This document shows positions 1-64,000 of a DNA stretch of 64,000 bases, one piece after another (position 1 is the first letter of the stretch; every line of letters starts with the position of its first letter). The translations under genes were made by a program, and so were the position numbers. The notes below the pieces were generated by a model. That model ran no database searches. It was not told where the DNA came from and saw only the letters and a program-made list of their open reading frames with translations. The stretch comes from Alteripontixanthobacter maritimus (GTDB lineage: Bacteria; Pseudomonadota; Alphaproteobacteria; Sphingomonadales; Sphingomonadaceae), in assembly GCF_003340475.1 (NCBI RefSeq), contig NZ_QBKA01000002.1:1745501-1809500 (forward strand), given 5' to 3'.

Positions 1-124
1 ATTGCTCTCCCAGAACCACCGCGCCGGCCACGACCGGCCCAGCTAGCGGCCCTCGCCCTGCCTCGTCCACACCGATCACGATTTTACCGGACCCGAACGG
101 CGTTTGCGGCGTTCCAGACAACAT
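1..124 (-). CDS. rnhB: Ribonuclease HII, N-terminal fragment (cut by window edge)
   Basis: Only the first 41 codons lie in the window. The translation contains GVDEAGRGPLAGPVVAGAVV from about residue 18, the hallmark of RNase HII, with the catalytic Asp20-Glu21 pair and the G-R-G loop that reads the RNA-DNA junction. The enzyme removes ribonucleotides misincorporated into DNA and cuts RNA in RNA-DNA hybrids. The ATG used (124-122) overlaps the ATG of the divergent gene at 123, so there is no intergenic spacer. A start a few codons further in cannot be excluded, but this one gives a normal short N-terminus. Family identity is secure; the rest of the gene is off-window. Confidence 0.9.
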   Translation of the reverse strand, partial: MLSGTPQTPFGSGKIVIGVDEAGRGPLAGPVVAGAVVLGEQ

Positions 125-1325
125 GCAGAACTCTCTCCCGGCCAAGCGCGCCCTCTCGCTCCTTACCCTGTCACCCGCCTTGATGGCCATCGCAAGCTGC
201 GGCGGAGCGACGACCGGGGATAGTTCAGCCGAAGCGGTGAGTACGCCTGCGCCGACCATGTCCGCAGATGGTCAGTTCATGCAAACCGAATATGGCAGTT
301 TCAACGAACCATGGGCAGCGGCCTTTGCGCCCGGCACCCCGGTCCTGTTCGTTACCGAAAAGCCGGGGAGCATGAAGTTCGTCGATACCGTCACCGGCAA
401 GATGGGCACTGTGAGCGGCTTGCCCGAGGTCGATTATGGCGGCCAGGGCGGTCTGGGCGACATCGCGTTCCTGCCATCCGAAAGCGCCGCCACGCTGAAT
501 CGGCGTACGATCTTCCTGAGCTGGGCTGAAGCCGGTAGTGGGGATACGCGCGGTGCAGTCGTCGGCAAGGGTATGCTGATCTGCGACCAGGCGGACGAGT
601 GCCGCGTCGATAGCCTTGATATTATCTGGCGTCAGGCGCCCAAAGTGACAGGGCGCGGACACTATTCACACCGGATCGCGTTTTCCCCGGACGAGGCACA
701 CCTGTATATTGCTAGCGGCGACCGGCAGAAGAAAACCCCCGCGCAAGATACCGGCAACACGCTTGGAAGCATTGTCCGCCTGACGTTGGACGGCACACCC
801 GCCGCGGGCAATCCCTTCGCCGATCGGAACGGACCGACCAACCAGATCTGGTCCTACGGCCATCGCAACATCCTCGGCATGCAATTCGATGCCAGTGGAC
901 GACTATGGGGACTGGAGCACGGTCCTGCCGGCGGCGATGAACTGAATTTCATCGAGCGCGGTAAGAATTATGGTTGGCCGGTAGTCTCCGACGGGGACGA
1001 ATATGACGGGGGCAACATTCCCGATCATTCGACCCGCCCGGAGTTCGAAAGTTACGTAATAAACTGGACGCCAGTCATCGCACCAGGTGATTTTACGTTC
1101 TATTCCGGCAACGCGTTTCCAGCATGGCGCGGCGACGCGATTATCGCTGGTTTGAAGACCAACGCCCTGATCCGGGTCGAAATGGACGGAACCTCGGCGC
1201 GCGAAGTCGCCCGATATCCAATGGGTGAGCGGCTACGCGATGTGCTGGAGGGACCCGACGGTGCTTTGTGGGTACTGGAGGATGGCGATAACGCCAAACT
1301 CCTTAAGCTGATGCCCGCCGCATAA
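123..1325 (+). CDS. PQQ-dependent aldose sugar dehydrogenase-like lipoprotein
   Basis: A 400-residue protein of the soluble glucose/sorbosone dehydrogenase beta-propeller family (YliI/Asd type). It starts with a lipoprotein signal: a hydrophobic stretch ends in AIAS-C with Cys26 as the lipid attachment site, so it should sit in the periplasm on a membrane. Family signatures include EPWAAAFAPG, GGQGGLGDIAF, GDRQKKTPAQDTGNTLGSI, the RNILGMQFD blade and EHGPAGGDELN near residue 266. The family oxidises aldose sugars using PQQ and calcium. Whether this host makes PQQ cannot be told from this window. Its ATG overlaps the rnhB start on the other strand. The substrate is unknown. Confidence 0.85.
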   Translation: MQNSLPAKRALSLLTLSPALMAIASCGGATTGDSSAEAVSTPAPTMSADGQFMQTEYGSFNEPWAAAFAPGTPVLFVTEKPGSMKFVDTVTGKMGTVSGLPEVDYGGQGGLGDIAFLPSESAATLNRRTIFLSWAEAGSGDTRGAVVGKGMLICDQADECRVDSLDIIWRQAPKVTGRGHYSHRIAFSPDEAHLYIASGDRQKKTPAQDTGNTLGSIVRLTLDGTPAAGNPFADRNGPTNQIWSYGHRNILGMQFDASGRLWGLEHGPAGGDELNFIERGKNYGWPVVSDGDEYDGGNIPDHSTRPEFESYVINWTPVIAPGDFTFYSGNAFPAWRGDAIIAGLKTNALIRVEMDGTSAREVARYPMGERLRDVLEGPDGALWVLEDGDNAKLLKLMPAA

Positions 1326-1366
1326 CAGGCTCGACAGCAGCAGGGCTTTGCGCCAACGGCGCTGCC

Positions 1367-1906
1367 ATGCCGACATTGGTGCCACTGGACGCGGTCGAAC
1401 CCGCCCTGATCGAAAAGCTGCTGGATGCCGCTTTTGGACAGGAGCGCCACGCGAAAACCGCCTACCGCATCCGCGAGCAAACCGATTGGCTCCCAGGACT
1501 TAGCTTTGCCGCTCTGGATGATGATGACTATCTTGCCGGTACCATCCAGCTTTGGCCGGTTGCGCTGACAGACAAGAAGGGCCGGCCGCACCCCTTGGTC
1601 ATGGTGGGACCGGTTGCGGTCCTTCCGGCCTTGCAAGGTGAAGGCATTGGCAAGGCGTTGATGCTGGCGGCGCTGGAAGCTCTGGGCGAGCCGGCCGCAC
1701 TGCCGCAAATCATGATCGGCGATCCCGACTATTACGGACGGTTTTTTGGCTTTACCGCCGACTATACCGGCGACTGGCATTGCCCCGGGCCGTTTGAGCA
1801 TGAGCGCCTGCTGCTGCGCACCGACAACCCGGCAGTTCTGCCAAACCACGGGATGCTCGGCCCCTGGACTGCCGAAACAGCGCGAGCGAAGCAAACGAGC
1901 CGATAG
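1367..1906 (+). CDS. GNAT-family N-acetyltransferase (YhbS-like)
   Basis: A 179-residue acetyltransferase. The acetyl-CoA-binding motif A is visible as VAVLPALQGEGIGKALMLAA (about residues 83-102), followed by GDPDYYGRFFGF, which is typical of YhbS-like GNAT proteins. Such proteins transfer an acetyl group from acetyl-CoA to an amine; the acceptor cannot be predicted. It lies 41 bp after the sugar dehydrogenase and is followed on the same strand by a DUF1285 gene, so co-transcription is possible. Confidence 0.85.
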   Translation: MPTLVPLDAVEPALIEKLLDAAFGQERHAKTAYRIREQTDWLPGLSFAALDDDDYLAGTIQLWPVALTDKKGRPHPLVMVGPVAVLPALQGEGIGKALMLAALEALGEPAALPQIMIGDPDYYGRFFGFTADYTGDWHCPGPFEHERLLLRTDNPAVLPNHGMLGPWTAETARAKQTSR

Positions 1907-1979
1907 AACTGAGCACCTGCTTCGCGCTACGCATCACGGCCCTTGGCGCTGGCCCACCATTCTGGCATTCCCTGCTGCG

Positions 1980-2540
1980 ATGCCATACGAACCACCCCCA
2001 GAAATCGCTGGAATGTCACTGACACAGCTCGCGCAAGCGGTCGCTGATCGGCGCCTGCCGCCCGTTGAACAATGGTCGCCTCAGCATCACGGCGATAGCG
2101 GAATGCGGATCGCGGCGGATGGCAGCTGGTCGCATGACGGTTCCCACATATCCCGGCCAGCAATGGTACGCGCCTTTGCCTCGCTCCTGCTGCGCGAGGA
2201 TGACGGACAGCATTATCTTGTGACCCCGGTACAGAAGCTGACGATCGCAGTGGAGGATGCCGCCTTTATTGCCACCGACGCCGCACAGAACGACGGGGCT
2301 CTCGCGTTTCGGCTGAATACTGACGATCTTGTACTCGCCGGACCCGATAATCCGTTAACGGCGCGCGGGAATAGCGAGACGCCTGCCCTGTATCTGGCAG
2401 TCCGGCGCGGGTGCGAGGCGCGGCTCAATCGTTCCACCTACCAGCAGGTGGCGCAAATTGCGCTGGACGCCGCAACTGACGGAAGCGAGGACTGGCGCAT
2501 AACCAGCCAGGGTGCATCCTTCTCGCTTATTCCCGAATGA
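1980..2540 (+). CDS. DUF1285 family protein
   Basis: A 186-residue protein recognised as DUF1285 from the pattern PPVEQWSPQHHGDSGMRIAADGSW..HDGSHISRPAMVRAFASLLLRE and the C-terminal block LYLAVRRGCEARLNRSTYQQ. No signal peptide or membrane segment is present and the function of the family is not established. The ATG at 1980 (MPYEPPPEIAG) was chosen because the reading frame further upstream only mirrors the GNAT gene. Its stop overlaps the start of the NUDIX gene (ATGA), indicating translational coupling. In related genomes I expect DUF1285, NUDIX and CCA transferase to travel together, as they do here. Confidence 0.85.
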   Translation: MPYEPPPEIAGMSLTQLAQAVADRRLPPVEQWSPQHHGDSGMRIAADGSWSHDGSHISRPAMVRAFASLLLREDDGQHYLVTPVQKLTIAVEDAAFIATDAAQNDGALAFRLNTDDLVLAGPDNPLTARGNSETPALYLAVRRGCEARLNRSTYQQVAQIALDAATDGSEDWRITSQGASFSLIPE

Positions 2541-3157
2541 CCGACCTGTTCAGCCGGTTGCAGCGCATCTTCGACGATGGGCATGGCGATATCGGGCAAC
2601 CCCGGGTGGCGTCTCCCGACCTGCTGACAGATGCGCGATTTGCCAGCGGTACGCCGCAGCCTGCCGCCGTCCTGATTGCCGTGACGAACCGCCCGCAGCC
2701 CGGCGTAATCCTGACCCGGCGACCCAAAGACATGCGCGATCATCCGGGACAGGTCGCTTTCCCCGGAGGCAAGATCGACACCGGCGAGGATGCCGTGACC
2801 GCCGCCCTGCGCGAAGCTCGCGAAGAACTCGCCATGGAAACCCATCACGTGGACATAATCGGCGCGACCGACAGATATGTGACCGGCACCGGCTTCGAGA
2901 TTACGCCGGTATTAGGCGTTGTCCCGCCGGACCTGCCGCTGGTGCCCAATCCGGGCGAGGTGGAAAGCTGGTTCGAGGTGCCGCTTGCCCTGCTCCTCGA
3001 CGAGCAAAACTACGAACGCCGCGAGACATTTTGGCGCGGTGCCAACCGGCAGTATTTCGAACTGCACTACGACAGTTACCGCATTTGGGGGGTGACGGCA
3101 GCGATCATCATCAACCTCACCCGGCGAATGCGGCTGACGGAGCTCATCGATGGGTAA
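2537..3157 (+). CDS. NUDIX hydrolase, CoA pyrophosphatase type
   Basis: A 206-residue NUDIX protein. The Nudix box runs from about residue 76: GGKIDTGEDAVTAALREARE followed by EL, with the metal-binding REAREEL helix intact. The preceding GVILTRRPKDMRDHPGQVAFP and following ATDRYVTGTGFEITPVLG are characteristic of the NudL/CoA-diphosphatase branch. That branch hydrolyses CoA and CoA derivatives to phosphopantetheine products and 3',5'-ADP. The start overlaps the DUF1285 stop by four bases and the end overlaps the CCA transferase by eight, so this is a compact operon. Substrate assignment is by family only. Confidence 0.9.
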   Translation: MTDLFSRLQRIFDDGHGDIGQPRVASPDLLTDARFASGTPQPAAVLIAVTNRPQPGVILTRRPKDMRDHPGQVAFPGGKIDTGEDAVTAALREAREELAMETHHVDIIGATDRYVTGTGFEITPVLGVVPPDLPLVPNPGEVESWFEVPLALLLDEQNYERRETFWRGANRQYFELHYDSYRIWGVTAAIIINLTRRMRLTELIDG

Positions 3158-4349
3158 GGCATTTCCCGACAGGCTACCTGCCGCCAGCTGGATGCAGCGC
3201 GAGGGCATGGACGCTCTGGTCGCCGCGCTCGGGGCGGACCAGATGCGGTGGGTCGGCGGGGCCGTGCGCGACACGCTATTGGACCTGCCGGTCAGCGATG
3301 TGGACGTGGCCACTCTGCACCATCCGCAAACGGTAATCAATTTGTGCACGGCAGCCGGCATTCGCACCATACCCACGGGTATCGAGCACGGCACCGTAAC
3401 CGCGATACTGCCCGGCGGACCGGTCGAAGTAACCACCTTGAGGCGCGACGTGGCGACCGATGGACGGCGCGCGACAATCGCCTTCGCCACCGATTGGCGC
3501 GACGATGCAGCGCGGCGCGATTTTACAATCAACGCGCTCTACGCCCATCCCGAAACACTGACGATCGACGACTATTTCGGCGGCCTGAGCGATCTGGCGG
3601 CCCGGCACGTACGCTTCATCGGCGACGCCGCAACTCGCATTCGAGAAGACCACTTGCGCATCCTGCGCTATGTCCGCTTCCGCGCGCGCTTCGGCGATAT
3701 GAAGCGGACGGACGGTGAAGCTGAGAATGCCTGTCATGCGCTGGCGCACACGGTCGAGGACCTGTCGCGTGAACGGATCGGCTGGGAATTGACGCGTATT
3801 ATGGCTTTGCCCGACCCGACCGGAGCAACGGATATGTTGATGCGATTGGACGTGCTACACCGCGTTGTTCCGGGGCTGGCGAATGAGGCAACGAAACACT
3901 TGGCGGCGCTGGTCGACGCCGAACAGGCGAACGACGTGCATCCCGATCCCGTCCGGCGCCTTGCCGCCTTGATACCGGCCACATCCACAGCTGCTGCGAA
4001 ACTTGCGAAGGCGCTGCGGCTCTCCAGTGCGCAATCGCAGGCGCTGCGCTGCCTTGCCGGGCGCGATGTCGATGACACCGCGCAACCGCGCCGTCTGGCG
4101 TTCGAACATGGACTCGAATGTGCAATCGGTCGCTTGCTGCTGGCTGGCAGCGATCTGGCTGATCTTCTCGGCTGGGCACCGCCAGCGTTTCCGCTATCCG
4201 GCAGCGATGTACTCGCACGTGGCGTAAGGCCCGGGCCGGAGGTAGGACGGGTCATGCGGACCGTGCAGGACCGTTGGATCGAGGAAGATTTCCCACCCCG
4301 CACGCGGGTATTAACGCTGTTGGAACGTGAAATAAACAAATCCGATTAA
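3150..4349 (+). CDS. CCA tRNA nucleotidyltransferase / poly(A) polymerase family
   Basis: A 399-residue class II nucleotidyltransferase. The head domain carries WVGGAVRDTLLD and the catalytic SDVDVAT (Asp-x-Asp) around residues 33-55. It then has IEHGTVTAI, the nucleotide-selecting RRDFTINAL and REDHLRILRYVRFRARFGD, all diagnostic of enzymes that add or repair the 3'-terminal CCA of tRNA. The C-terminal half is the alpha-helical tRNA-binding part. It is the last gene of the 1.37-4.35 kb run. Both tRNAs in this window already encode CCA, so here the enzyme would mainly repair ends. Confidence 0.9.
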   Translation: MGKAFPDRLPAASWMQREGMDALVAALGADQMRWVGGAVRDTLLDLPVSDVDVATLHHPQTVINLCTAAGIRTIPTGIEHGTVTAILPGGPVEVTTLRRDVATDGRRATIAFATDWRDDAARRDFTINALYAHPETLTIDDYFGGLSDLAARHVRFIGDAATRIREDHLRILRYVRFRARFGDMKRTDGEAENACHALAHTVEDLSRERIGWELTRIMALPDPTGATDMLMRLDVLHRVVPGLANEATKHLAALVDAEQANDVHPDPVRRLAALIPATSTAAAKLAKALRLSSAQSQALRCLAGRDVDDTAQPRRLAFEHGLECAIGRLLLAGSDLADLLGWAPPAFPLSGSDVLARGVRPGPEVGRVMRTVQDRWIEEDFPPRTRVLTLLEREINKSD

Positions 4350-4375
4350 GTGAAAACAAATTGGCCGAGCTTGTG

Positions 4376-4407
4376 TCGTTCATAAAATAGTCACTCTGTA
4401 TGAACGA
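4376..4407. promoter_or_regulatory. 9-bp perfect inverted repeat, possible operator
   Basis: TCGTTCATA (4376-4384) and TATGAACGA (4399-4407) are exact reverse complements separated by 14 bp, giving about 23 bp from arm centre to arm centre. The repeat lies in the 155-bp gap upstream of the exported protein at 4505 and does not resemble a terminator (no T-run). A dimeric regulator binding two major-groove faces is the natural reading, but the regulator is unknown. Confidence 0.4.
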
Positions 4408-4504
4408 AAAGCAAATATCCGTCGTTTACGGAAACTTCCCGGCACGCTTCACCGCGCTGTTCTGAATTTATTTTTATTGTTACCGGACAAGGGATCATAG
4501 CCAG

Positions 4505-5017
4505 ATGAAGAACTATTTCGCCCTATCAGCCGCCGCCTTGGCGACGTTTGCCATGCCCGCATCCGCAATCGCGCAGCAGGCCGATTGTGTCAGCCGCGCC
4601 GAAAGCCGCGCGGTTACCGCCAATCTGCTGCCGCCGCTTTTGAAAAGCACAGCCAAGCGTTGCACGCCGAAGCTGGGTAATGGCAGCTATCTGGCGACCA
4701 ATGCCGACCGGCTGGCGGACCGCCTGACACCGATTGCGGACCGCAACCTGCCCGCAACCGTGAGCGCGATAGAGCGGATCGGGGGGAATCCGCTTCCAAA
4801 TAATCCTGCACTGATCGAATTTGGCCGCGCCGCGATTGCGGACGGCATTACCAAGGAATTCAGTACCGAAACATGCGATGTGGTCGACCGCCTAACCCGC
4901 GAACTGGCTCCGTTGCCGCCGGAAAATTTCGTGAACGTCTTCGCCTTGTTCTTGCAGGCCGGGATCGATGGAAGCGAACAGTCGCCGCTGAAAGTCTGCA
5001 AGGCCGAGCGCAGCTGA
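4505..5017 (+). CDS. Exported protein of unknown function
   Basis: A 170-residue protein I do not recognise. It has a clear Sec signal peptide (MKNYFALSAAALATFAMPAS followed by AIA-QQ, cleavage near residue 24). The mature part is periplasmic, about 145 residues, with Cys residues near positions 28, 53, 124 and 164 that could form two disulfides. No membrane segment follows. It stands alone between the CCA-transferase operon and the convergent parC gene and has its own AT-rich upstream region with an inverted repeat at 4376-4407. Confidence 0.75.
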   Translation: MKNYFALSAAALATFAMPASAIAQQADCVSRAESRAVTANLLPPLLKSTAKRCTPKLGNGSYLATNADRLADRLTPIADRNLPATVSAIERIGGNPLPNNPALIEFGRAAIADGITKEFSTETCDVVDRLTRELAPLPPENFVNVFALFLQAGIDGSEQSPLKVCKAERS

Positions 5018-5032
5018 TCGGGGTTGGAAATG

Positions 5033-5065
5033 TAGGGCGGTGAGGCAATAATATTCGCCGCCCTA
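5033..5065. terminator. Possible terminator hairpin between convergent genes
   Basis: TAGGGCGG (5033-5040) pairs perfectly with CCGCCCTA (5058-5065) across a 17-nt loop. It sits 15 bp after the stop of the exported protein and 22 bp before the parC stop. Only a weak T-rich tail (TTCCTT) follows on the plus strand, so its strength as an intrinsic terminator is uncertain. Confidence 0.4.
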
Positions 5066-5086
5066 TTCCTTATAAACGCCCGTTTT

Positions 5087-7396
5087 TCAGAACAAATTGT
5101 CCTTCGGGAAACCCTGTGGCGGCATCCGGCCCGCAGCTCCGCGTGCTACCTTCCACTGCCAGATTTCGTTTTCGGTGCGAGTACGATCGCCCTTGCCGCC
5201 CATTTGCCAGCTCAGCCCTTCTTCCAGCGTAAAAGTGGTCGCGTCCGCCAAGCCGCCATCTCGGTAGCGTTGCAGCATGACGCCCTGCCCGCGCGCCAGA
5301 ACCGGCAGTTCTTCAAGGTTAAATACCACTAGCTTACGGTTTTCGCCCACTACCGCGACATGATCGTGGCTGGGATTTATTTCCTTCACTACGGTCAGAT
5401 CGGTGCCAGCCTTCACATTGACGACCTGCCGCCCCTTGCGCGTCTCAGCCAGCAATTCGTCGGTCTGCGCTGCAAACCCCTTCCCATTGCTCGCCGCAAT
5501 CAATAGCTGGCCACCCTTCCGGTGCAGCCGTAACGCGACGATTGGGGCATCCGCGTCGATATCGACCATTCCGCGTACCGGCTCACCAAAGCCGCGTGCG
5601 CCCGGCAGCTTGTCGGCGCCGAGGGTGTAAAACCGGCCATTACCGGCTGCCAGCAGCAGCTTGTCAGTGGTCTGGGCGTGGAGCGCAAAAGCCGGGCCGT
5701 CGCCATCCTTGTACTTGAACTCCGCACCATTGCCGTCGGCACCCAGATCGACGTGCCCCTTCGCGGCGCGGATCCAGCCACGCTCGGAAAGGATGACGGT
5801 CACCGGCTCCTTCTCGATCATGGCATCCATACTGAATTCCACGGCCGGTGCGGCTTCGGCAATGGTGGTGCGGCGGCGGCCAAGGGTAGTGTCTTCGGCA
5901 TAGTCCTTGCGCAGTTCGGTCAGGTCGCGCTTCAACCGCGTACGCTGCCGGGCAGGCGAGGCGAGCAATTTGTCCAGCCCGTCCTGCTCCTTCAACAAAG
6001 CATCCTTCTCGCCGCGCAGCTGCATTTCCTCCAGCTTGCGCAAGGATCGCAGACGCATGTTCAGGATGGCTTCGGCTTGCCGGTCGGTCAGCTCGAACTC
6101 GGCCATCATTATCTGTTTCGGCTCGTCCTCGGTGCGGATGATCTCGATCACCCGGTCGAGATTGAGGAAGGCGGCGATGTAGCCGTCGACCAGTTCCAGC
6201 CGCCGCGCGATCTGCTCCAACCGGTGCCGCGTACGGCGCTGCAGGATGTCGATCTGAGATGCCGTCCAGTTCGTCAGCAGCTCCTTCAGCCCCATGACCA
6301 TCGGCGTACGGGTGGCGTCCAGCACGTTGAGGTTAAGGCCGAACCGCATTTCCAGATCGGTCAGCTTGTAGAGCGATTCCTTCAGCAATTCGGGATCGAC
6401 ATTGCGGTTGCGCGGCACCAGCACCAGCCGGATATCCTCGTCGCTCTCATCGCGCACGTCTTCCAGGATCGGCAGTTTCCTGTCGGCGATCAGCTGGGCG
6501 ATCTGTTCGATCAGTTTGCCCTTCTGCACCTGATACGGAATTTCGCTGATTACGAGCTGGTACTGCCCGCCGCCCAGCCGTTCGATCCCGGCGTCGCGAT
6601 CGTCAGCCTTCTCCGCTTCGGACGCATGAAACCGCCCGCGCACGCGAAAGCTGCCGCGCCCGGTTTCATAGGCCTTGGATATGCTGTCGGCACTGTCGAC
6701 GATTAGCCCACCGGTCGGCAGGTCGGGCCCGTGGAACAGCTCCATCAAACGGTCATGTTCGACTGAAGGATTGTCGATCAGCTCCAGCGTCGCATCGATG
6801 ATTTCCGCGACATTGTGGCTCGGCACGTTGGTCGCCATGCCAACCGCGATGCCGCTGGTACCGTTGGCCAGCAGATTGGGGAACAGGCCGGGCATCAGCT
6901 CCGGCTCTTCTTCCTCGCCATTATAGGTCGGGATGAAATCGACCGTGCCCGCATCCAGCCCTTCCATCAGCTGCATAGCGGTCTTGGTCAGGCGGGCTTC
7001 GGTATAGCGGTAGGCGGCGGCGTTATCGCCGTCGATATTACCGAAGTTGCCCTGCCCTTCCACCAGAGGATAGCGAAGGGAGAAATTCTGTGCGAGCCGA
7101 ACCATCGCGTCATAAGCGGCGGTGTCGCCATGCGGGTGATACTTGCCGATCACCTCGCCCACCACGCGGGCGGATTTTTTGAACGTGTTGCCGGGGTCCA
7201 GCTTCAATTGCCGCATGGTCCACAGAAGACGGCGATGGACGGGCTTCAGGCCGTCGCGCAGATCGGGCAGCGAACGGGCTGTGATCGTGGACAGCGCATA
7301 GACCAGATAGCGCTCCGAAAGCGCGGAATCGAAGGGTGCATCGACGATCGCATCGAAATCGTCGGGCTGTTCCAGGTCGATAGTATCTTTGGCCAT
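5087..7396 (-). CDS. parC: DNA topoisomerase IV subunit A
   Basis: A 769-residue type IIA topoisomerase breakage-rejoining subunit. It shows [40 protein letters not shown], the [11 protein letters not shown] loop and AAYRYTEAR, which carries the active-site Tyr. The C-terminal part has the beta-propeller blades that wrap DNA. ParC rather than GyrA is inferred from length, the short divergent C-terminal domain and the missing canonical GyrA-box; it should decatenate replicated chromosomes with ParE. The residue equivalent to the quinolone-resistance serine (HPHGDS) is Thr here. ATG at 7396-7394. Converges on the 4505 gene. Confidence 0.88.
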
Positions 7397-7495
7397 ACCG
7401 CCCGCTCTATCACCGGGACGCGCTGCCTAACAGAAGGGAACCATGGCCTTTCCCCACGCATTGAACGGACAACAGCAAATGAAGGAAATAAACCG

Positions 7496-8035
7496 ATGAA
7501 ACATGTACTCATTCTCTCCACCAATGGCTTCGAACAGTCCGAACTGATGGACCCGAAAGCCAATCTGGAAAATGCGGGTATCAAGACGACCGTAGCAAGC
7601 CTGGAAGATGGCGAGATCAAGGGTTGGGATGGCGGCGATTGGGGCAAGAGCGTCGCAGTCGATATCACGGTCGGCGATGTGAAAGTAGACGATTATGACG
7701 CCTTGCTTCTACCCGGTGGCCAGATCAATCCTGACCTCCTGCGCGTGAATGACGATGCGGTCCAGATCGTGCGCGATTTCGCAAAAGCGGACAAGCCGAT
7801 CGCCGCGATCTGCCATGCCCCATGGCTTTTGATCGAAGCCGGGCTGGTCGAAGGCAAGACACTGACCAGCTATCATTCGATAAGCACCGACATGAAGAAT
7901 GCCGGGGCAAACTTCGTCGACCAAGAAGTGGCGCGGGATGGCAATCTTATCACCAGCCGCAACCCGGACGACATTCCCGCCTTTTCGCAGGCATTGATTG
8001 ATATGGTCGAAGGGAGCGCCGCCAAGGCTGCCTAA
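7496..8035 (+). CDS. DJ-1/PfpI-family protein (YhbO-like)
   Basis: A 179-residue type 1 glutamine-amidotransferase-like protein of the PfpI/YhbO group. The nucleophile elbow AICHAPWLLIEAG holds the reactive Cys near residue 104. The family glutamate lies in NGFEQSEL (near residue 14), and LLLPGGQINPDLLR is the upstream loop. Relatives have been described as proteases, chaperones or protein/methylglyoxal deglycases in stress tolerance; the sequence does not decide between these. The ATG at 7496 follows an A/G-rich ribosome site (GAAGGAAAT). It is monocistronic and ends in a strong terminator. Confidence 0.88.
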   Translation: MKHVLILSTNGFEQSELMDPKANLENAGIKTTVASLEDGEIKGWDGGDWGKSVAVDITVGDVKVDDYDALLLPGGQINPDLLRVNDDAVQIVRDFAKADKPIAAICHAPWLLIEAGLVEGKTLTSYHSISTDMKNAGANFVDQEVARDGNLITSRNPDDIPAFSQALIDMVEGSAAKAA

Positions 8036-8056
8036 CGCCCTTTCGACCAAACTCTT

Positions 8057-8092
8057 AAAAGGTCCGCCGCTTCCATTCGGCGGACCTTTTTT
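8057..8092 (+). terminator. Intrinsic terminator of the PfpI-like gene
   Basis: GGTCCGCCG (8061-8069) pairs with CGGCGGACC (8078-8086) around an 8-nt loop. The stem is flanked by AAAA on the left and a run of T on the right, so the stem extends with A-T pairs and the tail is a textbook U-tract. Confidence 0.9.
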
Positions 8093-8148
8093 ATTGATCT
8101 CTTCTATGTTCTCGCGAAAGTAGCGCTTTTCTTCTTTAGGGGGGTTAT

Positions 8149-9210
8149 ATGGAATTCGAGAGCGAGATTGGCGATCTGCAAAGCAAGTTGCGGGAACATC
8201 GCGACATATTGAAAAGTGAAGAGGCCGCAAAAACGACCTTGGTCCTTCCTTTTCTTCGGGCGCTTGGATATGATATTTTCGATCCATCAGAGGTCGAACC
8301 TGAATTTACATGCGACGTCGGAACCAAAAAGGGGGAGAAAGTAGACTACGCAATCCATGTGAATGGCGAGTTGTCTATCTTGGTAGAGTGCAAGCCCGCT
8401 AATAGCGTACTTTCCAGTAAGCATGCCAGTCAGCTGTTTCGATACTTTGCGACAACTGACGCAAAAGTAGCACTGCTGACAAATGGCTTGCTCTACAATT
8501 TTTATACCGATGGCGACCGAACGAATCGGATGGATGACAAGCCATTTTTCACCTTTAATCTTGAAGATCACCGGAAGAGTGATCTCAAGACTCTTAGAGC
8601 TTTCCGGAAAGCTGATTTTAATCTTGAACAAATATCGGCTCAAGCAGGAACATTGAAACTGCAGAGCGAGGTAAGTGCTGAGCTCCGCAAAGAATTCGAT
8701 GAGCCGTCAGATGAATTTGTGAGAATGATCGCAAACCGTCTCCATGAAGGTCGGCTGACTCAAACCATACGGTCTCGCTTCAAGCAGGTAATAACCCAGT
8801 CGATAGTCGGTTTGATACGGGATGGAGTAAATGAACGGCTCGAGAGCGCCATCTCACAATCCAACGGGTCACCGAGCGATACCGATGAACCCGTCGATTT
8901 TTCTGATATCGAAACCACGCAGTCTGAACTGGACGGGTTCAACATCGTTCGCGCAATTGCTTCGCAAGCTGTAGCTGTCGACCGTGTCATATTGCGTGAT
9001 GCGAAATCATATTGCGCGATCCTTCTGGATGACAATAATCGTCGGACAATTGCACGACTCCATTTTAACAGCCCTACAGCGCGTCATCTCGGCGTGTTTG
9101 AAGGAAAGCAGGAGACGCGGTTATCCGTAGAAAATCCTACCGACATTTATTCGCATGCGGATCAAATTCTAACGCGTATTCGTGAACTCGAGACTGAAAA
9201 TAACCACTAA
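8149..9210 (+). CDS. Stand-alone nuclease-like protein related to the type I restriction R-subunit N-terminus (COG4748-like)
   Basis: A 353-residue protein whose first ~170 residues match the type I restriction enzyme HsdR N-terminal fold. LVLPFLRALGYDIFDPSEVEPEF is followed by GEKVDYAIHVNGE and SILVECKPAN, giving the D...ExK nuclease triad of the PD-(D/E)XK superfamily. KHASQLFRYFATTDAKVALLTNG follows. No helicase motifs and no methylase neighbour are present, so it is not a complete restriction system. The C-terminal ~180 residues are of unknown role. The gene is visibly richer in A+T than its neighbours and uses AT-rich codons, suggesting acquisition. It starts after a strong AGGGGGG ribosome site, and its stop overlaps the ferredoxin stop on the other strand. 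A defence or DNA-processing role is inference. Confidence 0.8.
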   Translation: MEFESEIGDLQSKLREHRDILKSEEAAKTTLVLPFLRALGYDIFDPSEVEPEFTCDVGTKKGEKVDYAIHVNGELSILVECKPANSVLSSKHASQLFRYFATTDAKVALLTNGLLYNFYTDGDRTNRMDDKPFFTFNLEDHRKSDLKTLRAFRKADFNLEQISAQAGTLKLQSEVSAELRKEFDEPSDEFVRMIANRLHEGRLTQTIRSRFKQVITQSIVGLIRDGVNERLESAISQSNGSPSDTDEPVDFSDIETTQSELDGFNIVRAIASQAVAVDRVILRDAKSYCAILLDDNNRRTIARLHFNSPTARHLGVFEGKQETRLSVENPTDIYSHADQILTRIRELETENNH

Positions 9211-9539
9211 ATCCGGCGCATGTCGTGGCTGTCATCGGGAACAGCCACAGCCAGCCCGGCCAGCTTCGCGTCCAACACAATCTGGCAGGCGAGGCGGCTG
9301 GTGGGCTGCACGCCGGCTGCGAAGTCGAGCATATCCTCTTCCTCTTCGCAGGCGGGGGGCAGTCGTTCGAACCATTCGGCGGCGACCACCACATGACAGG
9401 TGGAGCAGGCCATCTGCCCCTCGCACGTTCCTTCCAATGGCAGTCCGGCCGCCTGCGCTACACGCAACAGGCTGTCGCCCTCATCGCCGCTGGCGGCGAT
9501 GGCACTGCCGTCCTTGTTCGTGAACACGACATCGACCAT
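9207..9539 (-). CDS. 2Fe-2S ferredoxin, adrenodoxin type
   Basis: A 110-residue plant/adrenodoxin-type ferredoxin. The cluster ligands are C39-x5-C45-x2-C48 (in TCEGQMACSTC) and a fourth Cys near residue 84 (SRLACQIVL). CEEEEDMLDFA is the typical Isc-ferredoxin/adrenodoxin surface helix that docks reductase and partners. It would donate electrons for iron-sulfur cluster assembly or to P450-type enzymes. It is the last gene of a minus-strand run after two cysteine desulfurases, 13 bp downstream, which supports the cluster-assembly role. The start is ATG at 9539-9537; an extended frame upstream is only a shadow of the desulfurase. Confidence 0.92.
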   Translation of the reverse strand: MVDVVFTNKDGSAIAASGDEGDSLLRVAQAAGLPLEGTCEGQMACSTCHVVVAAEWFERLPPACEEEEDMLDFAAGVQPTSRLACQIVLDAKLAGLAVAVPDDSHDMRRI

Positions 9540-9552
9540 CAGTTTCGCCCTA

Positions 9553-10626
9553 TCAATCCTGCATCTTCGCGGCTTTGAGGATGGCGTCGACCCCTTCCTC
9601 GATCTCATCCATCGTCGTGTACCGTCCGAAGCCCAGACGTATTGAGTTCTTCGCCTGTTTCGCGTCAAGCCCGATGGCCTGCAGCACATGGCTGGGCTTG
9701 CCCGTCTGGCTGGCACAAGCGGACCCGGCAGAGAACATCACATCGCGCGCGTCGTTCATCAGGCGGGCCACATCAAGTCCGCCCCGCCGCAGGTTCAGAT
9801 TGCCTTTGTAGCGCGCCTTGTCGCTGCCATTCAATGTCCAGTCCGAAAACCGGTTACGCAAGGCGTTCCATAGCGTTTCGACGTGGTCCGCATCAGCCCC
9901 CATACGCTCTTTCGCCAGCTTGGCCGCCGCGCCAAAGCCAGCGCATAATGCGGGACTGAGCGTGCCGGCGCGGAGCCCGTCCTCCTGCCCGCCGCCGGTT
10001 GTTAGCGCGCTCAATTCCACCCCGTCGCGCACCCACAACGCTCCGATACCCTTGGGGCCATGCAACTTGTGCGCGCTGACGGCGATCATGTCGGCCAACG
10101 TCAACTCCATCTTTCCGAATGCCTGGACCGCATCGCACAGAAACAGCGCGCCCATACCCTTCGCTTTCCGGTGCAATTCCAGTGTAGGCTGGATCGTCCC
10201 GATCTCGTTATTGACCTGCATGCAGGCGACCAACCGGGTACCGCGCGGAATGTCGGCCTTGGGATCGACCACACCATCCTCTGCCACCGGCAGGATATGC
10301 GGATCGCCCAATGCGGCAGCGGTATCGCGCACAGCGGAATGTTCGATGGCCGAGATCGCTACAGGCCCGCTTTCGCCGGTCCCGCGCATGGCCAGATTGA
10401 TCGCTTCGGTCGCGCCGCTGGTGAAGATCACGCGCCCGCCTGGCGGAAACAGTGCCGCCACCCGGTCCCGCGCCAGTTCCACCGCCGCATCGGCCTGCCT
10501 GCCCATACGATGCGGGCTATGCGGATTGCCAAAGCCGGTGCCGCCCGGCCCGTCGAGCCATCGCAGCATGGCATCGCGCGCCTCGGGTGCGAGCGGCGTG
10601 GTCGCCTGGTAATCGAGATAGATCAT
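9553..10626 (-). CDS. Cysteine desulfurase family protein (first of two)
   Basis: A 357-residue PLP enzyme of the NifS/IscS class. It has MIYLDYQATTPL at the start, the FTSGATEAINLAM cofactor-phosphate loop, the AIEHSAV histidine, the Schiff-base lysine in SAHKLHGPKG and the catalytic cysteine in SAGSACASQTG. All catalytic residues are present, so it should release sulfur from cysteine as an enzyme persulfide. The ATG at 10626 gives MIYLDYQ; a TTG three codons earlier is possible. It is followed by the ferredoxin 13 bp downstream and preceded by a second, divergent desulfurase gene on the same strand. Confidence 0.9.
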   Translation of the reverse strand: MIYLDYQATTPLAPEARDAMLRWLDGPGGTGFGNPHSPHRMGRQADAAVELARDRVAALFPPGGRVIFTSGATEAINLAMRGTGESGPVAISAIEHSAVRDTAAALGDPHILPVAEDGVVDPKADIPRGTRLVACMQVNNEIGTIQPTLELHRKAKGMGALFLCDAVQAFGKMELTLADMIAVSAHKLHGPKGIGALWVRDGVELSALTTGGGQEDGLRAGTLSPALCAGFGAAAKLAKERMGADADHVETLWNALRNRFSDWTLNGSDKARYKGNLNLRRGGLDVARLMNDARDVMFSAGSACASQTGKPSHVLQAIGLDAKQAKNSIRLGFGRYTTMDEIEEGVDAILKAAKMQD

Positions 10627-10850
10627 GCGCACCAACCCGTTCGGTTCGGCGCTACCGAAAGTGACGAAGGTGACACCGCGTCACTATTCATATTGGCATC
10701 CAAGATCTTGATATCGCGTTCCAAAACAGTTTTTCCACGGAGCGGACGGACAGGGTTTAGAGGCCTCGTTTTCATCCGAGCGTCCATCAGCATAGCGATT
10801 GCCGGGATAGCGCGTTCCCGGTGTTGTAGGAAAGGCGCGATGATGGCCCG

Positions 10851-11948
10851 TCATCCGGTGGCAAGCTGCAGCCACGCGTCGGCAAAGCGTTCCACTTCGC
10901 TGCGCGTTGTCGACCATCCGAAACTGACGCGGATCATCCGGGCGGCCACATCTTCGTCCATGCCCATCGCGGTCATCACATGGCTTTGCTTCAGGCTGCC
11001 GGAGGAGCAGGCAGAGCCTTGGCTGACGGCAATGCCCGACATGTCCAGCCGCATCAATTGCGCACTGCCGGACATTTTCGGCATTGCAATTGCGGCGATG
11101 TAAGGGGTCGGATCGGCCAATCGGTCCGCAAGCCACACGCCGCCGCTCTCGCCCTCACCAACGCCAGCCCGGCATCGTTCGGCGACGCGCTGCATCGGTT
11201 CGAGCACGGCGGCGTCCACATAGGGATCGCTGCAAGCTTCCAGCGCGGCCACCATGGCTAGCACGCCGGGAAAGTTCTCGGTGCCCCGGCGATAGCCGCG
11301 CTCCTGCCCTCCACCAGGCTCCAGCAGGGCAAAATTGCGCACGAGCAACGCGCCGATTCCCACGGGGCCACCGAACTTATGTGCGGATAGTATACACATA
11401 TCGGCGTCCGGTAGAGCGAACTTGCCCGCCCCTTGCGCGCAATCTGCCAGCAACAGTCCCCCAGCCTCGCGCACCATTCGGCCGATACCCGGAAGGTCCA
11501 TCCGGTTGCCCGTTTCCGAATTGATCTGCTGCACTGCGACCACCGGCTGCTCGCGCCCGGTGACCGCTTCCGACAATATGTCGAGATCGAGCGAACCGTC
11601 GGGCAGCACCGGCAAGCGCTCGGCTTGCGGCGCGGCTTTCAGGATGGCGTCGTGCTCGGCAGCGCTCACCAGCCGCGCACCGCCTTTTGCCCGGCCAAGC
11701 GCCAGAGTCGCCGCTTCGCTCGCACCGGATACGAAAATAACCTCGCCATCCCAGTCCAGCGCCTGTTTCAGCCGCGCACGCGCGTCCTCCAACGCCGCCC
11801 GCGCAGCACGGCCTTCGCCATGGGGGCTGGACGGATTGGCCCACAGCTCGCCGCCCGCCAGCATCGCTGCACGCGCTTCGGGTCGCAGCGGGGTAGTGGC
11901 GGCATGGTCGAGATAGATGCGGTCGATACCGTTTGTCCTTGATTGCAA
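10851..11948 (-). CDS. Cysteine desulfurase family protein (second of two)
   Basis: A 365-residue PLP-dependent desulfurase. IYLDHAATTPLRPEARAAML, VSGASEAATLAL, AAEHDAI, the lysine in SAHKFGGPVG and the cysteine in SQGSACSSGS show a complete active site. It is clearly different in sequence from its neighbour at 9553, so this is not a recent duplication. No ATG or GTG precedes the conserved core in this frame; TTG at 11948-11946 is the only usual start codon between it and the upstream stop. A 224-bp gap with no recognisable gene separates it from the other desulfurase. Confidence 0.87.
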   Translation of the reverse strand: MQSRTNGIDRIYLDHAATTPLRPEARAAMLAGGELWANPSSPHGEGRAARAALEDARARLKQALDWDGEVIFVSGASEAATLALGRAKGGARLVSAAEHDAILKAAPQAERLPVLPDGSLDLDILSEAVTGREQPVVAVQQINSETGNRMDLPGIGRMVREAGGLLLADCAQGAGKFALPDADMCILSAHKFGGPVGIGALLVRNFALLEPGGGQERGYRRGTENFPGVLAMVAALEACSDPYVDAAVLEPMQRVAERCRAGVGEGESGGVWLADRLADPTPYIAAIAMPKMSGSAQLMRLDMSGIAVSQGSACSSGSLKQSHVMTAMGMDEDVAARMIRVSFGWSTTRSEVERFADAWLQLATG

Positions 11949-12088
11949 GCGAGATGGCAGGATCGCGGGCGGGATACGTGATTGCGATTTTTGCCCGGAT
12001 GCCTATATAGCGCGCGCAAGCTTTCACGCCGCCGCGCCGCCCGTCAAGGCCACAGCGACCGGCTCTTAATCCGACAGGACCCGTATCC

Positions 12089-12745
12089 ATGCCATCCGTT
12101 ATTTTCCCCGGTCCCGAAGGCCGCCTCGAAGGTCGTTTCAGCCCTCCCCCGCGTCCGCGCGCGCCGGTCGCCATGATCCTGCACCCGCATCCGCAGGGTG
12201 GCGGCACCATGAACGAACGAATTACGCAGCAATTGTACAAGACCTTCGTGGATCGCGGCTTTGCCACCTTGCGCTTCAACTTCCGGGGCGTCGGCCGCAG
12301 CCAAGGCAGCTTTGACAATGGCGTGGGCGAATTGAGCGATGCGGCAGCTGCGCTCGACTGGGTCCAGTCCATGCATCAGGAGGCGCAGGTAACCTGGGTC
12401 GCGGGCGTCAGCTTCGGCGCGCTGATTGGTATGCAATTGCTGATGCGGCGGCCCGAAATCCGTGGCTTCATCTCGGTCGCGCCGCCTGCCAACATGTACG
12501 ATTTCAGCTTCCTCGCGCCCTGCCCGGCCAGCGGTATTTTCATCCAGGGCAGCGCCGATACGGTGGTGCAGCCGCCCGCCGTGACCAAGCTGGTGGAAAA
12601 GCTTCGTACGCAAAAGCACATCACCATCCATCACGAGGAAATTCCCCGTGCCAACCACTTCTTCGAAAACGAAATCGAGGAACTGATGGGTTCGGTCGAT
12701 AATTACCTCGATTTCCGGCTCGATCCGGCGTGCCCGATCCGGTGA
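12089..12745 (+). CDS. Alpha/beta hydrolase
   Basis: A 218-residue alpha/beta-hydrolase-fold protein of the small bacterial dienelactone-hydrolase-like group. It shows ILHPHPQGGGTMNERI, LRFNFRGVGRSQG and the nucleophile elbow GVSFGAL (Ser near residue 110). The acid is probably in IQGSADTVV and the histidine in PRANHFFENE. The substrate is not predictable. It is divergent from the cysteine desulfurase, with 140 bp between starts, and in alphaproteobacteria a hydrolase of this type often neighbours iron-sulfur assembly genes; any functional link is inference. Confidence 0.88.
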   Translation: MPSVIFPGPEGRLEGRFSPPPRPRAPVAMILHPHPQGGGTMNERITQQLYKTFVDRGFATLRFNFRGVGRSQGSFDNGVGELSDAAAALDWVQSMHQEAQVTWVAGVSFGALIGMQLLMRRPEIRGFISVAPPANMYDFSFLAPCPASGIFIQGSADTVVQPPAVTKLVEKLRTQKHITIHHEEIPRANHFFENEIEELMGSVDNYLDFRLDPACPIR

Positions 12746-12791
12746 TTTGCCGCGTCTGACGGGCGCTTCAGCGAGCTTTTCAAACGACTAG

Positions 12792-12840
12792 GTAGCAAAC
12801 TGCTACGCGAATTAACTTGCTTATGATATGATACTATATC
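12792..12840. promoter_or_regulatory. Short inverted repeats upstream of the TonB-like gene
   Basis: GTAGCA-aac-TGCTAC (12792-12806) is a perfect 6-bp inverted repeat with a 3-bp spacer. GATAT-n6-ATATC (12825-12840) lies in an AT-rich stretch that is the likeliest promoter for the gene at 12904. Either could be an operator; no known consensus was recognised. Confidence 0.3.
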
Positions 12841-12903
12841 ACACAGTATGTAAGCGACAGGCTTGCATCTACGACAGGCCGCGCTCTTTTAGGAGAGGCC
12901 GTC

Positions 12904-13617
12904 ATGGCATTTACAGACGCACCGACACTCGAGAACCGTAAGACTGCCATCGGCGGGGTGATAGCCGTCCATGCCGGGATCGGCGCTTTGCTGGTTTTCG
13001 GATTGGCCGAAAGCATTCAGCCGTTCATCGACGACACGCTCGAAGGCACTTTCATACCGGTGCCCGAAGAGACGCCCAAGCCGCCACCCCCGCCCGAAAC
13101 TCCGCCCGAAGCGCAGCGCGATGAGACCACCTTACCGCCCATCTTCACGCCTGTTCCACCGATCGATCTGCCAGCTCCCACCCCGCCGATCGACAGCACG
13201 AACGACTTCTTCCCGCCGGCCAGCGACCCGATCATAAACTCCGGGCCCGCGACATCCGGCACCGGCACGACACCCAGAGTAATTCCAAAACCAACTCCCA
13301 CGCCGCTAGCCCCCACTTTCGATCCGGTAGCGGCGAAGCCTGCCAACGATCCCGGCACGTGGATTACTACAAACGATTATCGGTCCAGCTGGATACGGCG
13401 CGAAATGGTCGGCTCCGCTTCGTTCCGCCTGGCGGTTTCGGCGAAAGGACGCGTCGAAAGCTGCACCATCACCAGCGGTACCGGCCACAGTTCCATGGAT
13501 GACAGCACCTGCCAGTTGATAACCAAGCGCGCGCGCTTCACCGCGGCACGTGGGACCGACGGGAAGGTGACGACAGGCAGTTATAGCGGCTCGATCCGCT
13601 GGGTACTGCCGGAATAG
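12904..13617 (+). CDS. TonB-family energy-transducer-like protein
   Basis: A 237-residue protein with the TonB layout. A short cytoplasmic start is followed by one N-terminal membrane anchor (about residues 17-40, IGGVIAVHAGIGALLVFGLA). Next is a periplasmic linker extremely rich in Pro (PKPPPPPETPPEAQ...), and last a C-terminal domain of about 80 residues (SASFRLAVSAKGRVESCTI ... IRWVLPE) resembling the TonB C-terminal fold. Such proteins use the ExbB/ExbD proton-driven motor to energise outer-membrane receptors; no exbBD or receptor is nearby. Two Cys residues in the C-terminal domain could form a disulfide. Confidence 0.82.
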   Translation: MAFTDAPTLENRKTAIGGVIAVHAGIGALLVFGLAESIQPFIDDTLEGTFIPVPEETPKPPPPPETPPEAQRDETTLPPIFTPVPPIDLPAPTPPIDSTNDFFPPASDPIINSGPATSGTGTTPRVIPKPTPTPLAPTFDPVAAKPANDPGTWITTNDYRSSWIRREMVGSASFRLAVSAKGRVESCTITSGTGHSSMDDSTCQLITKRARFTAARGTDGKVTTGSYSGSIRWVLPE

Positions 13618-13623
13618 GCAGCC

Positions 13624-13818
13624 TCAATCGGGTAGTTTAGAAATCGGGGCGTTGCCGGTATCGTCGGGCAACGTCCAGATTGCCACATTGGCAAGGCCCA
13701 CCAGCGCCAGGATCACCATCAGCACCGCCTGTTTACGCACACCGCGTGCCCACAGCCGCCATGCGCCGTAAAGCAGAACCAGGACCGCCAGAATCACGAC
13801 CGAAAGGATGATATTCAT
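13624..13818 (-). CDS. Small two-helix membrane protein
   Basis: A 64-residue protein of unknown function. Two hydrophobic segments are visible: MNIILSVVILAVLVLLYGAW (about 1-20) and a second from about 30 to 49 (QAVLMVILALVGLANVAIWT), separated by a basic turn (RLWARGVRK). The ATG at 13818 gives a clean N-terminus. The gene stops seven bases from the convergent TonB-like stop. Short length lowers certainty, but composition and topology look like a genuine inner-membrane miniprotein. Confidence 0.6.
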   Translation of the reverse strand: MNIILSVVILAVLVLLYGAWRLWARGVRKQAVLMVILALVGLANVAIWTLPDDTGNAPISKLPD

Positions 13819-13942
13819 GGCGGCGATCTCTCCAAAGGGTAGTGCCTCGCGGCGATACTTCGGAACTTCACGCCCCGCTAGCCGCTATATCCTCGAGGCG
13901 GAAATCGCCACGCGACACAGACACTATAAGGGAATAAGCTCC

Positions 13943-14326
13943 ATGGGAATTTTCAGCGCAATCAAGACTGCCATCTTCGGCAAAGATGACGATCAGGCCG
14001 AAACCAAAACGAAAACAGGCACCACAATCGGCGGTGCAGGTGTCGGCGGCACGGCAGCGACAACAAATCAGAGGTCAGTCATCAATGTCGAAAACCAGCT
14101 GGATTCCATGCCTGGTGCGGACCGGTTGAACTGGCGCACATCCATTGTCGACCTGCTCAAGCTGATCGGGGTCGATCCCAGTTACGAAAACCGCAAGGCG
14201 CTGGCCGGCGAACTTGGGCGTACCGATTATTCAGGCAGCGCAGAAGACAATGTCTGGCTGCACCGCAAGACGATGCAGGAACTGTCGCGCAATGGCGGCC
14301 AGGTTCCGGCCGAATTCCTCGATTGA
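13943..14326 (+). CDS. DUF3597 family protein
   Basis: A 127-residue protein matching DUF3597: a start of MGIFSAIKTAIFGK, a low-complexity linker (TTIGGAGVGGTAATT), then the conserved domain DRLNWRTSIVDLLKLIGVDPS followed by YENRKALAGELGRTDYSG and NVWLHRKTMQELSRNGGQVP. No signal peptide is evident. The function of the family is unknown. The start at 13943 follows an AAGGGA ribosome site; the frame upstream has no coding character. It is monocistronic, ending in a strong terminator. Confidence 0.85.
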   Translation: MGIFSAIKTAIFGKDDDQAETKTKTGTTIGGAGVGGTAATTNQRSVINVENQLDSMPGADRLNWRTSIVDLLKLIGVDPSYENRKALAGELGRTDYSGSAEDNVWLHRKTMQELSRNGGQVPAEFLD

Positions 14327-14354
14327 GGTAGCACCCGAAACCACGAAAAAACAG

Positions 14355-14382
14355 CGGGCGGGCCTTCGGGTCCGCCCGTTTT
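14355..14382 (+). terminator. Intrinsic terminator after DUF3597 gene
   Basis: A 10-bp stem (14355-14364 with 14369-14378, one G-U pair) closed by the ultra-stable C(TTCG)G tetraloop and followed by TTTT. It precedes the DUF885 start by about 50 bp. Confidence 0.9.
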
Positions 14383-14431
14383 GTGTGCAGCCCCTTTTGA
14401 CACGCGCCATGCACCGCGCCATCGTGCGGGC

Positions 14432-16282
14432 ATGACATCTACACACTTCGCATTCACCCGCCGCCAGGCTTTGATCGGCCTCGGCGCTACGACCGCACTT
14501 GCCACGGCGGGGTGCCGGACCATGGCACCCGCCGCTAGCCTGCCCGGCGGCGCGATGAGCCTGGATGCGGTACTGGAGAAGGTGGCTTACAATCTCCTCA
14601 CCCACGAGCCCGAACGCGCCACCAGTCTGGGCGTCGATACCGGCGCTTATGCCGGGCTTCGATCGAAACTTGAGGATCAGAGCATCGGCGGGCAGCGCGC
14701 CTATGCCGCAACGCTGGCGAAGGATCTCGCGGTAGTCAGCGCGATCGATGTATCAGGCGCGGACGACGCCACGCGCACCAGCGTCGAAGTGGTCAAAAGC
14801 GCGTATAGTACTGCGCTGGACGGGTTTGCTCTGCCCTATGGCGATGTCGCCGTCGGCAGCTGGCGCAACGCGCCTTATGTCGTGATCCAGAATGTCGGCA
14901 CCTATCTGGATATGCCGCGCTTCATGGATTCCTCCCATCCGATCGCGGACGAGGCCGATGCCGAGGCTTTCGTCAACCGGATTGAGGCTATGCCCGCCGC
15001 GATCGATGGGGAGCTTGAACGGATCGGCCAGGCGCGCGCCATGGGCGTGGTCCCGCCTGACTTCCTGCTCGACAAGGCCATCGCCCAGATGGAGCGGACC
15101 ATCACCGACGCCGCCAAGGGGGAACCATATACATCCTCGCTGACATCCAGCCTTACCGAAGCTGGTTTGCCTGGCGGCTGGGCCGGAAGAGTGGAGGATG
15201 CAACCAAGACCGGTGTGCTTCCCGCGCTGCAACGGCAGCTTGCGGAACTGCAGGCCCAGCGCGCAGTCGCCACTCCCGCGCCGGGCATGTCCGCGCGCCC
15301 CAAGGGGGACGAGTGGTACGATTGGGGCCTGCGCGCCAGCACCACCACTCGCCTGACTCCCGACGAAGTTCACAACCAAGGGCTGAGGGAACTGGAATCG
15401 CTGCATGCGCGGATGGACCCGATCCTGCGGGAGATCGGCTACACCAAGGGTTCCGTCGGGCAGCGGATGCAGGGCCTTTCGGCCGACCCGCGTTACAAAT
15501 TTGCGGAAGGCGATCCGGGCCGAGCGGAGATCATGGCGTTCATCAATGATCGCATCGCGTGGATCCGCGGGGAAATGCCGCGCGCTTTCAACACGCTGGT
15601 CGATCCCAACCTCGAAGTGCGCCGATTGCCGCTGGCGGAAGAACCGGGCGCACCGGGTGCTTATGGCGGTGCCGGCAGCAAGGACGGAACTATCCCAGGC
15701 CGGATGTGGATCAATCTTGGCACAACCGACCTTCACCGCAAATACGACCTTGCCGACCTCACCTTTCACGAAACCATTCCCGGCCATGTCTGGGAAGGCG
15801 AATATTCCAACCGCCTGCCGCTGATCCGCTCGATCCTGGCGTTCAACGCTTTCAGCGAAGGCTGGGCCCTATATGGTGAACAGCTGGCCGACGAACTGGG
15901 CGCGTATGACGAATTCAAGGTCGGACGGCTGGGCTATCTGCAAAGCCTCGCCTTCCGTGCATGCCGGATGGTGGTCGATACCGGCCTGCACGCCAAGGGC
16001 TGGAGCCGCGAGCGCGCCGTCAATTTCTTCGTCGAACGCAACGGGTCGAAACGGGCCGAGGTGGAAAGCGAAGTCGACCGTTATTGCAGTTGGCCGGGGC
16101 AGGCCTGCGGTTACAAGCTTGGGCATAGCGAGATCGTTCGCCAGCGCGCCCGTGCACAAAGCGAGCTGGGTAGTGCCTATGACTTCAAGGCGTTCAACGA
16201 TGCGGTGGTCCTGGGAGGCAACGCCCCGATGGATGTCATGACGCAGAATGTGGGGCGGTACATCGCCGAAGTGCGCGGGTAA
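14432..16282 (+). CDS. DUF885 zinc peptidase-like lipoprotein
   Basis: A 616-residue DUF885 protein. The N-terminus carries a twin-arginine motif (TRRQALIGLG) and a lipobox ending in ATAG-C (Cys about residue 28), so it is probably exported folded and lipidated. The active-site signature HETIPGHVWEGEY contains the HExxxGH-type zinc ligands, with the second-shell FSEGWALYGEQLADELG downstream. The family is regarded as metallo-carboxypeptidase-like, but substrates are rarely known. ATG 14432 was chosen because the Tat signal starts there; the frame upstream overlaps the terminator. Two further Cys pairs near the C-terminus are visible. Confidence 0.87.
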   Translation: MTSTHFAFTRRQALIGLGATTALATAGCRTMAPAASLPGGAMSLDAVLEKVAYNLLTHEPERATSLGVDTGAYAGLRSKLEDQSIGGQRAYAATLAKDLAVVSAIDVSGADDATRTSVEVVKSAYSTALDGFALPYGDVAVGSWRNAPYVVIQNVGTYLDMPRFMDSSHPIADEADAEAFVNRIEAMPAAIDGELERIGQARAMGVVPPDFLLDKAIAQMERTITDAAKGEPYTSSLTSSLTEAGLPGGWAGRVEDATKTGVLPALQRQLAELQAQRAVATPAPGMSARPKGDEWYDWGLRASTTTRLTPDEVHNQGLRELESLHARMDPILREIGYTKGSVGQRMQGLSADPRYKFAEGDPGRAEIMAFINDRIAWIRGEMPRAFNTLVDPNLEVRRLPLAEEPGAPGAYGGAGSKDGTIPGRMWINLGTTDLHRKYDLADLTFHETIPGHVWEGEYSNRLPLIRSILAFNAFSEGWALYGEQLADELGAYDEFKVGRLGYLQSLAFRACRMVVDTGLHAKGWSRERAVNFFVERNGSKRAEVESEVDRYCSWPGQACGYKLGHSEIVRQRARAQSELGSAYDFKAFNDAVVLGGNAPMDVMTQNVGRYIAEVRG

Positions 16283-16293
16283 CGCACGCAAGA

Positions 16294-16326
16294 CGGGGCG
16301 CGAAGCCGTGCAAGCTTCGCGCCCCG
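16294..16326. terminator. Strong bidirectional hairpin between convergent genes
   Basis: A perfect 13-bp GC-rich stem (16294-16306 with 16314-16326, CGGGGCGCGAAGC / GCTTCGCGCCCCG) with a 7-nt loop lies between the stops of the DUF885 gene (16282) and the DUF937 gene (16352). There is no long T-run on either side, but position and stability suggest a shared transcription barrier. Confidence 0.7.
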
Positions 16327-16351
16327 ATCCGATTTATGCAAATAACGGTGC

Positions 16352-16834
16352 TTATCGGCGCGCCAGACCGCCCACGATCGAGCCGAGGATACCGCCCAAA
16401 CCGCCGCCTGCCGCTGTGCCACCTGCACCGCCGCCAGCCTGCTTGGCCATGTAACCGGCCACCGCCATCGCCAGGATCGGCAGCATTTTCTTCAGGATAC
16501 CCTCGTCGATCCCGGTCATCGAGGACACTTCGCCGGCCACACTGCGGCTAACATCCTTGTTGCCGAAGATCGTGCCGAGAATATCGTTGCCCTTGTCGGC
16601 CGGCGTCGCTCCGCCGCCGAGGACCGATTCCAGCAGGCCGCCGCCACCCATGCCGCCGATCAGGCTGCCGAGGCCGCCAATGCCGGTCGAGCCAGCGGAG
16701 CTACGCCCCATCCCGGCAACGATCGCGGGCAACAGCGCGCCGGCCGCAGTCTGCGCCGTTCGTTCGTCAATGCCGAGTTCGCCGGCCATCGAGTTGATTG
16801 CGCCGCTTTGCTGCAGCATTTGGGCTAAGCTCAT
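16352..16834 (-). CDS. DUF937 family protein
   Basis: A 160-residue protein of the DUF937/YidB-like family. The N-terminal block MSLAQMLQQSGAINSMAGEL and TAQTAAGALLPAIVAGMGR is followed by glycine-rich repeats (GGLGSLIGGMGGGG), then the helical GNKDVSRSVAGEVSSMTGI and ILKKMLPILAMAVAGYMAKQ block, and a second glycine-rich tail. No signal peptide is seen. The hydrophobic segment near residues 117-132 may be buried rather than membrane-spanning. A ribosome site AAGGAA precedes the ATG at 16834. It lies 28 bp after a smaller relative on the same strand, so the two are probably co-transcribed. Confidence 0.85.
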   Translation of the reverse strand: MSLAQMLQQSGAINSMAGELGIDERTAQTAAGALLPAIVAGMGRSSAGSTGIGGLGSLIGGMGGGGLLESVLGGGATPADKGNDILGTIFGNKDVSRSVAGEVSSMTGIDEGILKKMLPILAMAVAGYMAKQAGGGAGGTAAGGGLGGILGSIVGGLARR

Positions 16835-16862
16835 ATTTGTATTTCCTTCTAATTCGCTTTGA

Positions 16863-17183
16863 TTATTTTTCGCCGAACAGGCCCTTGGCCATGTTCGCGA
16901 TATCGTTCAGCGGATTGCCGTCCCCATCCTTGTCGATCATGCTCGCAAATGAACCAAGCGATCCTTCGCCGCCGATGGATTCGCGGATTTTGCTCAGGGT
17001 ATCGGCGTCCATTCCGGTTTTCTGCGCGGCAATTTCGATCGTATCGCCTGGGTCCTGATGAGCCTCACCAAGGGCCGCCACCGCCTTCGCGGCATCGGCA
17101 GGATCGAGGCCGAATTTCGCGGCCATGTTCTTGATGGTCGGGTTGTCGGACACCTGGCCCAGAATACTGTCGAACAGGCTCAA
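16863..17183 (-). CDS. Small DUF937/YidB-like protein with an EF-hand-like loop
   Basis: A 106-residue protein starting MSLFDSILGQVSDNPTIKN. The TTG at 17183-17181 is preferred as start because AAGGAG sits at ideal distance upstream. The sequence is helical with repeated Asp/Ala/Gly. The C-terminus has IDKDGDGNPLNDIANMAKGL, where D-x-D-x-D-G resembles a calcium-binding loop often found in YidB/DUF937 proteins. It precedes the larger DUF937 gene by 28 bp. The function is unknown; the pairing suggests the two proteins act together. Confidence 0.75.
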   Translation of the reverse strand: MSLFDSILGQVSDNPTIKNMAAKFGLDPADAAKAVAALGEAHQDPGDTIEIAAQKTGMDADTLSKIRESIGGEGSLGSFASMIDKDGDGNPLNDIANMAKGLFGEK

Positions 17184-17258
17184 ATCAGCTCTCCTTTTAA
17201 ATGCTGCGCAGGGCAATATACTCCGGCATCACCGGTTCAACGCATGAGCAGACGAAAA

Positions 17259-17288
17259 AGCCCCCGCACGGCGTTCCGTACGGGGGCT
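17259..17288 (-). terminator. Intrinsic terminator of pckA
   Basis: Read on the minus strand, AGCCCCCG pairs with CGGGGGCT, with an inner ACGG/CCGT extension and one mismatch, followed by TTTTTCGTC. It lies about 60 bp after the pckA stop and in front of the DUF937 pair. Confidence 0.8.
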
Positions 17289-17347
17289 CTTCGGTCCATG
17301 GCGGTGCCAATGCGCCGTTTTAGGGCGGCACTGACAGAACCGTTTGG

Positions 17348-18955
17348 TCAGGCCACTTTTACCGGCGCAGCTTGCCGCACGCCTTCATCGACATGGCTTT
17401 CGAATTCGGAGAAATTGTCCACGAAGAGCTTTACCAGCTTCTGTGCCGTGCGATCATATTCTTCCGCATCGCTCCAGGTCGAACGCGGGTCGAGGATGGT
17501 CTGGTCGACACCCTTTGTTTCCAGTACCGGCACCGATACTGGTACATCGAACCCGAAATTGGGGTCCTTGCGGAACTCCACATCGTCGAGATCGCCGTCG
17601 AGCGCGGCATTCAGCAGCGCGCGGGTGGCCTTGATCGGCATCCGTTCGCCGTCGCCATATTTGCCGCCGGTCCAGCCGGTGTTGAGCAGCCAGCATTGCA
17701 CGTCGCCTTCGGCAATGCGCTTCTTCAAAAGATTGCCATAGACGCTGGGATGGCGGGGCATGAAAGGCGCGCCGAAGCAGGTGGAGAAGGTGGCTTCGGG
17801 TTCGGTCACGCCGATCTCGGTTCCGGCGACCTTGGCGGTATAGCCCGACAGGAAGTGGTACATCGCCTGATCCGGCGTAAGCCGCGCAATCGGGGGCAGA
17901 ACACCGAATGCGTCTGCGGTCAGCATGATGACGTTGCTGGGAACCGGTCCCATGTTTTTTTCGGATGTGTTGGGGATCGATTCCAGCGGATAGGCACCGC
18001 GCGTGTTTTCAGCCAGCGCGTTATCGTCGAGGTCGATGTTGCCGTCTTCGTCCATCACCACGTTTTCGAGCACGGTGCCATGCATCTTGGTGGTGGCGTA
18101 GATTTCCGGCTCCGCTTCGGGATCGAGGCGGATCATCTTGGCGTAACATCCACCTTCGAAATTGAAGACCGCCGTGTCCGACCAGCCATGTTCATCATCG
18201 CCAATCAGCGTACGGCTGGCATCGGCGGAAAGCGTAGTCTTGCCGGTGCCGGAAAGGCCGAAGAACACTGCCGTCTTGCCATCGGGTCCAATGTTGGAAC
18301 TACAGTGCATCGGCATGACGCCCTGTTCCGGCAGCAGGTAATTAAGCACGCCGAACACGCTTTTCTTCATTTCGCCGGCATATTTGGTGCCGCCGATTAG
18401 GATCAGCTTTTCGGCAAAGTTCACCGCCACCACGGTCTCGCTGCGCGTACCATGCCGTTCCCGGTCGGCGCGGAAGCTGGGCAGATCGATGATCGTGTAT
18501 TCCGGCGTGAAACCATCAAGCTCGTCCGCCGTGGGCCTAACCAGCAACGTGCGGATGAACAAATTATGCCACGCCAGTTCGTTGATGACGCGCACATTCA
18601 CACGGTGTTCGGGCTGCGAACCGCCGAACAGGTCGGCCACGTAAAGCGTGTCCTTCGCAGCCACGGCAGCCATGAAGTCTTCTTTCAGATTGGCGAAATG
18701 TTCCGGCGTCATGGCGGCGTTGACGCGGCCCCACCATACGCTTTCCTCCGTCTCGCCATCACGCACGATGAACTTGTCCTTCGCGCTGCGGCCGGTGTGT
18801 TGTCCGGTTTCCACTACCAGCGCACCGTGCTTGCTCAGCCGTCCTTCGCTGTTGGCGACCGCATGCTCGACCAATTCATGGGTACCGAGATTCGGGTGGA
18901 TTTTGGCGTTGGTGGAAATGCCCTGGGCAGTCAGGGGGGTGGATAGCGCGATCAC
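17348..18955 (-). CDS. pckA: Phosphoenolpyruvate carboxykinase (ATP)
   Basis: A 535-residue enzyme converting oxaloacetate plus ATP to phosphoenolpyruvate and CO2, the committing step of gluconeogenesis. The sequence shows [31 protein letters not shown], the kinase P-loop [11 protein letters not shown] (near residue 240) and GDDEHGWSD, all typical of the ATP-type enzyme. The start is GTG at 18955-18953, because AGGAG lies seven bases upstream and the protein then begins [12 protein letters not shown]; the longer frame lacks conservation. It is divergent from chvI, an arrangement long known in rhizobia, and its promoter region holds phased GTGCATA repeats. Confidence 0.95.
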
Positions 18956-19017
18956 GGTATTCTCCTGGTGCGGCGCGGCGATTCGGTTGGCCCGACTGTG
19001 GCGGTTGCCGCAGTCCG

Positions 19018-19044
19018 GTGCATATTGGGTGCATACGAATGCAC
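19018..19044. promoter_or_regulatory. Phased GTGCATA repeats in the pckA/chvI divergent region
   Basis: GTGCATA occurs at 19018-19024 and again at 19029-19035, exactly 11 bp (one helical turn) apart. ATGCAC, the inverse of the same core, follows at 19039-19044. The cluster lies in the 219-bp gap between the pckA start (18955) and the chvI start (19175), nearer pckA. A response regulator such as ChvI, which binds direct repeats as a dimer, is a plausible ligand, but this is inference. Confidence 0.45.
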
Positions 19045-19174
19045 GCGCGGTTGCCGCTGCCAATAAAGATGCCGCCGATGCCAGTCAAATGGCGCGGACG
19101 ACGTTTTCGCCAGAAGCGCACCTGTATAGGTATCGCGATTGCAGGCCAACCTGCGCTTCGCTAAGCTGCGGGCC

Positions 19175-19951
19175 ATGGATAGCGCACCTACCCACACCGA
19201 TGTTCAGACCCCCGCCACTAGCGGCGAGCCGCGCGACGGTGTCGGCCGTACCATCGCGCTGGTCGATGACGACAAGAACATCCTGACCTCGGTCAGCATC
19301 GCCTTGCAGGCAGAGGGTTTTGTCACGCGGCTTTATTCCGATGGCGAGGCGGCGCTGGGCGCATTGCTCGACAATCCGCCCGACCTCGCCGTGTTCGACA
19401 TCAAGATGCCGCGCATGGATGGCACCGAATTGCTGCGCCGCGTGCGCCAGCACATCGATCTGCCGGTGATTTTCCTTACCAGCAAGGATGACGAGCAGGA
19501 CGAGGAAGCCGGCCTGGAAATGGGGGCGGACGATTACATCGCCAAACCGTTCAGCCTGCGACTGCTGGTGGCGCGCATACGCGCGATCCTGCGCCGCAAT
19601 GGCGATAGCGGTGCCAATGGCGATCCGGCGGCGGCGATTGAAACCGGTGCGTCCATCCAGCGTGGAAGGCTGGTGATGGACCCGACCCGCCATATGGTAA
19701 GCTGGGATGGCAAGAACGTCTCGCTCACCGTGACCGAATTCCTGATACTGGAAGCGCTTGCCGTGCGTCCCGGCGTCATCAAAAGCCGCAACCAGTTGAT
19801 GGATGCAGCTTATCCCGACGACGTGTTCGTGGATGACCGTACCGTGGACAGCCACATCAAACGGTTGCGCCGCAAGTTCCGCATGGTCGACAACCAGTTC
19901 AGCTCTATCGAAACGCTTTACGGTGCAGGCTACAGCTTCACCGATGGCTGA
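19175..19951 (+). CDS. chvI: Response regulator ChvI (OmpR/PhoB type)
   Basis: A 258-residue response regulator. The receiver has the acidic pocket VDDDKN (about residues 31-36), the phosphorylated Asp near residue 75 in [11 protein letters not shown], the switch Thr in FLTSKDDE and the Lys in YIAKPFSLR. The C-terminal winged helix has [13 protein letters not shown] and [11 protein letters not shown]. An unusually long acidic/polar N-terminal arm of about 28 residues precedes the receiver; ATG 19175 is the only good start. It overlaps chvG by eight bases. ChvG/ChvI control envelope, acid and central-carbon genes in alphaproteobacteria. The position opposite pckA supports the assignment. Confidence 0.93.
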
Positions 19952-21521
19952 TTACCGCGGCGGAATACTGCGCGATCGGTTGTCTGAATTCGGCCTTACC
20001 CGCCGCTTCGCGCTTACCAGCCGTATCCTGGCGGTAAACATTCTGCCGCTGCTGCTGCTGGGCGGCGGCATTTTCTACATCGACAATTACCGAAAACAGC
20101 TTCTGTCGGAACGATACAAGCTGGCCCGTATCGAGGCGCAGATCACGGCGGAGGCGCTGGCCGGTGCCAGCCGTGAACGGCAGGAAGCCTTGCTGATCCA
20201 GATCGGCAAGGAGCAGAAGATGCGCCTCAGAATGTATGATGCAGAAGGCAACGAATGGGCGGACAGTTTCGAACTGGACGGACCGGCTTTCGTGTTCGGC
20301 GATCCTGATGCGGACGGTTGGGGCGACAATTTCGCCCGGCTGCTCGACAGCATTGTCGATGCGGTAGTCAACGCGGAGCCCATCCCGCCCTATCTCGAAC
20401 CGGAATCGGAGCGTGCCGACGCCTTTCCCGTGCTTGCTCGTGCGCGCGAGGAAGGCGTGACGCAGATCGAACTGGCGCAGGCGCCGGATAGGACGCCGGT
20501 CATCACAGCGGCGGCCCCGGTCGGCTTGCAGGGTTCGACGCTGCTGACGACACGCAACGCCATCGATATTACGGAATCGGTGCGAAGCGCCCGGCAAACG
20601 CTGCTGATCGGCGTGGTGCTGGCGCTGATGATCTCGATCTTTCTTTCGCTCTATCTTGCCCGCACCATCGTGACGCCGCTGCAATTGCTTGCGCGCGCGG
20701 CGTTCCGCGTCAGGGCGGGCCGCGAGCGCGAGGTGGAGGTGCCCCGTTTGCCGGACCGAAACGATGAGATCGGCCTGCTTGCCCGCGCCATCTCCGACAT
20801 GACGCATACGCTACGACAGCGGATCGATTCCACCGAACATTTCGCTGCCGATGTGGCGCATGAAATCAAGAATCCGCTTGCCAGCCTGCGCAGCGCGATC
20901 GAATCGCTGGTGCGCGTCGAAGACCCCGAACTACGCGGGAAGCTGACCGATATCGCCGCGCACGACGTGCGCCGGATCGACCGGCTGGTAACCGAGATTT
21001 CCGACGCCAGCCGGATCGACGCGGAAATGACCCGTACCGCTTTCGAGGAAGTCGATCTGGCCGACCTCCTCATCAACATTATCGGAACGCGTGAAAGCCG
21101 CGCCGAAAACGAAGGGCGCACGATAGCCTTCGAACGGCCGATGCTGCGCGCCGTGGTCGCTGGAGTGCCGGTACGGCTGGAGCGGGTGATCGAAAATCTG
21201 CTCGACAATGCCGTCTCCTTCTCGCCCCCCGATGGAGTGGTGACGGTCACGATCGACCATCCGGACGAATGCGTAAGGCTGACAGTTTGTGACGAGGGAC
21301 CGGGCGTCGCGCAGGATGCACGGGAAAAAGTCTTCCAGCGGTTCCATTCCGACCGCCCGGAAAGCGAGGATTTCGGCAATCATTCCGGCCTCGGCCTGGC
21401 AATCGCGCGCACCATTGCAGAAGCGCATGATGGCTCGCTCACCGTGCATTCGCGTGCCGACCAGCGCAGCGGAGCCTGTTTCGAGCTGCATCTGCCTGAC
21501 GCCATGAGCACTGCAGCCTGA
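19944..21521 (+). CDS. chvG: Sensor histidine kinase ChvG
   Basis: A 525-residue membrane histidine kinase. Two membrane helices (about residues 30-50 and 214-235) bracket a periplasmic sensor domain of ~160 residues. HAMP, dimerisation and catalytic domains follow: the phospho-accepting His306 is in [19 protein letters not shown], the N box is [12 protein letters not shown], and the G boxes are DEGPGVA and SGLGLAIA. Start ATG 19944 overlaps the end of chvI by eight bases. It should autophosphorylate and phosphorylate ChvI. In rhizobia the periplasmic ExoR protein represses this kinase; no exoR homologue is in view. Confidence 0.93.
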
Positions 21522-21537
21522 TGAACATCTTACCCGT

Positions 21538-22014
21538 ATGACCGGCAGCAGTGGGTTCGACAATATTGCCGATACCGGCGTCCTCCATCAGGCCAGCTGC
21601 GTCAGTGTGGCGGGCCGGGCGATCCTGATCGAAGGTCCGCCCGGGGTAGGCAAAACTACCCTCCTCCTCATGCTGCTGGACCGCGGCGCCACATTGATCG
21701 GCGATGACGGTGTGCGCCTGCTCCGGCAAGATGACGTTCTGTGGGCAGCGCCTGCCGAAACCACCAGGGGACTGGTCGAGATCCGCAATGTCGGCATCGC
21801 AACATTCGAAACTGCCAGCGCACCGGTTGCCTTGTGTCTCACGCTTAGCGCCGATGCACCTCGCTTCATCGAACATGCTGGCACGGTCCTGCGCCATGAC
21901 TGTGCGATCCCGGCGCTCGATTTCGACCCCCGCGGACCCGCCATCGCCATTCGTGCAGAACACGCGCTGGCGATGCACGGATTGCCGTATCCCGTACGCC
22001 AGCCCTTCCCTTGA
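21538..22014 (+). CDS. hprK: HPr kinase/phosphorylase, short alphaproteobacterial form
   Basis: A 158-residue catalytic-domain-only HprK, as is usual in alphaproteobacteria. The P-loop is IEGPPGVGKTTLLLMLLDRG, followed by IGDDGV, and the family signature region reads GLVEIRNVGI. Compared with the common GPSGSGKS and EVRGxGI versions, the P-loop Ser is replaced by Pro, the KS by KT, and the Gly after Arg by Asn; these could affect activity or be a lineage trait. It should phosphorylate HPr (23410) on a serine, linking carbon status to the phosphorelay. It ends in TTGA overlapping a potential TTG start of rapZ. Confidence 0.85.
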   Translation: MTGSSGFDNIADTGVLHQASCVSVAGRAILIEGPPGVGKTTLLLMLLDRGATLIGDDGVRLLRQDDVLWAAPAETTRGLVEIRNVGIATFETASAPVALCLTLSADAPRFIEHAGTVLRHDCAIPALDFDPRGPAIAIRAEHALAMHGLPYPVRQPFP

Positions 22015-22043
22015 GTGCGGAAGCGGGCCATTCCCCGGGCGCA

Positions 22044-22973
22044 ATGAGCGACTCGCCCTCCCAGAATGCACCGCAGCGCATCCTGCTCGTGACCGGCCTG
22101 TCCGGCGCGGGCAAGACTACTGCGCTGCGAGTGCTCGAAGATTTAGGCTGGGAAGCAGTCGATAACTTCCCCATCCGCCTGCTCGACGGTCTGATCGAGC
22201 GTACGGCATCGCACACTGCCGCTGGCGAAGATCGCCCGCCGCTCGCCATCGGGTTCGATTCGCGCACGCGGGGCTTCAGCCCGCCTGACACTATCGCGCT
22301 GGTGAAGGACCTGTCGCAGCGCGGCGATATTACCGTCGCCACACTGTTTATCGATTGCGCGGGCGACGAACTGGAGCGGCGGTACAACGAAACGCGCAGG
22401 CGGCATCCAATGGCCGACGGACGGCCAGTGCGCGAAGGCATCAGGGCCGAGCGCGAACTGGTTGCACCGCTGCGCCGCTGGGCCGACGCGGTGGTCGATA
22501 CATCGGACTTTTCCAGTAACCAGCTGAAACAGGACATCCGCGAACGTTTTGCCACCGGCGCGCCCGATGAAATGGCAGTCATTGTCAGCAGCTTCGGCTT
22601 CGCGCGCGGAATGCCGCCGCTGGCCGATTACGTGTTCGATATGCGCTTTCTCGATAATCCGCATTGGGTGGAAGATTTGCGTGAGCTGACCGGGATCGAC
22701 GCGCCGGTAGGTGAACATATCCGGCGCGATCCGACGTTCGACAACGCCTTCACCATCATACGCGATTTGCTGCTGACCGTGCTGCCCGCACACCGCGCGC
22801 AGGGCAAAAGCTACGTCAATATCGCCTTTGGATGCACCGGCGGGCGGCACCGTTCGGTTTACACGGCAGAGACCATGGCCGAGGTCTTGCGAGATGCGGG
22901 CTTTTCGCCCACACTCGTGCACCGCAACCTGGCTTCGCGCGCTGCTGACGAGATAGAAGGGCCGCAAATGTGA
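22044..22973 (+). CDS. rapZ: RNase adapter / nucleotide-binding protein RapZ
   Basis: A 309-residue RapZ (YvcJ/YhbJ) protein. Walker A VTGLSGAGKTTALRVLEDLG lies near the start. GWEAVDNFP and IGFDSRTRGF follow, and the C-terminal domain ends with VNIAFGCTGGRHRSVYTAE, the conserved block that binds RNA/metabolite in E. coli RapZ. ATG 22044 gives MSDSPSQNAPQRILLVTG; an in-frame TTG at 22011 would overlap the hprK stop. In enterobacteria RapZ delivers GlmZ sRNA to RNase E; in alphaproteobacteria its role is less clear, but it is regularly found with PTS genes as here. Confidence 0.93.
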   Translation: MSDSPSQNAPQRILLVTGLSGAGKTTALRVLEDLGWEAVDNFPIRLLDGLIERTASHTAAGEDRPPLAIGFDSRTRGFSPPDTIALVKDLSQRGDITVATLFIDCAGDELERRYNETRRRHPMADGRPVREGIRAERELVAPLRRWADAVVDTSDFSSNQLKQDIRERFATGAPDEMAVIVSSFGFARGMPPLADYVFDMRFLDNPHWVEDLRELTGIDAPVGEHIRRDPTFDNAFTIIRDLLLTVLPAHRAQGKSYVNIAFGCTGGRHRSVYTAETMAEVLRDAGFSPTLVHRNLASRAADEIEGPQM

Positions 22974-23413
22974 TCGGCATCGTGCTTGTGACCCATGGCC
23001 GGTTGGCCGCCGAATTCGTCCATGCGATGGAACACGTCGTCGGTGCGCAGGACGCGCTGGAAACCGTCTGCATCGGTCCGGCGGACGATATGGAACAGAA
23101 ACGGCAGGAGATTGCCGACGCCATCGCCGAAGTGGATGCGGGGGAAGGCGCAATCCTGCTGACCGACCTGTTTGGCGGGACGCCTTCCAATCTTGCCATT
23201 TCACTGATGCGGCCGGGTACGATCGAGGTGATTGCGGGCATAAACCTGCCAATGCTGATCCGGTTGGCGGGTGCGCGCACATCCATGACGGTAACCGACG
23301 CGGTGGCCGCTGCGCGCGATGCTGGTCGTAATTACATAACGGTTGCCAGCGAATTTCTCGGCAAGGATGTAGGCAAGTCAGGAACAGGCGCAAAGAAAGA
23401 GCCTGCAACATGA
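22970..23413 (+). CDS. PTS EIIA component, mannose family (PTS-Ntr-like)
   Basis: A 147-residue EIIA(Man)-type protein. IGIVLVTHGRLAAEF carries the phosphorylatable His9, and ILLTDLFGGTPSNLA is the conserved EIIA(Man) loop. No IIB/IIC sugar-transport partner is present, so it is likely a regulatory phosphorelay protein rather than a transporter part. The start is GTG at 22970, overlapping the rapZ stop (GTGA), and its own stop overlaps ptsH (ATGA). Both signs indicate strict translational coupling. Confidence 0.92.
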   Translation: MIGIVLVTHGRLAAEFVHAMEHVVGAQDALETVCIGPADDMEQKRQEIADAIAEVDAGEGAILLTDLFGGTPSNLAISLMRPGTIEVIAGINLPMLIRLAGARTSMTVTDAVAAARDAGRNYITVASEFLGKDVGKSGTGAKKEPAT

Positions 23414-23694
23414 GCGGGCCGCAGGTCGAACGCAGCCTCACGATCGTGAACACGCGCGGCCTGCACGCGCGCGCCAGTGCAAAATTCGTGAACGCCGTTG
23501 CCGAACTGCCGGATGGCCACAGCGTATCGGTTGTCAAGGACGGGACCGAGGCGGCAGGCGGTTCGATCCTCGGCCTCATGATGCTGGGTGCGGCCAAGGG
23601 TGACACGGTGACCTTGCGGGTCGCGGGCGCTGATCGGGACACGGTGTTGGCCGACCTTGCCGCTCTGGTGGAAACCGGGTTCGGCGAGGAGTGA
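23410..23694 (+). CDS. ptsH: Phosphocarrier protein HPr
   Basis: A 94-residue HPr. The EI-phosphorylated His19 is in RGLHARASAKFV. Ser52 in GGSILGLMMLGAAKGD is the site corresponding to HPr Ser46, which HprK (21538) would phosphorylate. It passes phosphate from enzyme I to the EIIA at 22970. No enzyme I gene (ptsI/ptsP) lies in the window, so it must be elsewhere. Overlaps the EIIA gene before it and the methyltransferase after it (GTGA). Confidence 0.95.
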   Translation: MSGPQVERSLTIVNTRGLHARASAKFVNAVAELPDGHSVSVVKDGTEAAGGSILGLMMLGAAKGDTVTLRVAGADRDTVLADLAALVETGFGEE

Positions 23695-24542
23695 TCACGC
23701 CTGCCGCTCCCGGTGCAACTGCGCCGCACAGTATCAAGCGTCGACAGATCACCGGCTTTTCCAACCCTACAGTAAAGTTCATCCGCAGCCTGCGGGACAA
23801 GAAACACCGTAAGCGCGAGGGCAAATTCCTGGCCGAAGGGTTGCGGCTGTTGACCGATGCGCTGGAAAGCGGCCGCGTCCCCGAAACGCTGATTATGGCG
23901 GAACGGCGCGAGGCGCATCCGCTGCTGGCTGCGCTGGAAAGCGCGGTTGCGGCAGCAGGCGGCGAAGTGATCGAAACCAGCGCGGACATTCTCGCCAAGA
24001 TCATCGGAAAATCCAATCCGCAAGCGGTAGCCGGGGTGTTCGACCAGTTCGATACTTCGCTCGCGGCGTTCGACCGCGAAGCCGCGCCGATCTGGCTGGT
24101 AGCGCAGGCTCTGCGCGATCCCGGCAATCTGGGAACGATGCTTCGCACCGGCGATGCGCTCGGCGCTGGGGGGCTGATCCTGCTGGACGATTGCGCCGAC
24201 CCGTTTTCGGTCGAGGCCGTACGCGCCAGCATGGGCGCGGTATTCACTCAGAGGCTGGTGCAAGCACAATGGGACGAATTCCAGCCATGGCTACGCGGCG
24301 AAAGAGGGCAATTGGTCGCGGCCAGCCTGCGCGATGCCGTTCCTTATCGCGGAGCCCCTTACACCGCGCCCTGCTTCGTGATGGTCGGCAACGAATCTCA
24401 AGGTCTGCCGGAAGCGTACGAAGCGGCGTGCGACCTGCGTGTGACGATGCCAATGCGCGGGCGCGCCGACAGCCTAAATGCGGCGGTGGCGGCAGCGGTT
24501 CTGGGGTATGAGGTGCTGGCCACATTCGACTCGCGCAAGTGA
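23691..24542 (+). CDS. TrmH/SpoU-family RNA 2'-O-methyltransferase
   Basis: A 283-residue SPOUT methyltransferase. An N-terminal substrate-binding domain (VKFIRSLRDKKHRKREGKFL, AEGLRLLTDAL) precedes the knotted catalytic domain. Its three motifs are ALRDPGNLGTMLRTGDALGA, FVMVGNESQGLPEAYEAACD and MPMRGRADSLNAAVAAAVLG. It uses S-adenosylmethionine to methylate a ribose of rRNA or tRNA; the exact nucleotide is not predictable. GTG start at 23691 overlaps the ptsH stop, so it is the last gene of the chvI-ptsH operon. The 281 bp that follow hold no gene I can support. Confidence 0.9.
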   Translation: MITPAAPGATAPHSIKRRQITGFSNPTVKFIRSLRDKKHRKREGKFLAEGLRLLTDALESGRVPETLIMAERREAHPLLAALESAVAAAGGEVIETSADILAKIIGKSNPQAVAGVFDQFDTSLAAFDREAAPIWLVAQALRDPGNLGTMLRTGDALGAGGLILLDDCADPFSVEAVRASMGAVFTQRLVQAQWDEFQPWLRGERGQLVAASLRDAVPYRGAPYTAPCFVMVGNESQGLPEAYEAACDLRVTMPMRGRADSLNAAVAAAVLGYEVLATFDSRK

Positions 24543-24823
24543 GGTCGATCGGGGGATTTTGCTAAATTACGCAAATCATGCGCGGCGGTCCTTTCCGGCG
24601 CCGTACCTGATGCGCGCACCTGCACAGAATGGAAGAACGGGGGCCCTTCACCGAGGCAGCTGAGCGAATGCAGTACGCGGGCTACTTCGACATCCGTAAA
24701 CACAGGGCACAGATTGCGCGTACAGGAAAGGCTGTTCAAGCAACGTGGGGTCGACCGCCCCAATTCATCGTACAGCAATGTTTACCAAAGCAAATTTCCT
24801 GTCAGCTTCGGTTGGAGATTTCG

Positions 24824-25615
24824 ATGAACCGCTATGTCGTTTCGGTAATCGCAATTGGTTTCACACTTGCAAGCTGCGGCGGCGATGACAGTGCGCCGCC
24901 CCCGCCGATCAATCAGCCAACTCCGACACCTACGCCAGCTCCTACGCCCACGCCGGCGCCTGTCACTGGATCGCTGGATTTCGATTTTGTCCAAGGCGAT
25001 GACGGGTTTACGCCAGAATTTTCGGAATATGGTCGCGATCAGGATTTAACGATCTTCGGCTTCGAAGCGTCGGTCGAAATGGTGCCCGGTTTAGGCAGGC
25101 CTGGTTACCGGATGTTTTCGATCAACCGTTCCGACGATGTTTTCATGTTCCTGTGGAAACCGATTTCCGGCCTGACCCCCAACCAACAATATCGCATCGA
25201 CGCAACTGTTCGCTTCGCCACCAATGTGCCACCCAACTGTGTCGGTGTAGGCGGCTCGCCTAGCGGAGTTGTCATCCAGGCTGGCGCATCGCCAGTCGAA
25301 CCCGAACTTTTGCTGAGCGAAGAGCCGGGGTCCGAGAATAGCCTACGACCGAATTTCGAACACGGTGACCAGAACGCCGACAGTGGTAGCCCATTCAATA
25401 TCGGAATTATTTCTTCGGATCGGGTGACCGGCACATGCGCGTTAGATGGACCGTTCGTCTCCAAGGAACTTTCGATTGCCAGCGATAACGCTCCGGTCGT
25501 CACTTCGGATGCGCAAGGGCGACTTTGGGTATTTATGGGCACCGATTCGAACTATGAAGGCGAGACGGAGGTGTTCTGGCTGTCCGGGTCTTTCAGGTTC
25601 TCTCCGGTTCAGTAA
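24824..25615 (+). CDS. Lipoprotein of unknown function with Pro/Thr linker
   Basis: A 263-residue predicted lipoprotein. The signal MNRYVVSVIAIGFTLAS-CGG has a lipobox with Cys18. It is followed by a stalk of PT/AP repeats (about residues 26-48, PTPTPTPAPTPTPAP), then a beta-rich domain of ~210 residues (GSLDFDFVQGDDGFTPEFSEY...) that resembles carbohydrate-binding or jelly-roll surface domains. I do not recognise the family. ATG 24824 is preceded by GGAG at good distance; the frame upstream is not coding-like. It is flanked by non-coding DNA on the left and convergent rmuC on the right. Confidence 0.78.
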   Translation: MNRYVVSVIAIGFTLASCGGDDSAPPPPINQPTPTPTPAPTPTPAPVTGSLDFDFVQGDDGFTPEFSEYGRDQDLTIFGFEASVEMVPGLGRPGYRMFSINRSDDVFMFLWKPISGLTPNQQYRIDATVRFATNVPPNCVGVGGSPSGVVIQAGASPVEPELLLSEEPGSENSLRPNFEHGDQNADSGSPFNIGIISSDRVTGTCALDGPFVSKELSIASDNAPVVTSDAQGRLWVFMGTDSNYEGETEVFWLSGSFRFSPVQ

Positions 25616-25708
25616 CCGTAGGGTAAATACTGATTCTTCGGCGCTCTGTAGCCTTAAGTTGGTCTATCCCTGCAGGTCCGCAACACGTGTCAAAAGGTCA
25701 GGCAAAGA

Positions 25709-27127
25709 TTAGCTAGCAAGCTTGGTCTCGTTATCGCCGTCGCTTTTCTCGCCACCATCTTCAAGCGCTTTGACGTCGCTCGCCGTATAGCGCGGCGCGC
25801 CTTCGACGAGCGGCACTTCCTCGATCTCGCGCTTACCGATCTCGATGCCTTTTTCAGCCAGACGCTTGCCGGATGACAACACGTTACGTTCAAAGCTGCC
25901 GACGAATTTGTTGTAGTTTCCGACCGCTGTTTCCAGCCCCGAACCCATGCGTTTTAGATGACCTGCGGCGACGGCGAGGCGTTCGTACAGTTCCGCGCCC
26001 GCCTTGCCGATCTCCACTGCTTCCTGTGCGATGGTGTCCTGCCGCCAGACCTGCGCCACCGTGCGCGCAATGGCGACGAGGTTGGTCGGGCTGGCCAGCA
26101 GCACACCGTTCTGGAATGCGAAGTCCCACAGTTCCGGGTCGGCTTCCAGCGCGGCGGCGACGAAATGTTCGCCCGGCACGAACATCACGACATAGTCCGG
26201 CGCATCGTCGAACTGGCTTTGATAGGATTTCGCGCCCAGTGTCTGAACATGGTTGCGCATGGATTTCGCGTGCGCGGCCAACGCGGTCTTGCGGACATCG
26301 TCGTCATCCGCCTCGAACGCTTCCTGATAGGCGTTCAGGGATACCTTAGCGTCGATCACCAACTTCTTCTGACCCGGCACATTGACGATTGCGTCGGGCC
26401 GCAGGCGGCCGTCGGCGGTGTCGACCGAATGTTCCAGAATGAAGTCCGTATGCTGCGAAAGACCACATTGTTCGAGCACGTTCTGCAAAGCCCGCTCGCC
26501 CCACCGCCCGCGCGCCTTGGGCGCGTTCGTGAGCGAATTGCCGAGCCTCTGCGCCTCGCGCCGGACTTCCTCCTGCCCGCGCCGCATGGTCTCGATCAGG
26601 CCCGTAAGCTGGCCGAAACTGTCCACGCGTTTCGCTTCCAGCGCGGACACCTGATCCTCATAATCCTTCAATCGTTTACCGACCGGTTCGAGCAGCGATT
26701 TCAACCGCGCTTCGGACTTTTCTTCCGACTGCCCGAAGCGTTCATTGGCGCGCGCCAGAAACGCCTCCTGCGCCTTGCCTAGCACCGCCGCACCGGTGTT
26801 TTCGAATTCCTTAAGCAGCTTTTCCCGGCTTTCCTCAAGCAGCCGCTTCTGTTCCGCAAAACCAGCGGCCTGCGCTTTCAGCCCGGTCAGGTCCTCGTTC
26901 GCCCGGTCAAGCTTCTCCGCCAATGCGTCGGCGCGCGCGGCGCGGTCGCTCATGGTGGCAAGCTCCGGCGCCATGCGCGACAGCCTGTCCGCCAGCTCCT
27001 TAGCCTCCGTATCGCGTTCCTGATAGCGCGCCTGTAAGTCCTTTACGGGCCTGCCGCCGAAAAACCAGCCAATCAGCCCGCCGAGCAACAATGCGGCGAA
27101 AACGAAGACGATTACGAGTGTATCCAT
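25709..27127 (-). CDS. rmuC: DNA recombination protein RmuC
   Basis: A 472-residue RmuC. An N-terminal membrane anchor (LVIVFVFAALLLGGLIGWFF) is followed by a long coiled coil (about 30-190). The nuclease-like RmuC domain then shows KARGRWGERALQNVLEQCGL, RPDAIVNVPGQKKLVIDAKV (PD-(D/E)xK type D...DAK) and SPTNLVAIARTVAQVWRQD. It limits inversions at short inverted repeats in E. coli; given the many palindromic repeats in this genome segment, that is a pertinent activity. Start ATG 27127 precedes the hydrophobic anchor. Divergent from the copper-binding gene. Confidence 0.93.
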   Translation of the reverse strand: MDTLVIVFVFAALLLGGLIGWFFGGRPVKDLQARYQERDTEAKELADRLSRMAPELATMSDRAARADALAEKLDRANEDLTGLKAQAAGFAEQKRLLEESREKLLKEFENTGAAVLGKAQEAFLARANERFGQSEEKSEARLKSLLEPVGKRLKDYEDQVSALEAKRVDSFGQLTGLIETMRRGQEEVRREAQRLGNSLTNAPKARGRWGERALQNVLEQCGLSQHTDFILEHSVDTADGRLRPDAIVNVPGQKKLVIDAKVSLNAYQEAFEADDDDVRKTALAAHAKSMRNHVQTLGAKSYQSQFDDAPDYVVMFVPGEHFVAAALEADPELWDFAFQNGVLLASPTNLVAIARTVAQVWRQDTIAQEAVEIGKAGAELYERLAVAAGHLKRMGSGLETAVGNYNKFVGSFERNVLSSGKRLAEKGIEIGKREIEEVPLVEGAPRYTASDVKALEDGGEKSDGDNETKLAS

Positions 27128-27218
27128 CAACGGAACATAGCTGGAACGCAGGTGTGCGCCAACCCGAAAGCGGAACCAATCCCCCGCCCCGTTCGCTGCC
27201 TGACCGAAGGAGAATTCG

Positions 27219-27623
27219 ATGTCGATCAAGGAAATGATCCAGGATCACCCCGCCGTGGGTGACGGTTACAACGAACAGCTGGGCGAGGCCGTGAAGCACG
27301 CGATGTATGGCGCAGCGATTATGAATAGCTGCGCAGATGCGTGTCTGGCAGAAGACAACGCCAAGGAGCGCGCCGAATGTATCCGCCGCTGCCTCGACGC
27401 CTCCGATGCCTGCACCGCATTCTACCGCATGGGCAGCCGCCGGACGGGCGGCAATGTCGCCGCGATCAAAGCGATCGGCGCGGCCACGATAATCGCGTGC
27501 GAACAGTGCCTCGAACATTGCAGCAAGCACGACGATCCGCATTGCACGCGCTGCGCCACGATGTGCCGCGAAGTAATCGAAGATGTGACCAAGGCGATTC
27601 ACGGGCTTGGCAAGCACGACTGA
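27219..27623 (+). CDS. Four-helix-bundle copper-binding protein (Csp/DUF326-like)
   Basis: A 134-residue Cys-rich protein with the cytosolic copper-storage pattern. CADACLAED, CIRRCLDASDAC, CEQCLEHCSKHDDPHCTRCATMC give about thirteen Cys plus several His and Met lined up on helices. Relatives bind many Cu(I) ions inside a four-helix bundle. No signal peptide is present, so it acts in the cytoplasm. Start ATG 27219 follows GAAGGAG. It is divergent from rmuC and 32 bp upstream of a DUF1232 gene. Confidence 0.88.
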   Translation: MSIKEMIQDHPAVGDGYNEQLGEAVKHAMYGAAIMNSCADACLAEDNAKERAECIRRCLDASDACTAFYRMGSRRTGGNVAAIKAIGAATIIACEQCLEHCSKHDDPHCTRCATMCREVIEDVTKAIHGLGKHD

Positions 27624-27655
27624 TCGCACGAAACGGATGGTGCGAACGGGTCCGG

Positions 27656-28009
27656 TTGCGCGACTGGGCCCGGGCGTTGCTATGTGAAGTGGCGGTGCTT
27701 TGGCTGGCCGCCCGTGACCCTCGCACGCCCTTGCTGGCAAAGATTATCGCCGGCTTTGTAGCAGCTTACGCCCTGTCACCGATCGACCTGATACCGGATT
27801 TCATCCCGATTATCGGCTTGCTGGATGACGCGCTATTGATACCGGCGGGTATCTGGCTGGCAAGACGTCTAGTTCCGCATAATTTGATGACAGACCTGCG
27901 CTTAAAAGCGGATCAGGCGAAGCCTTCGCGATCCGCAATCGGAGCGGTGTTCGTTGTCAGTACCTGGCTCGCCATCGCAATGCTTGGATGGTCGTGGCTC
28001 GTGGGTTGA
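27656..28009 (+). CDS. DUF1232 (YkvA-like) membrane protein
   Basis: A ~117-residue YkvA-family protein identified by LWLAARDPRTPLLAKIIAGF and VAAYALSPIDLIPDFIPIIG followed by LLDDALLIPAG. A final membrane segment ends the protein (AVFVVSTWLAIAMLGWSWLV). TTG at 27656 (MRDWARALLCEV) is the best start by comparison with family length; no ATG exists between it and the upstream copper-protein stop. Function unknown. Convergent with def, 12 bp away. Confidence 0.82.
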   Translation: MRDWARALLCEVAVLWLAARDPRTPLLAKIIAGFVAAYALSPIDLIPDFIPIIGLLDDALLIPAGIWLARRLVPHNLMTDLRLKADQAKPSRSAIGAVFVVSTWLAIAMLGWSWLVG

Positions 28010-28021
28010 GCGAGAAGGACG

Positions 28022-28588
28022 TCAGGCCGCCTTGCGTAGCTTGTTCAGTTTCTTCAGCGCCATTTGCCGTTTCAACCGGCTCAAATGGTCAATGAACAGA
28101 ATGCCCTCGAGATGGTCCATCTCGTGCTGCAGGCAAGTCGCCATCAGCCCGTCCAGATCTTCCTCGTGGGTTTTGCCCTCGACATCCTGATACCGCACGC
28201 GGCAGGTCGCCGGACGGTCCACATCGGCATAAATTTCCGGGACCGACAGGCAGCCTTCCTGATACGTTCCGATATCCTCGGACGGATCGAGAATTTCAGG
28301 GTTCACGAACACGCGCGGCTCTTTCTTCAAAGGCTGGTGGGTGTGTTCGTGACCATCATGGTCGCAGGCTTCCGGCTCTGCATCCGGATCCTCGGGCTGC
28401 AAGTCGATGACCAGCACCCGCTTGGGCACGCCCACCTGGATTGCGGCGAGGCCGATGCCGGGGGCGTCGTACATCGTTTCGAGCATATCGGCGACAAGCG
28501 TTTTCAGCTCCTCGTCGAAAATTTCGACAGGGGTCGAGATCGTTTTCAACCGGGGGTCCGGCACTTCCAGAATTTCGCGTATGGCCAT
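28022..28588 (-). CDS. def: Peptide deformylase with His/Asp-rich insert
   Basis: A 188-residue peptide deformylase, removing the formyl group from new proteins. All three motifs are present: [17 protein letters not shown] (metal Cys) and [11 protein letters not shown] (metal His pair and catalytic Glu). Between the VLVIDLQ strand and RVFVNPEIL there is an extra ~22-residue insert containing [14 protein letters not shown], very rich in acidic residues and His, absent from E. coli Def. fmt is not directly adjacent as in many bacteria but lies 0.9 kb away on the other strand. Confidence 0.94.
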
Positions 28589-28622
28589 GGGCGCTATTTA
28601 GTGCCGCCCGAAGCGCTATGCA

Positions 28623-28743
28623 ATCCTCCCCGCACTGGGGAGGGGGACCATCCGCAGCATGGTGGAGGGGCACGTCCGGTGTCGTGCTACGTTGAGGGTG
28701 CCCCTCCACCACTTCGTGGTCCCCCTCCCCCAAAGGGGAGGAT
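28623..28743. repeat. Palindromic intergenic repeat between recR and def
   Basis: A long imperfect inverted repeat. ATCCTCCCC at 28623 matches GGGGAGGAT ending at 28743, and the arms continue inward with GGGGGACCA...TGGTGGAGGGGCA against TGCCCCTCCACCAC...GTGGTCCCCC. It contains nested hairpins and fills almost the whole gap between def and recR. The recR stop codon lies on its right edge. It has the look of a REP/ERIC-type element. Confidence 0.85.
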
Positions 28744-29360
28744 CATCCTACCGGCCGCCTTGCCCGCAGCGCCTGCGCCAGTGTGCCTTCGTCGAGGTAA
28801 TCGAGTTCGCCGCCGACCGGCAACCCGTGAGCCAGCTGTGTTATACGTACCGGAAACTCCTCCAGCCGTTCGGCCAGATAATGCGCCGTCGTCTGACCCT
28901 CCAGCGTGGCGTTCATGGCGAGCACCACCTCCTCCACCGCGCCCGCGCCTTCGGCAGGCGAACGGTCCGCCACACGGTCGAGCAGAGCGCCGATCGACAG
29001 GTCGTCGGGCCGCACCCCATCCAATGCCGACAGCCTTCCGCCGAGCACGTGATAGCGACCGGTAAACAGCTTCGCCCGGTCGAGCGCCCACAGATCCGAC
29101 ACATCCTCCACCACGCAAAGGGACTTCACATCGCGGCGCGGGTCAGCGCAGATGCCGCAAGGGTTTTGCGTGTCGACATTGCCGCAAACGTCGCATTCGA
29201 CCAGCCGGTCCTGCACCGCCTGCAAGGCTTCGATAATTTGCCCCAGTGCGTTTTCCCGTCGCTTCACCAGCCACAGCACCGCGCGCCGGGCGGATCGGGG
29301 GCCGAGCCCGGGAAGCCGCGAAAGGGCGGCGGCGAGTGTTTCGATTTCCTGCGATGCCAT
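28743..29360 (-). CDS. recR: Recombination protein RecR
   Basis: A 205-residue RecR. It has the helix-hairpin-helix [20 protein letters not shown], the zinc finger [16 protein letters not shown] (about residues 56-71), the Toprim start [13 protein letters not shown] and the Walker-like C-terminus. It works with RecF/RecO to load RecA at gaps. Usually it follows dnaX and ybaB; neither is present here. Its stop codon lies at the edge of a palindromic repeat. ATG at 29360. Confidence 0.95.
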
Positions 29361-29398
29361 GTGATCCGCCCCTGGTATACCCTACCCTGCTCGCCCCA

Positions 29399-29467
29399 AG
29401 CTTGTCGAATGACCGCTCTTTCTTCTAGCGCGGGCTACGAAGGACAACAGCATCCCTTCGACAGGCT
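29399..29467. repeat. Short inverted repeat upstream of fmt
   Basis: AGCTTGTCGAA (29399-29409) and TTCGACAGGCT (29457-29467) are reverse complements at 10 of 11 positions. The motif TTCGACAGGCTCAG is a widespread bacterial intergenic palindrome. It lies in the 145-bp gap between the divergent recR and fmt genes. Confidence 0.65.
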
Positions 29468-29505
29468 CAGAACGAGCGAGAATTTGTAAGTGAGAACATG
29501 ATATA

Positions 29506-30408
29506 ATGCGCATCGTCTTCATGGGAACACCGGATTTCGCGGTGCCGACACTTGGTGCGCTGGTCGAAGCGGGGCACGATTTGGTGGCCGCTTATACCCA
29601 GCCGCCACGCCGCGCAGGCCGGGGTAAGAAGTTGCAACCTTCGGCCGTGCAGATCGCTGCGGAGGAGCAGGGGATCGAGGTTCGCTCGCCCGCATCGCTG
29701 AAGGATGTGGGCGCGCAGGCCGATTTTGCGGCGCTGGATGCGGATGTGGCGGTCGTCGCGGCGTATGGTCTTATATTGCCGCGCGCGGTGCTGGATGCGC
29801 CAAAGCACGGCTGCCTCAACGTGCATGCGTCGCTGCTGCCGAAATGGCGCGGCGCTGCGCCGATCCAGCGGTCGATATTGGCAGGCGATAGCGCCACGGG
29901 TGTGACGATCATGCAGATGGAGGCGGGCCTGGACACAGGACCCATGCTGCGCGTGGTGCGCACCGATGTCGATGGCAAGACAGCGGGCGAGCTGACCGCA
30001 GAACTGGCGGAACTAGGCGCGGCAGCCATGGTCGAAACGCTTGCCGACCTGCCCTCCCACGACGCGCGGCCGCAAAACGATGCCGCCGCCACCCATGCGC
30101 CCAAGATCGACAAGGCCGAAGCGGCAATCGACTGGGCCAAGCCCGCCGGGCAGATCGAGCGGCAGGTTCGCGCATTCGCACCGTTCCCCGGCGCATGGTT
30201 CGCGCTCGATGGGGACCGGGTGAAGGTGCTTGCCGCGCAAGTGGTCGCGCGCGAGGGCAAGCCCGGCACCGTGCTCGACGACGCGTTTACGATCGCCTGC
30301 GGCTACGCGGCGCTGCGCCCAACGCGGCTGCAACGTGCGGGCAAGCCGACGATGAACGCGGAAGACTTCCTTCGCGGCAAGCCAGTGGCGTCCGGCACGC
30401 AATTATGA
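29506..30408 (+). CDS. fmt: Methionyl-tRNA formyltransferase
   Basis: A 300-residue Fmt. [19 protein letters not shown] starts the formyl-transfer domain. [20 protein letters not shown] contains the catalytic His and the formyltetrahydrofolate site, and [17 protein letters not shown] follows. The C-terminal ~95 residues form the tRNA-binding OB-fold. It formylates initiator Met-tRNA; the formyl group is later removed by Def (28022). Its stop overlaps the truA start (ATGA). Confidence 0.95.
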
Positions 30409-31154
30409 CGCGACGCTTCGCCCTCACGCTGGAATATGACGGCACGCCCTTCATGGGCCTGCAACGCCAGCCGCATGGCCCTAGCGTGCAGCAAACGGTG
30501 GAGGATGCGGCGCGGGCCGTAACAGCCGAGGACGCCGTGATGTTTGCCGCAGGTCGCACCGATTCGGGCGTCCATGCGCTGGCGATGCGGGCGCATATCG
30601 ATCTGCAAAAAGACCTCACGCCGTTCCGGCTGATGGAGGCGCTCAATTACCACATGCGAACCGCGCCGGTGGCGGTCACGCATTGCGAAACCGTGCCGGA
30701 CGATTGGCATGCGCGGTTTTCCTGCACCGGGCGCGCCTATGAATACCGCATATGCAACCGACGCGCTCCGTTGACGCTGGAAGCGGACCGGGCGTGGCTG
30801 GTGCCGCAGGAGCTGGACGCGGAAGCGATGCACCGCGCAGCGCAGGCGCTCGTAGGCCAGCATGATTTTACGACCTTCCGATCCGCCCATTGCCAAGCAG
30901 CAAGTCCGCTAAAGACGCTGGATAGTCTGGACGTAAGCCGCGAGGGGCAGTCCGTCGTCATCCGCACCGCCGCCCGCAGTTTCCTGCATCATCAAGTCCG
31001 CTCGATAGTCGGGTGCCTTGCACTGGTCGGGATGGGGCGGTGGCGGGAACGGCGCATCGGCGACGCGCTGGCCGCGGCAGACCGCAACGAGTTGGGCCTG
31101 AATGCCCCGCCACAAGGTCTGTATTTCGTGGAAGCCATCTATCCCGAAAGCTGA
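30405..31154 (+). CDS. truA: tRNA pseudouridine(38-40) synthase
   Basis: A 249-residue TruA. The catalytic Asp is in [15 protein letters not shown] (about residue 54). [19 protein letters not shown] and [17 protein letters not shown] are family blocks. It isomerises uridines at positions 38-40 of tRNA anticodon arms. The ATG at 30405 overlaps the fmt stop, so fmt-truA are translationally coupled, an arrangement common in Sphingomonadales. Confidence 0.95.
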
Positions 31155-31191
31155 TACGAGTTTTAAAACGCATACTGATTGGGAGTACGAC

Positions 31192-32304
31192 ATGACCACC
31201 ACCGGACAGCAGATTTTCACCACCCTTGCCGCCGACGGCACCTTGACCGTGGAAGTGGGCGAGCAGACCTTTCCCGATCCCAAACCGTCGCAAGTACTCG
31301 TCCGGATGGAAGCCGCCCCGATCAACCCGTCCGACCTCGCGCTATTGTTCGGCCCCGCCGATCTTGAAAACGCGGAATATTCGGACGGCAAGGTGGTTGC
31401 CAAGATGCCGGAACCTTTCGCCAGTGCGGCCAAGGGCCGTCACGGCCAGCGTCTGCCGGTCGGCAATGAAGGCGCAGGTACCGTGATCGCCGCCGGTGAC
31501 AGCGACGCTGCGCAGTCCTTGATGGGTCAGCGGGTCGCCTGCGTTCCGGGCAACGCCTTCAGCGAATATGCCATTGCCGAAGCCGCCATGTGTCTGCCGC
31601 TGGGCGATATTTCGGCTGAGCAAGGCGCGTCCGCTTTCGTCAATCCGATGACCGCGTTGGGCTTCGTCGAGAATGCCAAGATGGACGGGCAAAAGGCAAT
31701 CATCCATTGCGCTGCCGCATCCAATCTGGGTCAGATGCTGAACCGTATCTGCCAGGAAGACGATATCGCGCTGGTAAATATCGTGCGTAAACAATCGCAG
31801 GTGGAACTGCTGAAAGATCTTGGCGCTAAGCACGTTGTCAATTCATCGGACGACGATTTCATGAAGCAGCTGCGCAGTGCGATCGACGCGACGGATGCCT
31901 ATTATGGCTTCGATCCGATCGGCGGCGGGACCACGGTGGATGCATGTTTCAAGGCGATGGAGCAGGTCGCCAGCGCCAAGATGACCGAATTCAGCCGCTA
32001 TGGTTCGAACCAGCCAAAGAAGATGCACATTTATGGCCGGCTGGATCTCGGCCCGACGATCTTGACGCCCGCTTACGGCTTTGGCTGGACGCTGACCGGC
32101 TGGTTGCTCACCCCGTTCCTCGCCAATGCCGGAATGGAAGTGGTTGGCCGGATGCGTCAGCGCGTCCTCGATGGCCTGACGACGACATTCGCCAGCAATT
32201 ACAAGCAGAAGGTCGGGCTGAAGGAAATGCTGACCAAGGATGCTGCGCTGGATTACCGCGCCATGAAAACGGGTGAAAAATATCTGGTATCACCGCACGG
32301 ATGA
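31192..32304 (+). CDS. Zinc-binding-type MDR oxidoreductase (quinone reductase-like)
   Basis: A 370-residue medium-chain dehydrogenase/reductase. It has VLVRMEAAPINPSDLALLFG, LPVGNEGAGTVIAAG, VACVPGNAFSEYAIAEAAMC and a Rossmann part HCAAASNLGQMLNRICQED. The GxxGxxG glycine pattern is replaced by AAASNLG, which is seen in some NADPH-dependent alkenal/quinone reductases. The structural zinc cysteines are not evident. Start ATG 31192 follows GGGAG. A stand-alone gene, 37 bp after truA; substrate unknown. Confidence 0.82.
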   Translation: MTTTGQQIFTTLAADGTLTVEVGEQTFPDPKPSQVLVRMEAAPINPSDLALLFGPADLENAEYSDGKVVAKMPEPFASAAKGRHGQRLPVGNEGAGTVIAAGDSDAAQSLMGQRVACVPGNAFSEYAIAEAAMCLPLGDISAEQGASAFVNPMTALGFVENAKMDGQKAIIHCAAASNLGQMLNRICQEDDIALVNIVRKQSQVELLKDLGAKHVVNSSDDDFMKQLRSAIDATDAYYGFDPIGGGTTVDACFKAMEQVASAKMTEFSRYGSNQPKKMHIYGRLDLGPTILTPAYGFGWTLTGWLLTPFLANAGMEVVGRMRQRVLDGLTTTFASNYKQKVGLKEMLTKDAALDYRAMKTGEKYLVSPHG

Positions 32305-32351
32305 TTGGATGGATGTGAGTCCCTGCCAGTGCGGGGGCTCATACGCCGCTA

Positions 32352-33332
32352 TCAACGCCGCCCGAATTCCGCCTGTATCGCGTCAAAATTCGTAATTCCC
32401 TGCGCCAGCAGCAATTGCAGCAAAATGCGCGATTTCGCCGGACCGAGCGCGCGCGCAGCTACAAGACCCAGTCGGTCGTCATCGGGCTCTCTGTCCACCA
32501 GCGCTTCATCCACGCGCGAACTGCGCACCACCGGCACGCCCGCCTTGGCCGCATCGCCCAGCGCTTCGCGCACTGCGGCAGGCGCGTTGCCCTCGCCAAA
32601 CCCGGCCAGCACCACCCCCTGTGCCCCGCCTGCAATCGCAGAGGTTACCGCGCTGGCAGACATCCCGGCCACAGCATACAGCACCGCCACGTCGGGCATC
32701 GTTTTGGGTAACGGGTGGCGCGCACCCTCCCCCGTTCGCCATGGATCGGTGAACCATTCCAGACTGCCGGGTGTCGCGGCTGCGATCGGGCTTCGCGGGA
32801 AGCTGCGGAAGGCGGAGGTTCCGGTGGTTACGGCCTTGCGCACGTCGCGCGCGGAATGAACCAGATCGCCCATCACCACCAGCACCCCGCGTCCGGAAGC
32901 ATCAGGATTGCTCGCCACGCGCACGGCGTTGGCGAAATTGCGCAGTCCGTCGCTACCCACCGCATCGTCCGGCCGCATCGCGCCGACCAGCACCACCGGC
33001 TTGTCAGTCGGCAGGGTCTGGTCGAGCAGGAACGCGGTTTCCTCCGCCGTGTCGGTGCCGTGGGTCACGATTACGCCAGCGCAATCATCGTCTGCCAGCG
33101 CGGATTGAACTGCGGAATGCAGGGCCGCCCAAACCGGCAGTCCGATATCCTCCGACCCGACATTGGCGATTTGTTCGCCGGTAAGAACCGTATCGATGCC
33201 GAGCGCGGAAATTCGTGTCAAAAAATGTTCGATCCCGATCTGTCCGGGTCGATAATCGCGGCGGGTTGGCGAACCGGCCCGGCCGGCAATGGTGCCGCCG
33301 GTGGCGCAAACATGGATATAGGGACTGATCAT
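32352..33332 (-). CDS. L-asparaginase / glutaminase family protein
   Basis: A 326-residue asparaginase. The first catalytic threonine is in HVCATGGTIAGRAG and the second, with its aspartate, in VIVTHGTDTAEETAFLLD. VLVGAMRPDDAVGSDGLRNFANAVRVA is the third conserved block. No signal peptide is apparent with the start used (MISPYIHV); MPGRMISPY at 33344 is equally possible. Asparagine hydrolysis to aspartate and ammonia is expected, with possible glutaminase activity. Its start region is only ~100 bp from the divergent tRNA-Val gene. Confidence 0.88.
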   Translation of the reverse strand: MISPYIHVCATGGTIAGRAGSPTRRDYRPGQIGIEHFLTRISALGIDTVLTGEQIANVGSEDIGLPVWAALHSAVQSALADDDCAGVIVTHGTDTAEETAFLLDQTLPTDKPVVLVGAMRPDDAVGSDGLRNFANAVRVASNPDASGRGVLVVMGDLVHSARDVRKAVTTGTSAFRSFPRSPIAAATPGSLEWFTDPWRTGEGARHPLPKTMPDVAVLYAVAGMSASAVTSAIAGGAQGVVLAGFGEGNAPAAVREALGDAAKAGVPVVRSSRVDEALVDREPDDDRLGLVAARALGPAKSRILLQLLLAQGITNFDAIQAEFGRR

Positions 33333-33375
33333 GCGGCCGGGCATAGACCGATTTGCAGCCAATCGGTAATCGCAA

Positions 33376-33403
33376 TTGATTTTAACCTGGTGACCGCTAA
33401 AGG
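33376..33403 (+). promoter_or_regulatory. Possible promoter of tRNA-Val
   Basis: TTGATT (33376-33381) and TAAAGG (33398-33403) are separated by 16 bp and lie about 35 bp before the tRNA. The -10 is a poor match, so this is only a candidate. Confidence 0.3.
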
Positions 33404-33435
33404 AATGCGGCGCGGCCAATTTGGTGCGCAGACCA

Positions 33436-33511
33436 GGGCGGTTAGCTCAGCTGGTAGAGCATCTCGTTTACACCGAGAGGGTCGGCGGTTCGAACCCGTC
33501 ACCGCCCACCA
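33436..33511 (+). tRNA. tRNA-Val (anticodon UAC)
   Basis: The sequence folds as a complete 76-nt tRNA. GGGCGGT pairs with ACCGCCC in the acceptor stem and the D arm is GCTC/GAGC. The anticodon stem TCTCG/CGAGA encloses loop TTTACAC with anticodon TAC, and the T arm has TTCGAAC. CCA is encoded at 33509-33511. Confidence 0.97.
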
Positions 33512-33533
33512 TTTTCCCTCGAAATCCTGCCGT

Positions 33534-33965
33534 TCAGGCCTGGCCGCTATTAGCTTTCAGAATCGATGGCCGCCGGTTGTCGCATGGGCCGCCGGTCCCG
33601 TCGAAGGACCGCCGCGTCAGGCGCCGGGCACGATCCGAATCGATATTTTCCAGCGCATCGCACCGGTCGTCCGCTTCCACCATCTCGGCCAGATCCTCGA
33701 TTGCGTCTTCCGACCGCTGGATTTCATCCGCACCGCGCGTATTGCCCTTGTCGCGCAGTTCCTGCTCCACCAGATCGAGCATACGGGCCACCAGCCGCAA
33801 TTCCTCCGCAAGGCGGTGTTCCATGACGTCCTGCGATTTCTCGACCACGATTTGCGGCCGGAAACTTTCCCGCAATGCCTGCAAATGGGTTTGGGCGAGA
33901 CGTTCCATCTCGTCATCGTCAATCGGAGTGCCACCCGAGATGGCCTTTGCATATTGGAAGCTCAT
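33534..33965 (-). CDS. Helical protein of unknown function
   Basis: A 143-residue hydrophilic protein, MSFQYAKAISGGTPIDDDEM then a long acidic/basic amphipathic region (SQDVMEHRLAEELRLVARML, VEQELRDKGNTRGADEIQRS) that should form a coiled coil over roughly residues 40-105, and a disordered basic tail. No signal peptide or membrane helix. I do not recognise the family. It lies 54 bp downstream of the TlpA-like gene on the same strand and may be co-transcribed. Confidence 0.65.
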   Translation of the reverse strand: MSFQYAKAISGGTPIDDDEMERLAQTHLQALRESFRPQIVVEKSQDVMEHRLAEELRLVARMLDLVEQELRDKGNTRGADEIQRSEDAIEDLAEMVEADDRCDALENIDSDRARRLTRRSFDGTGGPCDNRRPSILKANSGQA

Positions 33966-34019
33966 CCGGCCGTAATATGCGGCATTGGATAACGGCGGAT
34001 TAAGTCTGTCGTAAATGTT

Positions 34020-34640
34020 TCAATCGCCAGACGCCCCGCCAAGCGCTTCGTCCAACGCCCCACGCGCGGCGGCACTCGACCAGTCGTAATCGCCGACCAC
34101 ACGCCAAACCTCCTGCCCGGAAGCATCGTACAGGATCGTTACCGGCAGTGTATTGGCCGGGATCGCGTCCATCAGCGCGTTTTTCGAATCGATCCACGCC
34201 GGCAGGTTCGCCAGCTGCCGCTCCGCCAAAAATGGCGCAACACGCTCCGCCTGCAAGTCCTGGCTGACCGTCAGCACACGCAATCCCCCTTCGTAATCGC
34301 TCGCCAGTTCGTCCAGCAGCGGCAGTTCCTTGATGCACGGCGCACACCATGTCGCCCACAGGTTGAGAAGCACCGGACCGCCTTGCAACGCGCCGGTGTT
34401 CAACGTCGCGCCATCGGGATCGGTCACTTCCACCGCCGGCATCAGGTCACCTGCCTGCGCGCGGTCGATGGTTCCGGTCGCGATCTCGCCTGACAAGTCC
34501 CCCTTGGCCCCGTCCAATCCGGCCTGTTCTTGCCCAGCCTCCCCTGCATCCCTATCGCAGCCGGATAGAGCCAAGAGGAACAGCACCGCCGTGAATGACG
34601 AACGCGATAGAGATGCAAGCGGCGACAGGACGGTGGGCAA
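34020..34640 (-). CDS. TlpA-like thiol:disulfide oxidoreductase lipoprotein
   Basis: A 206-residue periplasmic thioredoxin-fold protein. An N-terminal hydrophobic signal ends in LALSG-C, a lipobox, and the thioredoxin domain has [22 protein letters not shown] with the redox [26 protein letters not shown] holds the cis-Pro loop. Such proteins reduce cysteines in cytochrome c or other exported proteins. No ATG precedes the signal; TTG at 34640-34638 gives a sensible 27-residue signal peptide. The gene is head to head with argH with only about 16 bp between starts. Confidence 0.85.
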
Positions 34641-34656
34641 GGGCGGTTCCAATGCG

Positions 34657-36033
34657 ATGTGGGGCGGGCGCTTTGCCGAAGGGCCGAGCGCGGTCATGGC
34701 CGAAATAAACGCGTCCATCGGCTTCGACAAGGCACTGTGGCGGCAGGATATCGCGGCGAGCAAGGCGCATATGGCGATGCTGGGCGCGCAAGGCATCGTA
34801 TCTTCCGGGGATGCGGCGACAATCGCAGACGGGCTCGACAAGGTCGCGGCGGAATACGAGGCGGACGGCGTGCCCGAAGACTGGGCGCTGGAAGACATCC
34901 ACATGACTACCGAAAGCCGGCTGGCCGAATTGATCGGGCCGGTCGCGGGCCGCCTGCATACAGGGCGCAGCCGCAACGATCAGGTGGCAACGGATTTCAA
35001 GCTGTGGGTGCGCGAAGCGATCGAGCAGATGGATGGCGCGCTGGCCGCACTGCAGTCTGCGCTGGTGCAGCGCGCGCATGAACACGCCGCCAGCATCATG
35101 CCTGGTTTCACCCATCTGCAAACCGCCCAGCCGGTCACGCTGGGGCATCATTTGCTGGCCTATTACGAAATGCTGGAGCGCGACCGCAGCCGCTTCGCCG
35201 ATGCGCGCGTGCGGCTCAACCGCTCGCCATTGGGCAGCGCGGCACTGGCGGGCACCGGCTTCCCCATAGACCGCAATGCGACAGCGCAGGCGCTGGGTTT
35301 CGACGGGCCGACACATAACAGCCTGGATGCGGTATCGGACCGCGATTTCGCACTGGATTACCTAATGGCGGCAGCGCAGTGTTCGCTGCATTTGTCGCGG
35401 CTGGCGGAGGAATTCGTGATCTGGGCCAGCCAGCCCTTCGGTTTTGTCCGCATGCCCGACACGCTGTCCACCGGCAGTTCGATCATGCCGCAGAAGAAGA
35501 ACCCCGACGCGGCCGAACTGGTGCGCGGCCATGCCGGGCGGATCGTCGGCTGCGCCACCGCGCTGATGGTGACCATGAAGGGCCTCCCGCTCGCCTATTC
35601 CAAGGACATGCAGGACGACAAGCCGCCGGTGTTCGAGGCGCATGGCCTGCTGGAACTGTCCATCGCCGCGATGACCGGCATGGTGGCGGACAGCACGTTC
35701 CGAACGGATCGGATGCGGCAGGCGGCGGAACTGGGCTATGCCACCGCAACCGATCTGGCGGACTGGCTGGTGACCCAGGCGGATATCCCCTTCCGCGAGG
35801 CGCACCACATCACCGGCGCAGCGGTCAGGCTGGCGGAGGAGCGCGGCGTTGCATTGGACGCGCTGCCGCTGGCGGATCTGCAGGCCATCGACAAGCGCAT
35901 CGACGACCGTGTATTCGATTCGCTGTCGGTCGATGCCTCGGTCGCGGCGCGCAGTTCCTATGGCGGGACCGCGCCGCAGCAGGTAAGGCTGCAAACCGCC
36001 CACGCCGCCGACCGGCTGGGTATTACTCTATGA
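34657..36033 (+). CDS. argH: Argininosuccinate lyase
   Basis: A 458-residue ArgH. It has [20 protein letters not shown] at the start, [13 protein letters not shown] with the active-site histidine region, [20 protein letters not shown] and the fumarase/aspartase signature [20 protein letters not shown] with the catalytic serine. It cleaves argininosuccinate to arginine and fumarate. ATG 34657 gives the E. coli-like length; an upstream GTG at 34591 would add a 22-residue polar arm but would overlap the TlpA-like gene. The stop overlaps the next gene (ATGA). Confidence 0.95.
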
Positions 36034-36290
36034 CGGATCCAGCCATGCGCCTTTTCCGAAATACTACCACGGTTATTATCGCGCTGTCGCTAGCGGCGTG
36101 CGCGCAGACTGGCGAACTTACGCCGGAGCCGGGCGAAGCCTTGCCCCCTGCTCCGCATGGCAAGGTGGTTAAACCGGAAGCGGAGAAGCTGTTGGAGCTC
36201 GATCCGCTCGCCGCGCCTGATCGCAGCGTGGAATTGCGAAAACGGTCCGAAGAACGCGAAGACGATCCTTTCGACCTGCCGCCAGAGTAA
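36030..36290 (+). CDS. Small LptM/YifL-like lipoprotein
   Basis: An 86-residue lipoprotein: a basic N-region (MRLFRN), a hydrophobic core and a lipobox LSLAA-C (Cys about residue 24), then a short hydrophilic Pro/Glu-rich tail ending DDPFDLPPE. Its size and its position just upstream of a diaminopimelate-pathway gene (lysA) match the LptM (YifL) family, which in E. coli helps the LPS translocon LptD mature. The start overlaps argH (ATGA) and lysA begins 8 bp after its stop, so argH, this gene and lysA form one transcript. The LptM link rests on context and architecture. Confidence 0.8.
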
Positions 36291-36297
36291 GCTTTCC

Positions 36298-37563
36298 ATG
36301 GACCATTTCCAGTATCGCGGCGGCATCCTTCACGCCGAAGACGTTCCCCTGCCGCGCATCGCGGACAAGGTTGGAACCCCGGTTTACGTCTATTCCCGTG
36401 CCACGCTGGAACGCCACGCGCAGGTATTCGCTGCCGCACTGGAAGGCGCGGGGAACGCGCCGCCGCTCATCGCCTTTGCCGTGAAGTCGAACCCCAATCT
36501 CGCCGTGCTGAAGGTTCTGCAGCGACAGGGCTTCGGCGCCGACGTCGTTTCCGGCGGCGAGCTGGCACGCGCGCTTGCCGCCGATATTTCGCCCGACAAA
36601 ATAGTGTTTTCAGGCGTGGGCAAGACCCGCGCCGAAATCGAATACGCGCTCGAACAGGACATCGGGCAATTCAACATCGAATCGCGCGAAGAAGGCCGCG
36701 AGCTGGCGCAGCTCGCCGCAGACCGCGGATTGGTCGCGCAAGCCGCCCTGCGCATCAATCCCGATGTCGATGCCGGGACGCATGACAAGATTTCCACCGG
36801 CAAGGCAGACAACAAGTTCGGTGTGCCCCTGTCGCGCGCAGCAGACGTATTTACCGAGCTGGCCGCTCTCGACGGGCTGAGCCTGCGCGGTGTTGCGATC
36901 CATATCGGCAGCCAGCTGGCCGACCTCGCCCCGCTGGAAACCGCCTTCGCCAAGATCGGCGGGCTGGTGGAAACCTTGCGCGCAAACGGCCACCGGATCA
37001 CCCATGTCGATCTGGGCGGCGGACTGGGCGTGCCGTATCGCAAGGGCGAAGTGCTCCCCTCGCCAGCGGAATATGGCGCGATGGTAAAACGCATGACTGC
37101 TGATTTGGACGTGGCGCTGACGTTCGAGCCAGGCCGCGTGATCGCGGGCAATGCGGGCGTGCTGCTGACGCGGGTGGTGCGTGTGAAGGAAGGCGTGAAC
37201 GACCCGTTCCTGATCGTGGATGCTGCCATGAATGATCTCGCACGACCGGCGCTGTACGGTGCGTGGCACGATTTCGATGCGGTCGCACCCGATGGCCGAA
37301 CCATGACGGCCAATATCGTCGGGCCGATTTGTGAAACCGGCGATACGTTTGCGATGGGCCGCGATACCGACGCTTTCGTGGCGGGCGATCTCGGCGTGTT
37401 CCGTACTGCCGGTGCCTATGGCGCGACCATGGCGTCGTCTTACAATTCGCGCGGCTTCGTGGCCGAGGTGCTGGTCAGCGAGGATGATTTTGCCATCGTC
37501 GCGGACCGTATCGCGGCGGCTGCGATCATGGATGCCGAACGCGTGCCGGACTGGCTCGCCTGA
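36298..37563 (+). CDS. lysA: Diaminopimelate decarboxylase
   Basis: A 421-residue PLP enzyme making L-lysine from meso-diaminopimelate. LIAFAVKSNPNLAVLKVL carries the PLP lysine. GFGADVVSGGELARAL, ALRINPDVDAGTHDKISTGK, HVDLGGGLGVPY and GPICETGDTFAMGRD (dimer-contributed Cys/Glu) are all present. ATG 36298 is the obvious start. Its stop shares one base with the next start (TGATG). Confidence 0.96.
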   Translation: MDHFQYRGGILHAEDVPLPRIADKVGTPVYVYSRATLERHAQVFAAALEGAGNAPPLIAFAVKSNPNLAVLKVLQRQGFGADVVSGGELARALAADISPDKIVFSGVGKTRAEIEYALEQDIGQFNIESREEGRELAQLAADRGLVAQAALRINPDVDAGTHDKISTGKADNKFGVPLSRAADVFTELAALDGLSLRGVAIHIGSQLADLAPLETAFAKIGGLVETLRANGHRITHVDLGGGLGVPYRKGEVLPSPAEYGAMVKRMTADLDVALTFEPGRVIAGNAGVLLTRVVRVKEGVNDPFLIVDAAMNDLARPALYGAWHDFDAVAPDGRTMTANIVGPICETGDTFAMGRDTDAFVAGDLGVFRTAGAYGATMASSYNSRGFVAEVLVSEDDFAIVADRIAAAAIMDAERVPDWLA

Positions 37564-38357
37564 TGGATCCGAAGCCTGCCCCCTTGCGGTCGCTGCCGCT
37601 GTTTCACAGGATTGCCGGCAAACGCGTGGTCGTAATCGGCGACGGGATCATGGGCGAGGCGAAGACCCGGCTTGTCGAACGCGCAGGCGGCATCCCCTGC
37701 GGCGAACCCGAGGCGCATCATGCCGCGCTCGCCTTTATCGCGCTGGAGGATGAACGCAGCGCGGAAAGCGCCGCCATCCGCCTGCGCGCCAAGGGGCTGC
37801 TGGTGAACGTCGCCGACCGGCCGGACCTTTGCGATTTCACAACGCCCAGCCTGCTCGACCGTGACCCGGTGCTGATTGCCATCGGTACGTCGGGCGCATC
37901 GGCGGGCCTTGCCAAGCAATTGCGGCTGAGGCTGGAGAAGCTGTTGCCAGCCTCGCTCGGCCGGCTGGCCCAGATGCTTTCCGACCGGCGGGACGACATA
38001 CGCGCGCGTTTCCCCCCTGCCGATGGCCGCCGCCGCGCGCTGGACGATGCGCTGGGCGAAGGCGGAGTGCTCGATCCGCTGGACGATGGCGCAGCAAATG
38101 CGTTCGAAGGCTGGCTGGCCGGAACCGCGCCGATCATGGAAGCGGGGCAGGTCGTGCTCACTCTTGCCAGCGACGATCCCGAAGATTTGACCCTGCGCCA
38201 GGCGCGGCTGCTGGGCACAGCGGATACGATCCTGTTCGAACCGCTGGTTCCGCCTGCAATCCTGGACCGGGCCCGCGCCGATGCGCTGCGCCGTCCCCTG
38301 CCGCATGACGGACCGCTGCCCGATGGGCTGACGCTGATAATCAGGCTGGTGGAGTAA
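37563..38357 (+). CDS. Precorrin-2 dehydrogenase / sirohydrochlorin ferrochelatase (CysG N-terminal type)
   Basis: A 264-residue protein equivalent to the N-terminal half of CysG. LPLFHRIAGKRVVVIGDGIM contains the NAD-binding GxGxxG variant, followed by GEAKTRLVERAGG. VNVADRPDLCDFTTPSLLDR and IGTSGASAGLAKQLRLRLE are the dimer/active-site blocks. It would oxidise precorrin-2 and insert iron to give siroheme for sulfite or nitrite reductase. The methyltransferase (SUMT) half is absent, so that activity must be encoded elsewhere. Start overlaps the lysA stop by one base. The C-terminal ~50 residues are atypical. Confidence 0.85.
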   Translation: MDPKPAPLRSLPLFHRIAGKRVVVIGDGIMGEAKTRLVERAGGIPCGEPEAHHAALAFIALEDERSAESAAIRLRAKGLLVNVADRPDLCDFTTPSLLDRDPVLIAIGTSGASAGLAKQLRLRLEKLLPASLGRLAQMLSDRRDDIRARFPPADGRRRALDDALGEGGVLDPLDDGAANAFEGWLAGTAPIMEAGQVVLTLASDDPEDLTLRQARLLGTADTILFEPLVPPAILDRARADALRRPLPHDGPLPDGLTLIIRLVE

Positions 38358-38380
38358 GCCGCCCGGCAGCCTGCCTGCTC

Positions 38381-39397
38381 TTAGCGGTCGGCGGTAACGC
38401 CGGTTTCGACAAAATAGCGCGCCATCGCGTCCACCGCCTTGTCGCTCAACTGCATGAAGGCACGGCGCTTGTCGCCGGGATCCTCCACCCGCTCCAGCAG
38501 CCCGGCTTCGGTGAGGGTCGCAATCCAACGCAATGCGGTGGTCGGCGGGACGCCGCTGGCGATGCACAGCGACGTAATCGATACGCGGGCGTGTTCGGCG
38601 CGGGCGGCAGTCAGGTCCAGCATCATGTCCCATGCAGGATCGGCAAACAGCGCCGCGTCGAAGAACTTGCCGCGCGCCTCGCGCTGGCGGATGATTTCCC
38701 GCACCAGTCGCGGATCGGGCAGCGGCGGGCGGGGTTTGCGCAACAGCGAGCGTTCGTTTCCGTCCGCAGTGTCATCGGTCCTTGTTCCATCGGTAGCATC
38801 CCCGCCTTCGCCGCGAAACCGGTCGGCAGGCGAGTGAAACCGGAATGCCCCGCCGACCGCGCTCTGCCCGGAGCCGGCCGTGAGATCATCCAGTCGGCGC
38901 GCAATATTGCCGACTTCTTCGGTCAGGCGAAGCATCGCGACGCGGTCTTCCTGCGACAATTCGCGCACGCGCACACCCGAAAGGTTTGCCAAGGCGCGCC
39001 CCATCGCCACGGATTTTTCCGCCTGCCCCGGATCGACCAGTATCTGCGGGTCCGAGCTGTCCATACAAGCGAACACATCATCCAGCGCGTCCAGCGTGGT
39101 GAGCATGACTACGGGTGTTCGCGCCTTGGCCGCCGAATCATCCAGCACGGCAAGCGCCGCCATCGCTACCGCGCTCGTTGTGAGGCATTCCGCCACCACG
39201 ACATCGCCGCACGGCGTGACCGGCGCACCGTCCCCAGCCAGCGGTTCCAAAGCGGCTTCGTGCTCGACCCGCAATCCGCTATTTGCAAGGTCGGAAACGA
39301 TGGCGGACCGGCTGGCGGCATCGTCAGCGAAAACGGTCAGCGATAGCAGGCCACCCTCCCGTTCAGGCGCGCTCCCATAGGTAAAATCGGCTTGCAT
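38381..39397 (-). CDS. MarR-type winged-helix regulator with degenerate receiver-like N-terminus
   Basis: A 338-residue protein in three parts. Residues ~15-145 look like a receiver domain (SLTVFADDAASRSAIVSDLA, VVMLTTLDALDDVF) but the phospho-acceptor position reads VVVAE, so the usual Asp pocket is not conserved. Next come a heptad-rich helix (EDRVAMLRLTEEVGNIARRL) and a Gly/Asp-rich linker. Last is a winged helix (ARVSITSLCIASGVPPTTAL, RWIATLTEAGLLERVEDPGD, KRRAFMQLSD) of the MarR type. It probably binds DNA, and the N-terminus may sense something other than phosphorylation. Its target is unknown. ATG 39397. Confidence 0.8.
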   Translation of the reverse strand: MQADFTYGSAPEREGGLLSLTVFADDAASRSAIVSDLANSGLRVEHEAALEPLAGDGAPVTPCGDVVVAECLTTSAVAMAALAVLDDSAAKARTPVVMLTTLDALDDVFACMDSSDPQILVDPGQAEKSVAMGRALANLSGVRVRELSQEDRVAMLRLTEEVGNIARRLDDLTAGSGQSAVGGAFRFHSPADRFRGEGGDATDGTRTDDTADGNERSLLRKPRPPLPDPRLVREIIRQREARGKFFDAALFADPAWDMMLDLTAARAEHARVSITSLCIASGVPPTTALRWIATLTEAGLLERVEDPGDKRRAFMQLSDKAVDAMARYFVETGVTADR

Positions 39398-39484
39398 TGC
39401 TTACCCCCAAGCGCGATTCGCCGCGTGGCCAGTCGCCGGAACAGATTGCGAACGAGGCACTGGCTAGTCAAGCAGAACTGCGTG

Positions 39485-39928
39485 TTACGGCTGGATATCG
39501 ATGATTGTTCCGTCAGGAACCAGCCGCCATAATTCTTCGATCTCGGCATTGCTCAGCGCGATGCAGCCATCGGTCCAGTCACCGGGAATGCGCGCCATGC
39601 TCGAGCCATTGGGCTGCCCATGGATGAAGATATCACCTCCCGGATCGCGGCCCAGACCTTGCGCAAAAGCTATGTCGGCGGAGTTGGGATAGGATATGCG
39701 CAGGCTGAGGTGGAATGCGCTTTCAGGATTGCGCGTGTCGATCGTGTAGCGGCCTTCCGGCGTGCGTTCGTCGCCTTCGAACTGCTTGTGCCCCTGCGGC
39801 GCGTCGCCGAATGCGATGCCGGTATAAGTGCGGATCGGGGTGTCGCCCGAAAATGCGGTCAATGTCCGGTCGGACTTGTCTACCAGCAGGTAGGTCGCAT
39901 GGACTTCCTGCGGAAGTGGGGCACGCAC
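39485..39928 (-). CDS. L,D-transpeptidase (ErfK/YbiS type), start codon in doubt
   Basis: A periplasmic peptidoglycan cross-linking or lipoprotein-attaching enzyme. The YkuD domain shows TYLLVDKSDRTLTAFSGDTP, GRYTID, FIHGQPNGSSMARIPGDWTD and the catalytic Cys in DGCIALSNAEI. With the only canonical in-frame start (GTG 39928) the protein is 147 residues and has no export signal or ribosome site. Yet the same open frame continues upstream to 40009 and reads VSKANLVAAGWAAAFAAFLA followed by A-C-Q, a perfect lipoprotein signal, beginning at a GTA codon. Either translation starts unusually or a start codon was lost. The upstream gap holds a palindromic repeat. Confidence 0.75.
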   Translation of the reverse strand: MRAPLPQEVHATYLLVDKSDRTLTAFSGDTPIRTYTGIAFGDAPQGHKQFEGDERTPEGRYTIDTRNPESAFHLSLRISYPNSADIAFAQGLGRDPGGDIFIHGQPNGSSMARIPGDWTDGCIALSNAEIEELWRLVPDGTIIDIQP

Positions 39929-40022
39929 ATCGGGTGCGGACTGACATGCAGCGAGGAATGCAGCGAAGGCCGCAGCCCACCCCGCTGCGACTAGGTTCGC
40001 TTTGCTTACAAAGTCTCGCCGA

Positions 40023-40092
40023 CCCCTCCCGCTTGCGGGAGGGGAGCGCAGCTTGGCGAGCGTAGCGAGTTTAGCGAAGCTGGGTGGGTTTT
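40023..40092. repeat. Palindromic intergenic element between purA and the L,D-transpeptidase
   Basis: A perfect 10-bp hairpin (CCCCTCCCGC at 40023-40032 with GCGGGAGGGG at 40035-40044) is followed by AGCTTGGCGAGCG...TTTAGCGAAGCTGGGTGGG, a second imperfect palindrome. It fills the ~100-bp gap and lies within 15 bp of the degenerate signal-peptide start of the L,D-transpeptidase. Confidence 0.8.
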
Positions 40093-40109
40093 TCAGCGTT
40101 TACACCCCT

Positions 40110-41570
<1,461 letters not shown>

Positions 41571-41572
41571 TC

Positions 41573-42388
41573 ATGACCGACTACCCCACATTGATGATGA
41601 ACGACGACCGCCAGATCCCGCAGCTGGGCTTCGGCACTTACCAGATCGACGATAGCGACGCCGCCGAAACCGTCCAAACCGCGCTCGACACCGGATACTG
41701 GCTGATCGACACTGCGGCCATTTACAAGAACGAACGCGGTGTGGGGGAAGGCATCGGCGATTGGGCCGACATCTTTCTCACCACCAAGATCTGGAATGAA
41801 AGCCAGGGTTACGATCGTACGAAAAAGGCGTTTGCCAAATGCCTGGAACGGCTGGGCCGCGACTATGTCGATCTGTTGCTGATCCACTGGCCCTGCCCCG
41901 AGCAGGGTCTGGCCGTGGAAACATGGAAAGCATTCATCGAATTGCGCGAGGAAGGGTTGGCCAAATCCATCGGCGTATCGAATTTTCGCGAAGAAGACTT
42001 GCAGATGCTGGCGAGCGAAACGGGCATCGTTCCGGCGGTCAACCAGATCGAAATTCACCCGTCTTTCCAGCAGCGCGATATGCGCAAGGTGCATGACGAT
42101 ATGGGCATCATCACGCAAAGCTGGTCCCCGCTCGGCCAGGGTGCCGGACTGAAACATGATGCCATTAAACGGATTGCCGAAGAGCTGGGCCAGCCCGCAT
42201 CCGCCGTGGTGCTGCGCTGGCATATGCAGTGCGGCCTCGCCCCCATTCCCAAGGCTAGCAGCCAGGAGCATATCGAGGCCAACTTCCGCGCGCTCGACTT
42301 CGAGCTGTCGGACGAACAGATGAACGCGATCGACGACCTCGACCAGAAGGACGGCCGGATCGGACCGGACCCCGCCGAATTCAACTGA
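41573..42388 (+). CDS. Aldo/keto reductase
   Basis: A 271-residue AKR (2,5-diketo-gluconate reductase-like). The catalytic tetrad is visible as Asp in WLIDTAAIYKNE with Tyr, Lys in LTTKIWNES and His in LLIHWPCPEQ. IGVSNFREEDLQML and PIPKASSQEHIEANF are NADPH-binding family blocks. It reduces aldehydes or ketones with NADPH. ATG 41573 follows AAGGAG. First gene of a three-gene plus-strand block inserted between purA and hisZ. Confidence 0.92.
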   Translation: MTDYPTLMMNDDRQIPQLGFGTYQIDDSDAAETVQTALDTGYWLIDTAAIYKNERGVGEGIGDWADIFLTTKIWNESQGYDRTKKAFAKCLERLGRDYVDLLLIHWPCPEQGLAVETWKAFIELREEGLAKSIGVSNFREEDLQMLASETGIVPAVNQIEIHPSFQQRDMRKVHDDMGIITQSWSPLGQGAGLKHDAIKRIAEELGQPASAVVLRWHMQCGLAPIPKASSQEHIEANFRALDFELSDEQMNAIDDLDQKDGRIGPDPAEFN

Positions 42389-42406
42389 TTGCCGGAAGGG
42401 ATGCGG

Positions 42407-43402
42407 ATGGCGCGCTACCGTGCTATCCGCGCCCGCCTGATGCCTCACACCGTTCCGCCTTTCCGCGTTGCAGCGCTTTATCGGTTTACGCGGTTTCCCG
42501 ACCCAGAAGCCTTGCGCATGCCGTTGCAGAGCGTTTGCGACGATAATGCCGTGCGTGGCACTTTGCTGTTGGCAGGCGAAGGGATCAACGGGACGATCGC
42601 TGGCACGGATGGCGGCATCGAGGCCGCGCTTGCCCATGTCCGCACCTTGCCGGGCTGCGGAGATATTGAGGCAAAGGATTCGCGCGCGGACACCATGCCG
42701 TTTCACCGCATGAAAGTCCGGCTGAAGCGCGAGATCGTGACGATGGGCCAGCCCGACCTAGACCCCATGGGCGGCACAGGTACATACGTCGCGCCGGAGG
42801 ACTGGAACGCCCTGATCGCGGACCCGGACACCATCATCATCGATACGCGCAACGATTACGAGGTCGCCATCGGCAGTTTCGCAGGCGCGATCGATCCCGA
42901 AACACCCAGCTTCCGAGACTTCCCCGCCTGGTTCCGCGAACGGCGGCAGGAGCTGGAACAGGACGGTCGGATGCCGCGCGTGGCGATGTTCTGTACAGGC
43001 GGCATTCGCTGCGAAAAATCCACCGCATTCCTGAAAAACGAAGGGGTAGAAGATGTCTTTCACTTGGAAGGCGGCATTCTGAAATATCTCGAAACCGTGC
43101 CTGCCGAAAAAAGCCGCTGGGAAGGCGAATGCTTTGTCTTCGACGAGCGGGTTTCGGTTGTGCACGGGCTCGAGACAGGCAGCTACGATTTGTGCCGCGC
43201 CTGCCGTCGTCCGGTAAATGATGCGGACAAGACCTCGCCCGCATATGCCGAGGGCGAAGCCTGCCCTTCGTGTATCGGCGAGCGCACCGACGAACAGCGT
43301 GCCCGCTATGCCGAACGGCACCGGCAGGTCGCTTTGGCCGAGGCGCGCGGAGCGGAACATGTCGGCGCGAAACTGGCGGCCAAGGAAAAACGCAATGACT
43401 GA
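42407..43402 (+). CDS. trhO: tRNA uridine(34) 5-hydroxylase, rhodanese-like (TrhO)
   Basis: A 331-residue TrhO/YceA protein. The N-terminal ferredoxin-like domain has [20 protein letters not shown], and the rhodanese domain has [20 protein letters not shown] and the active-site loop [15 protein letters not shown] with Cys. A Cys-rich C-terminal segment (CRACRRPV...CPSC) probably binds metal. It forms 5-hydroxyuridine at tRNA position 34 with prephenate-derived chemistry in the family. ATG 42407 sits 6 bp after GGAAGGG; it overlaps the following GST gene by eight bases. Confidence 0.9.
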
Positions 43403-43981
43403 ACCGGTGCTCTACAGCTTTCGCCGTTGTCCCTATGCGATGCGTGCGCGCATGGCGCTGGCCGTGAGCGGCGTGGCACATGAGCGGCGCGAAGTCGCCT
43501 TGCGTGACAAACCGCCCGAATTGCTGGAAGCTTCGCCCAAAGGGACCGTTCCGGTGCTGGTGCTGGTGGACGGAACGGTGCTGGAGGAGAGCCTCGACAT
43601 TATGCGCTGGGCGCTGGGTCAGAACGATCCGCAAGGCTGGCTGCAACGCGAGGGAGCGGATTTGATCGCCACCAATGACGGCACGTTCAAACATCACCTC
43701 GACCGGTACAAATATGCCACCCGTTACGATGCGGACCCGATGGAGCACCGCAGCGAAGGTATGGCGATCCTGCGCGGGCTGGACGAACGGTTGGCCGCGC
43801 ACCCCTTTCTGGGGGGAAGCAGCCGGGACTATGCGATCCGGCAATCTTTCCGTTCGTGCGCCAGTTCGCCCATGCGGACCGGGACTGGTTTTTCGACCAA
43901 CCCCTGCGCGCCTTGCAGGGATGGCTTACGGACTGGCTGGATTCCGGCCTTTTCGCGCGTATCATGGCGAAACCCGAATAG
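43395..43981 (+). pseudogene. Glutathione S-transferase family gene with a one-base frameshift
   Basis: The first ~146 codons read as a GST N-domain and early C-domain: PVLYSFRRCPYAMRARMALA, ELLEASPKGTVPVLVL, VLEESLDIMRWALG, HRSEGMAILRGLDERLAAHP. At about 43834 (DYA/I) the frame breaks. In the +1-shifted frame the expected C-terminus continues as AIFPFVRQFAHADRDWFFDQ, PLRALQGWLTDWLDSGLFAR, IMAKPE and a stop at 43979-43981. Restoring one base near 43834 gives a normal ~195-residue protein. The unshifted frame instead runs into hisZ territory as nonsense. Either a real pseudogene or an assembly/homopolymer error. Confidence 0.85.
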
Positions 43982-43987
43982 GCCTTA

Positions 43988-45097
43988 TTACAGCGCGACT
44001 GGCGCTCCACCTTGCAACACGTGGCTTGCGCCAAGGGATGTGGCATCGTCCTGGTCCGAAACGGCCGCAACCGTGCGCCAGCCTTCGCCGCGCAGTGCTT
44101 CGGCGCGCATAGCGTCGTGGCTTAAGGGGAGGAACAGCACTTTGCCGTTCACAGCTTCAGGCAGGCTGTCGATCAGCCCGTCGACATAGAGCGATACGCC
44201 GCTGGCGGCCTCGTCCGTGCCGCCGATCCGGTAAGTTCCGCCCCGCCCCAGCGCTCCGCGAACACCCTCTGCATAGAGCGTAAATCCGAACCAGGTTTGA
44301 TATTCGAAGCCATGCCGCTCGGTCGGGTCGAGCGTGACGCGGGCATGGCCCTCTACCCGCGCTGCGATCTGGCGCAAACCCTCGATCCGGCTGGCGAGCG
44401 CCCCGCCCGCGTCGATTGCTGCCAGTTTGTCGATGGCTTCCTCGAACGGACCGGACGAATAAAGCAGCGGCAGGTAATCTGCCCCGCCCGCATCGCGCAG
44501 GCCGCCTGCATCCTTGGTGTCGAGCTCGCGGCGAACGGCGTCTACTTGGCCTGCTTCCAGCGGCAGCGCCTTCGCAGACAGAATATCGACCAGATCCGGC
44601 AGGGTGAAATCGACCGAAATGCCCTGCGCTCCACCTGCTTCCAGCGCAGCTATGGCCACAGCGACGATCTCGCCGGCCGCAGCCGCGCCGTCGCTACCGA
44701 CCAGTTCCGCGCCGATCTGCAGGCTCTGACGTTCCGGACTCAACTGATCCGCCGCAAGCCGCGCCACATCCCCGGCATAACAAACCCGCAACGGTCGCGG
44801 CGCTTCGGCCATGGCGGTAGCGGCAATGCGCCCTACTTGCGGCGTCATGTCGGACCTCAAGGCGATCGTGCGCAGAGACGCCGGATCGGTGAACCGCACC
44901 ATCCGGCGCGTGCTGACCCCGTCCATCCGCCCGGCAAGCGAAGTTTCGAACTCCATCAGTGGCGGACGCACACGGTCATACCCATGCGAATGCATCACGC
45001 CGAGCGCCGCCTGTTCCACCGCGCTGGCATTGGCGGCGGCGGCGGGCAACCGGTCACGCAGGCCGATGGGCAGAAGATCGTCGGGTTGGGTTTTCAT
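43988..45097 (-). CDS. hisZ: ATP phosphoribosyltransferase regulatory subunit
   Basis: A 369-residue histidyl-tRNA-synthetase-like protein lacking aminoacylation features. LLPIGLRDRLPAAAANASAV, PPLMEFETSL, FTDPASLRTIALRSDMTPQV and the divergent C-terminal LGRGGTYRIGG identify HisZ. It forms an octamer with short-form HisG and makes the first histidine step feedback-regulated. No hisG is in the window. It follows serA on the same strand, with a large repeat in the 411-bp gap. Confidence 0.9.
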   Translation of the reverse strand: MKTQPDDLLPIGLRDRLPAAAANASAVEQAALGVMHSHGYDRVRPPLMEFETSLAGRMDGVSTRRMVRFTDPASLRTIALRSDMTPQVGRIAATAMAEAPRPLRVCYAGDVARLAADQLSPERQSLQIGAELVGSDGAAAAGEIVAVAIAALEAGGAQGISVDFTLPDLVDILSAKALPLEAGQVDAVRRELDTKDAGGLRDAGGADYLPLLYSSGPFEEAIDKLAAIDAGGALASRIEGLRQIAARVEGHARVTLDPTERHGFEYQTWFGFTLYAEGVRGALGRGGTYRIGGTDEAASGVSLYVDGLIDSLPEAVNGKVLFLPLSHDAMRAEALRGEGWRTVAAVSDQDDATSLGASHVLQGGAPVAL

Positions 45098-45192
45098 GTT
45101 CGTAAACTTACTCCGCTCACCCTGCGCTGCCTGAGGGTTGTTTATTTCTTCTAGCTTGGTTCCCTAAAGAAGGACCGGGTTTTATTTGTCTA

Positions 45193-45511
45193 GCCTCAAG
45201 CGCCGGCGGTCGCATTCGCGCTTTTTTTGTTTGGACCCTGCGGGCGCAGGCCATCCGGCCTGCTTGCTTCCTCGCATAAGCTCGGGCGGCCGTTCGGCCT
45301 TGCGGTCCGCTGGTCGCGGACCGAACTTGCGCTTCCCTCGTAACTTTGAAGCCGGTTCTTGGTCACGGCAGTCATAGGCCCAAAGGGCCGCCCGCAGCGA
45401 AGCGAGGAAAGCCTAAGGGGCCGGATGGCCCCGCCGGCGCTTGAGGCCAAACAAAAAAACTCCCGCCGACGCCTGAGGCCAAACAAAAACTCCGGCCGGC
45501 GCTTGAGGCTA
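45193..45511. repeat. Dispersed structured element, copy A (with tandem end repeats)
   Basis: Copy A of the three-copy element, oriented opposite to copies B (52.7 kb) and C (61.6 kb). It holds the shared 19-bp core CGAGCTTATGCGAGGAAGC (here reversed, 45266-45284), the block CGGCAGTCATAGGCCCAAAG, and GGTCCGCTGGTCGCGGACC, a strong hairpin. One terminus carries three head-to-tail copies of a 30-32-bp unit (GCCGGCGCTTGAGG-CCAAACAAAAA). It fills most of the 411-bp gap between hisZ and serA and ends exactly on the serA stop codon. Nothing else coding is seen here. Confidence 0.85.
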
Positions 45512-47113
45512 AAACGACAACGCCTTTACCATCCGCACGCCTTCCAGGCCGCAGGCCTTGTCCACTACTTCGGGTGTGATCGCATCGTCCACGCTGAGCA
45601 ACAGCACAGCCTCGCCGCCAGCCTCGCGCCGGCCCAGATTGAACGTGCCGATATTGATGCCGTTTTCACCCATCAGCGTACCGATCCGGCCGATGAAGCC
45701 CGGCGCATCGTCATTGACGATATACAGCATGTGACCGTCCAATTCAGCCTCGATCCCGACGCCGAAGATTTCGACCAGCCGGGGTGCGCCCGATCCGAAC
45801 AATGTGCCTGCCACGCTGCGATTGCCCTGTTCGGTTTCCACGGTGACACGCAGCAGCGTATGATAGGTACCCTCGCGGCTGTTACGGATTTCGCGCACTT
45901 CGATGCCGCGTTCCTTGGCGAGATAGGGCGCGTTGACCATGTTCACGGTTTCTGAATAGCGCCGCATCACGCCAGCCAGCACGGCGGCGGTAATTGGCTT
46001 GGCGTTCAGCTCTGCAGCGCCGCCTTCCATCTCGATGCTGATCTTGGGCAGGTTTCCATGCGCCAACTGGCCGACGAGCGAACCCAGGCTTTCCGCAAGC
46101 GCCATATACGGCTTTAGCTTCGGCGCCTCTTCCGCCGACAGGCTTGGCATATTGAGCGCGTTGGTCACACCGCCATTGACGAGATAGTCCGCCATCTGTT
46201 CGGCCACCTGCAGCGCCACATTCACCTGCGCCTCGTTGGTGGAAGCGCCAAGATGCGGTGTGCAGATAAAGTTCGGCGCGCCGAACAGCGGATTGTCCTT
46301 GGCCGGTTCCTGCGCGAACACGTCCAGCGCCGCGCCCGCCACATGGCCGCTTTCCAGCGCGTCCTTAAGTGCAGCTTCGTCAATCAGTCCGCCGCGCGCG
46401 CAGTTCACGATGCGGACGCCGGGTTTTGTCTTGGCGAGCGCTTCCCGGCTGAGAATATTGCGCGTTTCGTCGGTCAGTGGAGTGTGAAGTGTGATGAAGT
46501 CGGCACGCGCGAGCAGATCGTCCAGTGTGACTTTCTCGATGCCGACTTCCACGGCGCGGTCCTTGGTCAGGAAGGGATCGAAGGCGATCACCTTCATCTT
46601 TAGGCCGAGCGCACGGCTGGCGACGATCGAGCCGATATTGCCTGCGCCGATCAGGCCCAGTGTCTTGCCGGTTACTTCCACTCCCATGAAGGCGGATTTC
46701 GGCCATTCGCCAGCCTGCGTACGGGTGTTCGCCTGCGGAATTTGCCGGGCCAGCGCCATAATTAACGCGATAGCATGTTCCGCAGTGGTGATGGAGTTGC
46801 CGAACGGGGTGTTCATCACCACCACGCCCTTGCCGCTGGCATAGGGGATATCGACATTATCCACCCCGATGCCGGCGCGCCCGATAACCTTCAGATTAGT
46901 GGCGGCATCCAGTATTTCAGGCGTTACGGTGGTCGAGGAACGGATTGCGAGGCCGTGATAGTCGCCGATGCGGGCAACCAGTTCCTCGGGACTTTCGCCG
47001 GTAATCACATCGACGTCGCAACCGCGTTCTTCGAAAATGCGAGCGGCGTTGGGGTCCATCTTGTCGGAAATTAGGACGCGGGGTTTCTGCGTGGTTTTTT
47101 GGATATCGGTCAT
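45509..47113 (-). CDS. serA: D-3-phosphoglycerate dehydrogenase
   Basis: A 534-residue long-form SerA. The NAD-binding domain has TLGLIGAGNIGSIVASRALG, the catalytic Arg/Glu/His are in NCARGGLIDE and CTPHLGASTNEAQ. An intervening ASB-like domain and a C-terminal ACT domain (MLYIVNDDAPGFIGRIGTLM) follow. It oxidises 3-phosphoglycerate, the first step of serine synthesis; the ACT domain would sense serine. Directly downstream of serC on the same strand with 105 bp between, occupied by a palindromic repeat. Confidence 0.96.
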   Translation of the reverse strand: MTDIQKTTQKPRVLISDKMDPNAARIFEERGCDVDVITGESPEELVARIGDYHGLAIRSSTTVTPEILDAATNLKVIGRAGIGVDNVDIPYASGKGVVVMNTPFGNSITTAEHAIALIMALARQIPQANTRTQAGEWPKSAFMGVEVTGKTLGLIGAGNIGSIVASRALGLKMKVIAFDPFLTKDRAVEVGIEKVTLDDLLARADFITLHTPLTDETRNILSREALAKTKPGVRIVNCARGGLIDEAALKDALESGHVAGAALDVFAQEPAKDNPLFGAPNFICTPHLGASTNEAQVNVALQVAEQMADYLVNGGVTNALNMPSLSAEEAPKLKPYMALAESLGSLVGQLAHGNLPKISIEMEGGAAELNAKPITAAVLAGVMRRYSETVNMVNAPYLAKERGIEVREIRNSREGTYHTLLRVTVETEQGNRSVAGTLFGSGAPRLVEIFGVGIEAELDGHMLYIVNDDAPGFIGRIGTLMGENGINIGTFNLGRREAGGEAVLLLSVDDAITPEVVDKACGLEGVRMVKALSF

Positions 47114-47135
47114 GAGATTGCTCCGGATATCGTCG

Positions 47136-47206
47136 TTCCCGCGAAGGCGAGAACCCAGTGCGGCGAAAGTACCGCGTTTGGTTCTGGGTCCCCGCTTTCG
47201 CGGGGA
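47136..47206. repeat. Palindromic repeat between serC and serA
   Basis: TCCCGCGAAGGCGAGAACCC (from 47137) is an imperfect reverse complement of GGGTCCCCGCTTTCGCGGGG (ending about 47205), with a 25-nt spacer. The motif CCCGCGAAAGCGGG next to ACCCAG is a widespread sphingomonad-type intergenic palindrome. It would form a strong mRNA hairpin within the serC-serA transcript. Confidence 0.8.
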
Positions 47207-47218
47207 AGACGCAAAATA

Positions 47219-48373
47219 TTACTGGTTGCGAAGGCTTTCGTAAGCCCATTCGATCCACGGCAGCAGGCGTTTCAGATCCTCCTGCTCCACGGTTCCGCCG
47301 CACCAGATGCGCAAGGAGGGCGGCGCATCGCGGTAGCCATTGAAATCGTAGCCGACGTCGTGTTCGTCCAGCATCGCCGCGATCTTCTTGGGCACACCGA
47401 CCTGGTCTTCAGCGGACAGGCTTTCGTACCAGTCGCCCTGGAACACCATGCAAACGCCGGTATTGGTGCGCTGCGCCGGATCGGCGACCATATTGCGCAT
47501 CCAGGGCGTGGCTTCGATCCAGTCCGTCACGATCTTCGCATTGGCATCGGCGCGTTCAAACATCGCCTTGCGCCCACCGATCGACTTCGCCCATTCCAGC
47601 GCGAGGATGTAATCCTCCGTCGCCAGCAGGCTGGGCGTGTTGATGGTCGCACCTTCGAAGATCGCGCGGTTCAGCTTGTCGCCCTTTTTCAGGCGGAACA
47701 GCTTAGGGAGCGGCCATGCAGGATCGTAGCTCTCGATCCGCTTCACCGCCTTGGGGCTGAGCACAAGCATCCCATGCTGCGCTTCGGAGCCCATGACCTT
47801 CTGCCAGCTATAGGTTGTGGCATCGAGCTTCGCCCAGTCCATTTCCTGCGCGAAGACAGCGCTGGTCGCATCGTTGACGGCAAGGCCCTCGCGGCCCTGT
47901 TCCAGCCAATCGGTATTGGCGATTTTCGCACCCGAAGTCGTGCCGTTCCAGGTAAAGACAACATCGTTGCCCTGCGGGATCTGCGTAAGATCGGGAATTT
48001 CCCCGTAATCGGCGTCGAGCACTTGCAGATCGGGCAGTTTCAGCTGCTTGACCGCGTCCTGGATCCAGACATTGCCGAAGCTTTCCCATGCGGCGACTGT
48101 GGCCGGACGCGCACCCAGCATTGTCCACATCGCGCATTCCAGCGCGCCAGTATCCGAACCCGGCATAATGCCGACAAGATAATCGTCGGGCACGCCCAGC
48201 AATTCGCGCGACAGGTCGATGGCGTATTTCAGCCGCGCCTTGCCGACGGCGGAACGGTGCGACCGGCCCAGAGCTTCGGTTTTGAGATTGGATGCGGACC
48301 AGCCGGGAAATTTGGCAGTGGGTCCGGACGAAAAGAAAGGGCGCTCGGGTTTGAGCGTCGGCATATCGGTCAT
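47219..48373 (-). CDS. serC: Phosphoserine aminotransferase
   Basis: A 384-residue class V aminotransferase of the alphaproteobacterial SerC type. FFSSGPTAKFPGWSASNLKT, LGRSHRSAVGKARLKYAIDL, GIMPGSDTGALECAMW and the PLP-lysine region TTYSWQKVMGSEAQHGMLVL are present. It converts 3-phosphohydroxypyruvate, the SerA product, to phosphoserine. ATG 48373 follows a GGAGAG ribosome site that lies inside a hairpin. Transcription runs serC to serA, probably to hisZ. Confidence 0.94.
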   Translation of the reverse strand: MTDMPTLKPERPFFSSGPTAKFPGWSASNLKTEALGRSHRSAVGKARLKYAIDLSRELLGVPDDYLVGIMPGSDTGALECAMWTMLGARPATVAAWESFGNVWIQDAVKQLKLPDLQVLDADYGEIPDLTQIPQGNDVVFTWNGTTSGAKIANTDWLEQGREGLAVNDATSAVFAQEMDWAKLDATTYSWQKVMGSEAQHGMLVLSPKAVKRIESYDPAWPLPKLFRLKKGDKLNRAIFEGATINTPSLLATEDYILALEWAKSIGGRKAMFERADANAKIVTDWIEATPWMRNMVADPAQRTNTGVCMVFQGDWYESLSAEDQVGVPKKIAAMLDEHDVGYDFNGYRDAPPSLRIWCGGTVEQEDLKRLLPWIEWAYESLRNQ

Positions 48374-48378
48374 GTATT

Positions 48379-48494
48379 CTCTCCTCACAGAGAGCTCGCG
48401 CGGCGTTGGGACCGCGTGGCCCGTCGCCGCCACTAGACTTATGCCGGACCGAGTCAATCATTCCCTTCGCACCTGCGGTAGAAAATGCATTATA
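48379..48494 (-). promoter_or_regulatory. serC leader: promoter and folded 5' UTR (serC-RNA-motif-like)
   Basis: On the minus strand a perfect -10 box TATAAT lies at 48494-48489, giving a 5' UTR of roughly 105 nt. The leader holds a stable hairpin at 48430-48400 (GCGGCG/CGCCGC outer stem, GGGCC..GGTCC-type inner stem). A second hairpin lies at 48394-48379 (CTCTC/GAGAG, 6-nt loop) whose 3' arm contains the Shine-Dalgarno of serC. A conserved cis-acting RNA upstream of serC (the serC motif) has been described in alphaproteobacteria; identity with it needs a covariance search. Confidence 0.55.
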
Positions 48495-48551
48495 AGTGTT
48501 CGCGCGCCTCCCTCTCGCCAATGTCGTGCGCAGGCACTATGGCTGGGCCGG

Positions 48552-49700
48552 ATGGACATCACCGACCTGCGCATCGCCCTGTTCAGCGGCAATTACAACT
48601 ATACCCGCGACGGGGCGAATCAGGCGCTGAACCGGCTGGTCGGCTACCTGCTGCGGTCCGGCGCGCAGGTCCGCGTTTATGCCCCCACCGTGGCGGAACC
48701 GGACTTCGAACCGACGGGCGATCTAGTATCGGTACCATCCGTACGCTTTCCCATGAAGGGCCGCGGCGAATATCGCTTTCCATTGCCGCTATCGGCGGAA
48801 AACAAGACCGATATCGATATTTTTGCACCCAATGTGGTGCATATCGCCTCGCCCGATATGAGCGGCCATGCAGCGCTGCGCTATGCACAGGCTCGCAATA
48901 TTCCAGTACTGGCATCGGTGCACACGCGCTTCGAAACCTATCCCCGCTATTACCGGCTGGGCTTTATCGAACCTGCTATCGTGGCCATGCTGCGCCGGTT
49001 CTACAGCCGCTGCGACGCGCTGGTCGCACCTTCCCCCAGCATGATCGATACCTTGCGGCAGCAGGGCATGAACGACGATATCAGCCTATGGACACGCGGG
49101 GTGGATCGCGCGGTTTTCCATCCGGACAAACGCGACATGACCTGGCGGCGCGAACTGGGGCTGTCTGATGAGGATGTCGCCATCGTGTTTCTCGGCCGGC
49201 TGGTGGCGGAAAAGGCGCTGGACGTGTTCGCCGGTTCGATCGACAGACTGCGCAGCGCAGGCGTACCGCACAAGGTTCTGGTGATCGGCGATGGTCCGGA
49301 ACGCGCCAGCTTCGCCAAGGCGCTGCCGGGTGCAGTCTTCGCTGGGTTTCAGACAGGCGGCTATTTGGGGCGCGCGCTGGCCAGCGGCGATGTGTTCTTC
49401 AATCCGTCGATTACCGAAACCTTTGGCAACGTTACGCTGGAGGCGATGGCATGCGAACTGCCCTGCGTCGCTGCAGCCGCCACGGGTAGCGCCAGTCTGG
49501 TCGACGACGGCGTTTCGGGCCGACTGGTGCAGCCGGGCGACACCGCCGCCTTTGCCGATGCGCTAGCCCCCTATTGCACCGATCCGCAGCTACGCCGGTC
49601 GCATGGTCGGGCCGGAGAAAAGCGCGCGCAAGACTATGATTGGGACGCGATCAACCAGACTGTGGCGGATAGCTATCTACGATTGGCAGCAAACGCTTAG
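48552..49700 (+). CDS. Glycosyltransferase family 4 (mannosyltransferase-like)
   Basis: A 382-residue GT-B retaining glycosyltransferase. The N-domain has LRIALFSGNYNYTRDGANQA, VVHIASPDMSGHAALRYAQA and PVLASVHTRFETYPRYY. The C-domain has IVFLGRLVAEKALDVFAGSI, VLVIGDGPER and the nucleotide-sugar EX7E-like SITETFGNVTLEAMACELPC. Closest in feel to diacylglycerol/lipid alpha-mannosyl- or glucuronosyl-transferases, so a role in glycolipid synthesis is plausible but not shown. ATG 48552; the gene overlaps nothing but faces the serC promoter. Confidence 0.87.
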   Translation: MDITDLRIALFSGNYNYTRDGANQALNRLVGYLLRSGAQVRVYAPTVAEPDFEPTGDLVSVPSVRFPMKGRGEYRFPLPLSAENKTDIDIFAPNVVHIASPDMSGHAALRYAQARNIPVLASVHTRFETYPRYYRLGFIEPAIVAMLRRFYSRCDALVAPSPSMIDTLRQQGMNDDISLWTRGVDRAVFHPDKRDMTWRRELGLSDEDVAIVFLGRLVAEKALDVFAGSIDRLRSAGVPHKVLVIGDGPERASFAKALPGAVFAGFQTGGYLGRALASGDVFFNPSITETFGNVTLEAMACELPCVAAAATGSASLVDDGVSGRLVQPGDTAAFADALAPYCTDPQLRRSHGRAGEKRAQDYDWDAINQTVADSYLRLAANA

Positions 49701-49741
49701 CCCAGCCGATGATAAAATAGTCGTATCCGGATCGGCTTATC

Positions 49742-50215
49742 CTATCGTAGTACGCCCGCTGTCGTCATTCGGCGCGCATACCAGGCTAGGCCCAGCGTCA
49801 CTGCCCAGATAATCGCTGCAAAGATCATTTGTCCCGGCCCGCCAAGCGCATCGGGCATTGCCCCCGAAAACTGGTAAATGGTCGTCACCAGCAGACCGGC
49901 CAGAGCGACGATGAACGCATAAAACGCGAACCGGCTGCGCAACAGCAACAGCAAGGATCCCAGCACCGCGCCCCACACGCCAAACGCCCAGCCGGCTTCC
50001 GCCCATACCGGGAAGCCACCAAGATAGGCCAGCATCTGGTCGACCGAAATGTCGTAATTGCCAGTCATCGATGCGATGTAGTCGCGGTTGCGCAATTGAG
50101 ACTGGAGATAATCGTTCGCACCGAAGGCGTTGAACAGCAGGGAAACCAGACCGATTACCCACAGGTGCCACGGCGTCCTTTTCGTACCAAGCCGCCTTTG
50201 TTCGCTATGTTTCAT
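49742..50215 (-). CDS. Four-helix integral membrane protein of unknown function
   Basis: A 157-residue membrane protein. After a basic N-terminus (MKHSEQRRLGTKRTPW), about four hydrophobic segments can be seen: WVIGLVSLLFNAFG, AFGVWGAVLGSLLLLL, FYAFIVALAGLLVTTIY and FAAIIWAVTLGLAWYA. NDYLQSQLRNRDYIASM is a polar loop after the first helix. Similar proteins are annotated only as hypothetical in sphingomonads. ATG 50215 has GAGAGG upstream. Divergent from rarA. Confidence 0.75.
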   Translation of the reverse strand: MKHSEQRRLGTKRTPWHLWVIGLVSLLFNAFGANDYLQSQLRNRDYIASMTGNYDISVDQMLAYLGGFPVWAEAGWAFGVWGAVLGSLLLLLRSRFAFYAFIVALAGLLVTTIYQFSGAMPDALGGPGQMIFAAIIWAVTLGLAWYARRMTTAGVLR

Positions 50216-50313
50216 TTCGCTACCTCTCCCAAAGTTTCGAACGCAGACAAGATCTATCATTTTTGCAGACGGCGTGCATGGAAAAAACTGTCCAGCGCCC
50301 CTATCTGGCGCAC

Positions 50314-51642
50314 ATGGTCGATCTGTTTGCCGACGACGTTCCCGACAATATCATGCCCCGGTCCGCTGGTCCGGATGCACCGCTGGCCGACCGGCTGCGA
50401 CCGGAAAATCTTGCCGAGATTATCGGCCAAGAGCACCTGACCGGGCCGGAGGGCGCAATCGGACGCATGGTGGCGGCAGGCCGGTTGTCCTCCATGGTCC
50501 TGTGGGGGCCGCCGGGCACCGGCAAGACCAGCATCGCCCGCCTGCTCGCCGCCGAAGTGGGGATGCGGTACCATGCAGTCAGCGCGGTATTTTCGGGCGT
50601 GGCGGATTTGAAGAAAGCCTTTGCAGAGGCTGACCGCGCTGCCCAGGCTGTTTCTGGGAACGGCGGGCGTACATTGTTGTTCGTGGATGAGATCCACCGC
50701 TTCAACCGCGCCCAGCAGGACGGTTTCCTGCCGTTCGTCGAACGCGGCACAGTCACGCTGGTGGGCGCGACGACCGAGAATCCCAGCTTCGAACTGAACG
50801 CCGCGCTTCTCAGCCGCGCGCAAGTGCTGATCCTGCACCGGCTGGATGCCGCTGCGCTGGAGAAATTGCTGGCGCGGGCGGAAGCGTTGCAAGGTCCCTT
50901 GCCCCTAACGGACGAGGCACGCGACGCGCTGGTCGCCAGTGCCGATGGCGATGGCCGCTTCCTGCTCAACCAGGCGGAAACGCTCTATAATGCGAAGCTG
51001 ACGGACACGCTCGACCCGGCAGCGCTCGGCGCGTTTCTACAGCGCCGCGTGGCGGTGTACGACAAGGACCGCGAGGGGCATTACAATCTGATTTCCGCGC
51101 TGCACAAGGCGGTGCGCGGGTCCGATCCGCAGGCGGCGCTGTATTACATGGCGCGGATGCTGGTGGCGGGTGAAGAGCCATTGTTCCTCGCCCGGCGGCT
51201 GGTGCGGATGGCGGTGGAGGATATCGGGCTGGCCGATCCGGCTGCCTTGACGCAGTGCATGGCGGCGAAGGATGCCTATGAATTTCTCGGCAGTCCCGAA
51301 GGCGAGTTGGCACTAGTGCAGGCCTGCCTCTATCTTGCCACCGCGCCGAAATCGAACGCGGTCTATAAGGCGCAAAAGGCCGCCTTTCGCAGCGCCAAGG
51401 ACACCGGCAGCCTGATGCCGCCTATGAACATCGTCAACGCGCCGACCAAGCTGATGAAGGATGTCGGATACGGCAAGGGATACACTTACGATCACGATGC
51501 GGAAGGCGGGTTTTCGGGCGACGATTACTGGCCGGAAGAAATGACGCCGCAGACCTATTACACGCCCGTGGAACGCGGCTTCGAACGCAAGATCGCCGAA
51601 CGGATTGCCTATTGGAACAAGCTGCGCGGAACGCGCGAGTGA
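50314..51642 (+). CDS. rarA: Replication-associated recombination protein A (MgsA/RarA)
   Basis: A 442-residue AAA+ ATPase related to the clamp loader and WRNIP1. Walker A MVLWGPPGTGKTSIARLLAA, Walker B LLFVDEIHRFNRAQQDGFLP and sensor LVGATTENPSFELNAALLSR are present. The C-terminal tetramerisation domain has EGHYNLISALHKAVRGSDPQ and VYKAQKAAF. It acts at stalled forks. ATG 50314 (MVDLFADD) fits family starts; ATG 50278 is a possible longer start. Coupled to the following gene. Confidence 0.95.
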   Translation: MVDLFADDVPDNIMPRSAGPDAPLADRLRPENLAEIIGQEHLTGPEGAIGRMVAAGRLSSMVLWGPPGTGKTSIARLLAAEVGMRYHAVSAVFSGVADLKKAFAEADRAAQAVSGNGGRTLLFVDEIHRFNRAQQDGFLPFVERGTVTLVGATTENPSFELNAALLSRAQVLILHRLDAAALEKLLARAEALQGPLPLTDEARDALVASADGDGRFLLNQAETLYNAKLTDTLDPAALGAFLQRRVAVYDKDREGHYNLISALHKAVRGSDPQAALYYMARMLVAGEEPLFLARRLVRMAVEDIGLADPAALTQCMAAKDAYEFLGSPEGELALVQACLYLATAPKSNAVYKAQKAAFRSAKDTGSLMPPMNIVNAPTKLMKDVGYGKGYTYDHDAEGGFSGDDYWPEEMTPQTYYTPVERGFERKIAERIAYWNKLRGTRE

Positions 51643-51650
51643 CGCCTGTG

Positions 51651-52535
51651 ATGAGAACGCGGCGCTTTCGGCAATTCCTGGCCATCGACTGGTCGGGCGC
51701 GGCCGGGGAACGCCATGCGGGGATTGCGCTTGCGGTCTGCGATGAAAGGGGCGGACCGCCCGTGCTGGTGGAGCGCGGGCGCAAGTGGTCGCGCGCCGAA
51801 GTGCTGGCAATCCTGCGCGATTTGCCGGCGGATACTCTGGTAGGCATGGACCTCGGCATCGCCCTGCCCTTCGCCGATTGCGGCGCGTATTTTCCCGGCT
51901 GGGCGGACGGTCCCGCTGACGCCAAAGCATTGTGGGCGATAATCGATCAAATCTGCGCCGGCGATCCCCATCACGGCGCCGCCAGCCTGGTCGATCACCC
52001 CGATCTGAGTCCATTCTTCCGCCGTCATGGCGGGCGCGAAGGCGCGAAATTCCGCTGTGACGGGGCCGAACATGGCAAAGGACGCTTCCGCGTCACCGAA
52101 CACGCGCAAGCAGCGCAGGGGTGCAAACCCTACAGCAATTTCAATCTCGTGGGCGCGGCGCAGGTGGGCAAATCCAGCCTGACTGGCATGCGGGTGTTGC
52201 ACGCATTGAGCGGCGCGGTGCCGGTCTGGCCAATCGATCCGCTGCCTGCGACCGGCTCCGTCATCGTCGAGATTTACACTGCGCTTGCGGCGAGAGAAGC
52301 TGGGCGTTCGGTCGGCCGCAGCAAGATGCGCGACCACGCAGCGCTGGCACATGCGCTGGCTGCATTCGGCTCGCCGCCCGCCGCGGGACATGGCGCGGTG
52401 GACGATCACAGTTCCGATGCTCTTCTCACCGCCGCATGGCTGCGCCACGTCGCGCAGGATCCGACAAGATGGCAACCAGAAGGCCTTACTCCGCAAATTG
52501 CCCGAACCGAGGGCTGGACCTTCGGCGTAGTTTGA
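51651..52535 (+). CDS. DUF429-like predicted RNase H-fold protein
   Basis: A 294-residue protein with QFLAIDWSGAAGERHAGIAL near the start, LVGMDLGIALPFAD in the middle and VDDHSSDALLTAAWL near the end. The spaced aspartates in strands are typical of the RNase H/actin-like fold of DUF429-type proteins, often predicted nucleases. GCKPYSNFNLVGAAQVGKSS is a further conserved-looking block. No membrane or signal segment. ATG 51651 is used; GTG 51639 would overlap the rarA stop. Role unknown; coupling with rarA hints at DNA metabolism. Confidence 0.7.
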   Translation: MRTRRFRQFLAIDWSGAAGERHAGIALAVCDERGGPPVLVERGRKWSRAEVLAILRDLPADTLVGMDLGIALPFADCGAYFPGWADGPADAKALWAIIDQICAGDPHHGAASLVDHPDLSPFFRRHGGREGAKFRCDGAEHGKGRFRVTEHAQAAQGCKPYSNFNLVGAAQVGKSSLTGMRVLHALSGAVPVWPIDPLPATGSVIVEIYTALAAREAGRSVGRSKMRDHAALAHALAAFGSPPAAGHGAVDDHSSDALLTAAWLRHVAQDPTRWQPEGLTPQIARTEGWTFGVV

Positions 52536-52561
52536 CGCAAAGGGCGCGGCGGACACAACGT

Positions 52562-52634
<73 letters not shown>

Positions 52635-52637
<3 letters not shown>

Positions 52638-52656
52638 TTTTGCTCTCGCAAAATGG
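52635..52656 (+). terminator. Hairpin directly after tRNA-Thr
   Basis: CCATTTTGC (52635-52643) and GCAAAATGG (52648-52656) form a perfect 9-bp stem with a TCTC loop, using the CCA end of the tRNA as its first arm. A short TTCATTTGTT follows. Likely a tRNA transcript terminator or processing signal. Confidence 0.55.
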
Positions 52657-52669
52657 TTCATTTGTTCAG

Positions 52670-52900
52670 CCTCAAGCGCCGGCGGTCGCATGCGCTCCCT
52701 TAGGCTATCCTCGCGCTTCGCGCTGCGGGCGGCCCTTTGGGCCTATGACTGCCGTGACCTGGAACCGGGTGCTACTTCAATAGCGTAGCGCAAGTTCGGT
52801 CCGCGACCAGCGGACCGCAAGCGCGAACGCGCGCCCGAGCTTATGCGAGGAAGCCAAGCGAGCGAATGCGAGCGCCCGGCGTTTGAGGGTCTAAACAAAA
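52670..52900. repeat. Dispersed structured element, copy B
   Basis: Copy B, about 230 bp, with ends CCTCAAGCGCCGGCGGTCGC and GCGAGCGCCCGGCGTTTGAG that are near inverted repeats. It includes GGGCGGCCCTTTGGGCCTAT, GGTCCGCGACCAGCGGACC (hairpin) and the core CGAGCTTATGCGAGGAAGC at 52836-52854. It fills most of the 392-bp stretch between tRNA-Thr and the ABC-F gene. The remaining 130 bp up to 53030 holds no gene I can support. Confidence 0.88.
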
Positions 52901-53029
52901 ACGCCCGGATGGTTTCCGCCCACAGGGCCCCAAACAAAAAAGCGACTGAAACGCGCCACCTCCCCAAATCCGCACCACCCACCAATCACCCCCTACCCGC
53001 ACCACAAGCGCAATGCTAAGCACCCATCC

Positions 53030-54910
53030 ATGCTTACAATCGATGGTGTTACCGTGCGGCTTGGCGGCCGCGTTATTCTTGACCGTGCGCAGGCCTCCAT
53101 CCCGCAGGGCGGGCGCGTGGGGCTGATTGGGCGCAATGGTGCGGGCAAATCTACGCTGATGAAGGCCATGATCGGCGAGATCGAGCCCGACGAAGGCAGC
53201 GTCAGTAAACCAAAGCGTGCGCGCATTGGCTACATCGCGCAGGAGGCACCGGCGGGCAATGCAACGCCTGCCGAACTTGTGCTGGCCGCCGACACCGAAC
53301 GCGCCGCACTGATGGAGGAATCCGAAACCTGCACCGAACCGCAGAGGCTGGGCGATGTACACGAACGCCTGCTCGCCATTGACGCCTACAGCGCGCCTGC
53401 CCGCGCGGCGATCATCCTCGATGGGCTCGGCTTTGACGAGGCGATGCAGGCGCAGTCCATCGAAAGCTTTTCTGGTGGCTGGCGGATGCGCGTGGCGCTG
53501 GCGGCGGTGCTGTTTTCGCAGCCGGACATCCTGTTGCTGGATGAACCGTCGAACCACCTCGATCTGGAAGCCACGCTTTGGCTGGAAAATTTCCTCAAAT
53601 CCTACCCCGCCACGCTGGTGGTTATCAGCCACGAGCGCGATCTGCTGAACAAGGTGGTGGACCACATCCTGCATCTGCAGGGCGGCAAGATGACGCTGTA
53701 TCCCGGCGGCTACGACAGTTTTGAACGGCAACGCGCCGAGCGAGCCGCGCAGATCGCATCGGCTCAGGCATCGCAGGATGCGCAGCGAAAGCGATTGCAG
53801 GATTATGTGGCGAAGAACAGCGCCCGCGCCTCCACTGCCAAGCAAGCACAGTCGCGCGCCAAAATGCTGGCCAAGATGCAGCCGATCGCGGCTCTGATCG
53901 ACGACCCGACGCTAAGCTTCAACTTTCCCGATCCGGCGGAACTCAAGCCGCCGATGATTACACTCGACATGGCGGCGGTCGGCTATCTGGAAGATACGCC
54001 GGTGCTGAAACGGCTCAACCTGAGGATCGACCCGGATGACCGTATCGCGCTGCTCGGGCGCAACGGGAACGGCAAGACGACGCTGGCGCGGCTGCTGGCG
54101 GCCCAGCTTCCCACTATGGACGGTGCAATGAACGCCTCGCCGAAAATGAAGGTCGGGTATTTCACGCAGTATCAGGTGGAGGAGCTGGAAGGCGACGCCA
54201 CTCCGCTGGAACACATGACCCGCGCGATGGAAGGCACCAAGCCCGGCGCGGTACGCGCGCAGCTCGGCCGCTTCGGCTTTTCCGGCGATCGTGCATTGCA
54301 ACCGGTCGGCAAATTGTCCGGCGGGGAACGTGCACGGTTGGCGCTGGCGCTGGTAACGCGCGATGCGCCGCATCTGCTGATTCTGGACGAGCCGACCAAC
54401 CACCTCGACGTGGATGCGCGCGAGGCGCTGGTGCAGGCACTCAACGATTATACCGGCGCGGTTATCCTCATCAGCCATGACCGGCATATGGTTGAGCTGA
54501 CGGCGGATCGGCTGGTGCTGGTCGATGATGGACTGGCGCAGCCCTATCAAGGCAGCATGGAAGACTATATCGACTTCGTGCTGGGCCGGAACCAGGGCGG
54601 CACTGCCGACGGGGCGAAGGGCAAGGCGGGCAAAGGCAAAGGCAAGACCGGCGGCAAGAAGTCAGGCAAGGCGCGCGCCGCGGCGCGGCAGATCAAGGCC
54701 GATCTCACCCGCGTGGAAAAATCGATGGCGGACGCGCAGGCGCATTGCACCCTGATCGACACGGCTATGTATGAACCCGACAAGGCTCCACCCGCTCTCA
54801 CCAAATTCTCGATGAGCGACTTGCTCGCTGAACGAGCCAAACACGCCGCGAAACTGGAAGAGGCGGAGGCGGAATGGATGACGCTGAGCGAGAAGCTGGA
54901 GACCGTTTGA
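53030..54910 (+). CDS. ABC-F family ATPase (Uup/YheS-like)
   Basis: A 626-residue protein with two ABC ATPase domains and no membrane part. Domain 1 has RNGAGKSTLM, SFSGGWRMRVALA and LLLDEPSNHLDLEATLWLEN. Domain 2 has RNGNGKTTLA, LSGGERARLALAL and LILDEPTNHLDVDAREALVQ. They are joined by the ABC-F linker (about residues 235-300, FERQRAERAAQ...). A Lys/Gly-rich stretch (KGKAGKGKGKTGGKKSGK) and a C-terminal coiled coil follow, as in YheS/Uup. ABC-F proteins act on ribosomes; the specific role (stall rescue, resistance or DNA-related) is not clear here. Confidence 0.92.
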   Translation: MLTIDGVTVRLGGRVILDRAQASIPQGGRVGLIGRNGAGKSTLMKAMIGEIEPDEGSVSKPKRARIGYIAQEAPAGNATPAELVLAADTERAALMEESETCTEPQRLGDVHERLLAIDAYSAPARAAIILDGLGFDEAMQAQSIESFSGGWRMRVALAAVLFSQPDILLLDEPSNHLDLEATLWLENFLKSYPATLVVISHERDLLNKVVDHILHLQGGKMTLYPGGYDSFERQRAERAAQIASAQASQDAQRKRLQDYVAKNSARASTAKQAQSRAKMLAKMQPIAALIDDPTLSFNFPDPAELKPPMITLDMAAVGYLEDTPVLKRLNLRIDPDDRIALLGRNGNGKTTLARLLAAQLPTMDGAMNASPKMKVGYFTQYQVEELEGDATPLEHMTRAMEGTKPGAVRAQLGRFGFSGDRALQPVGKLSGGERARLALALVTRDAPHLLILDEPTNHLDVDAREALVQALNDYTGAVILISHDRHMVELTADRLVLVDDGLAQPYQGSMEDYIDFVLGRNQGGTADGAKGKAGKGKGKTGGKKSGKARAAARQIKADLTRVEKSMADAQAHCTLIDTAMYEPDKAPPALTKFSMSDLLAERAKHAAKLEEAEAEWMTLSEKLETV

Positions 54911-55006
54911 CCATCGCGCAAACCCGCCCGCCCTTGACCCGTTCATCGGCAGTCGCCAGCACTGATTGCAGAAAACAGGTTTCGAATCGCAATGGGAGTT
55001 GCCCGT

Positions 55007-55783
55007 ATGGCTGAAAACAGCACCACCGAAGAACTGACCACCCGTGTGGATGACGGCGTTCTGATCATCACCATCAACCGACCCGACGCCAGAAACGCGA
55101 TGAACAAGGCGGCGGCAGAGGGCATCGCGGCGGCGCTCGACCGGCTCGACAGCGAAGACGATCTGCGCGTCGCCATCTTAACCGGCGCCGGCGGCACCTT
55201 CTGTTCCGGCATGGATCTGAAAGGCTTCCTGCGCGGCGAAAGCCCCAGCGTCGAAGGGCGCGGTTTTGGCGGTCTGACCGAGAAGAAGCCGGTCAAGCCG
55301 CTGATCGCTGCCGTCGAAGGATATGCGCTGGCAGGCGGTCTGGAACTGATGATCGCCTGCGATCTGGTGGTGGCGCATTCGGGCGCGAAATTCGGTATTC
55401 CGGAAGCGAAGCGCGGGCTCGCGGCGGCAGCGGGCGGTCTGATGGTGTTGCCCGACCTCATCCCGCACAAGGTGGCGATGGAGCTGGCGCTGACCGGCGA
55501 TTTCATTGACGCCCAGCGCGCCTATGATCTGGGACTGGTCAACCGCGTTACCGATGGTTCGGTGATGGATGCAGCCATGGAACTCGCCCGCTCGATCACG
55601 GCGAATGGCCCAATCGCGGTGCGCGTGTCGAAACAGATCATGGACGAATCGCGGTCCTGGCCGCGCGACGAGCGTTACACGCGCCAGGCCAAGCTGCTGC
55701 CGGAAGTGTTCATGTCGCCCGACGCGCAGGAAGGCAGCAAGGCCTTCGCCGAGAAGCGGAAGCCGAACTGGACCGGGAAGTAA
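55007..55783 (+). CDS. Enoyl-CoA hydratase/isomerase family protein
   Basis: A 258-residue crotonase. VLIITINRPDARNAMNKAAA starts the fold and FCSGMDLKGFLRGE is the oxyanion loop region. Both catalytic glutamates are present: AGGLELMIACDLV and FGIPEAKRGLAAAAGG. It would hydrate enoyl-CoA intermediates in beta-oxidation. ATG 55007 is chosen because GGGAG lies 8 bp upstream; ATG 54992 is also in frame. Five bases separate it from the CaiB gene. Confidence 0.9.
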   Translation: MAENSTTEELTTRVDDGVLIITINRPDARNAMNKAAAEGIAAALDRLDSEDDLRVAILTGAGGTFCSGMDLKGFLRGESPSVEGRGFGGLTEKKPVKPLIAAVEGYALAGGLELMIACDLVVAHSGAKFGIPEAKRGLAAAAGGLMVLPDLIPHKVAMELALTGDFIDAQRAYDLGLVNRVTDGSVMDAAMELARSITANGPIAVRVSKQIMDESRSWPRDERYTRQAKLLPEVFMSPDAQEGSKAFAEKRKPNWTGK

Positions 55784-55788
55784 CGCAG

Positions 55789-56937
55789 ATGAACGGCGCG
55801 CTCGACGGCATTCGCATCGTGGAATTCGCCGGCATCGGGCCGGGGCCGTTCTGCGGCATGATGTTGGCCGATCACGGCGCCGAAGTCATCCGCATCGATC
55901 GCGCGAGCGGCGGGCGCGGCGGATCGACCCCGCTTTCGACCAAAGACGTTCTGGCGCGGGGCCGCAAATCCATCGCGCTGAACCTGAAGTCGGCTGAAGG
56001 CGTGGCACTCGCGCGCAAAATCTGCGCCAGCTCGGACGGGATTATCGAAGGCTTCCGCCCCGGCGTCATGGAGCGGCTCGGCCTTGGCCCCGATGAGCTG
56101 CTCGGCGACAATCCCGATCTCGTCTACGGCCGGATGACCGGCTGGGGGCAGACCGGCCCATATGCCCAGGCCGCCGGGCACGACATCAACTATATCGCGC
56201 TGGGCGGTGCACTGGCGCATTTCGGTCGCGCTGGTGAGAAACCCACGCCGCCGATCAACATGGTCGGCGATTTCGGCGGGGGCGGGATGATGCTCGCTTT
56301 CGGGATGGTCGCGGCGCTGCTGGCCGTGAAAAACGGTGCGAAGGGCCAGGTGATCGACGCCGCCATGACGGAAGGCACCGGCCTCCTGATGGGCATGATC
56401 CACGGCATGAAGAACATGGGCGTGTGGAGCGAGGATGTGGGTACCAACATGCTCGATACCGGCGCGCATTTCTACGACACTTATGAAACTGCCGATGGCA
56501 AATTCGTCTCCATCGGCAGCATCGAACCGCAATTCTATGCGCAACTGCTGGAACTGACGGGACTGTCGGACGATCCCGACTTCAAGGCACAGCACGACCG
56601 CGCGAAATGGCCCGAACTGAAGGACCGACTGACCGAGGTTTTCAAACGCAAGACCCGCGATGAATGGTGCAGCATCATGGAGCATACCGATGTCTGCTTC
56701 GCACCGGTCCTGACCATGACCGAGGCAGCGGCGCATCCGCATAATGTGGCGCGCGAAAGCTTTGTCCAAGTGGCAGGCGATCCGCAGCCCGCACCTGCCC
56801 CGCGCTTCTCCGTTACGCCCACCGCCACTCCGCGCCCCGCCCCACTGCCGGGCGACGATACGGATGAAATTCTGGCCTCGCTCGACATGGGCGATGCCGA
56901 CATCGCCGCGCTCAGAGACGCTGGCACCATTTCCTGA
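55789..56937 (+). CDS. CaiB/BaiF CoA-transferase family, AMACR-like
   Basis: A 382-residue class III CoA-transferase-fold protein. AGHDINYIALGGALAHFGRA and INMVGDFGGGGMMLAFGMVA match alpha-methylacyl-CoA racemase, with the His/Asp base pair (H-D and GDFGGG) conserved. Such enzymes epimerise 2-methyl-branched acyl-CoAs before beta-oxidation of isoprenoid or branched acids. The alternative, CoA transfer, cannot be ruled out. Sandwiched between hydratase and dehydrogenase genes. Confidence 0.87.
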   Translation: MNGALDGIRIVEFAGIGPGPFCGMMLADHGAEVIRIDRASGGRGGSTPLSTKDVLARGRKSIALNLKSAEGVALARKICASSDGIIEGFRPGVMERLGLGPDELLGDNPDLVYGRMTGWGQTGPYAQAAGHDINYIALGGALAHFGRAGEKPTPPINMVGDFGGGGMMLAFGMVAALLAVKNGAKGQVIDAAMTEGTGLLMGMIHGMKNMGVWSEDVGTNMLDTGAHFYDTYETADGKFVSIGSIEPQFYAQLLELTGLSDDPDFKAQHDRAKWPELKDRLTEVFKRKTRDEWCSIMEHTDVCFAPVLTMTEAAAHPHNVARESFVQVAGDPQPAPAPRFSVTPTATPRPAPLPGDDTDEILASLDMGDADIAALRDAGTIS

Positions 56938-56947
56938 AGGACGCACC

Positions 56948-58090
56948 ATGCTCGATACCAGCAAACGCATCTGTTACACCGACGACCACGAGGCTTTCCG
57001 CGATACCGTGCGCAAAGTGTTCGATGAACACATGGCTCCGCATCTCGACAAGCATGAAGCGGAAGGCATTGTCGGGCGCGAGGCATGGCACGCATTGGGC
57101 GAGGCAGGCATGTTATGCCCCACGATCAGCGAAGAAAATGGTGGCCTCGGCCTCGATTTCGGGTTCAACGCCGTTATCAATGAAGAACTCGCTTATCTCG
57201 GATCGAGCGCGGGCTTCACACTCCAGAACGACATCACTTGTAATTACTTCGAACGGCTCGGCACCGAGGATCAGCGCGCGAAATATCTGCCCGGCATGAT
57301 CACCGGCGACGTGATTACCGCCATCGCCATGACCGAACCGGGGGCAGGCAGCGACCTGCAAGGCATCCGCACCACGGCGAAGCGCGATGGCAGCGATTTT
57401 ATCATCAACGGGTCCAAGACCTACATCACCAACGGCCAGAACGCCGATTGCGTGATCGTGGTGGCGAAGACCGATCCCGAAGCGGGCGCGAAAGGCACCA
57501 GCCTGCTGCTGGTGGATGCCGACACGCCGGGTTTCCAGAAAGGCCGCAATCTCGACAAGATCGGCCAGCACGCCGCCGATACCAGTGAGCTGTTCTTCGA
57601 CGACGTGCGCGTGCCGGCGGAAAACCTGCTCGGCGGCGAAGGGCGCGGGTTCGTGCATCTGATGGAGGAATTGCCGCAGGAACGCCTCTCGATCGCCATC
57701 GGCTGCCAGGCCGGCATGCAGCGTGCTTTCGATGAAGCGGTGACGTTTACCAAGGACCGCAAGGCGTTTGGGAAGACCGTGTTCGAATTTCAGAACACCA
57801 AATTCACGCTGGCGGATATGGCGGCGGAATTGCAGGTTGGCTGGGCGCATCTCGACTGGTGCATCCTGCGCCATTTGAAGGGCGAGCTGACCACGGCGGA
57901 AGCCAGCGTATCGAAGCTGTGGCACACCGAGAAGGGCTGGGATGCCATGGACACCTCGCTCCAGCTGCATGGCGGCGCGGGGTACATGAACGAATATGCC
58001 ATTGCCCGGCTATGGCGCGATGCGCGGGTCAGCCGGATCTACGGCGGCACCAGCGAGATCATGAAGGAAGTCATCAGCCGCGCAATCTGA
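56948..58090 (+). CDS. Acyl-CoA dehydrogenase, long-chain type
   Basis: A 380-residue FAD acyl-CoA dehydrogenase. TAIAMTEPGAGSDLQGIRTT and FIINGSKTYITNGQNADCVI are FAD/substrate signatures. The C-terminal motif is RIYGGTSEIMKEVI rather than YEGT, so the catalytic base is not in the medium-chain position. ELPQERLSIAIG supplies the glutamate used by the LCAD/isovaleryl group. With the adjacent AMACR-like and hydratase genes it suggests branched or long-chain acyl-CoA degradation. ATG 56948, AAGG upstream. Confidence 0.93.
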   Translation: MLDTSKRICYTDDHEAFRDTVRKVFDEHMAPHLDKHEAEGIVGREAWHALGEAGMLCPTISEENGGLGLDFGFNAVINEELAYLGSSAGFTLQNDITCNYFERLGTEDQRAKYLPGMITGDVITAIAMTEPGAGSDLQGIRTTAKRDGSDFIINGSKTYITNGQNADCVIVVAKTDPEAGAKGTSLLLVDADTPGFQKGRNLDKIGQHAADTSELFFDDVRVPAENLLGGEGRGFVHLMEELPQERLSIAIGCQAGMQRAFDEAVTFTKDRKAFGKTVFEFQNTKFTLADMAAELQVGWAHLDWCILRHLKGELTTAEASVSKLWHTEKGWDAMDTSLQLHGGAGYMNEYAIARLWRDARVSRIYGGTSEIMKEVISRAI

Positions 58091-58145
58091 CGGGTGGAAA
58101 TTCAAGCGCCAATTACTTACATTGGTGTCAGCAAGGGATAGCATT

Positions 58146-59672
58146 ATGGCCACCGCAACAGCATCAGCAGACACCCCGCGGCCGGACATAGATGTCGCGA
58201 TCGTGGGCGCGGGCCTGTCCGGCATCGGCATGGCGGCGCATATGCGGATGAAGTGCCCGGGCCGCAGCTTCGCCCTGCTCGAACGGCGCGAAAGCATTGG
58301 CGGGACATGGGATCTGTTCCGCTATCCCGGCGTGCGTTCGGATAGCGACATGCACACGCTCGGCTTCGAGTTCGAACCCTGGAAACATGAAAAGACCATC
58401 GCGGATGGTCCCGCCATCCTGGAATATCTCGACCGCATCGTAGACGAACGCGACATCCGCCGGCACATCCGGTTCGGCCAGAAAGTCCTGACCGCCGACT
58501 TCGACAGCGATACCGCGCTATGGACCGTCACCACCCAAACCGACGATGGCGAACGCAGCACGCTGACCGCACGTTGGTTCTACCTCGCCAGCGGCTATTA
58601 TGATTACGACGAACCCTATGACGCGCAGCTGCCCGGTATCGAAAGCTTCGAGGGCGAGGTCTTGCACCCGCAATTCTGGCCGGAACATCTCGATTATTCG
58701 GGCAAGCGGATCGTCGTTGTGGGTTCGGGCGCGACCGCCGTCACCATCGTGCCGTCCATGGCACTGGGCGACAAATCCGCCGCTCACGTGACCATGCTGC
58801 AACGCACCCCGACTTGGATGTTCAGCCGCCCGGCGAAAGATGGCGTGGCCAATTTTCTGCGCAAGGTGCTGCCTGAAGAACTGGCCTACCGCATCACGCG
58901 TTGGAAAAACGTGGCGATGCAGGATTTCAGCTTCAAGATGGCGCGCAACAAGCCGCAAAAGGTGAAGGACGCGCTGACCAAGCGGATCACTAAGTCACTC
59001 GGCAAGAATTACGACGAAAAGGCCTTCACGCCGCCTTACGATCCGTGGGACCAGCGGCTTTGCTTGGTGCCGGACGACGATCTTTTCGAGGCGATGAACG
59101 CGGGCAAGGCCAGCATCGTGACCGACCAGATCGATCGCTTCACACCCACTGGCGTACAACTGCGTTCCGGCAAGGAGCTGAAGGCCGATATTGTCGTTAC
59201 CGCCACCGGGCTGACGCTGGCCATGGCGGGCAAGATCGACGTACGGCAGGACGGGGAACCCGTAAAATTCGAAGACCGGTTCTATTACAAGGGCTGCATG
59301 TTCTCCAACCTTCCTAATCTGGCAGTGGTGTTCGGATATTTGAACGCCAGCTGGACGTTGCGGGCGGACATCAATTCCGATTACGTGTGCCGCGTGCTCA
59401 ACCGGATGGAAGAAACCGGCAGCCAGATTGCCGTGCCGGTGCTCACTCCGCAGAACGAGGCAGCGCTGGAAGAGGACGATATCTTCGACTTCTCATCAGG
59501 ATATATCCAGCGATCCAAGCACATCATGCCTAAGAACGCAGTTGGCTTCCCGTGGCGGCTCAATCAGGAATATCGCAAGGACAAGCGCCAGATGAAGGAA
59601 AGCCCCATCGACGATGGTTTGCTCGAATTCAGGCGTGTGAGCGCGGACGAAACGCTGGAGCCTGCAGAGTAG
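58146..59672 (+). CDS. FAD-containing (Baeyer-Villiger-type) monooxygenase
   Basis: A 508-residue class B flavoprotein monooxygenase. Two Rossmann fingerprints, AIVGAGLSGIGMAAHM (FAD) and IVVVGSGATAVTIVPSMA (NADPH), flank FEGEVLHPQFWPE, a version of the FxGxxxHxxxW monooxygenase motif. FRYPGVRSDSDMHTLGFEFE is typical of the group acting on ketones and steroids. It inserts oxygen next to a carbonyl, forming esters or lactones, or N/S-oxygenates. Follows the acyl-CoA operon by 55 bp; AAGGGA precedes ATG 58146. Confidence 0.9.
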   Translation: MATATASADTPRPDIDVAIVGAGLSGIGMAAHMRMKCPGRSFALLERRESIGGTWDLFRYPGVRSDSDMHTLGFEFEPWKHEKTIADGPAILEYLDRIVDERDIRRHIRFGQKVLTADFDSDTALWTVTTQTDDGERSTLTARWFYLASGYYDYDEPYDAQLPGIESFEGEVLHPQFWPEHLDYSGKRIVVVGSGATAVTIVPSMALGDKSAAHVTMLQRTPTWMFSRPAKDGVANFLRKVLPEELAYRITRWKNVAMQDFSFKMARNKPQKVKDALTKRITKSLGKNYDEKAFTPPYDPWDQRLCLVPDDDLFEAMNAGKASIVTDQIDRFTPTGVQLRSGKELKADIVVTATGLTLAMAGKIDVRQDGEPVKFEDRFYYKGCMFSNLPNLAVVFGYLNASWTLRADINSDYVCRVLNRMEETGSQIAVPVLTPQNEAALEEDDIFDFSSGYIQRSKHIMPKNAVGFPWRLNQEYRKDKRQMKESPIDDGLLEFRRVSADETLEPAE

Positions 59673-59729
59673 GCCCGCGCGCTGCGTTCCCGCTTTCCTA
59701 TCGGGTCCGCTTCGCCTACCCATCGACCG

Positions 59730-60491
59730 ATGACCGACCCCGCCCGTATCTACACCGCCGCCTTAATCGTGATCGGGGACGAGATCCTATCCGGCCGCAC
59801 CCACGACAAGAACATCGCACAGATTGCCAGTTGGCTGCAGGTGCAGGGTATCCGCCTCGTCGAAGTGCGCGTGGTTGCCGATATTGAGGAGCAGATCGTT
59901 GGCGCGGTAAACGCCCTTAGGCCCGCAAACGACTACCTGTTCACGACCGGCGGCATCGGGCCTACCCATGACGATATTACTGTGGATGCGGTGGCGACAG
60001 CGCTGGGCGTGGACGTAGTGATTCACCCGGAGGCGCGCACCATCCTCGAACGGTATTATGCCGACAAGGGCGGGCTGAACGAAGGGCGTCTGCGCATGGC
60101 GCGTGTGCCTGCCGGGGCAGAGTTGATCCCCAATCGCATGTCCGGCGCGCCCGGCATCCGGCTTGGTAATATCTTCTTGATGGCAGGCGTCCCGCATATC
60201 ACCGCAGGAATGCTCGACGCGCTGACTGGCGAGCTGGAAGGCGGTGCGCCCTTGCTGGCCGAAACGGTCGGTTGCTGGGTCGCCGAAAGCGAAGTTGCCG
60301 ACCTGCTGCGTACGGTGGAGCGGGCGCACGAGGCTTGCCAGATCGGCAGCTACCCATTCTTTCGCGAAGGCCGGGTCGGCGCGAATTTCGTAATCCGATC
60401 AACCGATGCGGGGGATTTGGACAGCTGCATGCATACGCTGTGCGACGGGCTGAGCGCGGCCGGGTACGACTTCACGCCGGGCGGTATTTGA
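59730..60491 (+). CDS. Molybdopterin-binding / CinA N-terminal-domain protein
   Basis: A 253-residue MoaB/Mog-fold protein. TAALIVIGDEILSGRTHDKN is the start of the fold and YLFTTGGIGPTHDDITVDAV is the signature shared by CinA N-domains and MoaB. MAGVPHITAGMLDALTGELE follows. There is no C-terminal nicotinamide-nucleotide amidase domain, so it is not full CinA. Biochemical role unknown (FAD/ADP-ribose pyrophosphatase has been reported for CinA N-domains). Start ATG 59730. Confidence 0.86.
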   Translation: MTDPARIYTAALIVIGDEILSGRTHDKNIAQIASWLQVQGIRLVEVRVVADIEEQIVGAVNALRPANDYLFTTGGIGPTHDDITVDAVATALGVDVVIHPEARTILERYYADKGGLNEGRLRMARVPAGAELIPNRMSGAPGIRLGNIFLMAGVPHITAGMLDALTGELEGGAPLLAETVGCWVAESEVADLLRTVERAHEACQIGSYPFFREGRVGANFVIRSTDAGDLDSCMHTLCDGLSAAGYDFTPGGI

Positions 60492-60557
60492 CGGTCCTTT
60501 AACCCGCACGGCCTATATCGCAGGTTCCCGTCAACGGAGCCGCACGGCGTTTGCGCC

Positions 60558-61532
60558 ATGACCAAAGTCTACATCACCATCGACACCGAATACTCAGCCG
60601 CTTTGGCTATTGCTGCGGCAGGCGGCGGACAGGCGGACAATTACGCGCGTTCCATCGCCTGTGAAACGCCCGGCGGGGCGGTCGGTATCGAATACCAGAT
60701 GGATGTGATGGACGCGCATGGGTTGAAAGGCGTGTTCTTCGTCGATCCTCTGCCCGCTCTGCTGTGGGGCACAAAGGCGATTGCCGACATCGTGCAACCG
60801 ATCGTCGGCCGCGGCCATGACGTGCAGCTTCACATCCACACCGAATGGTTGGAAATTGCCGGTAATCTGTCGTTTCTCGACGATCGGACGGGCCGCAATA
60901 TGGCCGATTTCAGCTATGACGATCAGCTGGAAATCCTGCGCTATGGACGGCGCATTCTGCTTGAGGCTGGCGCGCCTACCCCGGTTGCGTTCCGGGCTGG
61001 GAATTACGGCGCAAATGACGATACCTTGCGGGCGTTGCGCTGGGCCGGCCTTCGATACGACACCAGCCATAGCCCCGCCATTCCGGATGGCGATTGCTCA
61101 ATCTCACTGGGCGCGGACGACCAACGCACGGTCAATCATGCCGGTGCGATCGAAGTTCCGGTCGGCTGCATCAGGAGCTTCGGTAGGTCACTCCGCCATG
61201 CGCAGGTCACCGCTCTCTCGGCGTGGGAGCTGCTTGCTGCCATCCGGACGGCACGCGATGGAGGGGCGGCAAGCTTCACCGTGGTATCACACAGTTTCGA
61301 ACTGCTGAGCCGCGATCGCAGCACCATCAACCGCATCGTGAAGCGCCGCTTCGAACGATTCTGTGCAGGCATCGCCCGGATGCAGGGGGTCACCACCGGC
61401 ACCTATGCCGATGATCCGCCGCAAGTTGCCCGCGCAGGCGGTCCCCGGCCGGTCCTTCCCCATAGCGAGGTTCGCACCGGCTTGCGGGTGGCAGAGCAGC
61501 TGGCAGGCAATATTCTCTACGGCCGCGGTTGA
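60558..61532 (+). CDS. Polysaccharide deacetylase (NodB-like)
   Basis: A 324-residue carbohydrate-esterase-4-like protein. VYITIDTEYSAALAIAA holds the catalytic Asp, RGHDVQLHIHTEWLEI carries the zinc histidines and PVAFRAGNYGANDDTLRALR matches motif 3. No signal peptide is visible, which is unusual for cell-wall deacetylases and suggests a cytoplasmic polysaccharide or lipid-linked substrate. It is followed by a strong terminator. Confidence 0.85.
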   Translation: MTKVYITIDTEYSAALAIAAAGGGQADNYARSIACETPGGAVGIEYQMDVMDAHGLKGVFFVDPLPALLWGTKAIADIVQPIVGRGHDVQLHIHTEWLEIAGNLSFLDDRTGRNMADFSYDDQLEILRYGRRILLEAGAPTPVAFRAGNYGANDDTLRALRWAGLRYDTSHSPAIPDGDCSISLGADDQRTVNHAGAIEVPVGCIRSFGRSLRHAQVTALSAWELLAAIRTARDGGAASFTVVSHSFELLSRDRSTINRIVKRRFERFCAGIARMQGVTTGTYADDPPQVARAGGPRPVLPHSEVRTGLRVAEQLAGNILYGRG

Positions 61533-61535
61533 CGC

Positions 61536-61572
61536 AAGAAGGGCCGAGGTTTCCCCCGGCCCTTGTTTTTTT
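61536..61572 (+). terminator. Intrinsic terminator after the deacetylase gene
   Basis: AAGGGCCG (61539-61546) pairs with CGGCCCTT (61557-61564), loop of 10 nt, followed by GTTTTTTT. It runs straight into copy C of the dispersed element. Confidence 0.9.
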
Positions 61573-61797
61573 GGCCTCAAACGCCGGCGCTCGCATTCGC
61601 TCCTTTAGGCTTCCGGCCTGCCGGCCGGCGTGCAGTCGCACGCTGGACTGCCGTCACCAGGAACCGTGTGCTCCACGTCTAGCGCTTCACTAGTCCCGTT
61701 TGCGACCAGCAAACCAAAGGCCGAACGGCCGCCCGAGCTTATGCGAGGAAGCCAAGCGAGCGGATGCGAGCGCCCGGCGTTTGAGGGTCCAAACTAA
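61571..61797. repeat. Dispersed structured element, copy C
   Basis: Copy C, about 225 bp, lies tail-to-tail between the deacetylase (+) and rplA (-). Ends CCTCAAACGCCGGCGCTCGC and GCGAGCGCCCGGCGTTTGAG are near inverted repeats. The core CGAGCTTATGCGAGGAAGC is at 61734-61752 and the block ACTGCCGTCACCAGGAACCG corresponds to copy B. Internal palindromes CCGGCCTGCCGGCCGG and GGCCGAACGGCC are present. The element stops just before the rplA stop codon. Confidence 0.88.
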
Positions 61798-62496
61798 TTA
61801 CGCCCCTTCGGCTTCCGACATGTCGATCTTCAGGCCCGGACCCATAGTCGAGGTGAGGGAGACCTTCTTGACGTACTTACCTTTGGAACCGCTTGGCTTG
61901 GCCTTGATGACCGCGCCGGTCAGCGCTTCGAAATTGTCCTTCAGCGCCTGGTCAGTAAAGCTCATCTTGCCGATACCGCTATGGATAATGCCCATTTTCT
62001 CGGCGCGGTATTCGATCTGGCCGCCCTTGGCGTCCTTGACGGCCTGCTCCACATTCGGCGTGACCGTACCCAGCTTGGGGTTCGGCATCAGGCCCTTGGG
62101 ACCGAGCACCTTGCCCAAACGTCCGACGACGCCCATCATGTCGGGCGTGGCGATCACGCGGTCGTAATCGAGATTACCGGCCTGCATGTCTTCCATCAGG
62201 TCTTCAGCGCCAACCTTGTCGGCACCCGCAGCAGTCGCCTTGTCGGCATTGTCGCCGCGAGCGAAGACCGCAACCTTCACATCCTTGCCCGAACCGGAGG
62301 GCAGCGACAGCATGCCGCGCACCTGCTGATCGGCGTGACGCGGATCGATGCCGAGGTTCATGGCGACTTCGAGGGTTTCATCCATCTTCGCAGCCTTGAA
62401 TTCCCGCAGCAGGGCCAGCGCCTCGTCGAAGGAGTACAGCTTGTCGGCGTCGACCTTCTCGGTGATCGCCTTGCGCTTTTTCGTTACGTTAGCCAT
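61798..62496 (-). CDS. rplA: 50S ribosomal protein L1
   Basis: A 232-residue uL1. [40 protein letters not shown] and [20 protein letters not shown] are ribosomal L1 signatures. It forms the mobile L1 stalk and in many bacteria represses its own operon by binding the mRNA. It follows rplK with 4 bp between. No rplJ-rplL-rpoBC follows; a repeat and a convergent gene do. Confidence 0.97.
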
Positions 62497-62500
62497 CGGT

Positions 62501-62932
62501 TCAGCCCCCCACCACTTCGAGGCCCATCGAACGCACGGAGCCTTCGATGATCTTCATGGCCTGGTCGATATCGTTTGCGTTCAAGTCCACCATCTTGGCT
62601 TCGGCGATTTCCTTCACCTGTGCCTGCGTAATGGAGCCTGCGACAACCTTGCCCGGCTCTTTCGAACCCGACTTCAGCTTCGCGGCTTTCTTGATGTAAT
62701 AGGATGCCGGCGGCGTCTTGGTTACGAAGGTGAAGGACCGGTCGGCGAACACCGTGATGACGGTGGGGATCGGCGCGTTCTTTTCCAGGTCCTGCGTGGC
62801 GGCGTTGAAGGCCTTGCAGAATTCCATGATATTTACGCCGCGCTGGCCCAATGCAGGACCAATGGGCGGGGACGGGTTGGCAGTGCCCGCAGGCACCTGC
62901 AGCTTGATATAGCCGTCAATCTTCTTGGCCAT
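62501..62932 (-). CDS. rplK: 50S ribosomal protein L11
   Basis: A 143-residue uL11. [40 protein letters not shown] and [20 protein letters not shown] are diagnostic. It shapes the GTPase-associated centre with 23S rRNA. ATG 62932 is preceded by AAAAGGAGG, a very strong ribosome site; the longer frame is an artefact. Upstream there is no nusG or secE, the usual neighbours. Confidence 0.97.
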
Positions 62933-63257
62933 GAAAGGCCTCCTTTTCTCACTGTCGGCACGCCGCAACGGGCGCACCTCATGTTAAGCGGTCAAGCAGC
63001 GAGCCGAAGCCAGCCTCCCGCGCAGGTTATCCGAACCAAGGCTCGGGGAAGCGGGCACATACCCGTCTTTCCGGAAAAGGCAAGCAATAGCCGGCGCAAC
63101 GCGCGCTGCCCGTACGTACGGCTGTTCGCGGAAATAGGAGGTTCGCTGCCGCACTTATCTGCTCGTTCGGAAAAACGGTAACGCAATCCTTGCCACGATG
63201 CCGCCGCCGAACCATTCTGCCAAACGACGCGGACACACACCCAAAGCGGAGAGGGCG
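62933..63257. promoter_or_regulatory. Divergent promoter region of rplK and the LytTR gene, with a 12-bp perfect palindrome
   Basis: A 325-bp gene-free stretch. It must carry the rplK-rplA promoter leftward and the LytTR-gene promoter rightward. The one clear structured site is CCGTACGTACGG (63110-63121), a perfect 12-bp palindrome about 137 bp before the LytTR start. No tRNA and no secE/nusG remnant is seen. Confidence 0.5.
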
Positions 63258-64000
63258 ATGAGGCAGGACAAGGTTGTGCAAACTAGCGCTTCGCCAGCGC
63301 CGCTACCGGCTGCGCGGTTGCTCACCCTTCTTGGTCTCGGGGCCCTGTTTTCAAGCTACCTCCTGGTTTTCGCGCTCACTCGCGGTGAACCGTTTCACAC
63401 TACCTTGTGGCGGGCGGCGTACAACGTCTTTCCGGCAATACCGCTTATCTTTGGCGCACATGCTTTGTTGCGTACGCAGGTTTGGCACCGTTCGCTCGTT
63501 GTTGTGAGTGCAGTGCAAGTCCCGCTCGCGCTCGCCTTTTCGTTCGGGTGGTATCTGGGAATCATTGTCATGCGCGATCTACCCAGCGGATGGGTCCAGA
63601 ACGGTTTCATAGTTCGTCCATTTGTACCGATCGCATTGATCTGGCAGCTTTTTCAGGGATTGCTCCTATACACCGTGGTTGCCATGGCCAGTCTGGCAGC
63701 GGAACTGGCTACGCGAGTGCGTGTGCAGGAAGCGTTGTTTGGCAAAAGCGAACGAGTCACGGCCACCAACCTGATTGTGAAGGAGGGCAGCGAACACAGT
63801 TCCGTCGGCTTCGATGAAATTATAAGAGTTTCTGGCGCTGACGAGTACATCGAAGTCGTTCTAGCCGAGCGGTCCATCCTCACCACTTCGTCGCTTGCGC
63901 AGATCGAAGCGCGTCTGCCCGAAAACTTGTTCTTCCGCGCGCACCGGTCACACATCGTGCGGTTCGGTGCGATCGTCCGCAGCGAACCGGCAGGGAACGG
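63258..64000 (+). CDS. Membrane-anchored LytTR-family transcriptional regulator (cut by window edge)
   Basis: The frame is open to the window end (247 codons). About four hydrophobic segments (LLTLLGLGALFSSYLLVFAL; NVFPAIPLIFGAHALL; VQVPLALAFSFGWYLGII; IALIWQLFQGLLLYTVVAMA) are followed by a LytTR DNA-binding domain. That domain reads FDEIIRVSGADEYIEVVLAE, LAQIEARLPENLFFRAHRSH and IVRFGAIV. This is a one-component design with sensing in the membrane and output at DNA. GGAGAGG precedes ATG 63258. The C-terminal end is outside the window. Confidence 0.87.
   Translation, partial: MRQDKVVQTSASPAPLPAARLLTLLGLGALFSSYLLVFALTRGEPFHTTLWRAAYNVFPAIPLIFGAHALLRTQVWHRSLVVVSAVQVPLALAFSFGWYLGIIVMRDLPSGWVQNGFIVRPFVPIALIWQLFQGLLLYTVVAMASLAAELATRVRVQEALFGKSERVTATNLIVKEGSEHSSVGFDEIIRVSGADEYIEVVLAERSILTTSSLAQIEARLPENLFFRAHRSHIVRFGAIVRSEPAGN

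What the first reader, a model, noticed from the sequence alone, without database searches (positions are those of the whole stretch)
45193..61797. Three-copy dispersed structured element of 225-320 bp
Intergenic sequences at 45193-45511 (inverted), 52670-52900 and 61571-61797 share order and sequence. All have near-inverted-repeat ends (CCTCAA.CGCCGGCG / CGCCCGGCGTTTGAGG), the exact 19-bp core CGAGCTTATGCGAGGAAGC, and blocks around ACTGCCGT-ACC and GACCAGC. Copies A and B also share the hairpin GGTCCGCGACCAGCGGACC. Each sits at a gene end: just at the serA stop, after tRNA-Thr, and just before the rplA stop. No ORF is carried. This looks like a non-autonomous mobile element or a structured transcript-end module, and I do not know a named family for it.
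Basis: seen in the sequence. Interest (0 to 1): 0.72.

Follow-up and report, generated by a model that had tools for sequence, protein, structure and literature searches.

The report
Hairpin-chain mobile repeat of Alphaproteobacteria
The three look-alike stretches are copies of a small, gene-less jumping element built from a chain of folded hairpins, present at least 24 times in this genome and related to elements found across many Alphaproteobacteria, and no library or paper searched here had a name for it.

Summary
The exact 19-mer recurs in this 2.68-Mb genome at 25 places (<=2 mismatches; reversed control 0; two places look like one copy at a contig end), all intergenic. Each full copy is two inverted copies of an ~80-nt unit, "U", around a variable spacer, with sharp ends TTTTTTGTTTAG-CCTCAA ... 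TTGAGGG-CTAAACAAAAA. U is a chain of hairpins; the "exact core" is itself a hairpin with tandem G.A mismatches. A covariance model (98% of cells paired, 144 double changes, covariation 0.62 against 0.15 shuffled) finds U in 54 of 121 genomes of the family and in 14 other families of the class. In two distant genomes ~145-bp relatives with different ends (TACCAAG...TTGGTA) have 3-bp TNA target-site duplications (12 of 18, permutation p<5e-5), so the lineage is mobile. The serA-hisZ site holds no U in relatives. No RAYT transposase is in the genome and REP tags (GTAG, CGTC) are absent. Best reading: a non-autonomous MITE/REPIN-like element moved by an unidentified transposase. A linked terminase-small-subunit-like gene family is an unexplained lead. 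No Rfam family and no published description were found.

The parts
45222..45459 (-). Copy A, full composite element (inverted pair of U with T-run/A-run ends); between serA (stop 45509-45511, - strand) and hisZ (start 45097)
   Evidence: site without U in relatives
45237..45310 (-). Right unit U of copy A (hairpin chain with core 45266-45284)
   Evidence: covariance model R1, 75.6 bits
45367..45446 (+). Left unit U of copy A, inverted
   Evidence: R1, 42.3 bits, E=1.4e-7
45192..45219 (+). Solitary end fragment (CCTCAAGCGCCGGCGGTCGCATTCGC) next to copy A
   Evidence: sequence
45461..45511 (-). Two further end fragments (CCTCAGGCGTCGGCGGGAG, CCTCAAGCGCCGGCC) with T-runs, running into the serA stop codon
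   Evidence: sequence
52658..52901 (+). Copy B, full composite element, about 20 bp after tRNA-Thr (52562-52637)
52797..52817 (+). hp1 of copy B: CGGTCCGC-GACCA-GCGGACCG
52810..52888 (+). Right unit U of copy B: hp2 52821-52832, core hairpin 52835-52850 (CCGAGC-TTAT-GCGAGG), hp3 52858-52873 (GCGAGC-GAAT-GCGAGC), tail CGCCCGGCGTTTGAGGG
   Evidence: R1, 88.6 bits, E=2e-18
52670..52753 (-). Left unit of copy B, inverted and decayed
   Evidence: R1, 19.6 bits, E=0.027; sequence comparison
61563..61795 (+). Copy C, full composite element, after the intrinsic-terminator-like GGGCCGAGG..CCCCCGGCCC-TTGTTTTTTT and ending 2 bp before the rplA stop (61798-61800)
61708..61786 (+). Right unit U of copy C
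   Evidence: R1, 86.6 bits
61575..61652 (-). Left unit of copy C, inverted and decayed
   Evidence: R1, 18.1 bits, E=0.06

Best explanation
A non-autonomous mobile element of the MITE/REPIN type. Shown: the unit U is an ~80-nt chain of short hairpins (hp2, core hairpin, hp3, usually preceded by hp1); in this genome it mostly occurs as an inverted pair around a variable spacer, so that the whole copy folds into one long hairpin; it carries no gene; copies lie in intergenic DNA, often within a few bases of a stop codon. Inferred: an enzyme encoded elsewhere copies it, probably recognising the folded ends or folded single strand, and selection removes insertions into genes. In distant relatives insertion makes a 3-bp TNA duplication; TNA includes stop codons, so an insertion there can leave the gene end intact. 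In this lineage most copies look old (one half decayed) and the mobilising enzyme appears absent or unrecognised.
For: 25 core matches in the own genome, reversed control 0, all outside predicted genes. Two nearly identical composites ~100 kb apart (L013, L014) indicate recent copying. Left half is an inverted U; L315 shows both halves nearly intact. Sharp ends over 50 composites: T fraction rises at -12 and A fraction falls at +14 relative to the CCTCAA/TGAGG anchors. serA-hisZ is adjacent in most of 30 relatives and the R1 model finds U there only in this genome. In G163/G131 the same core sits in ~145-bp elements with abrupt ends TACCAAG...TTGGTA and exact 3-bp TNA duplications in 12 of 18, permuted mean 5.2, maximum 11 in 20,000. 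Covariation in U: 98.1% of cells paired, 144 double changes, score 0.624 against 0.150 shuffled and <=0.076 slid. Fold z-scores -7.1 to -7.9 for the window copies.
Against: No transposase is identified. PF01797 (RAYT/IS200) is absent from the own genome and PF13340 (an IS5-type transposase domain) from the two TSD-bearing genomes, which are drafts. No target-site duplication is detectable around the 50 composite Sphingomonadales copies, so the duplication evidence comes only from distant relatives with different ends. The site comparison is between genera, so loss in the relatives is not strictly excluded, and a decayed U below the model's reach could be missed (L226 may hold one). Some positions are shared between species (L015/L042/L101; L044/L051/L052/L100/L102), so part of the family is inherited vertically.
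Confidence: 0.72

Rival explanations
1. A structured RNA module at transcript ends: transcribed from the upstream gene, the hairpin chain stabilises or attenuates mRNA 3' ends, and this is why it is kept.
For: Copies lie at gene ends; in 17 of 24 classified own places the left neighbour reads toward the core strand, 8 are convergent and only 3 divergent; folds are far more stable than shuffles; pairing is conserved; REPs in other bacteria have such effects (PMC5082802).
Against: No hairpin followed by a U-run in either direction (T-run at the 5' side, A-run at the 3' side); occurs in both orientations and in divergent contexts; U not found at the serA site of any relative; discrete mobile copies with TSD in relatives.
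Confidence: 0.15
2. A classical REP/REPIN population moved by a RAYT (Y1 tyrosine transposase) that has since been lost from this genome.
For: Inverted doublets with a spacer, intergenic, no TSD in Sphingomonadales copies, as in REPINs (PMC3116915); Y1_Tnp genes exist in 22 of 121 genomes of the family.
Against: No Y1_Tnp in the own genome although the controls ring; the Y1 loci tested (L124-L133) have no U at E<0.5; no GTAG or CGTC tag; U is a multi-hairpin unit of ~80 nt, not a 20-40 bp palindrome; the distant relatives have a TSD.
Confidence: 0.1
3. The compensatory changes do not reflect selection on a fold but quasi-palindrome correction (template switching during replication), which makes hairpin arms match.
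For: Nine fully complementary hp3 stems around a nearly constant GGAT loop within one genome is what rapid arm-to-arm correction would give; mechanism known from other bacteria (own knowledge).
Against: The core hairpin keeps its two tandem G.A mismatches in almost every Sphingomonadales copy (although copies were found through this core), which correction would erase; unpaired linkers (AAGCCAAG, CGCCCGGCG-YTGAGGG) are conserved across families.
Confidence: 0.2
4. U is the cis-acting partner of the dispersed terminase-small-subunit-like HTH genes, as REPs are of RAYTs or as a pac site is of TerS.
For: 27 of 80 core-bearing loci of relatives hold such a gene; all but one lie within ~1.2 kb of U in loci of mostly 8 kb; several genes have U-like matches on both sides (L044, L049, L059, L068, L077, L096; some weak); gene-side check 3 of 29.
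Against: The own genome has 6 such genes and none lies near U; many of the 27 loci are orthologous; no catalytic domain is known in these proteins; chance expectation was estimated, not computed.
Confidence: 0.06

Closest known systems
REPINs / BIMEs (REP doublets)
   Same: Inverted pair of a palindromic unit around a spacer, intergenic, many copies, no gene, folds into a long hairpin
   Different: Unit is ~80 nt with several hairpins rather than 20-40 bp; no GTAG head; no RAYT in the genome; distant relatives show a TSD
CGTC-tagged REPs of Alphaproteobacteria (PMC3733652)
   Same: Alphaproteobacterial, dimeric, no associated transposase gene known
   Different: No CGTC tag; multi-hairpin unit; an element that looks like a CGTC REP (CGTCATTGCGAG..GAAGCAATCC) occurs in this genome as a separate insert (in L002)
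Bacterial MITEs
   Same: Short, gene-less, sharp ends, inverted terminal sequences; TNA duplication in the distant relatives
   Different: No parent IS found; Sphingomonadales copies lack a detectable TSD; conserved compensated inner hairpins are not expected of a plain MITE
Br-REP1 / Br-REP2 of Bradyrhizobium (PMC5082802)
   Same: Repeat with several stem-loops at gene 3' ends, some convergent
   Different: Different sequence; not tested for homology beyond inspection of the published consensus
Rickettsia palindromic elements
   Same: Alphaproteobacterial structured palindromic repeats of 100-150 bp
   Different: Compared from memory only; no sequence relation shown

Membership tests
REP/REPIN | 20-40 bp palindrome with GTAG (or GTGG) head | tested here: not met
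   Consensus of U has no such head; unit is ~80 nt
REP/REPIN | Inverted doublet around a spacer | tested here: met
REP/REPIN | Cognate RAYT (Y1 transposase) flanked by the repeat | tested here: not met
   PF01797 absent from own genome; Y1 loci of relatives L124-L133 without U at E<0.5
CGTC-tagged REPs | Terminal CGTC (TGTC/CCTC), stem 8-9 bp, loop 4-5, CCA tail | tested here: not met
   Tag and tail absent from the consensus of U; the composite does end in CCTCAA, but not as tag plus single stem
MITE | Short, non-coding, terminal inverted repeats, sharp ends | tested here: met
MITE | Target-site duplication of fixed length | tested here: inconclusive
   Met in distant relatives (3-bp TNA, 12 of 18); not detected in 50 Sphingomonadales composites
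MITE | Ends match an autonomous IS in the genome | tested here: inconclusive
   PF13340 transposases absent in G163/G131; other IS families not surveyed
Known structured RNA family | Match to an Rfam model | tested here: not met
   No hit on the elements in the window or in 16 loci of relatives

The most novel reading that the evidence does not exclude
U is an old folded nucleic-acid module of Alphaproteobacteria that is used as a substrate by more than one mobilisation route (TACC..GGTA ends with TNA duplication in some families, T-run ends without duplication in Sphingomonadales), recognised through its hairpins by an undescribed enzyme, possibly together with the dispersed terminase-small-subunit-like DNA-binding proteins.
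Probability: 0.15. Interest if true: 0.75.

Novelty: new variant of a known kind. Interest (0 to 1): 0.52.

Why it matters
It appears to be an undescribed repeat family spread across at least 15 families of a major bacterial class, with an unusually clear signature of structure (many fully compensated stems inside one genome) and no known transposase. It makes a concrete question testable: which enzyme moves hairpin-rich DNA that lacks a RAYT? It may also explain spurious C-terminal tails and small ORFs in sphingomonad annotation (frames reading ...RPSLCEEAK..., seen in the ORF clusters).

Tried and rejected
RAYT/Y1 partner: absent in own genome and not linked in relatives. IS5-type partner by PF13340 in the TSD-bearing genomes: none. 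Rfam: none. TSD scan around Sphingomonadales composites over all offsets and lengths 2-9: nothing convincing. Phage carriage: no match in phage records; four viral contigs with the core, not examined for prophage origin. Gapped IUPAC pattern for the unit returned nothing and was replaced by a covariance model. Cognate repeats around the own genome's TerS-like genes: none found. The Myxococcales hit L089 shares only the 19-mer and is dismissed as chance.

Full report
Observation. The three copies are present at the stated places. The 19-mer CGAGCTTATGCGAGGAAGC is exact in all three; genome-wide its inner 18 bases occur 25 times with up to two mismatches against zero for the reversed pattern. 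L001 and L016 look like the same copy near a contig end, so about 24 are independent. A gene caller trained on the window placed no gene over any of them; contexts are 9 tandem in the core direction, 8 convergent, 4 tandem opposite and 3 divergent (one of them the doubtful L001), and one unclassified.

Anatomy. Reading in the core direction, a full copy is TTTTTTGTTTAG-CCTCAAGCGCCGGCG ... TGACTGCCGTGACC-variable spacer-hp1-GCAAG-hp2-core hairpin-AAGCCAAG-hp3-CGCCCGGCGTTTGAGGG-CTAAACAAAAA, with an alternative tail CGCCCGCAGGGTCC in about half of the own copies. The right half is a unit of about 80 nt that I call U. The left half is an inverted, usually decayed U: the model finds it in all three window copies, strongly in A and weakly in B and C, and a contig from a viral collection (L315) shows both halves nearly intact. 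Over 50 composites the T-run and A-run have sharp outer edges. The core is itself a hairpin, CCGAGC-TTAT-GCGAGG, in which two tandem G.A mismatches replace two pairs; in other families the same place reads CGCGCC-TTAT-GGCGCG or other perfect stems. The window copies fold with z-scores of -7.2 to -7.9 as RNA, and copy B with -7.1 as DNA.

Conserved pairing. On 54 aligned copies, two helices (hp2 and hp3, 11 pairs) have 98.1% of cells paired, 144 cells changed on both sides and a covariation score of 0.624 (shuffled 0.150; slid partners at most 0.076). Inside the own genome alone hp3 occurs with about nine fully complementary stems around a nearly constant GGAT loop. Quasi-palindrome correction could produce part of this without selection and is kept as a rival.

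Distribution. The 19-mer occurs in 81 stretches of a collection of 85,000 species, all Sphingomonadales except one chance match. The covariance model R1 hits 54 of 121 genomes of the family, with 36, 30 and 28 matches in the richest three (G036, G115, own); these are lower bounds because at most 38 candidates per genome were scored. In a class-wide sample 23 of 289 genomes match at E<=1e-4, in 14 families besides the own. No phage record matches; seven near-megabase Sphingobium plasmids do.

Mobility. Two composites ~100 kb apart in the own genome are nearly identical (L013, L014). At the serA-hisZ site most of 30 relatives keep the two genes adjacent and R1 finds U only in the own genome; this is a comparison between genera, so gain is the parsimonious rather than the only reading, and one relative (L226) has a sequence that may be a decayed left half. 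In the distant genomes G163 and G131 the same core lies in elements of 144-146 bp (one of 156) with abrupt ends TACCAAG...TTGGTA. Of 18 copies with both ends, 12 have the same three bases on either side, all 12 of the form TNA (TTA, TAA or TGA), against a permuted mean of 5.2 and a maximum of 11 in 20,000 permutations; no copy has four equal bases. A TNA target includes stop codons, which may help explain positions at gene ends. Composite Sphingomonadales copies have no detectable duplication. The two kinds of copy thus share the inner module but not the ends.

Transposase. PF01797 is absent from the own genome while five of 14 control genomes ring. It is present in 22 of 121 relatives, but the ten such loci tested hold no U at E<0.5 (best 13.5 bits, E=0.74). 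PF13340 is absent from G163 and G131. The mobilising enzyme is therefore unknown.

A linked gene family. Among 80 core-bearing loci of relatives, 27 hold a gene for an HTH protein that matches only the PHROG for a terminase small subunit (phrog_4044, E 6e-14 to 4e-22; weak sub-threshold HTH matches in Pfam). All but one lie within about 1.2 kb of the core in loci of mostly 8 kb, and several have U-like matches on both sides, some of them weak. From the gene side, 3 of 29 such loci have U within 1.5 kb. The own genome has six such genes, none near U. Many of the 27 loci are orthologous, so independence is limited. I report this as a lead.

Comparison with the known. The organisation is that of a REPIN (PMC3116915) and the size and ends are those of a MITE, but the defining features of REPs (short single palindrome, GTAG or CGTC tag, RAYT) were tested and not met (PMC3733652, PMC2817692). 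Rfam has no match, and the paper searches found no description of this sequence, which covers open-access papers only.

Verdict. A real, apparently undescribed family of hairpin-chain, non-autonomous mobile elements; a new variant of a known kind. Mobility of the lineage is well supported; the enzyme and any function for the host are not known.

Noticed in passing
L026, L029, L044, L049, L051, L052, L059, L068, L077, L094, L096, L098, L100, L102 and others: Terminase-small-subunit-like HTH genes (phrog_4044) lie close to U in 27 of 80 loci of relatives, some with U-like matches on both sides; unexplained.
   Followed up: partly
L118, L120, L121 (own genome), upstream of the TerS-like genes: A shared TTTCCTAC-like motif shortly before the start codon of stand-alone TerS-like genes (seen by eye, not tested); the copy in L123 is followed by what reads as a large terminase subunit.
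   Followed up: no
L002 (G000:C2:116928): The spacer of this copy carries an insert CGTCATTGCGAGCGTAGCGAAGCAATCC..., which looks like a CGTC-type REP nested in the element.
   Followed up: no
L004, L005, L019, L020 (own genome): A short insert containing TGTCCTGAGCCTGTCGAAGGGG between hp1 and hp2; related CCTGAGC-TGTCGAAGG motifs also appear in the serA-hisZ spacers of relatives L226 and L232.
   Followed up: no
window 45192-45219 and 45461-45511; also L013, L024: Short tandem end fragments (GCCTCAAGCGCCGGCGGGAG-TTTTTTGTTT) next to full copies, possibly deletion derivatives or nested insertions.
   Followed up: no
L257, L261, L269, L283 (G163): Several copies in G163 have the part after AAGCCAAG replaced by a shared sequence GGGCAAGATCGTTTGGTCTTGAAC..., suggesting insertion of another element at hp3.
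   Followed up: no

Follow-up and report, generated by a model that had tools for sequence, protein, structure and literature searches.

What does the short RNA leader in front of serC sense, and how does it act on the genes behind it? We addressed this question at one locus of Alteripontixanthobacter maritimus, inside a window of 64,000 nt (the whole stretch of DNA analysed, to which all coordinates refer). Here serC, encoding phosphoserine transaminase (47219-48373, minus strand; NF002841 609.8 bits and TIGR01365 546.2 bits, both above cut-off), is followed in the same operon by serA for phosphoglycerate dehydrogenase (45509-47113, minus strand; TIGR01327 675 bits, above cut-off), and the nearest named SerC relatives are found in Erythrobacteraceae (Altererythrobacter, Pontixanthobacter, Qipengyuania and Erythrobacter). 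The gap between the two genes (47114-47218) contains a palindromic repeat that is dispersed over the genome (13 matches), some places matching on both strands. We consider it likely that the leader is a cis-acting translational regulator of serC-serA, which would start on a GGG, sense its signal through a first hairpin (P1) folded into a pseudoknot, and hide the Shine-Dalgarno sequence in a second hairpin (P2).

Family membership and promoter of the leader

The original prediction proposed that this folded leader may represent the serC RNA motif in Sphingomonadales, either as an example or as a variant of it. A search with the Rfam model restricted to the locus settles the point: RF00517 matches over its full length (model positions 1-52) at 48374-48426 on the minus strand, with 40.7 bits against the curated cut-off of 35 and an E-value of 7.9e-8. 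Scanning the whole window with cmscan at the gathering threshold skips this copy, presumably because of the fast filters, and it is the single copy in the genome. This E-value, together with the covariation described below, excludes a chance origin; the fold energy of the stretch by itself is unremarkable (z = -1.8). A Type-P5 twister at the same locus was discarded at 14.9 bits, under its cut-off. The motif was first described in 2005 as two stems in front of a serC-serA operon, with a promoter directly upstream, the Shine-Dalgarno sequence inside the last hairpin and the start codon no more than 11 nt past it (Corbino et al., 2005; PMC1273637), and the window leader agrees in each of these features. 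Nothing essential sets the leaders of its Erythrobacteraceae relatives apart from RF00517, since they differ only in a U-G pair closing P1 and in a slippery CU/GA repeat in P2. The leader is thus an ordinary member of its class, not a variant.

Promoters directly precede all reported examples of the serC motif (Corbino et al., 2005; PMC1273637), and we aligned 229 distinct leaders without gaps, anchored on an invariant GGG (48420-48422 in the window, minus strand; 101 distinct cores). In this alignment both promoter boxes stand at a fixed distance from the GGG. The -35 element is TTGACT in the window (48452-48457, minus strand), with T at -35 in 97% of the leaders followed by TGAC, and TTG falls within -37 to -32 in 307 of 315. 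Sixteen nucleotides further lies the -10 element TAGTGG (48430-48435, minus strand), where T at -13 and A at -12 are kept in 77% and 76% of the leaders, respectively. A pyrimidine occupies position -1 in 314/314 leaders against a background of 54%. The fixed distance combined with the pyrimidine is the pattern expected if transcripts always begin at the first G, and we therefore predict that transcription begins at 48422, just upstream of the hairpins rather than downstream of them, giving a leader of 49 nt. Published coordinates of the S. meliloti serC transcript are mutually inconsistent and were left out.

A different promoter had been proposed, a perfect TATAAT at 48489-48494 on the minus strand, with two hairpins between it and the serC ATG at 48373. 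The two hairpins are indeed there, and the TATAAT had to be given up as the serC promoter: the hexamer occurs at chance frequency (6 in the window, 5.7 expected), it has no -35 partner, no counterpart was noticed in the relatives, and the conserved promoter is TTGACT/TAGTGG. A divergent gene for a GT4-type glycosyltransferase lies at 48552-49700 on the plus strand, about 180 nt from serC, and the hexamer, reading TATAAG on the strand of that gene, could belong to it instead. The first hairpin had also been drawn as a GC-rich bulged stem, which appears as well when a longer stretch is folded. That stem requires 48428-48434, bases upstream of the predicted start, so its 5' arm is probably not transcribed and the stem probably not formed; the hairpin predicted to be transcribed is the 6-bp P1. 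On the other side of the start codon, just within the serC reading frame, there is a stem that resembles a terminator but has its T run broken (48342-48357, minus strand); it is probably explained by the KPERPFFSSGP stretch of SerC encoded there.

P1, P2 and the invariant core

Leaders for comparison came from RF00517 matches, from serC protein matches irrespective of any RNA match, and from named plasmid-borne copies. Each of the 265 first-round leaders showed the pattern GGG-N3-stem-CCC. About 100 of them had been gathered through SerC similarity and nothing else, for the most part from close relatives, so the pattern is not solely a product of selection by the model. Both P1 and P2 show strong covariation over 314 leaders, which supplies the covariance support among relatives on which the original prediction depended. 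P1 (48399-48416, minus strand) is a 6-bp stem, CGCGGU/GCCGCG, with the loop CCCAAC. All six of its pairs show two-sided changes, 173 alignment cells are changed on both sides compared with 47 in shuffles, and 99.2-99.4% of the cells are paired as opposed to at most 64% when the alignment is slid.

The loop CCC (48408-48410, minus strand; +13 to +15) and the GGG (predicted +1 to +3) are both invariant and compatible with pairing in 101/101 distinct cores, a count to be read in the knowledge that both triplets were built into the search from the second round on; A at +16 and C at +18 are nearly invariant too. With a 3-bp helix, a 3-nt linker, the 6-bp P1, no gap and another 3-nt linker, the lengths are those permitted for an H-type pseudoknot. 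We infer from complementarity and geometry that the GGG and the CCC probably pair in this way; covariation cannot prove it because both strands are invariant. Among 56 serC upstream regions lacking the core, another complementary triplet in place of GGG/CCC was found in none (0.3 expected). A pairing of the loop CCC with the Shine-Dalgarno sequence was rejected as well, being only about 3 bp long and not conserved.

P2 (48379-48394, minus strand) reads CUCUCU-GUGA-GGAGAG and contains the Shine-Dalgarno sequence AGGAG (48381-48385, minus strand), whose first base lies 12 nt from the ATG; 5 nt separate the end of P2 at 48379 from the start codon. Several of its pairs show two-sided changes among 82 distinct P2 sequences, and the tip CUG-NRA-GG, in which the RAGG portion is the Shine-Dalgarno sequence, is invariant, in part by construction as the P2 alignment was anchored on it. 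The claim that pairing of CTCTC with GAGAG buries the serC Shine-Dalgarno sequence is borne out by nested-fold calculations, which ignore pseudoknots: over 153 distinct P2-bearing leaders the median unpaired probability of its GG is 0.06, against 0.56 with shuffled flanks. In Erythrobacteraceae-type leaders the P2 repeat is able to slip by one register, and in the energy model the unpaired probability of the GG falls from 0.46 to 0.07 once P1 is formed and GGG/CCC are withheld from other pairing. Two leaders of one Sphingomonadales genus (L081 and L084) have lost the RAGG of the tip and carry AGGAG at the base of P2, its AGG complementary to the opening CCU, and in a leader from another family (L374) the loop of P2 is enlarged with the Shine-Dalgarno sequence still paired. 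From these departures we argue that concealment of the ribosome-binding site would be what selection keeps in P2.

Proposed control of serC translation and its alternatives

In the mechanism that we propose, RNA synthesis would begin on the GGG at 48422, and the first 24 nucleotides would give the 6-bp P1 hairpin, with the CCC of its loop most likely paired to the GGG at the 5' end. The resulting small H-type pseudoknot would be the sensor, and the stability of P2, which conceals the Shine-Dalgarno sequence, would set the translation of serC. Our leading, still tentative candidate for the trigger is a serine or one-carbon pathway metabolite or ion that would be bound by the pseudoknot and thereby stabilise or release P2. 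If the pseudoknot is real, the leader resembles SAM-II of alphaproteobacteria and the preQ1 riboswitches in being a tiny H-type pseudoknot beside the Shine-Dalgarno sequence; sequence and lengths differ, and the likeness lies in the manner of working, with no homology claimed.

A less favoured but credible rival holds that an RNA-binding protein sensing serine status recognises GGG/P1/CCCAAC and moves P2. PyrR-like control of the serC leader was suggested when the motif was described, and L-serine, L-threonine and five B6 compounds, seven candidates in all, did not bind the serC RNA of A. tumefaciens (Corbino et al., 2005; PMC1273637). The small size of the element and the sequence-specific bases of its loop and linkers also speak for a protein, yet conserved unpaired bases would suit the pocket of a ligand just as well. 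PyrR-type leaders, which belong to pyrimidine genes, are likewise compact RNAs before a biosynthetic operon and act mainly by transcription attenuation; unlike for them, we know of no protein that binds the serC leader, or of a candidate for one. An absence of the GGG from the construct probed in 2005 (-46 to +11) was considered and dropped, since in S. meliloti the GGG lies exactly at -46. A 2020 review still lists the motif as an orphan (PMC7266159), and further open papers that we found give no ligand.

It is unlikely that the hairpins sense nothing and merely exert a constant brake on translation or serve as a thermometer. P2 is short, with -6.4 kcal/mol by itself, and the compared leaders conserve no competing, mutually exclusive pairing by which it could switch, as a constant brake would have it, but the conservation of GGG, CCC, A6, A16 and C18 goes far past the needs of pairing, and the core persists in leaders that have no P2. 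Somewhat more doubtful still is control coupled to the start site, where start choice, slippage or the chemistry of the 5' end would decide whether the pseudoknot and P2 form. Start-site choice does regulate pyrC of E. coli, and the GGG at the predicted 5' end, the fixed promoter distance and the pyrimidine at -1 in all 314 leaders fit such a scheme, but any short leader would show a fixed start too. An attenuator, T box or intrinsic-terminator leader is very improbable: such systems govern serine genes elsewhere among bacteria (PMC8002221, PMC9481103), but the predicted 49-nt leader has neither an upstream AUG nor a terminator, the sequence searched contains no short reading frame rich in serine, and Rfam searches of the whole window and of the locus returned no T-box match.

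Leaders without P2 and the distribution of the core

The proposed division of the leader into a pseudoknot sensor and P2 draws on a second form of the element. In genomes without a good RF00517 match the region upstream of serC often retains the core, with the Shine-Dalgarno sequence 8-10 nt past P1 and no P2. Such leaders occur in some orders and stay under the Rfam cut-off: RF00517 gives them 22-31 bits or, at E 1, does not detect them. They keep the GGG, P1 and the CCC, from which it follows that the core is a separable module, and we take the core for the sensor, with P2 as one of two possible output arrangements. The consensus fold of 23 such leaders consists of P1 only, lengthened by the pairing of +6 with +25. 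These two positions are an A and C mismatch in 98/98 distinct P2-bearing cores, and they can form a seventh P1 pair in 25 of the 28 cores that do not belong to the canonical P2 class, the three exceptions including the two leaders with a basal Shine-Dalgarno sequence in P2. By these counts, which ignore kinship, the base of P1 appears linked with the presence of P2.

A bolder and, in our estimate, rather improbable model would unite these features for the whole family, as a 5'-end-anchored pseudoknot sensor whose first strand is the initiating GGG, built either with P2 and the A6/C25 mismatch or with the seventh P1 pair and the Shine-Dalgarno sequence right after the pseudoknot, the latter architecture being missed by the current Rfam model. 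Were it true, start-site choice or the state of the 5' end could contribute to the signal. As the motif has been an orphan since 2005, a better-defined sensor gives cleaner constructs in the search for a ligand or protein: it would start at the GGG, probably fold as a pseudoknot, be separable from P2 and have one target gene, with the P2-less leaders indicating which part must be the sensor. The predicted start, the probable pseudoknot, the coupling of +6/+25 to P2 and the leaders lacking P2 usefully refine the picture of the motif, and some of these points may already have been described, given the additional conserved sequence and structure of the motif credited to Greenlee et al. (2018) as cited in PMC7266159.

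Of 387 alphaproteobacterial genomes searched with a model of the 27-nt core, 146 carry it, each in a single copy except for one (G386) with two on separate contigs. Every copy that could be checked is upstream of serC, two near contig ends being uncheckable, and no second, non-serC target was found among the 387 genomes, so the genome context adds no clue to the signal. Plasmid-borne leaders of Azospirillum were rejected as carriers, the core being absent from two (L367, L370) and the match in a third (L366) due to chance. The core is also untraceable in the 56 serC upstream regions mentioned above, for example L268, L273, L275, L272 and L288. Beside one P2-less serC leader, about 290 nt upstream and on the opposite strand, there is a match to the suhB/mmgR sRNA (RF00519, 48.4 bits; L330:1075-1161, minus strand).
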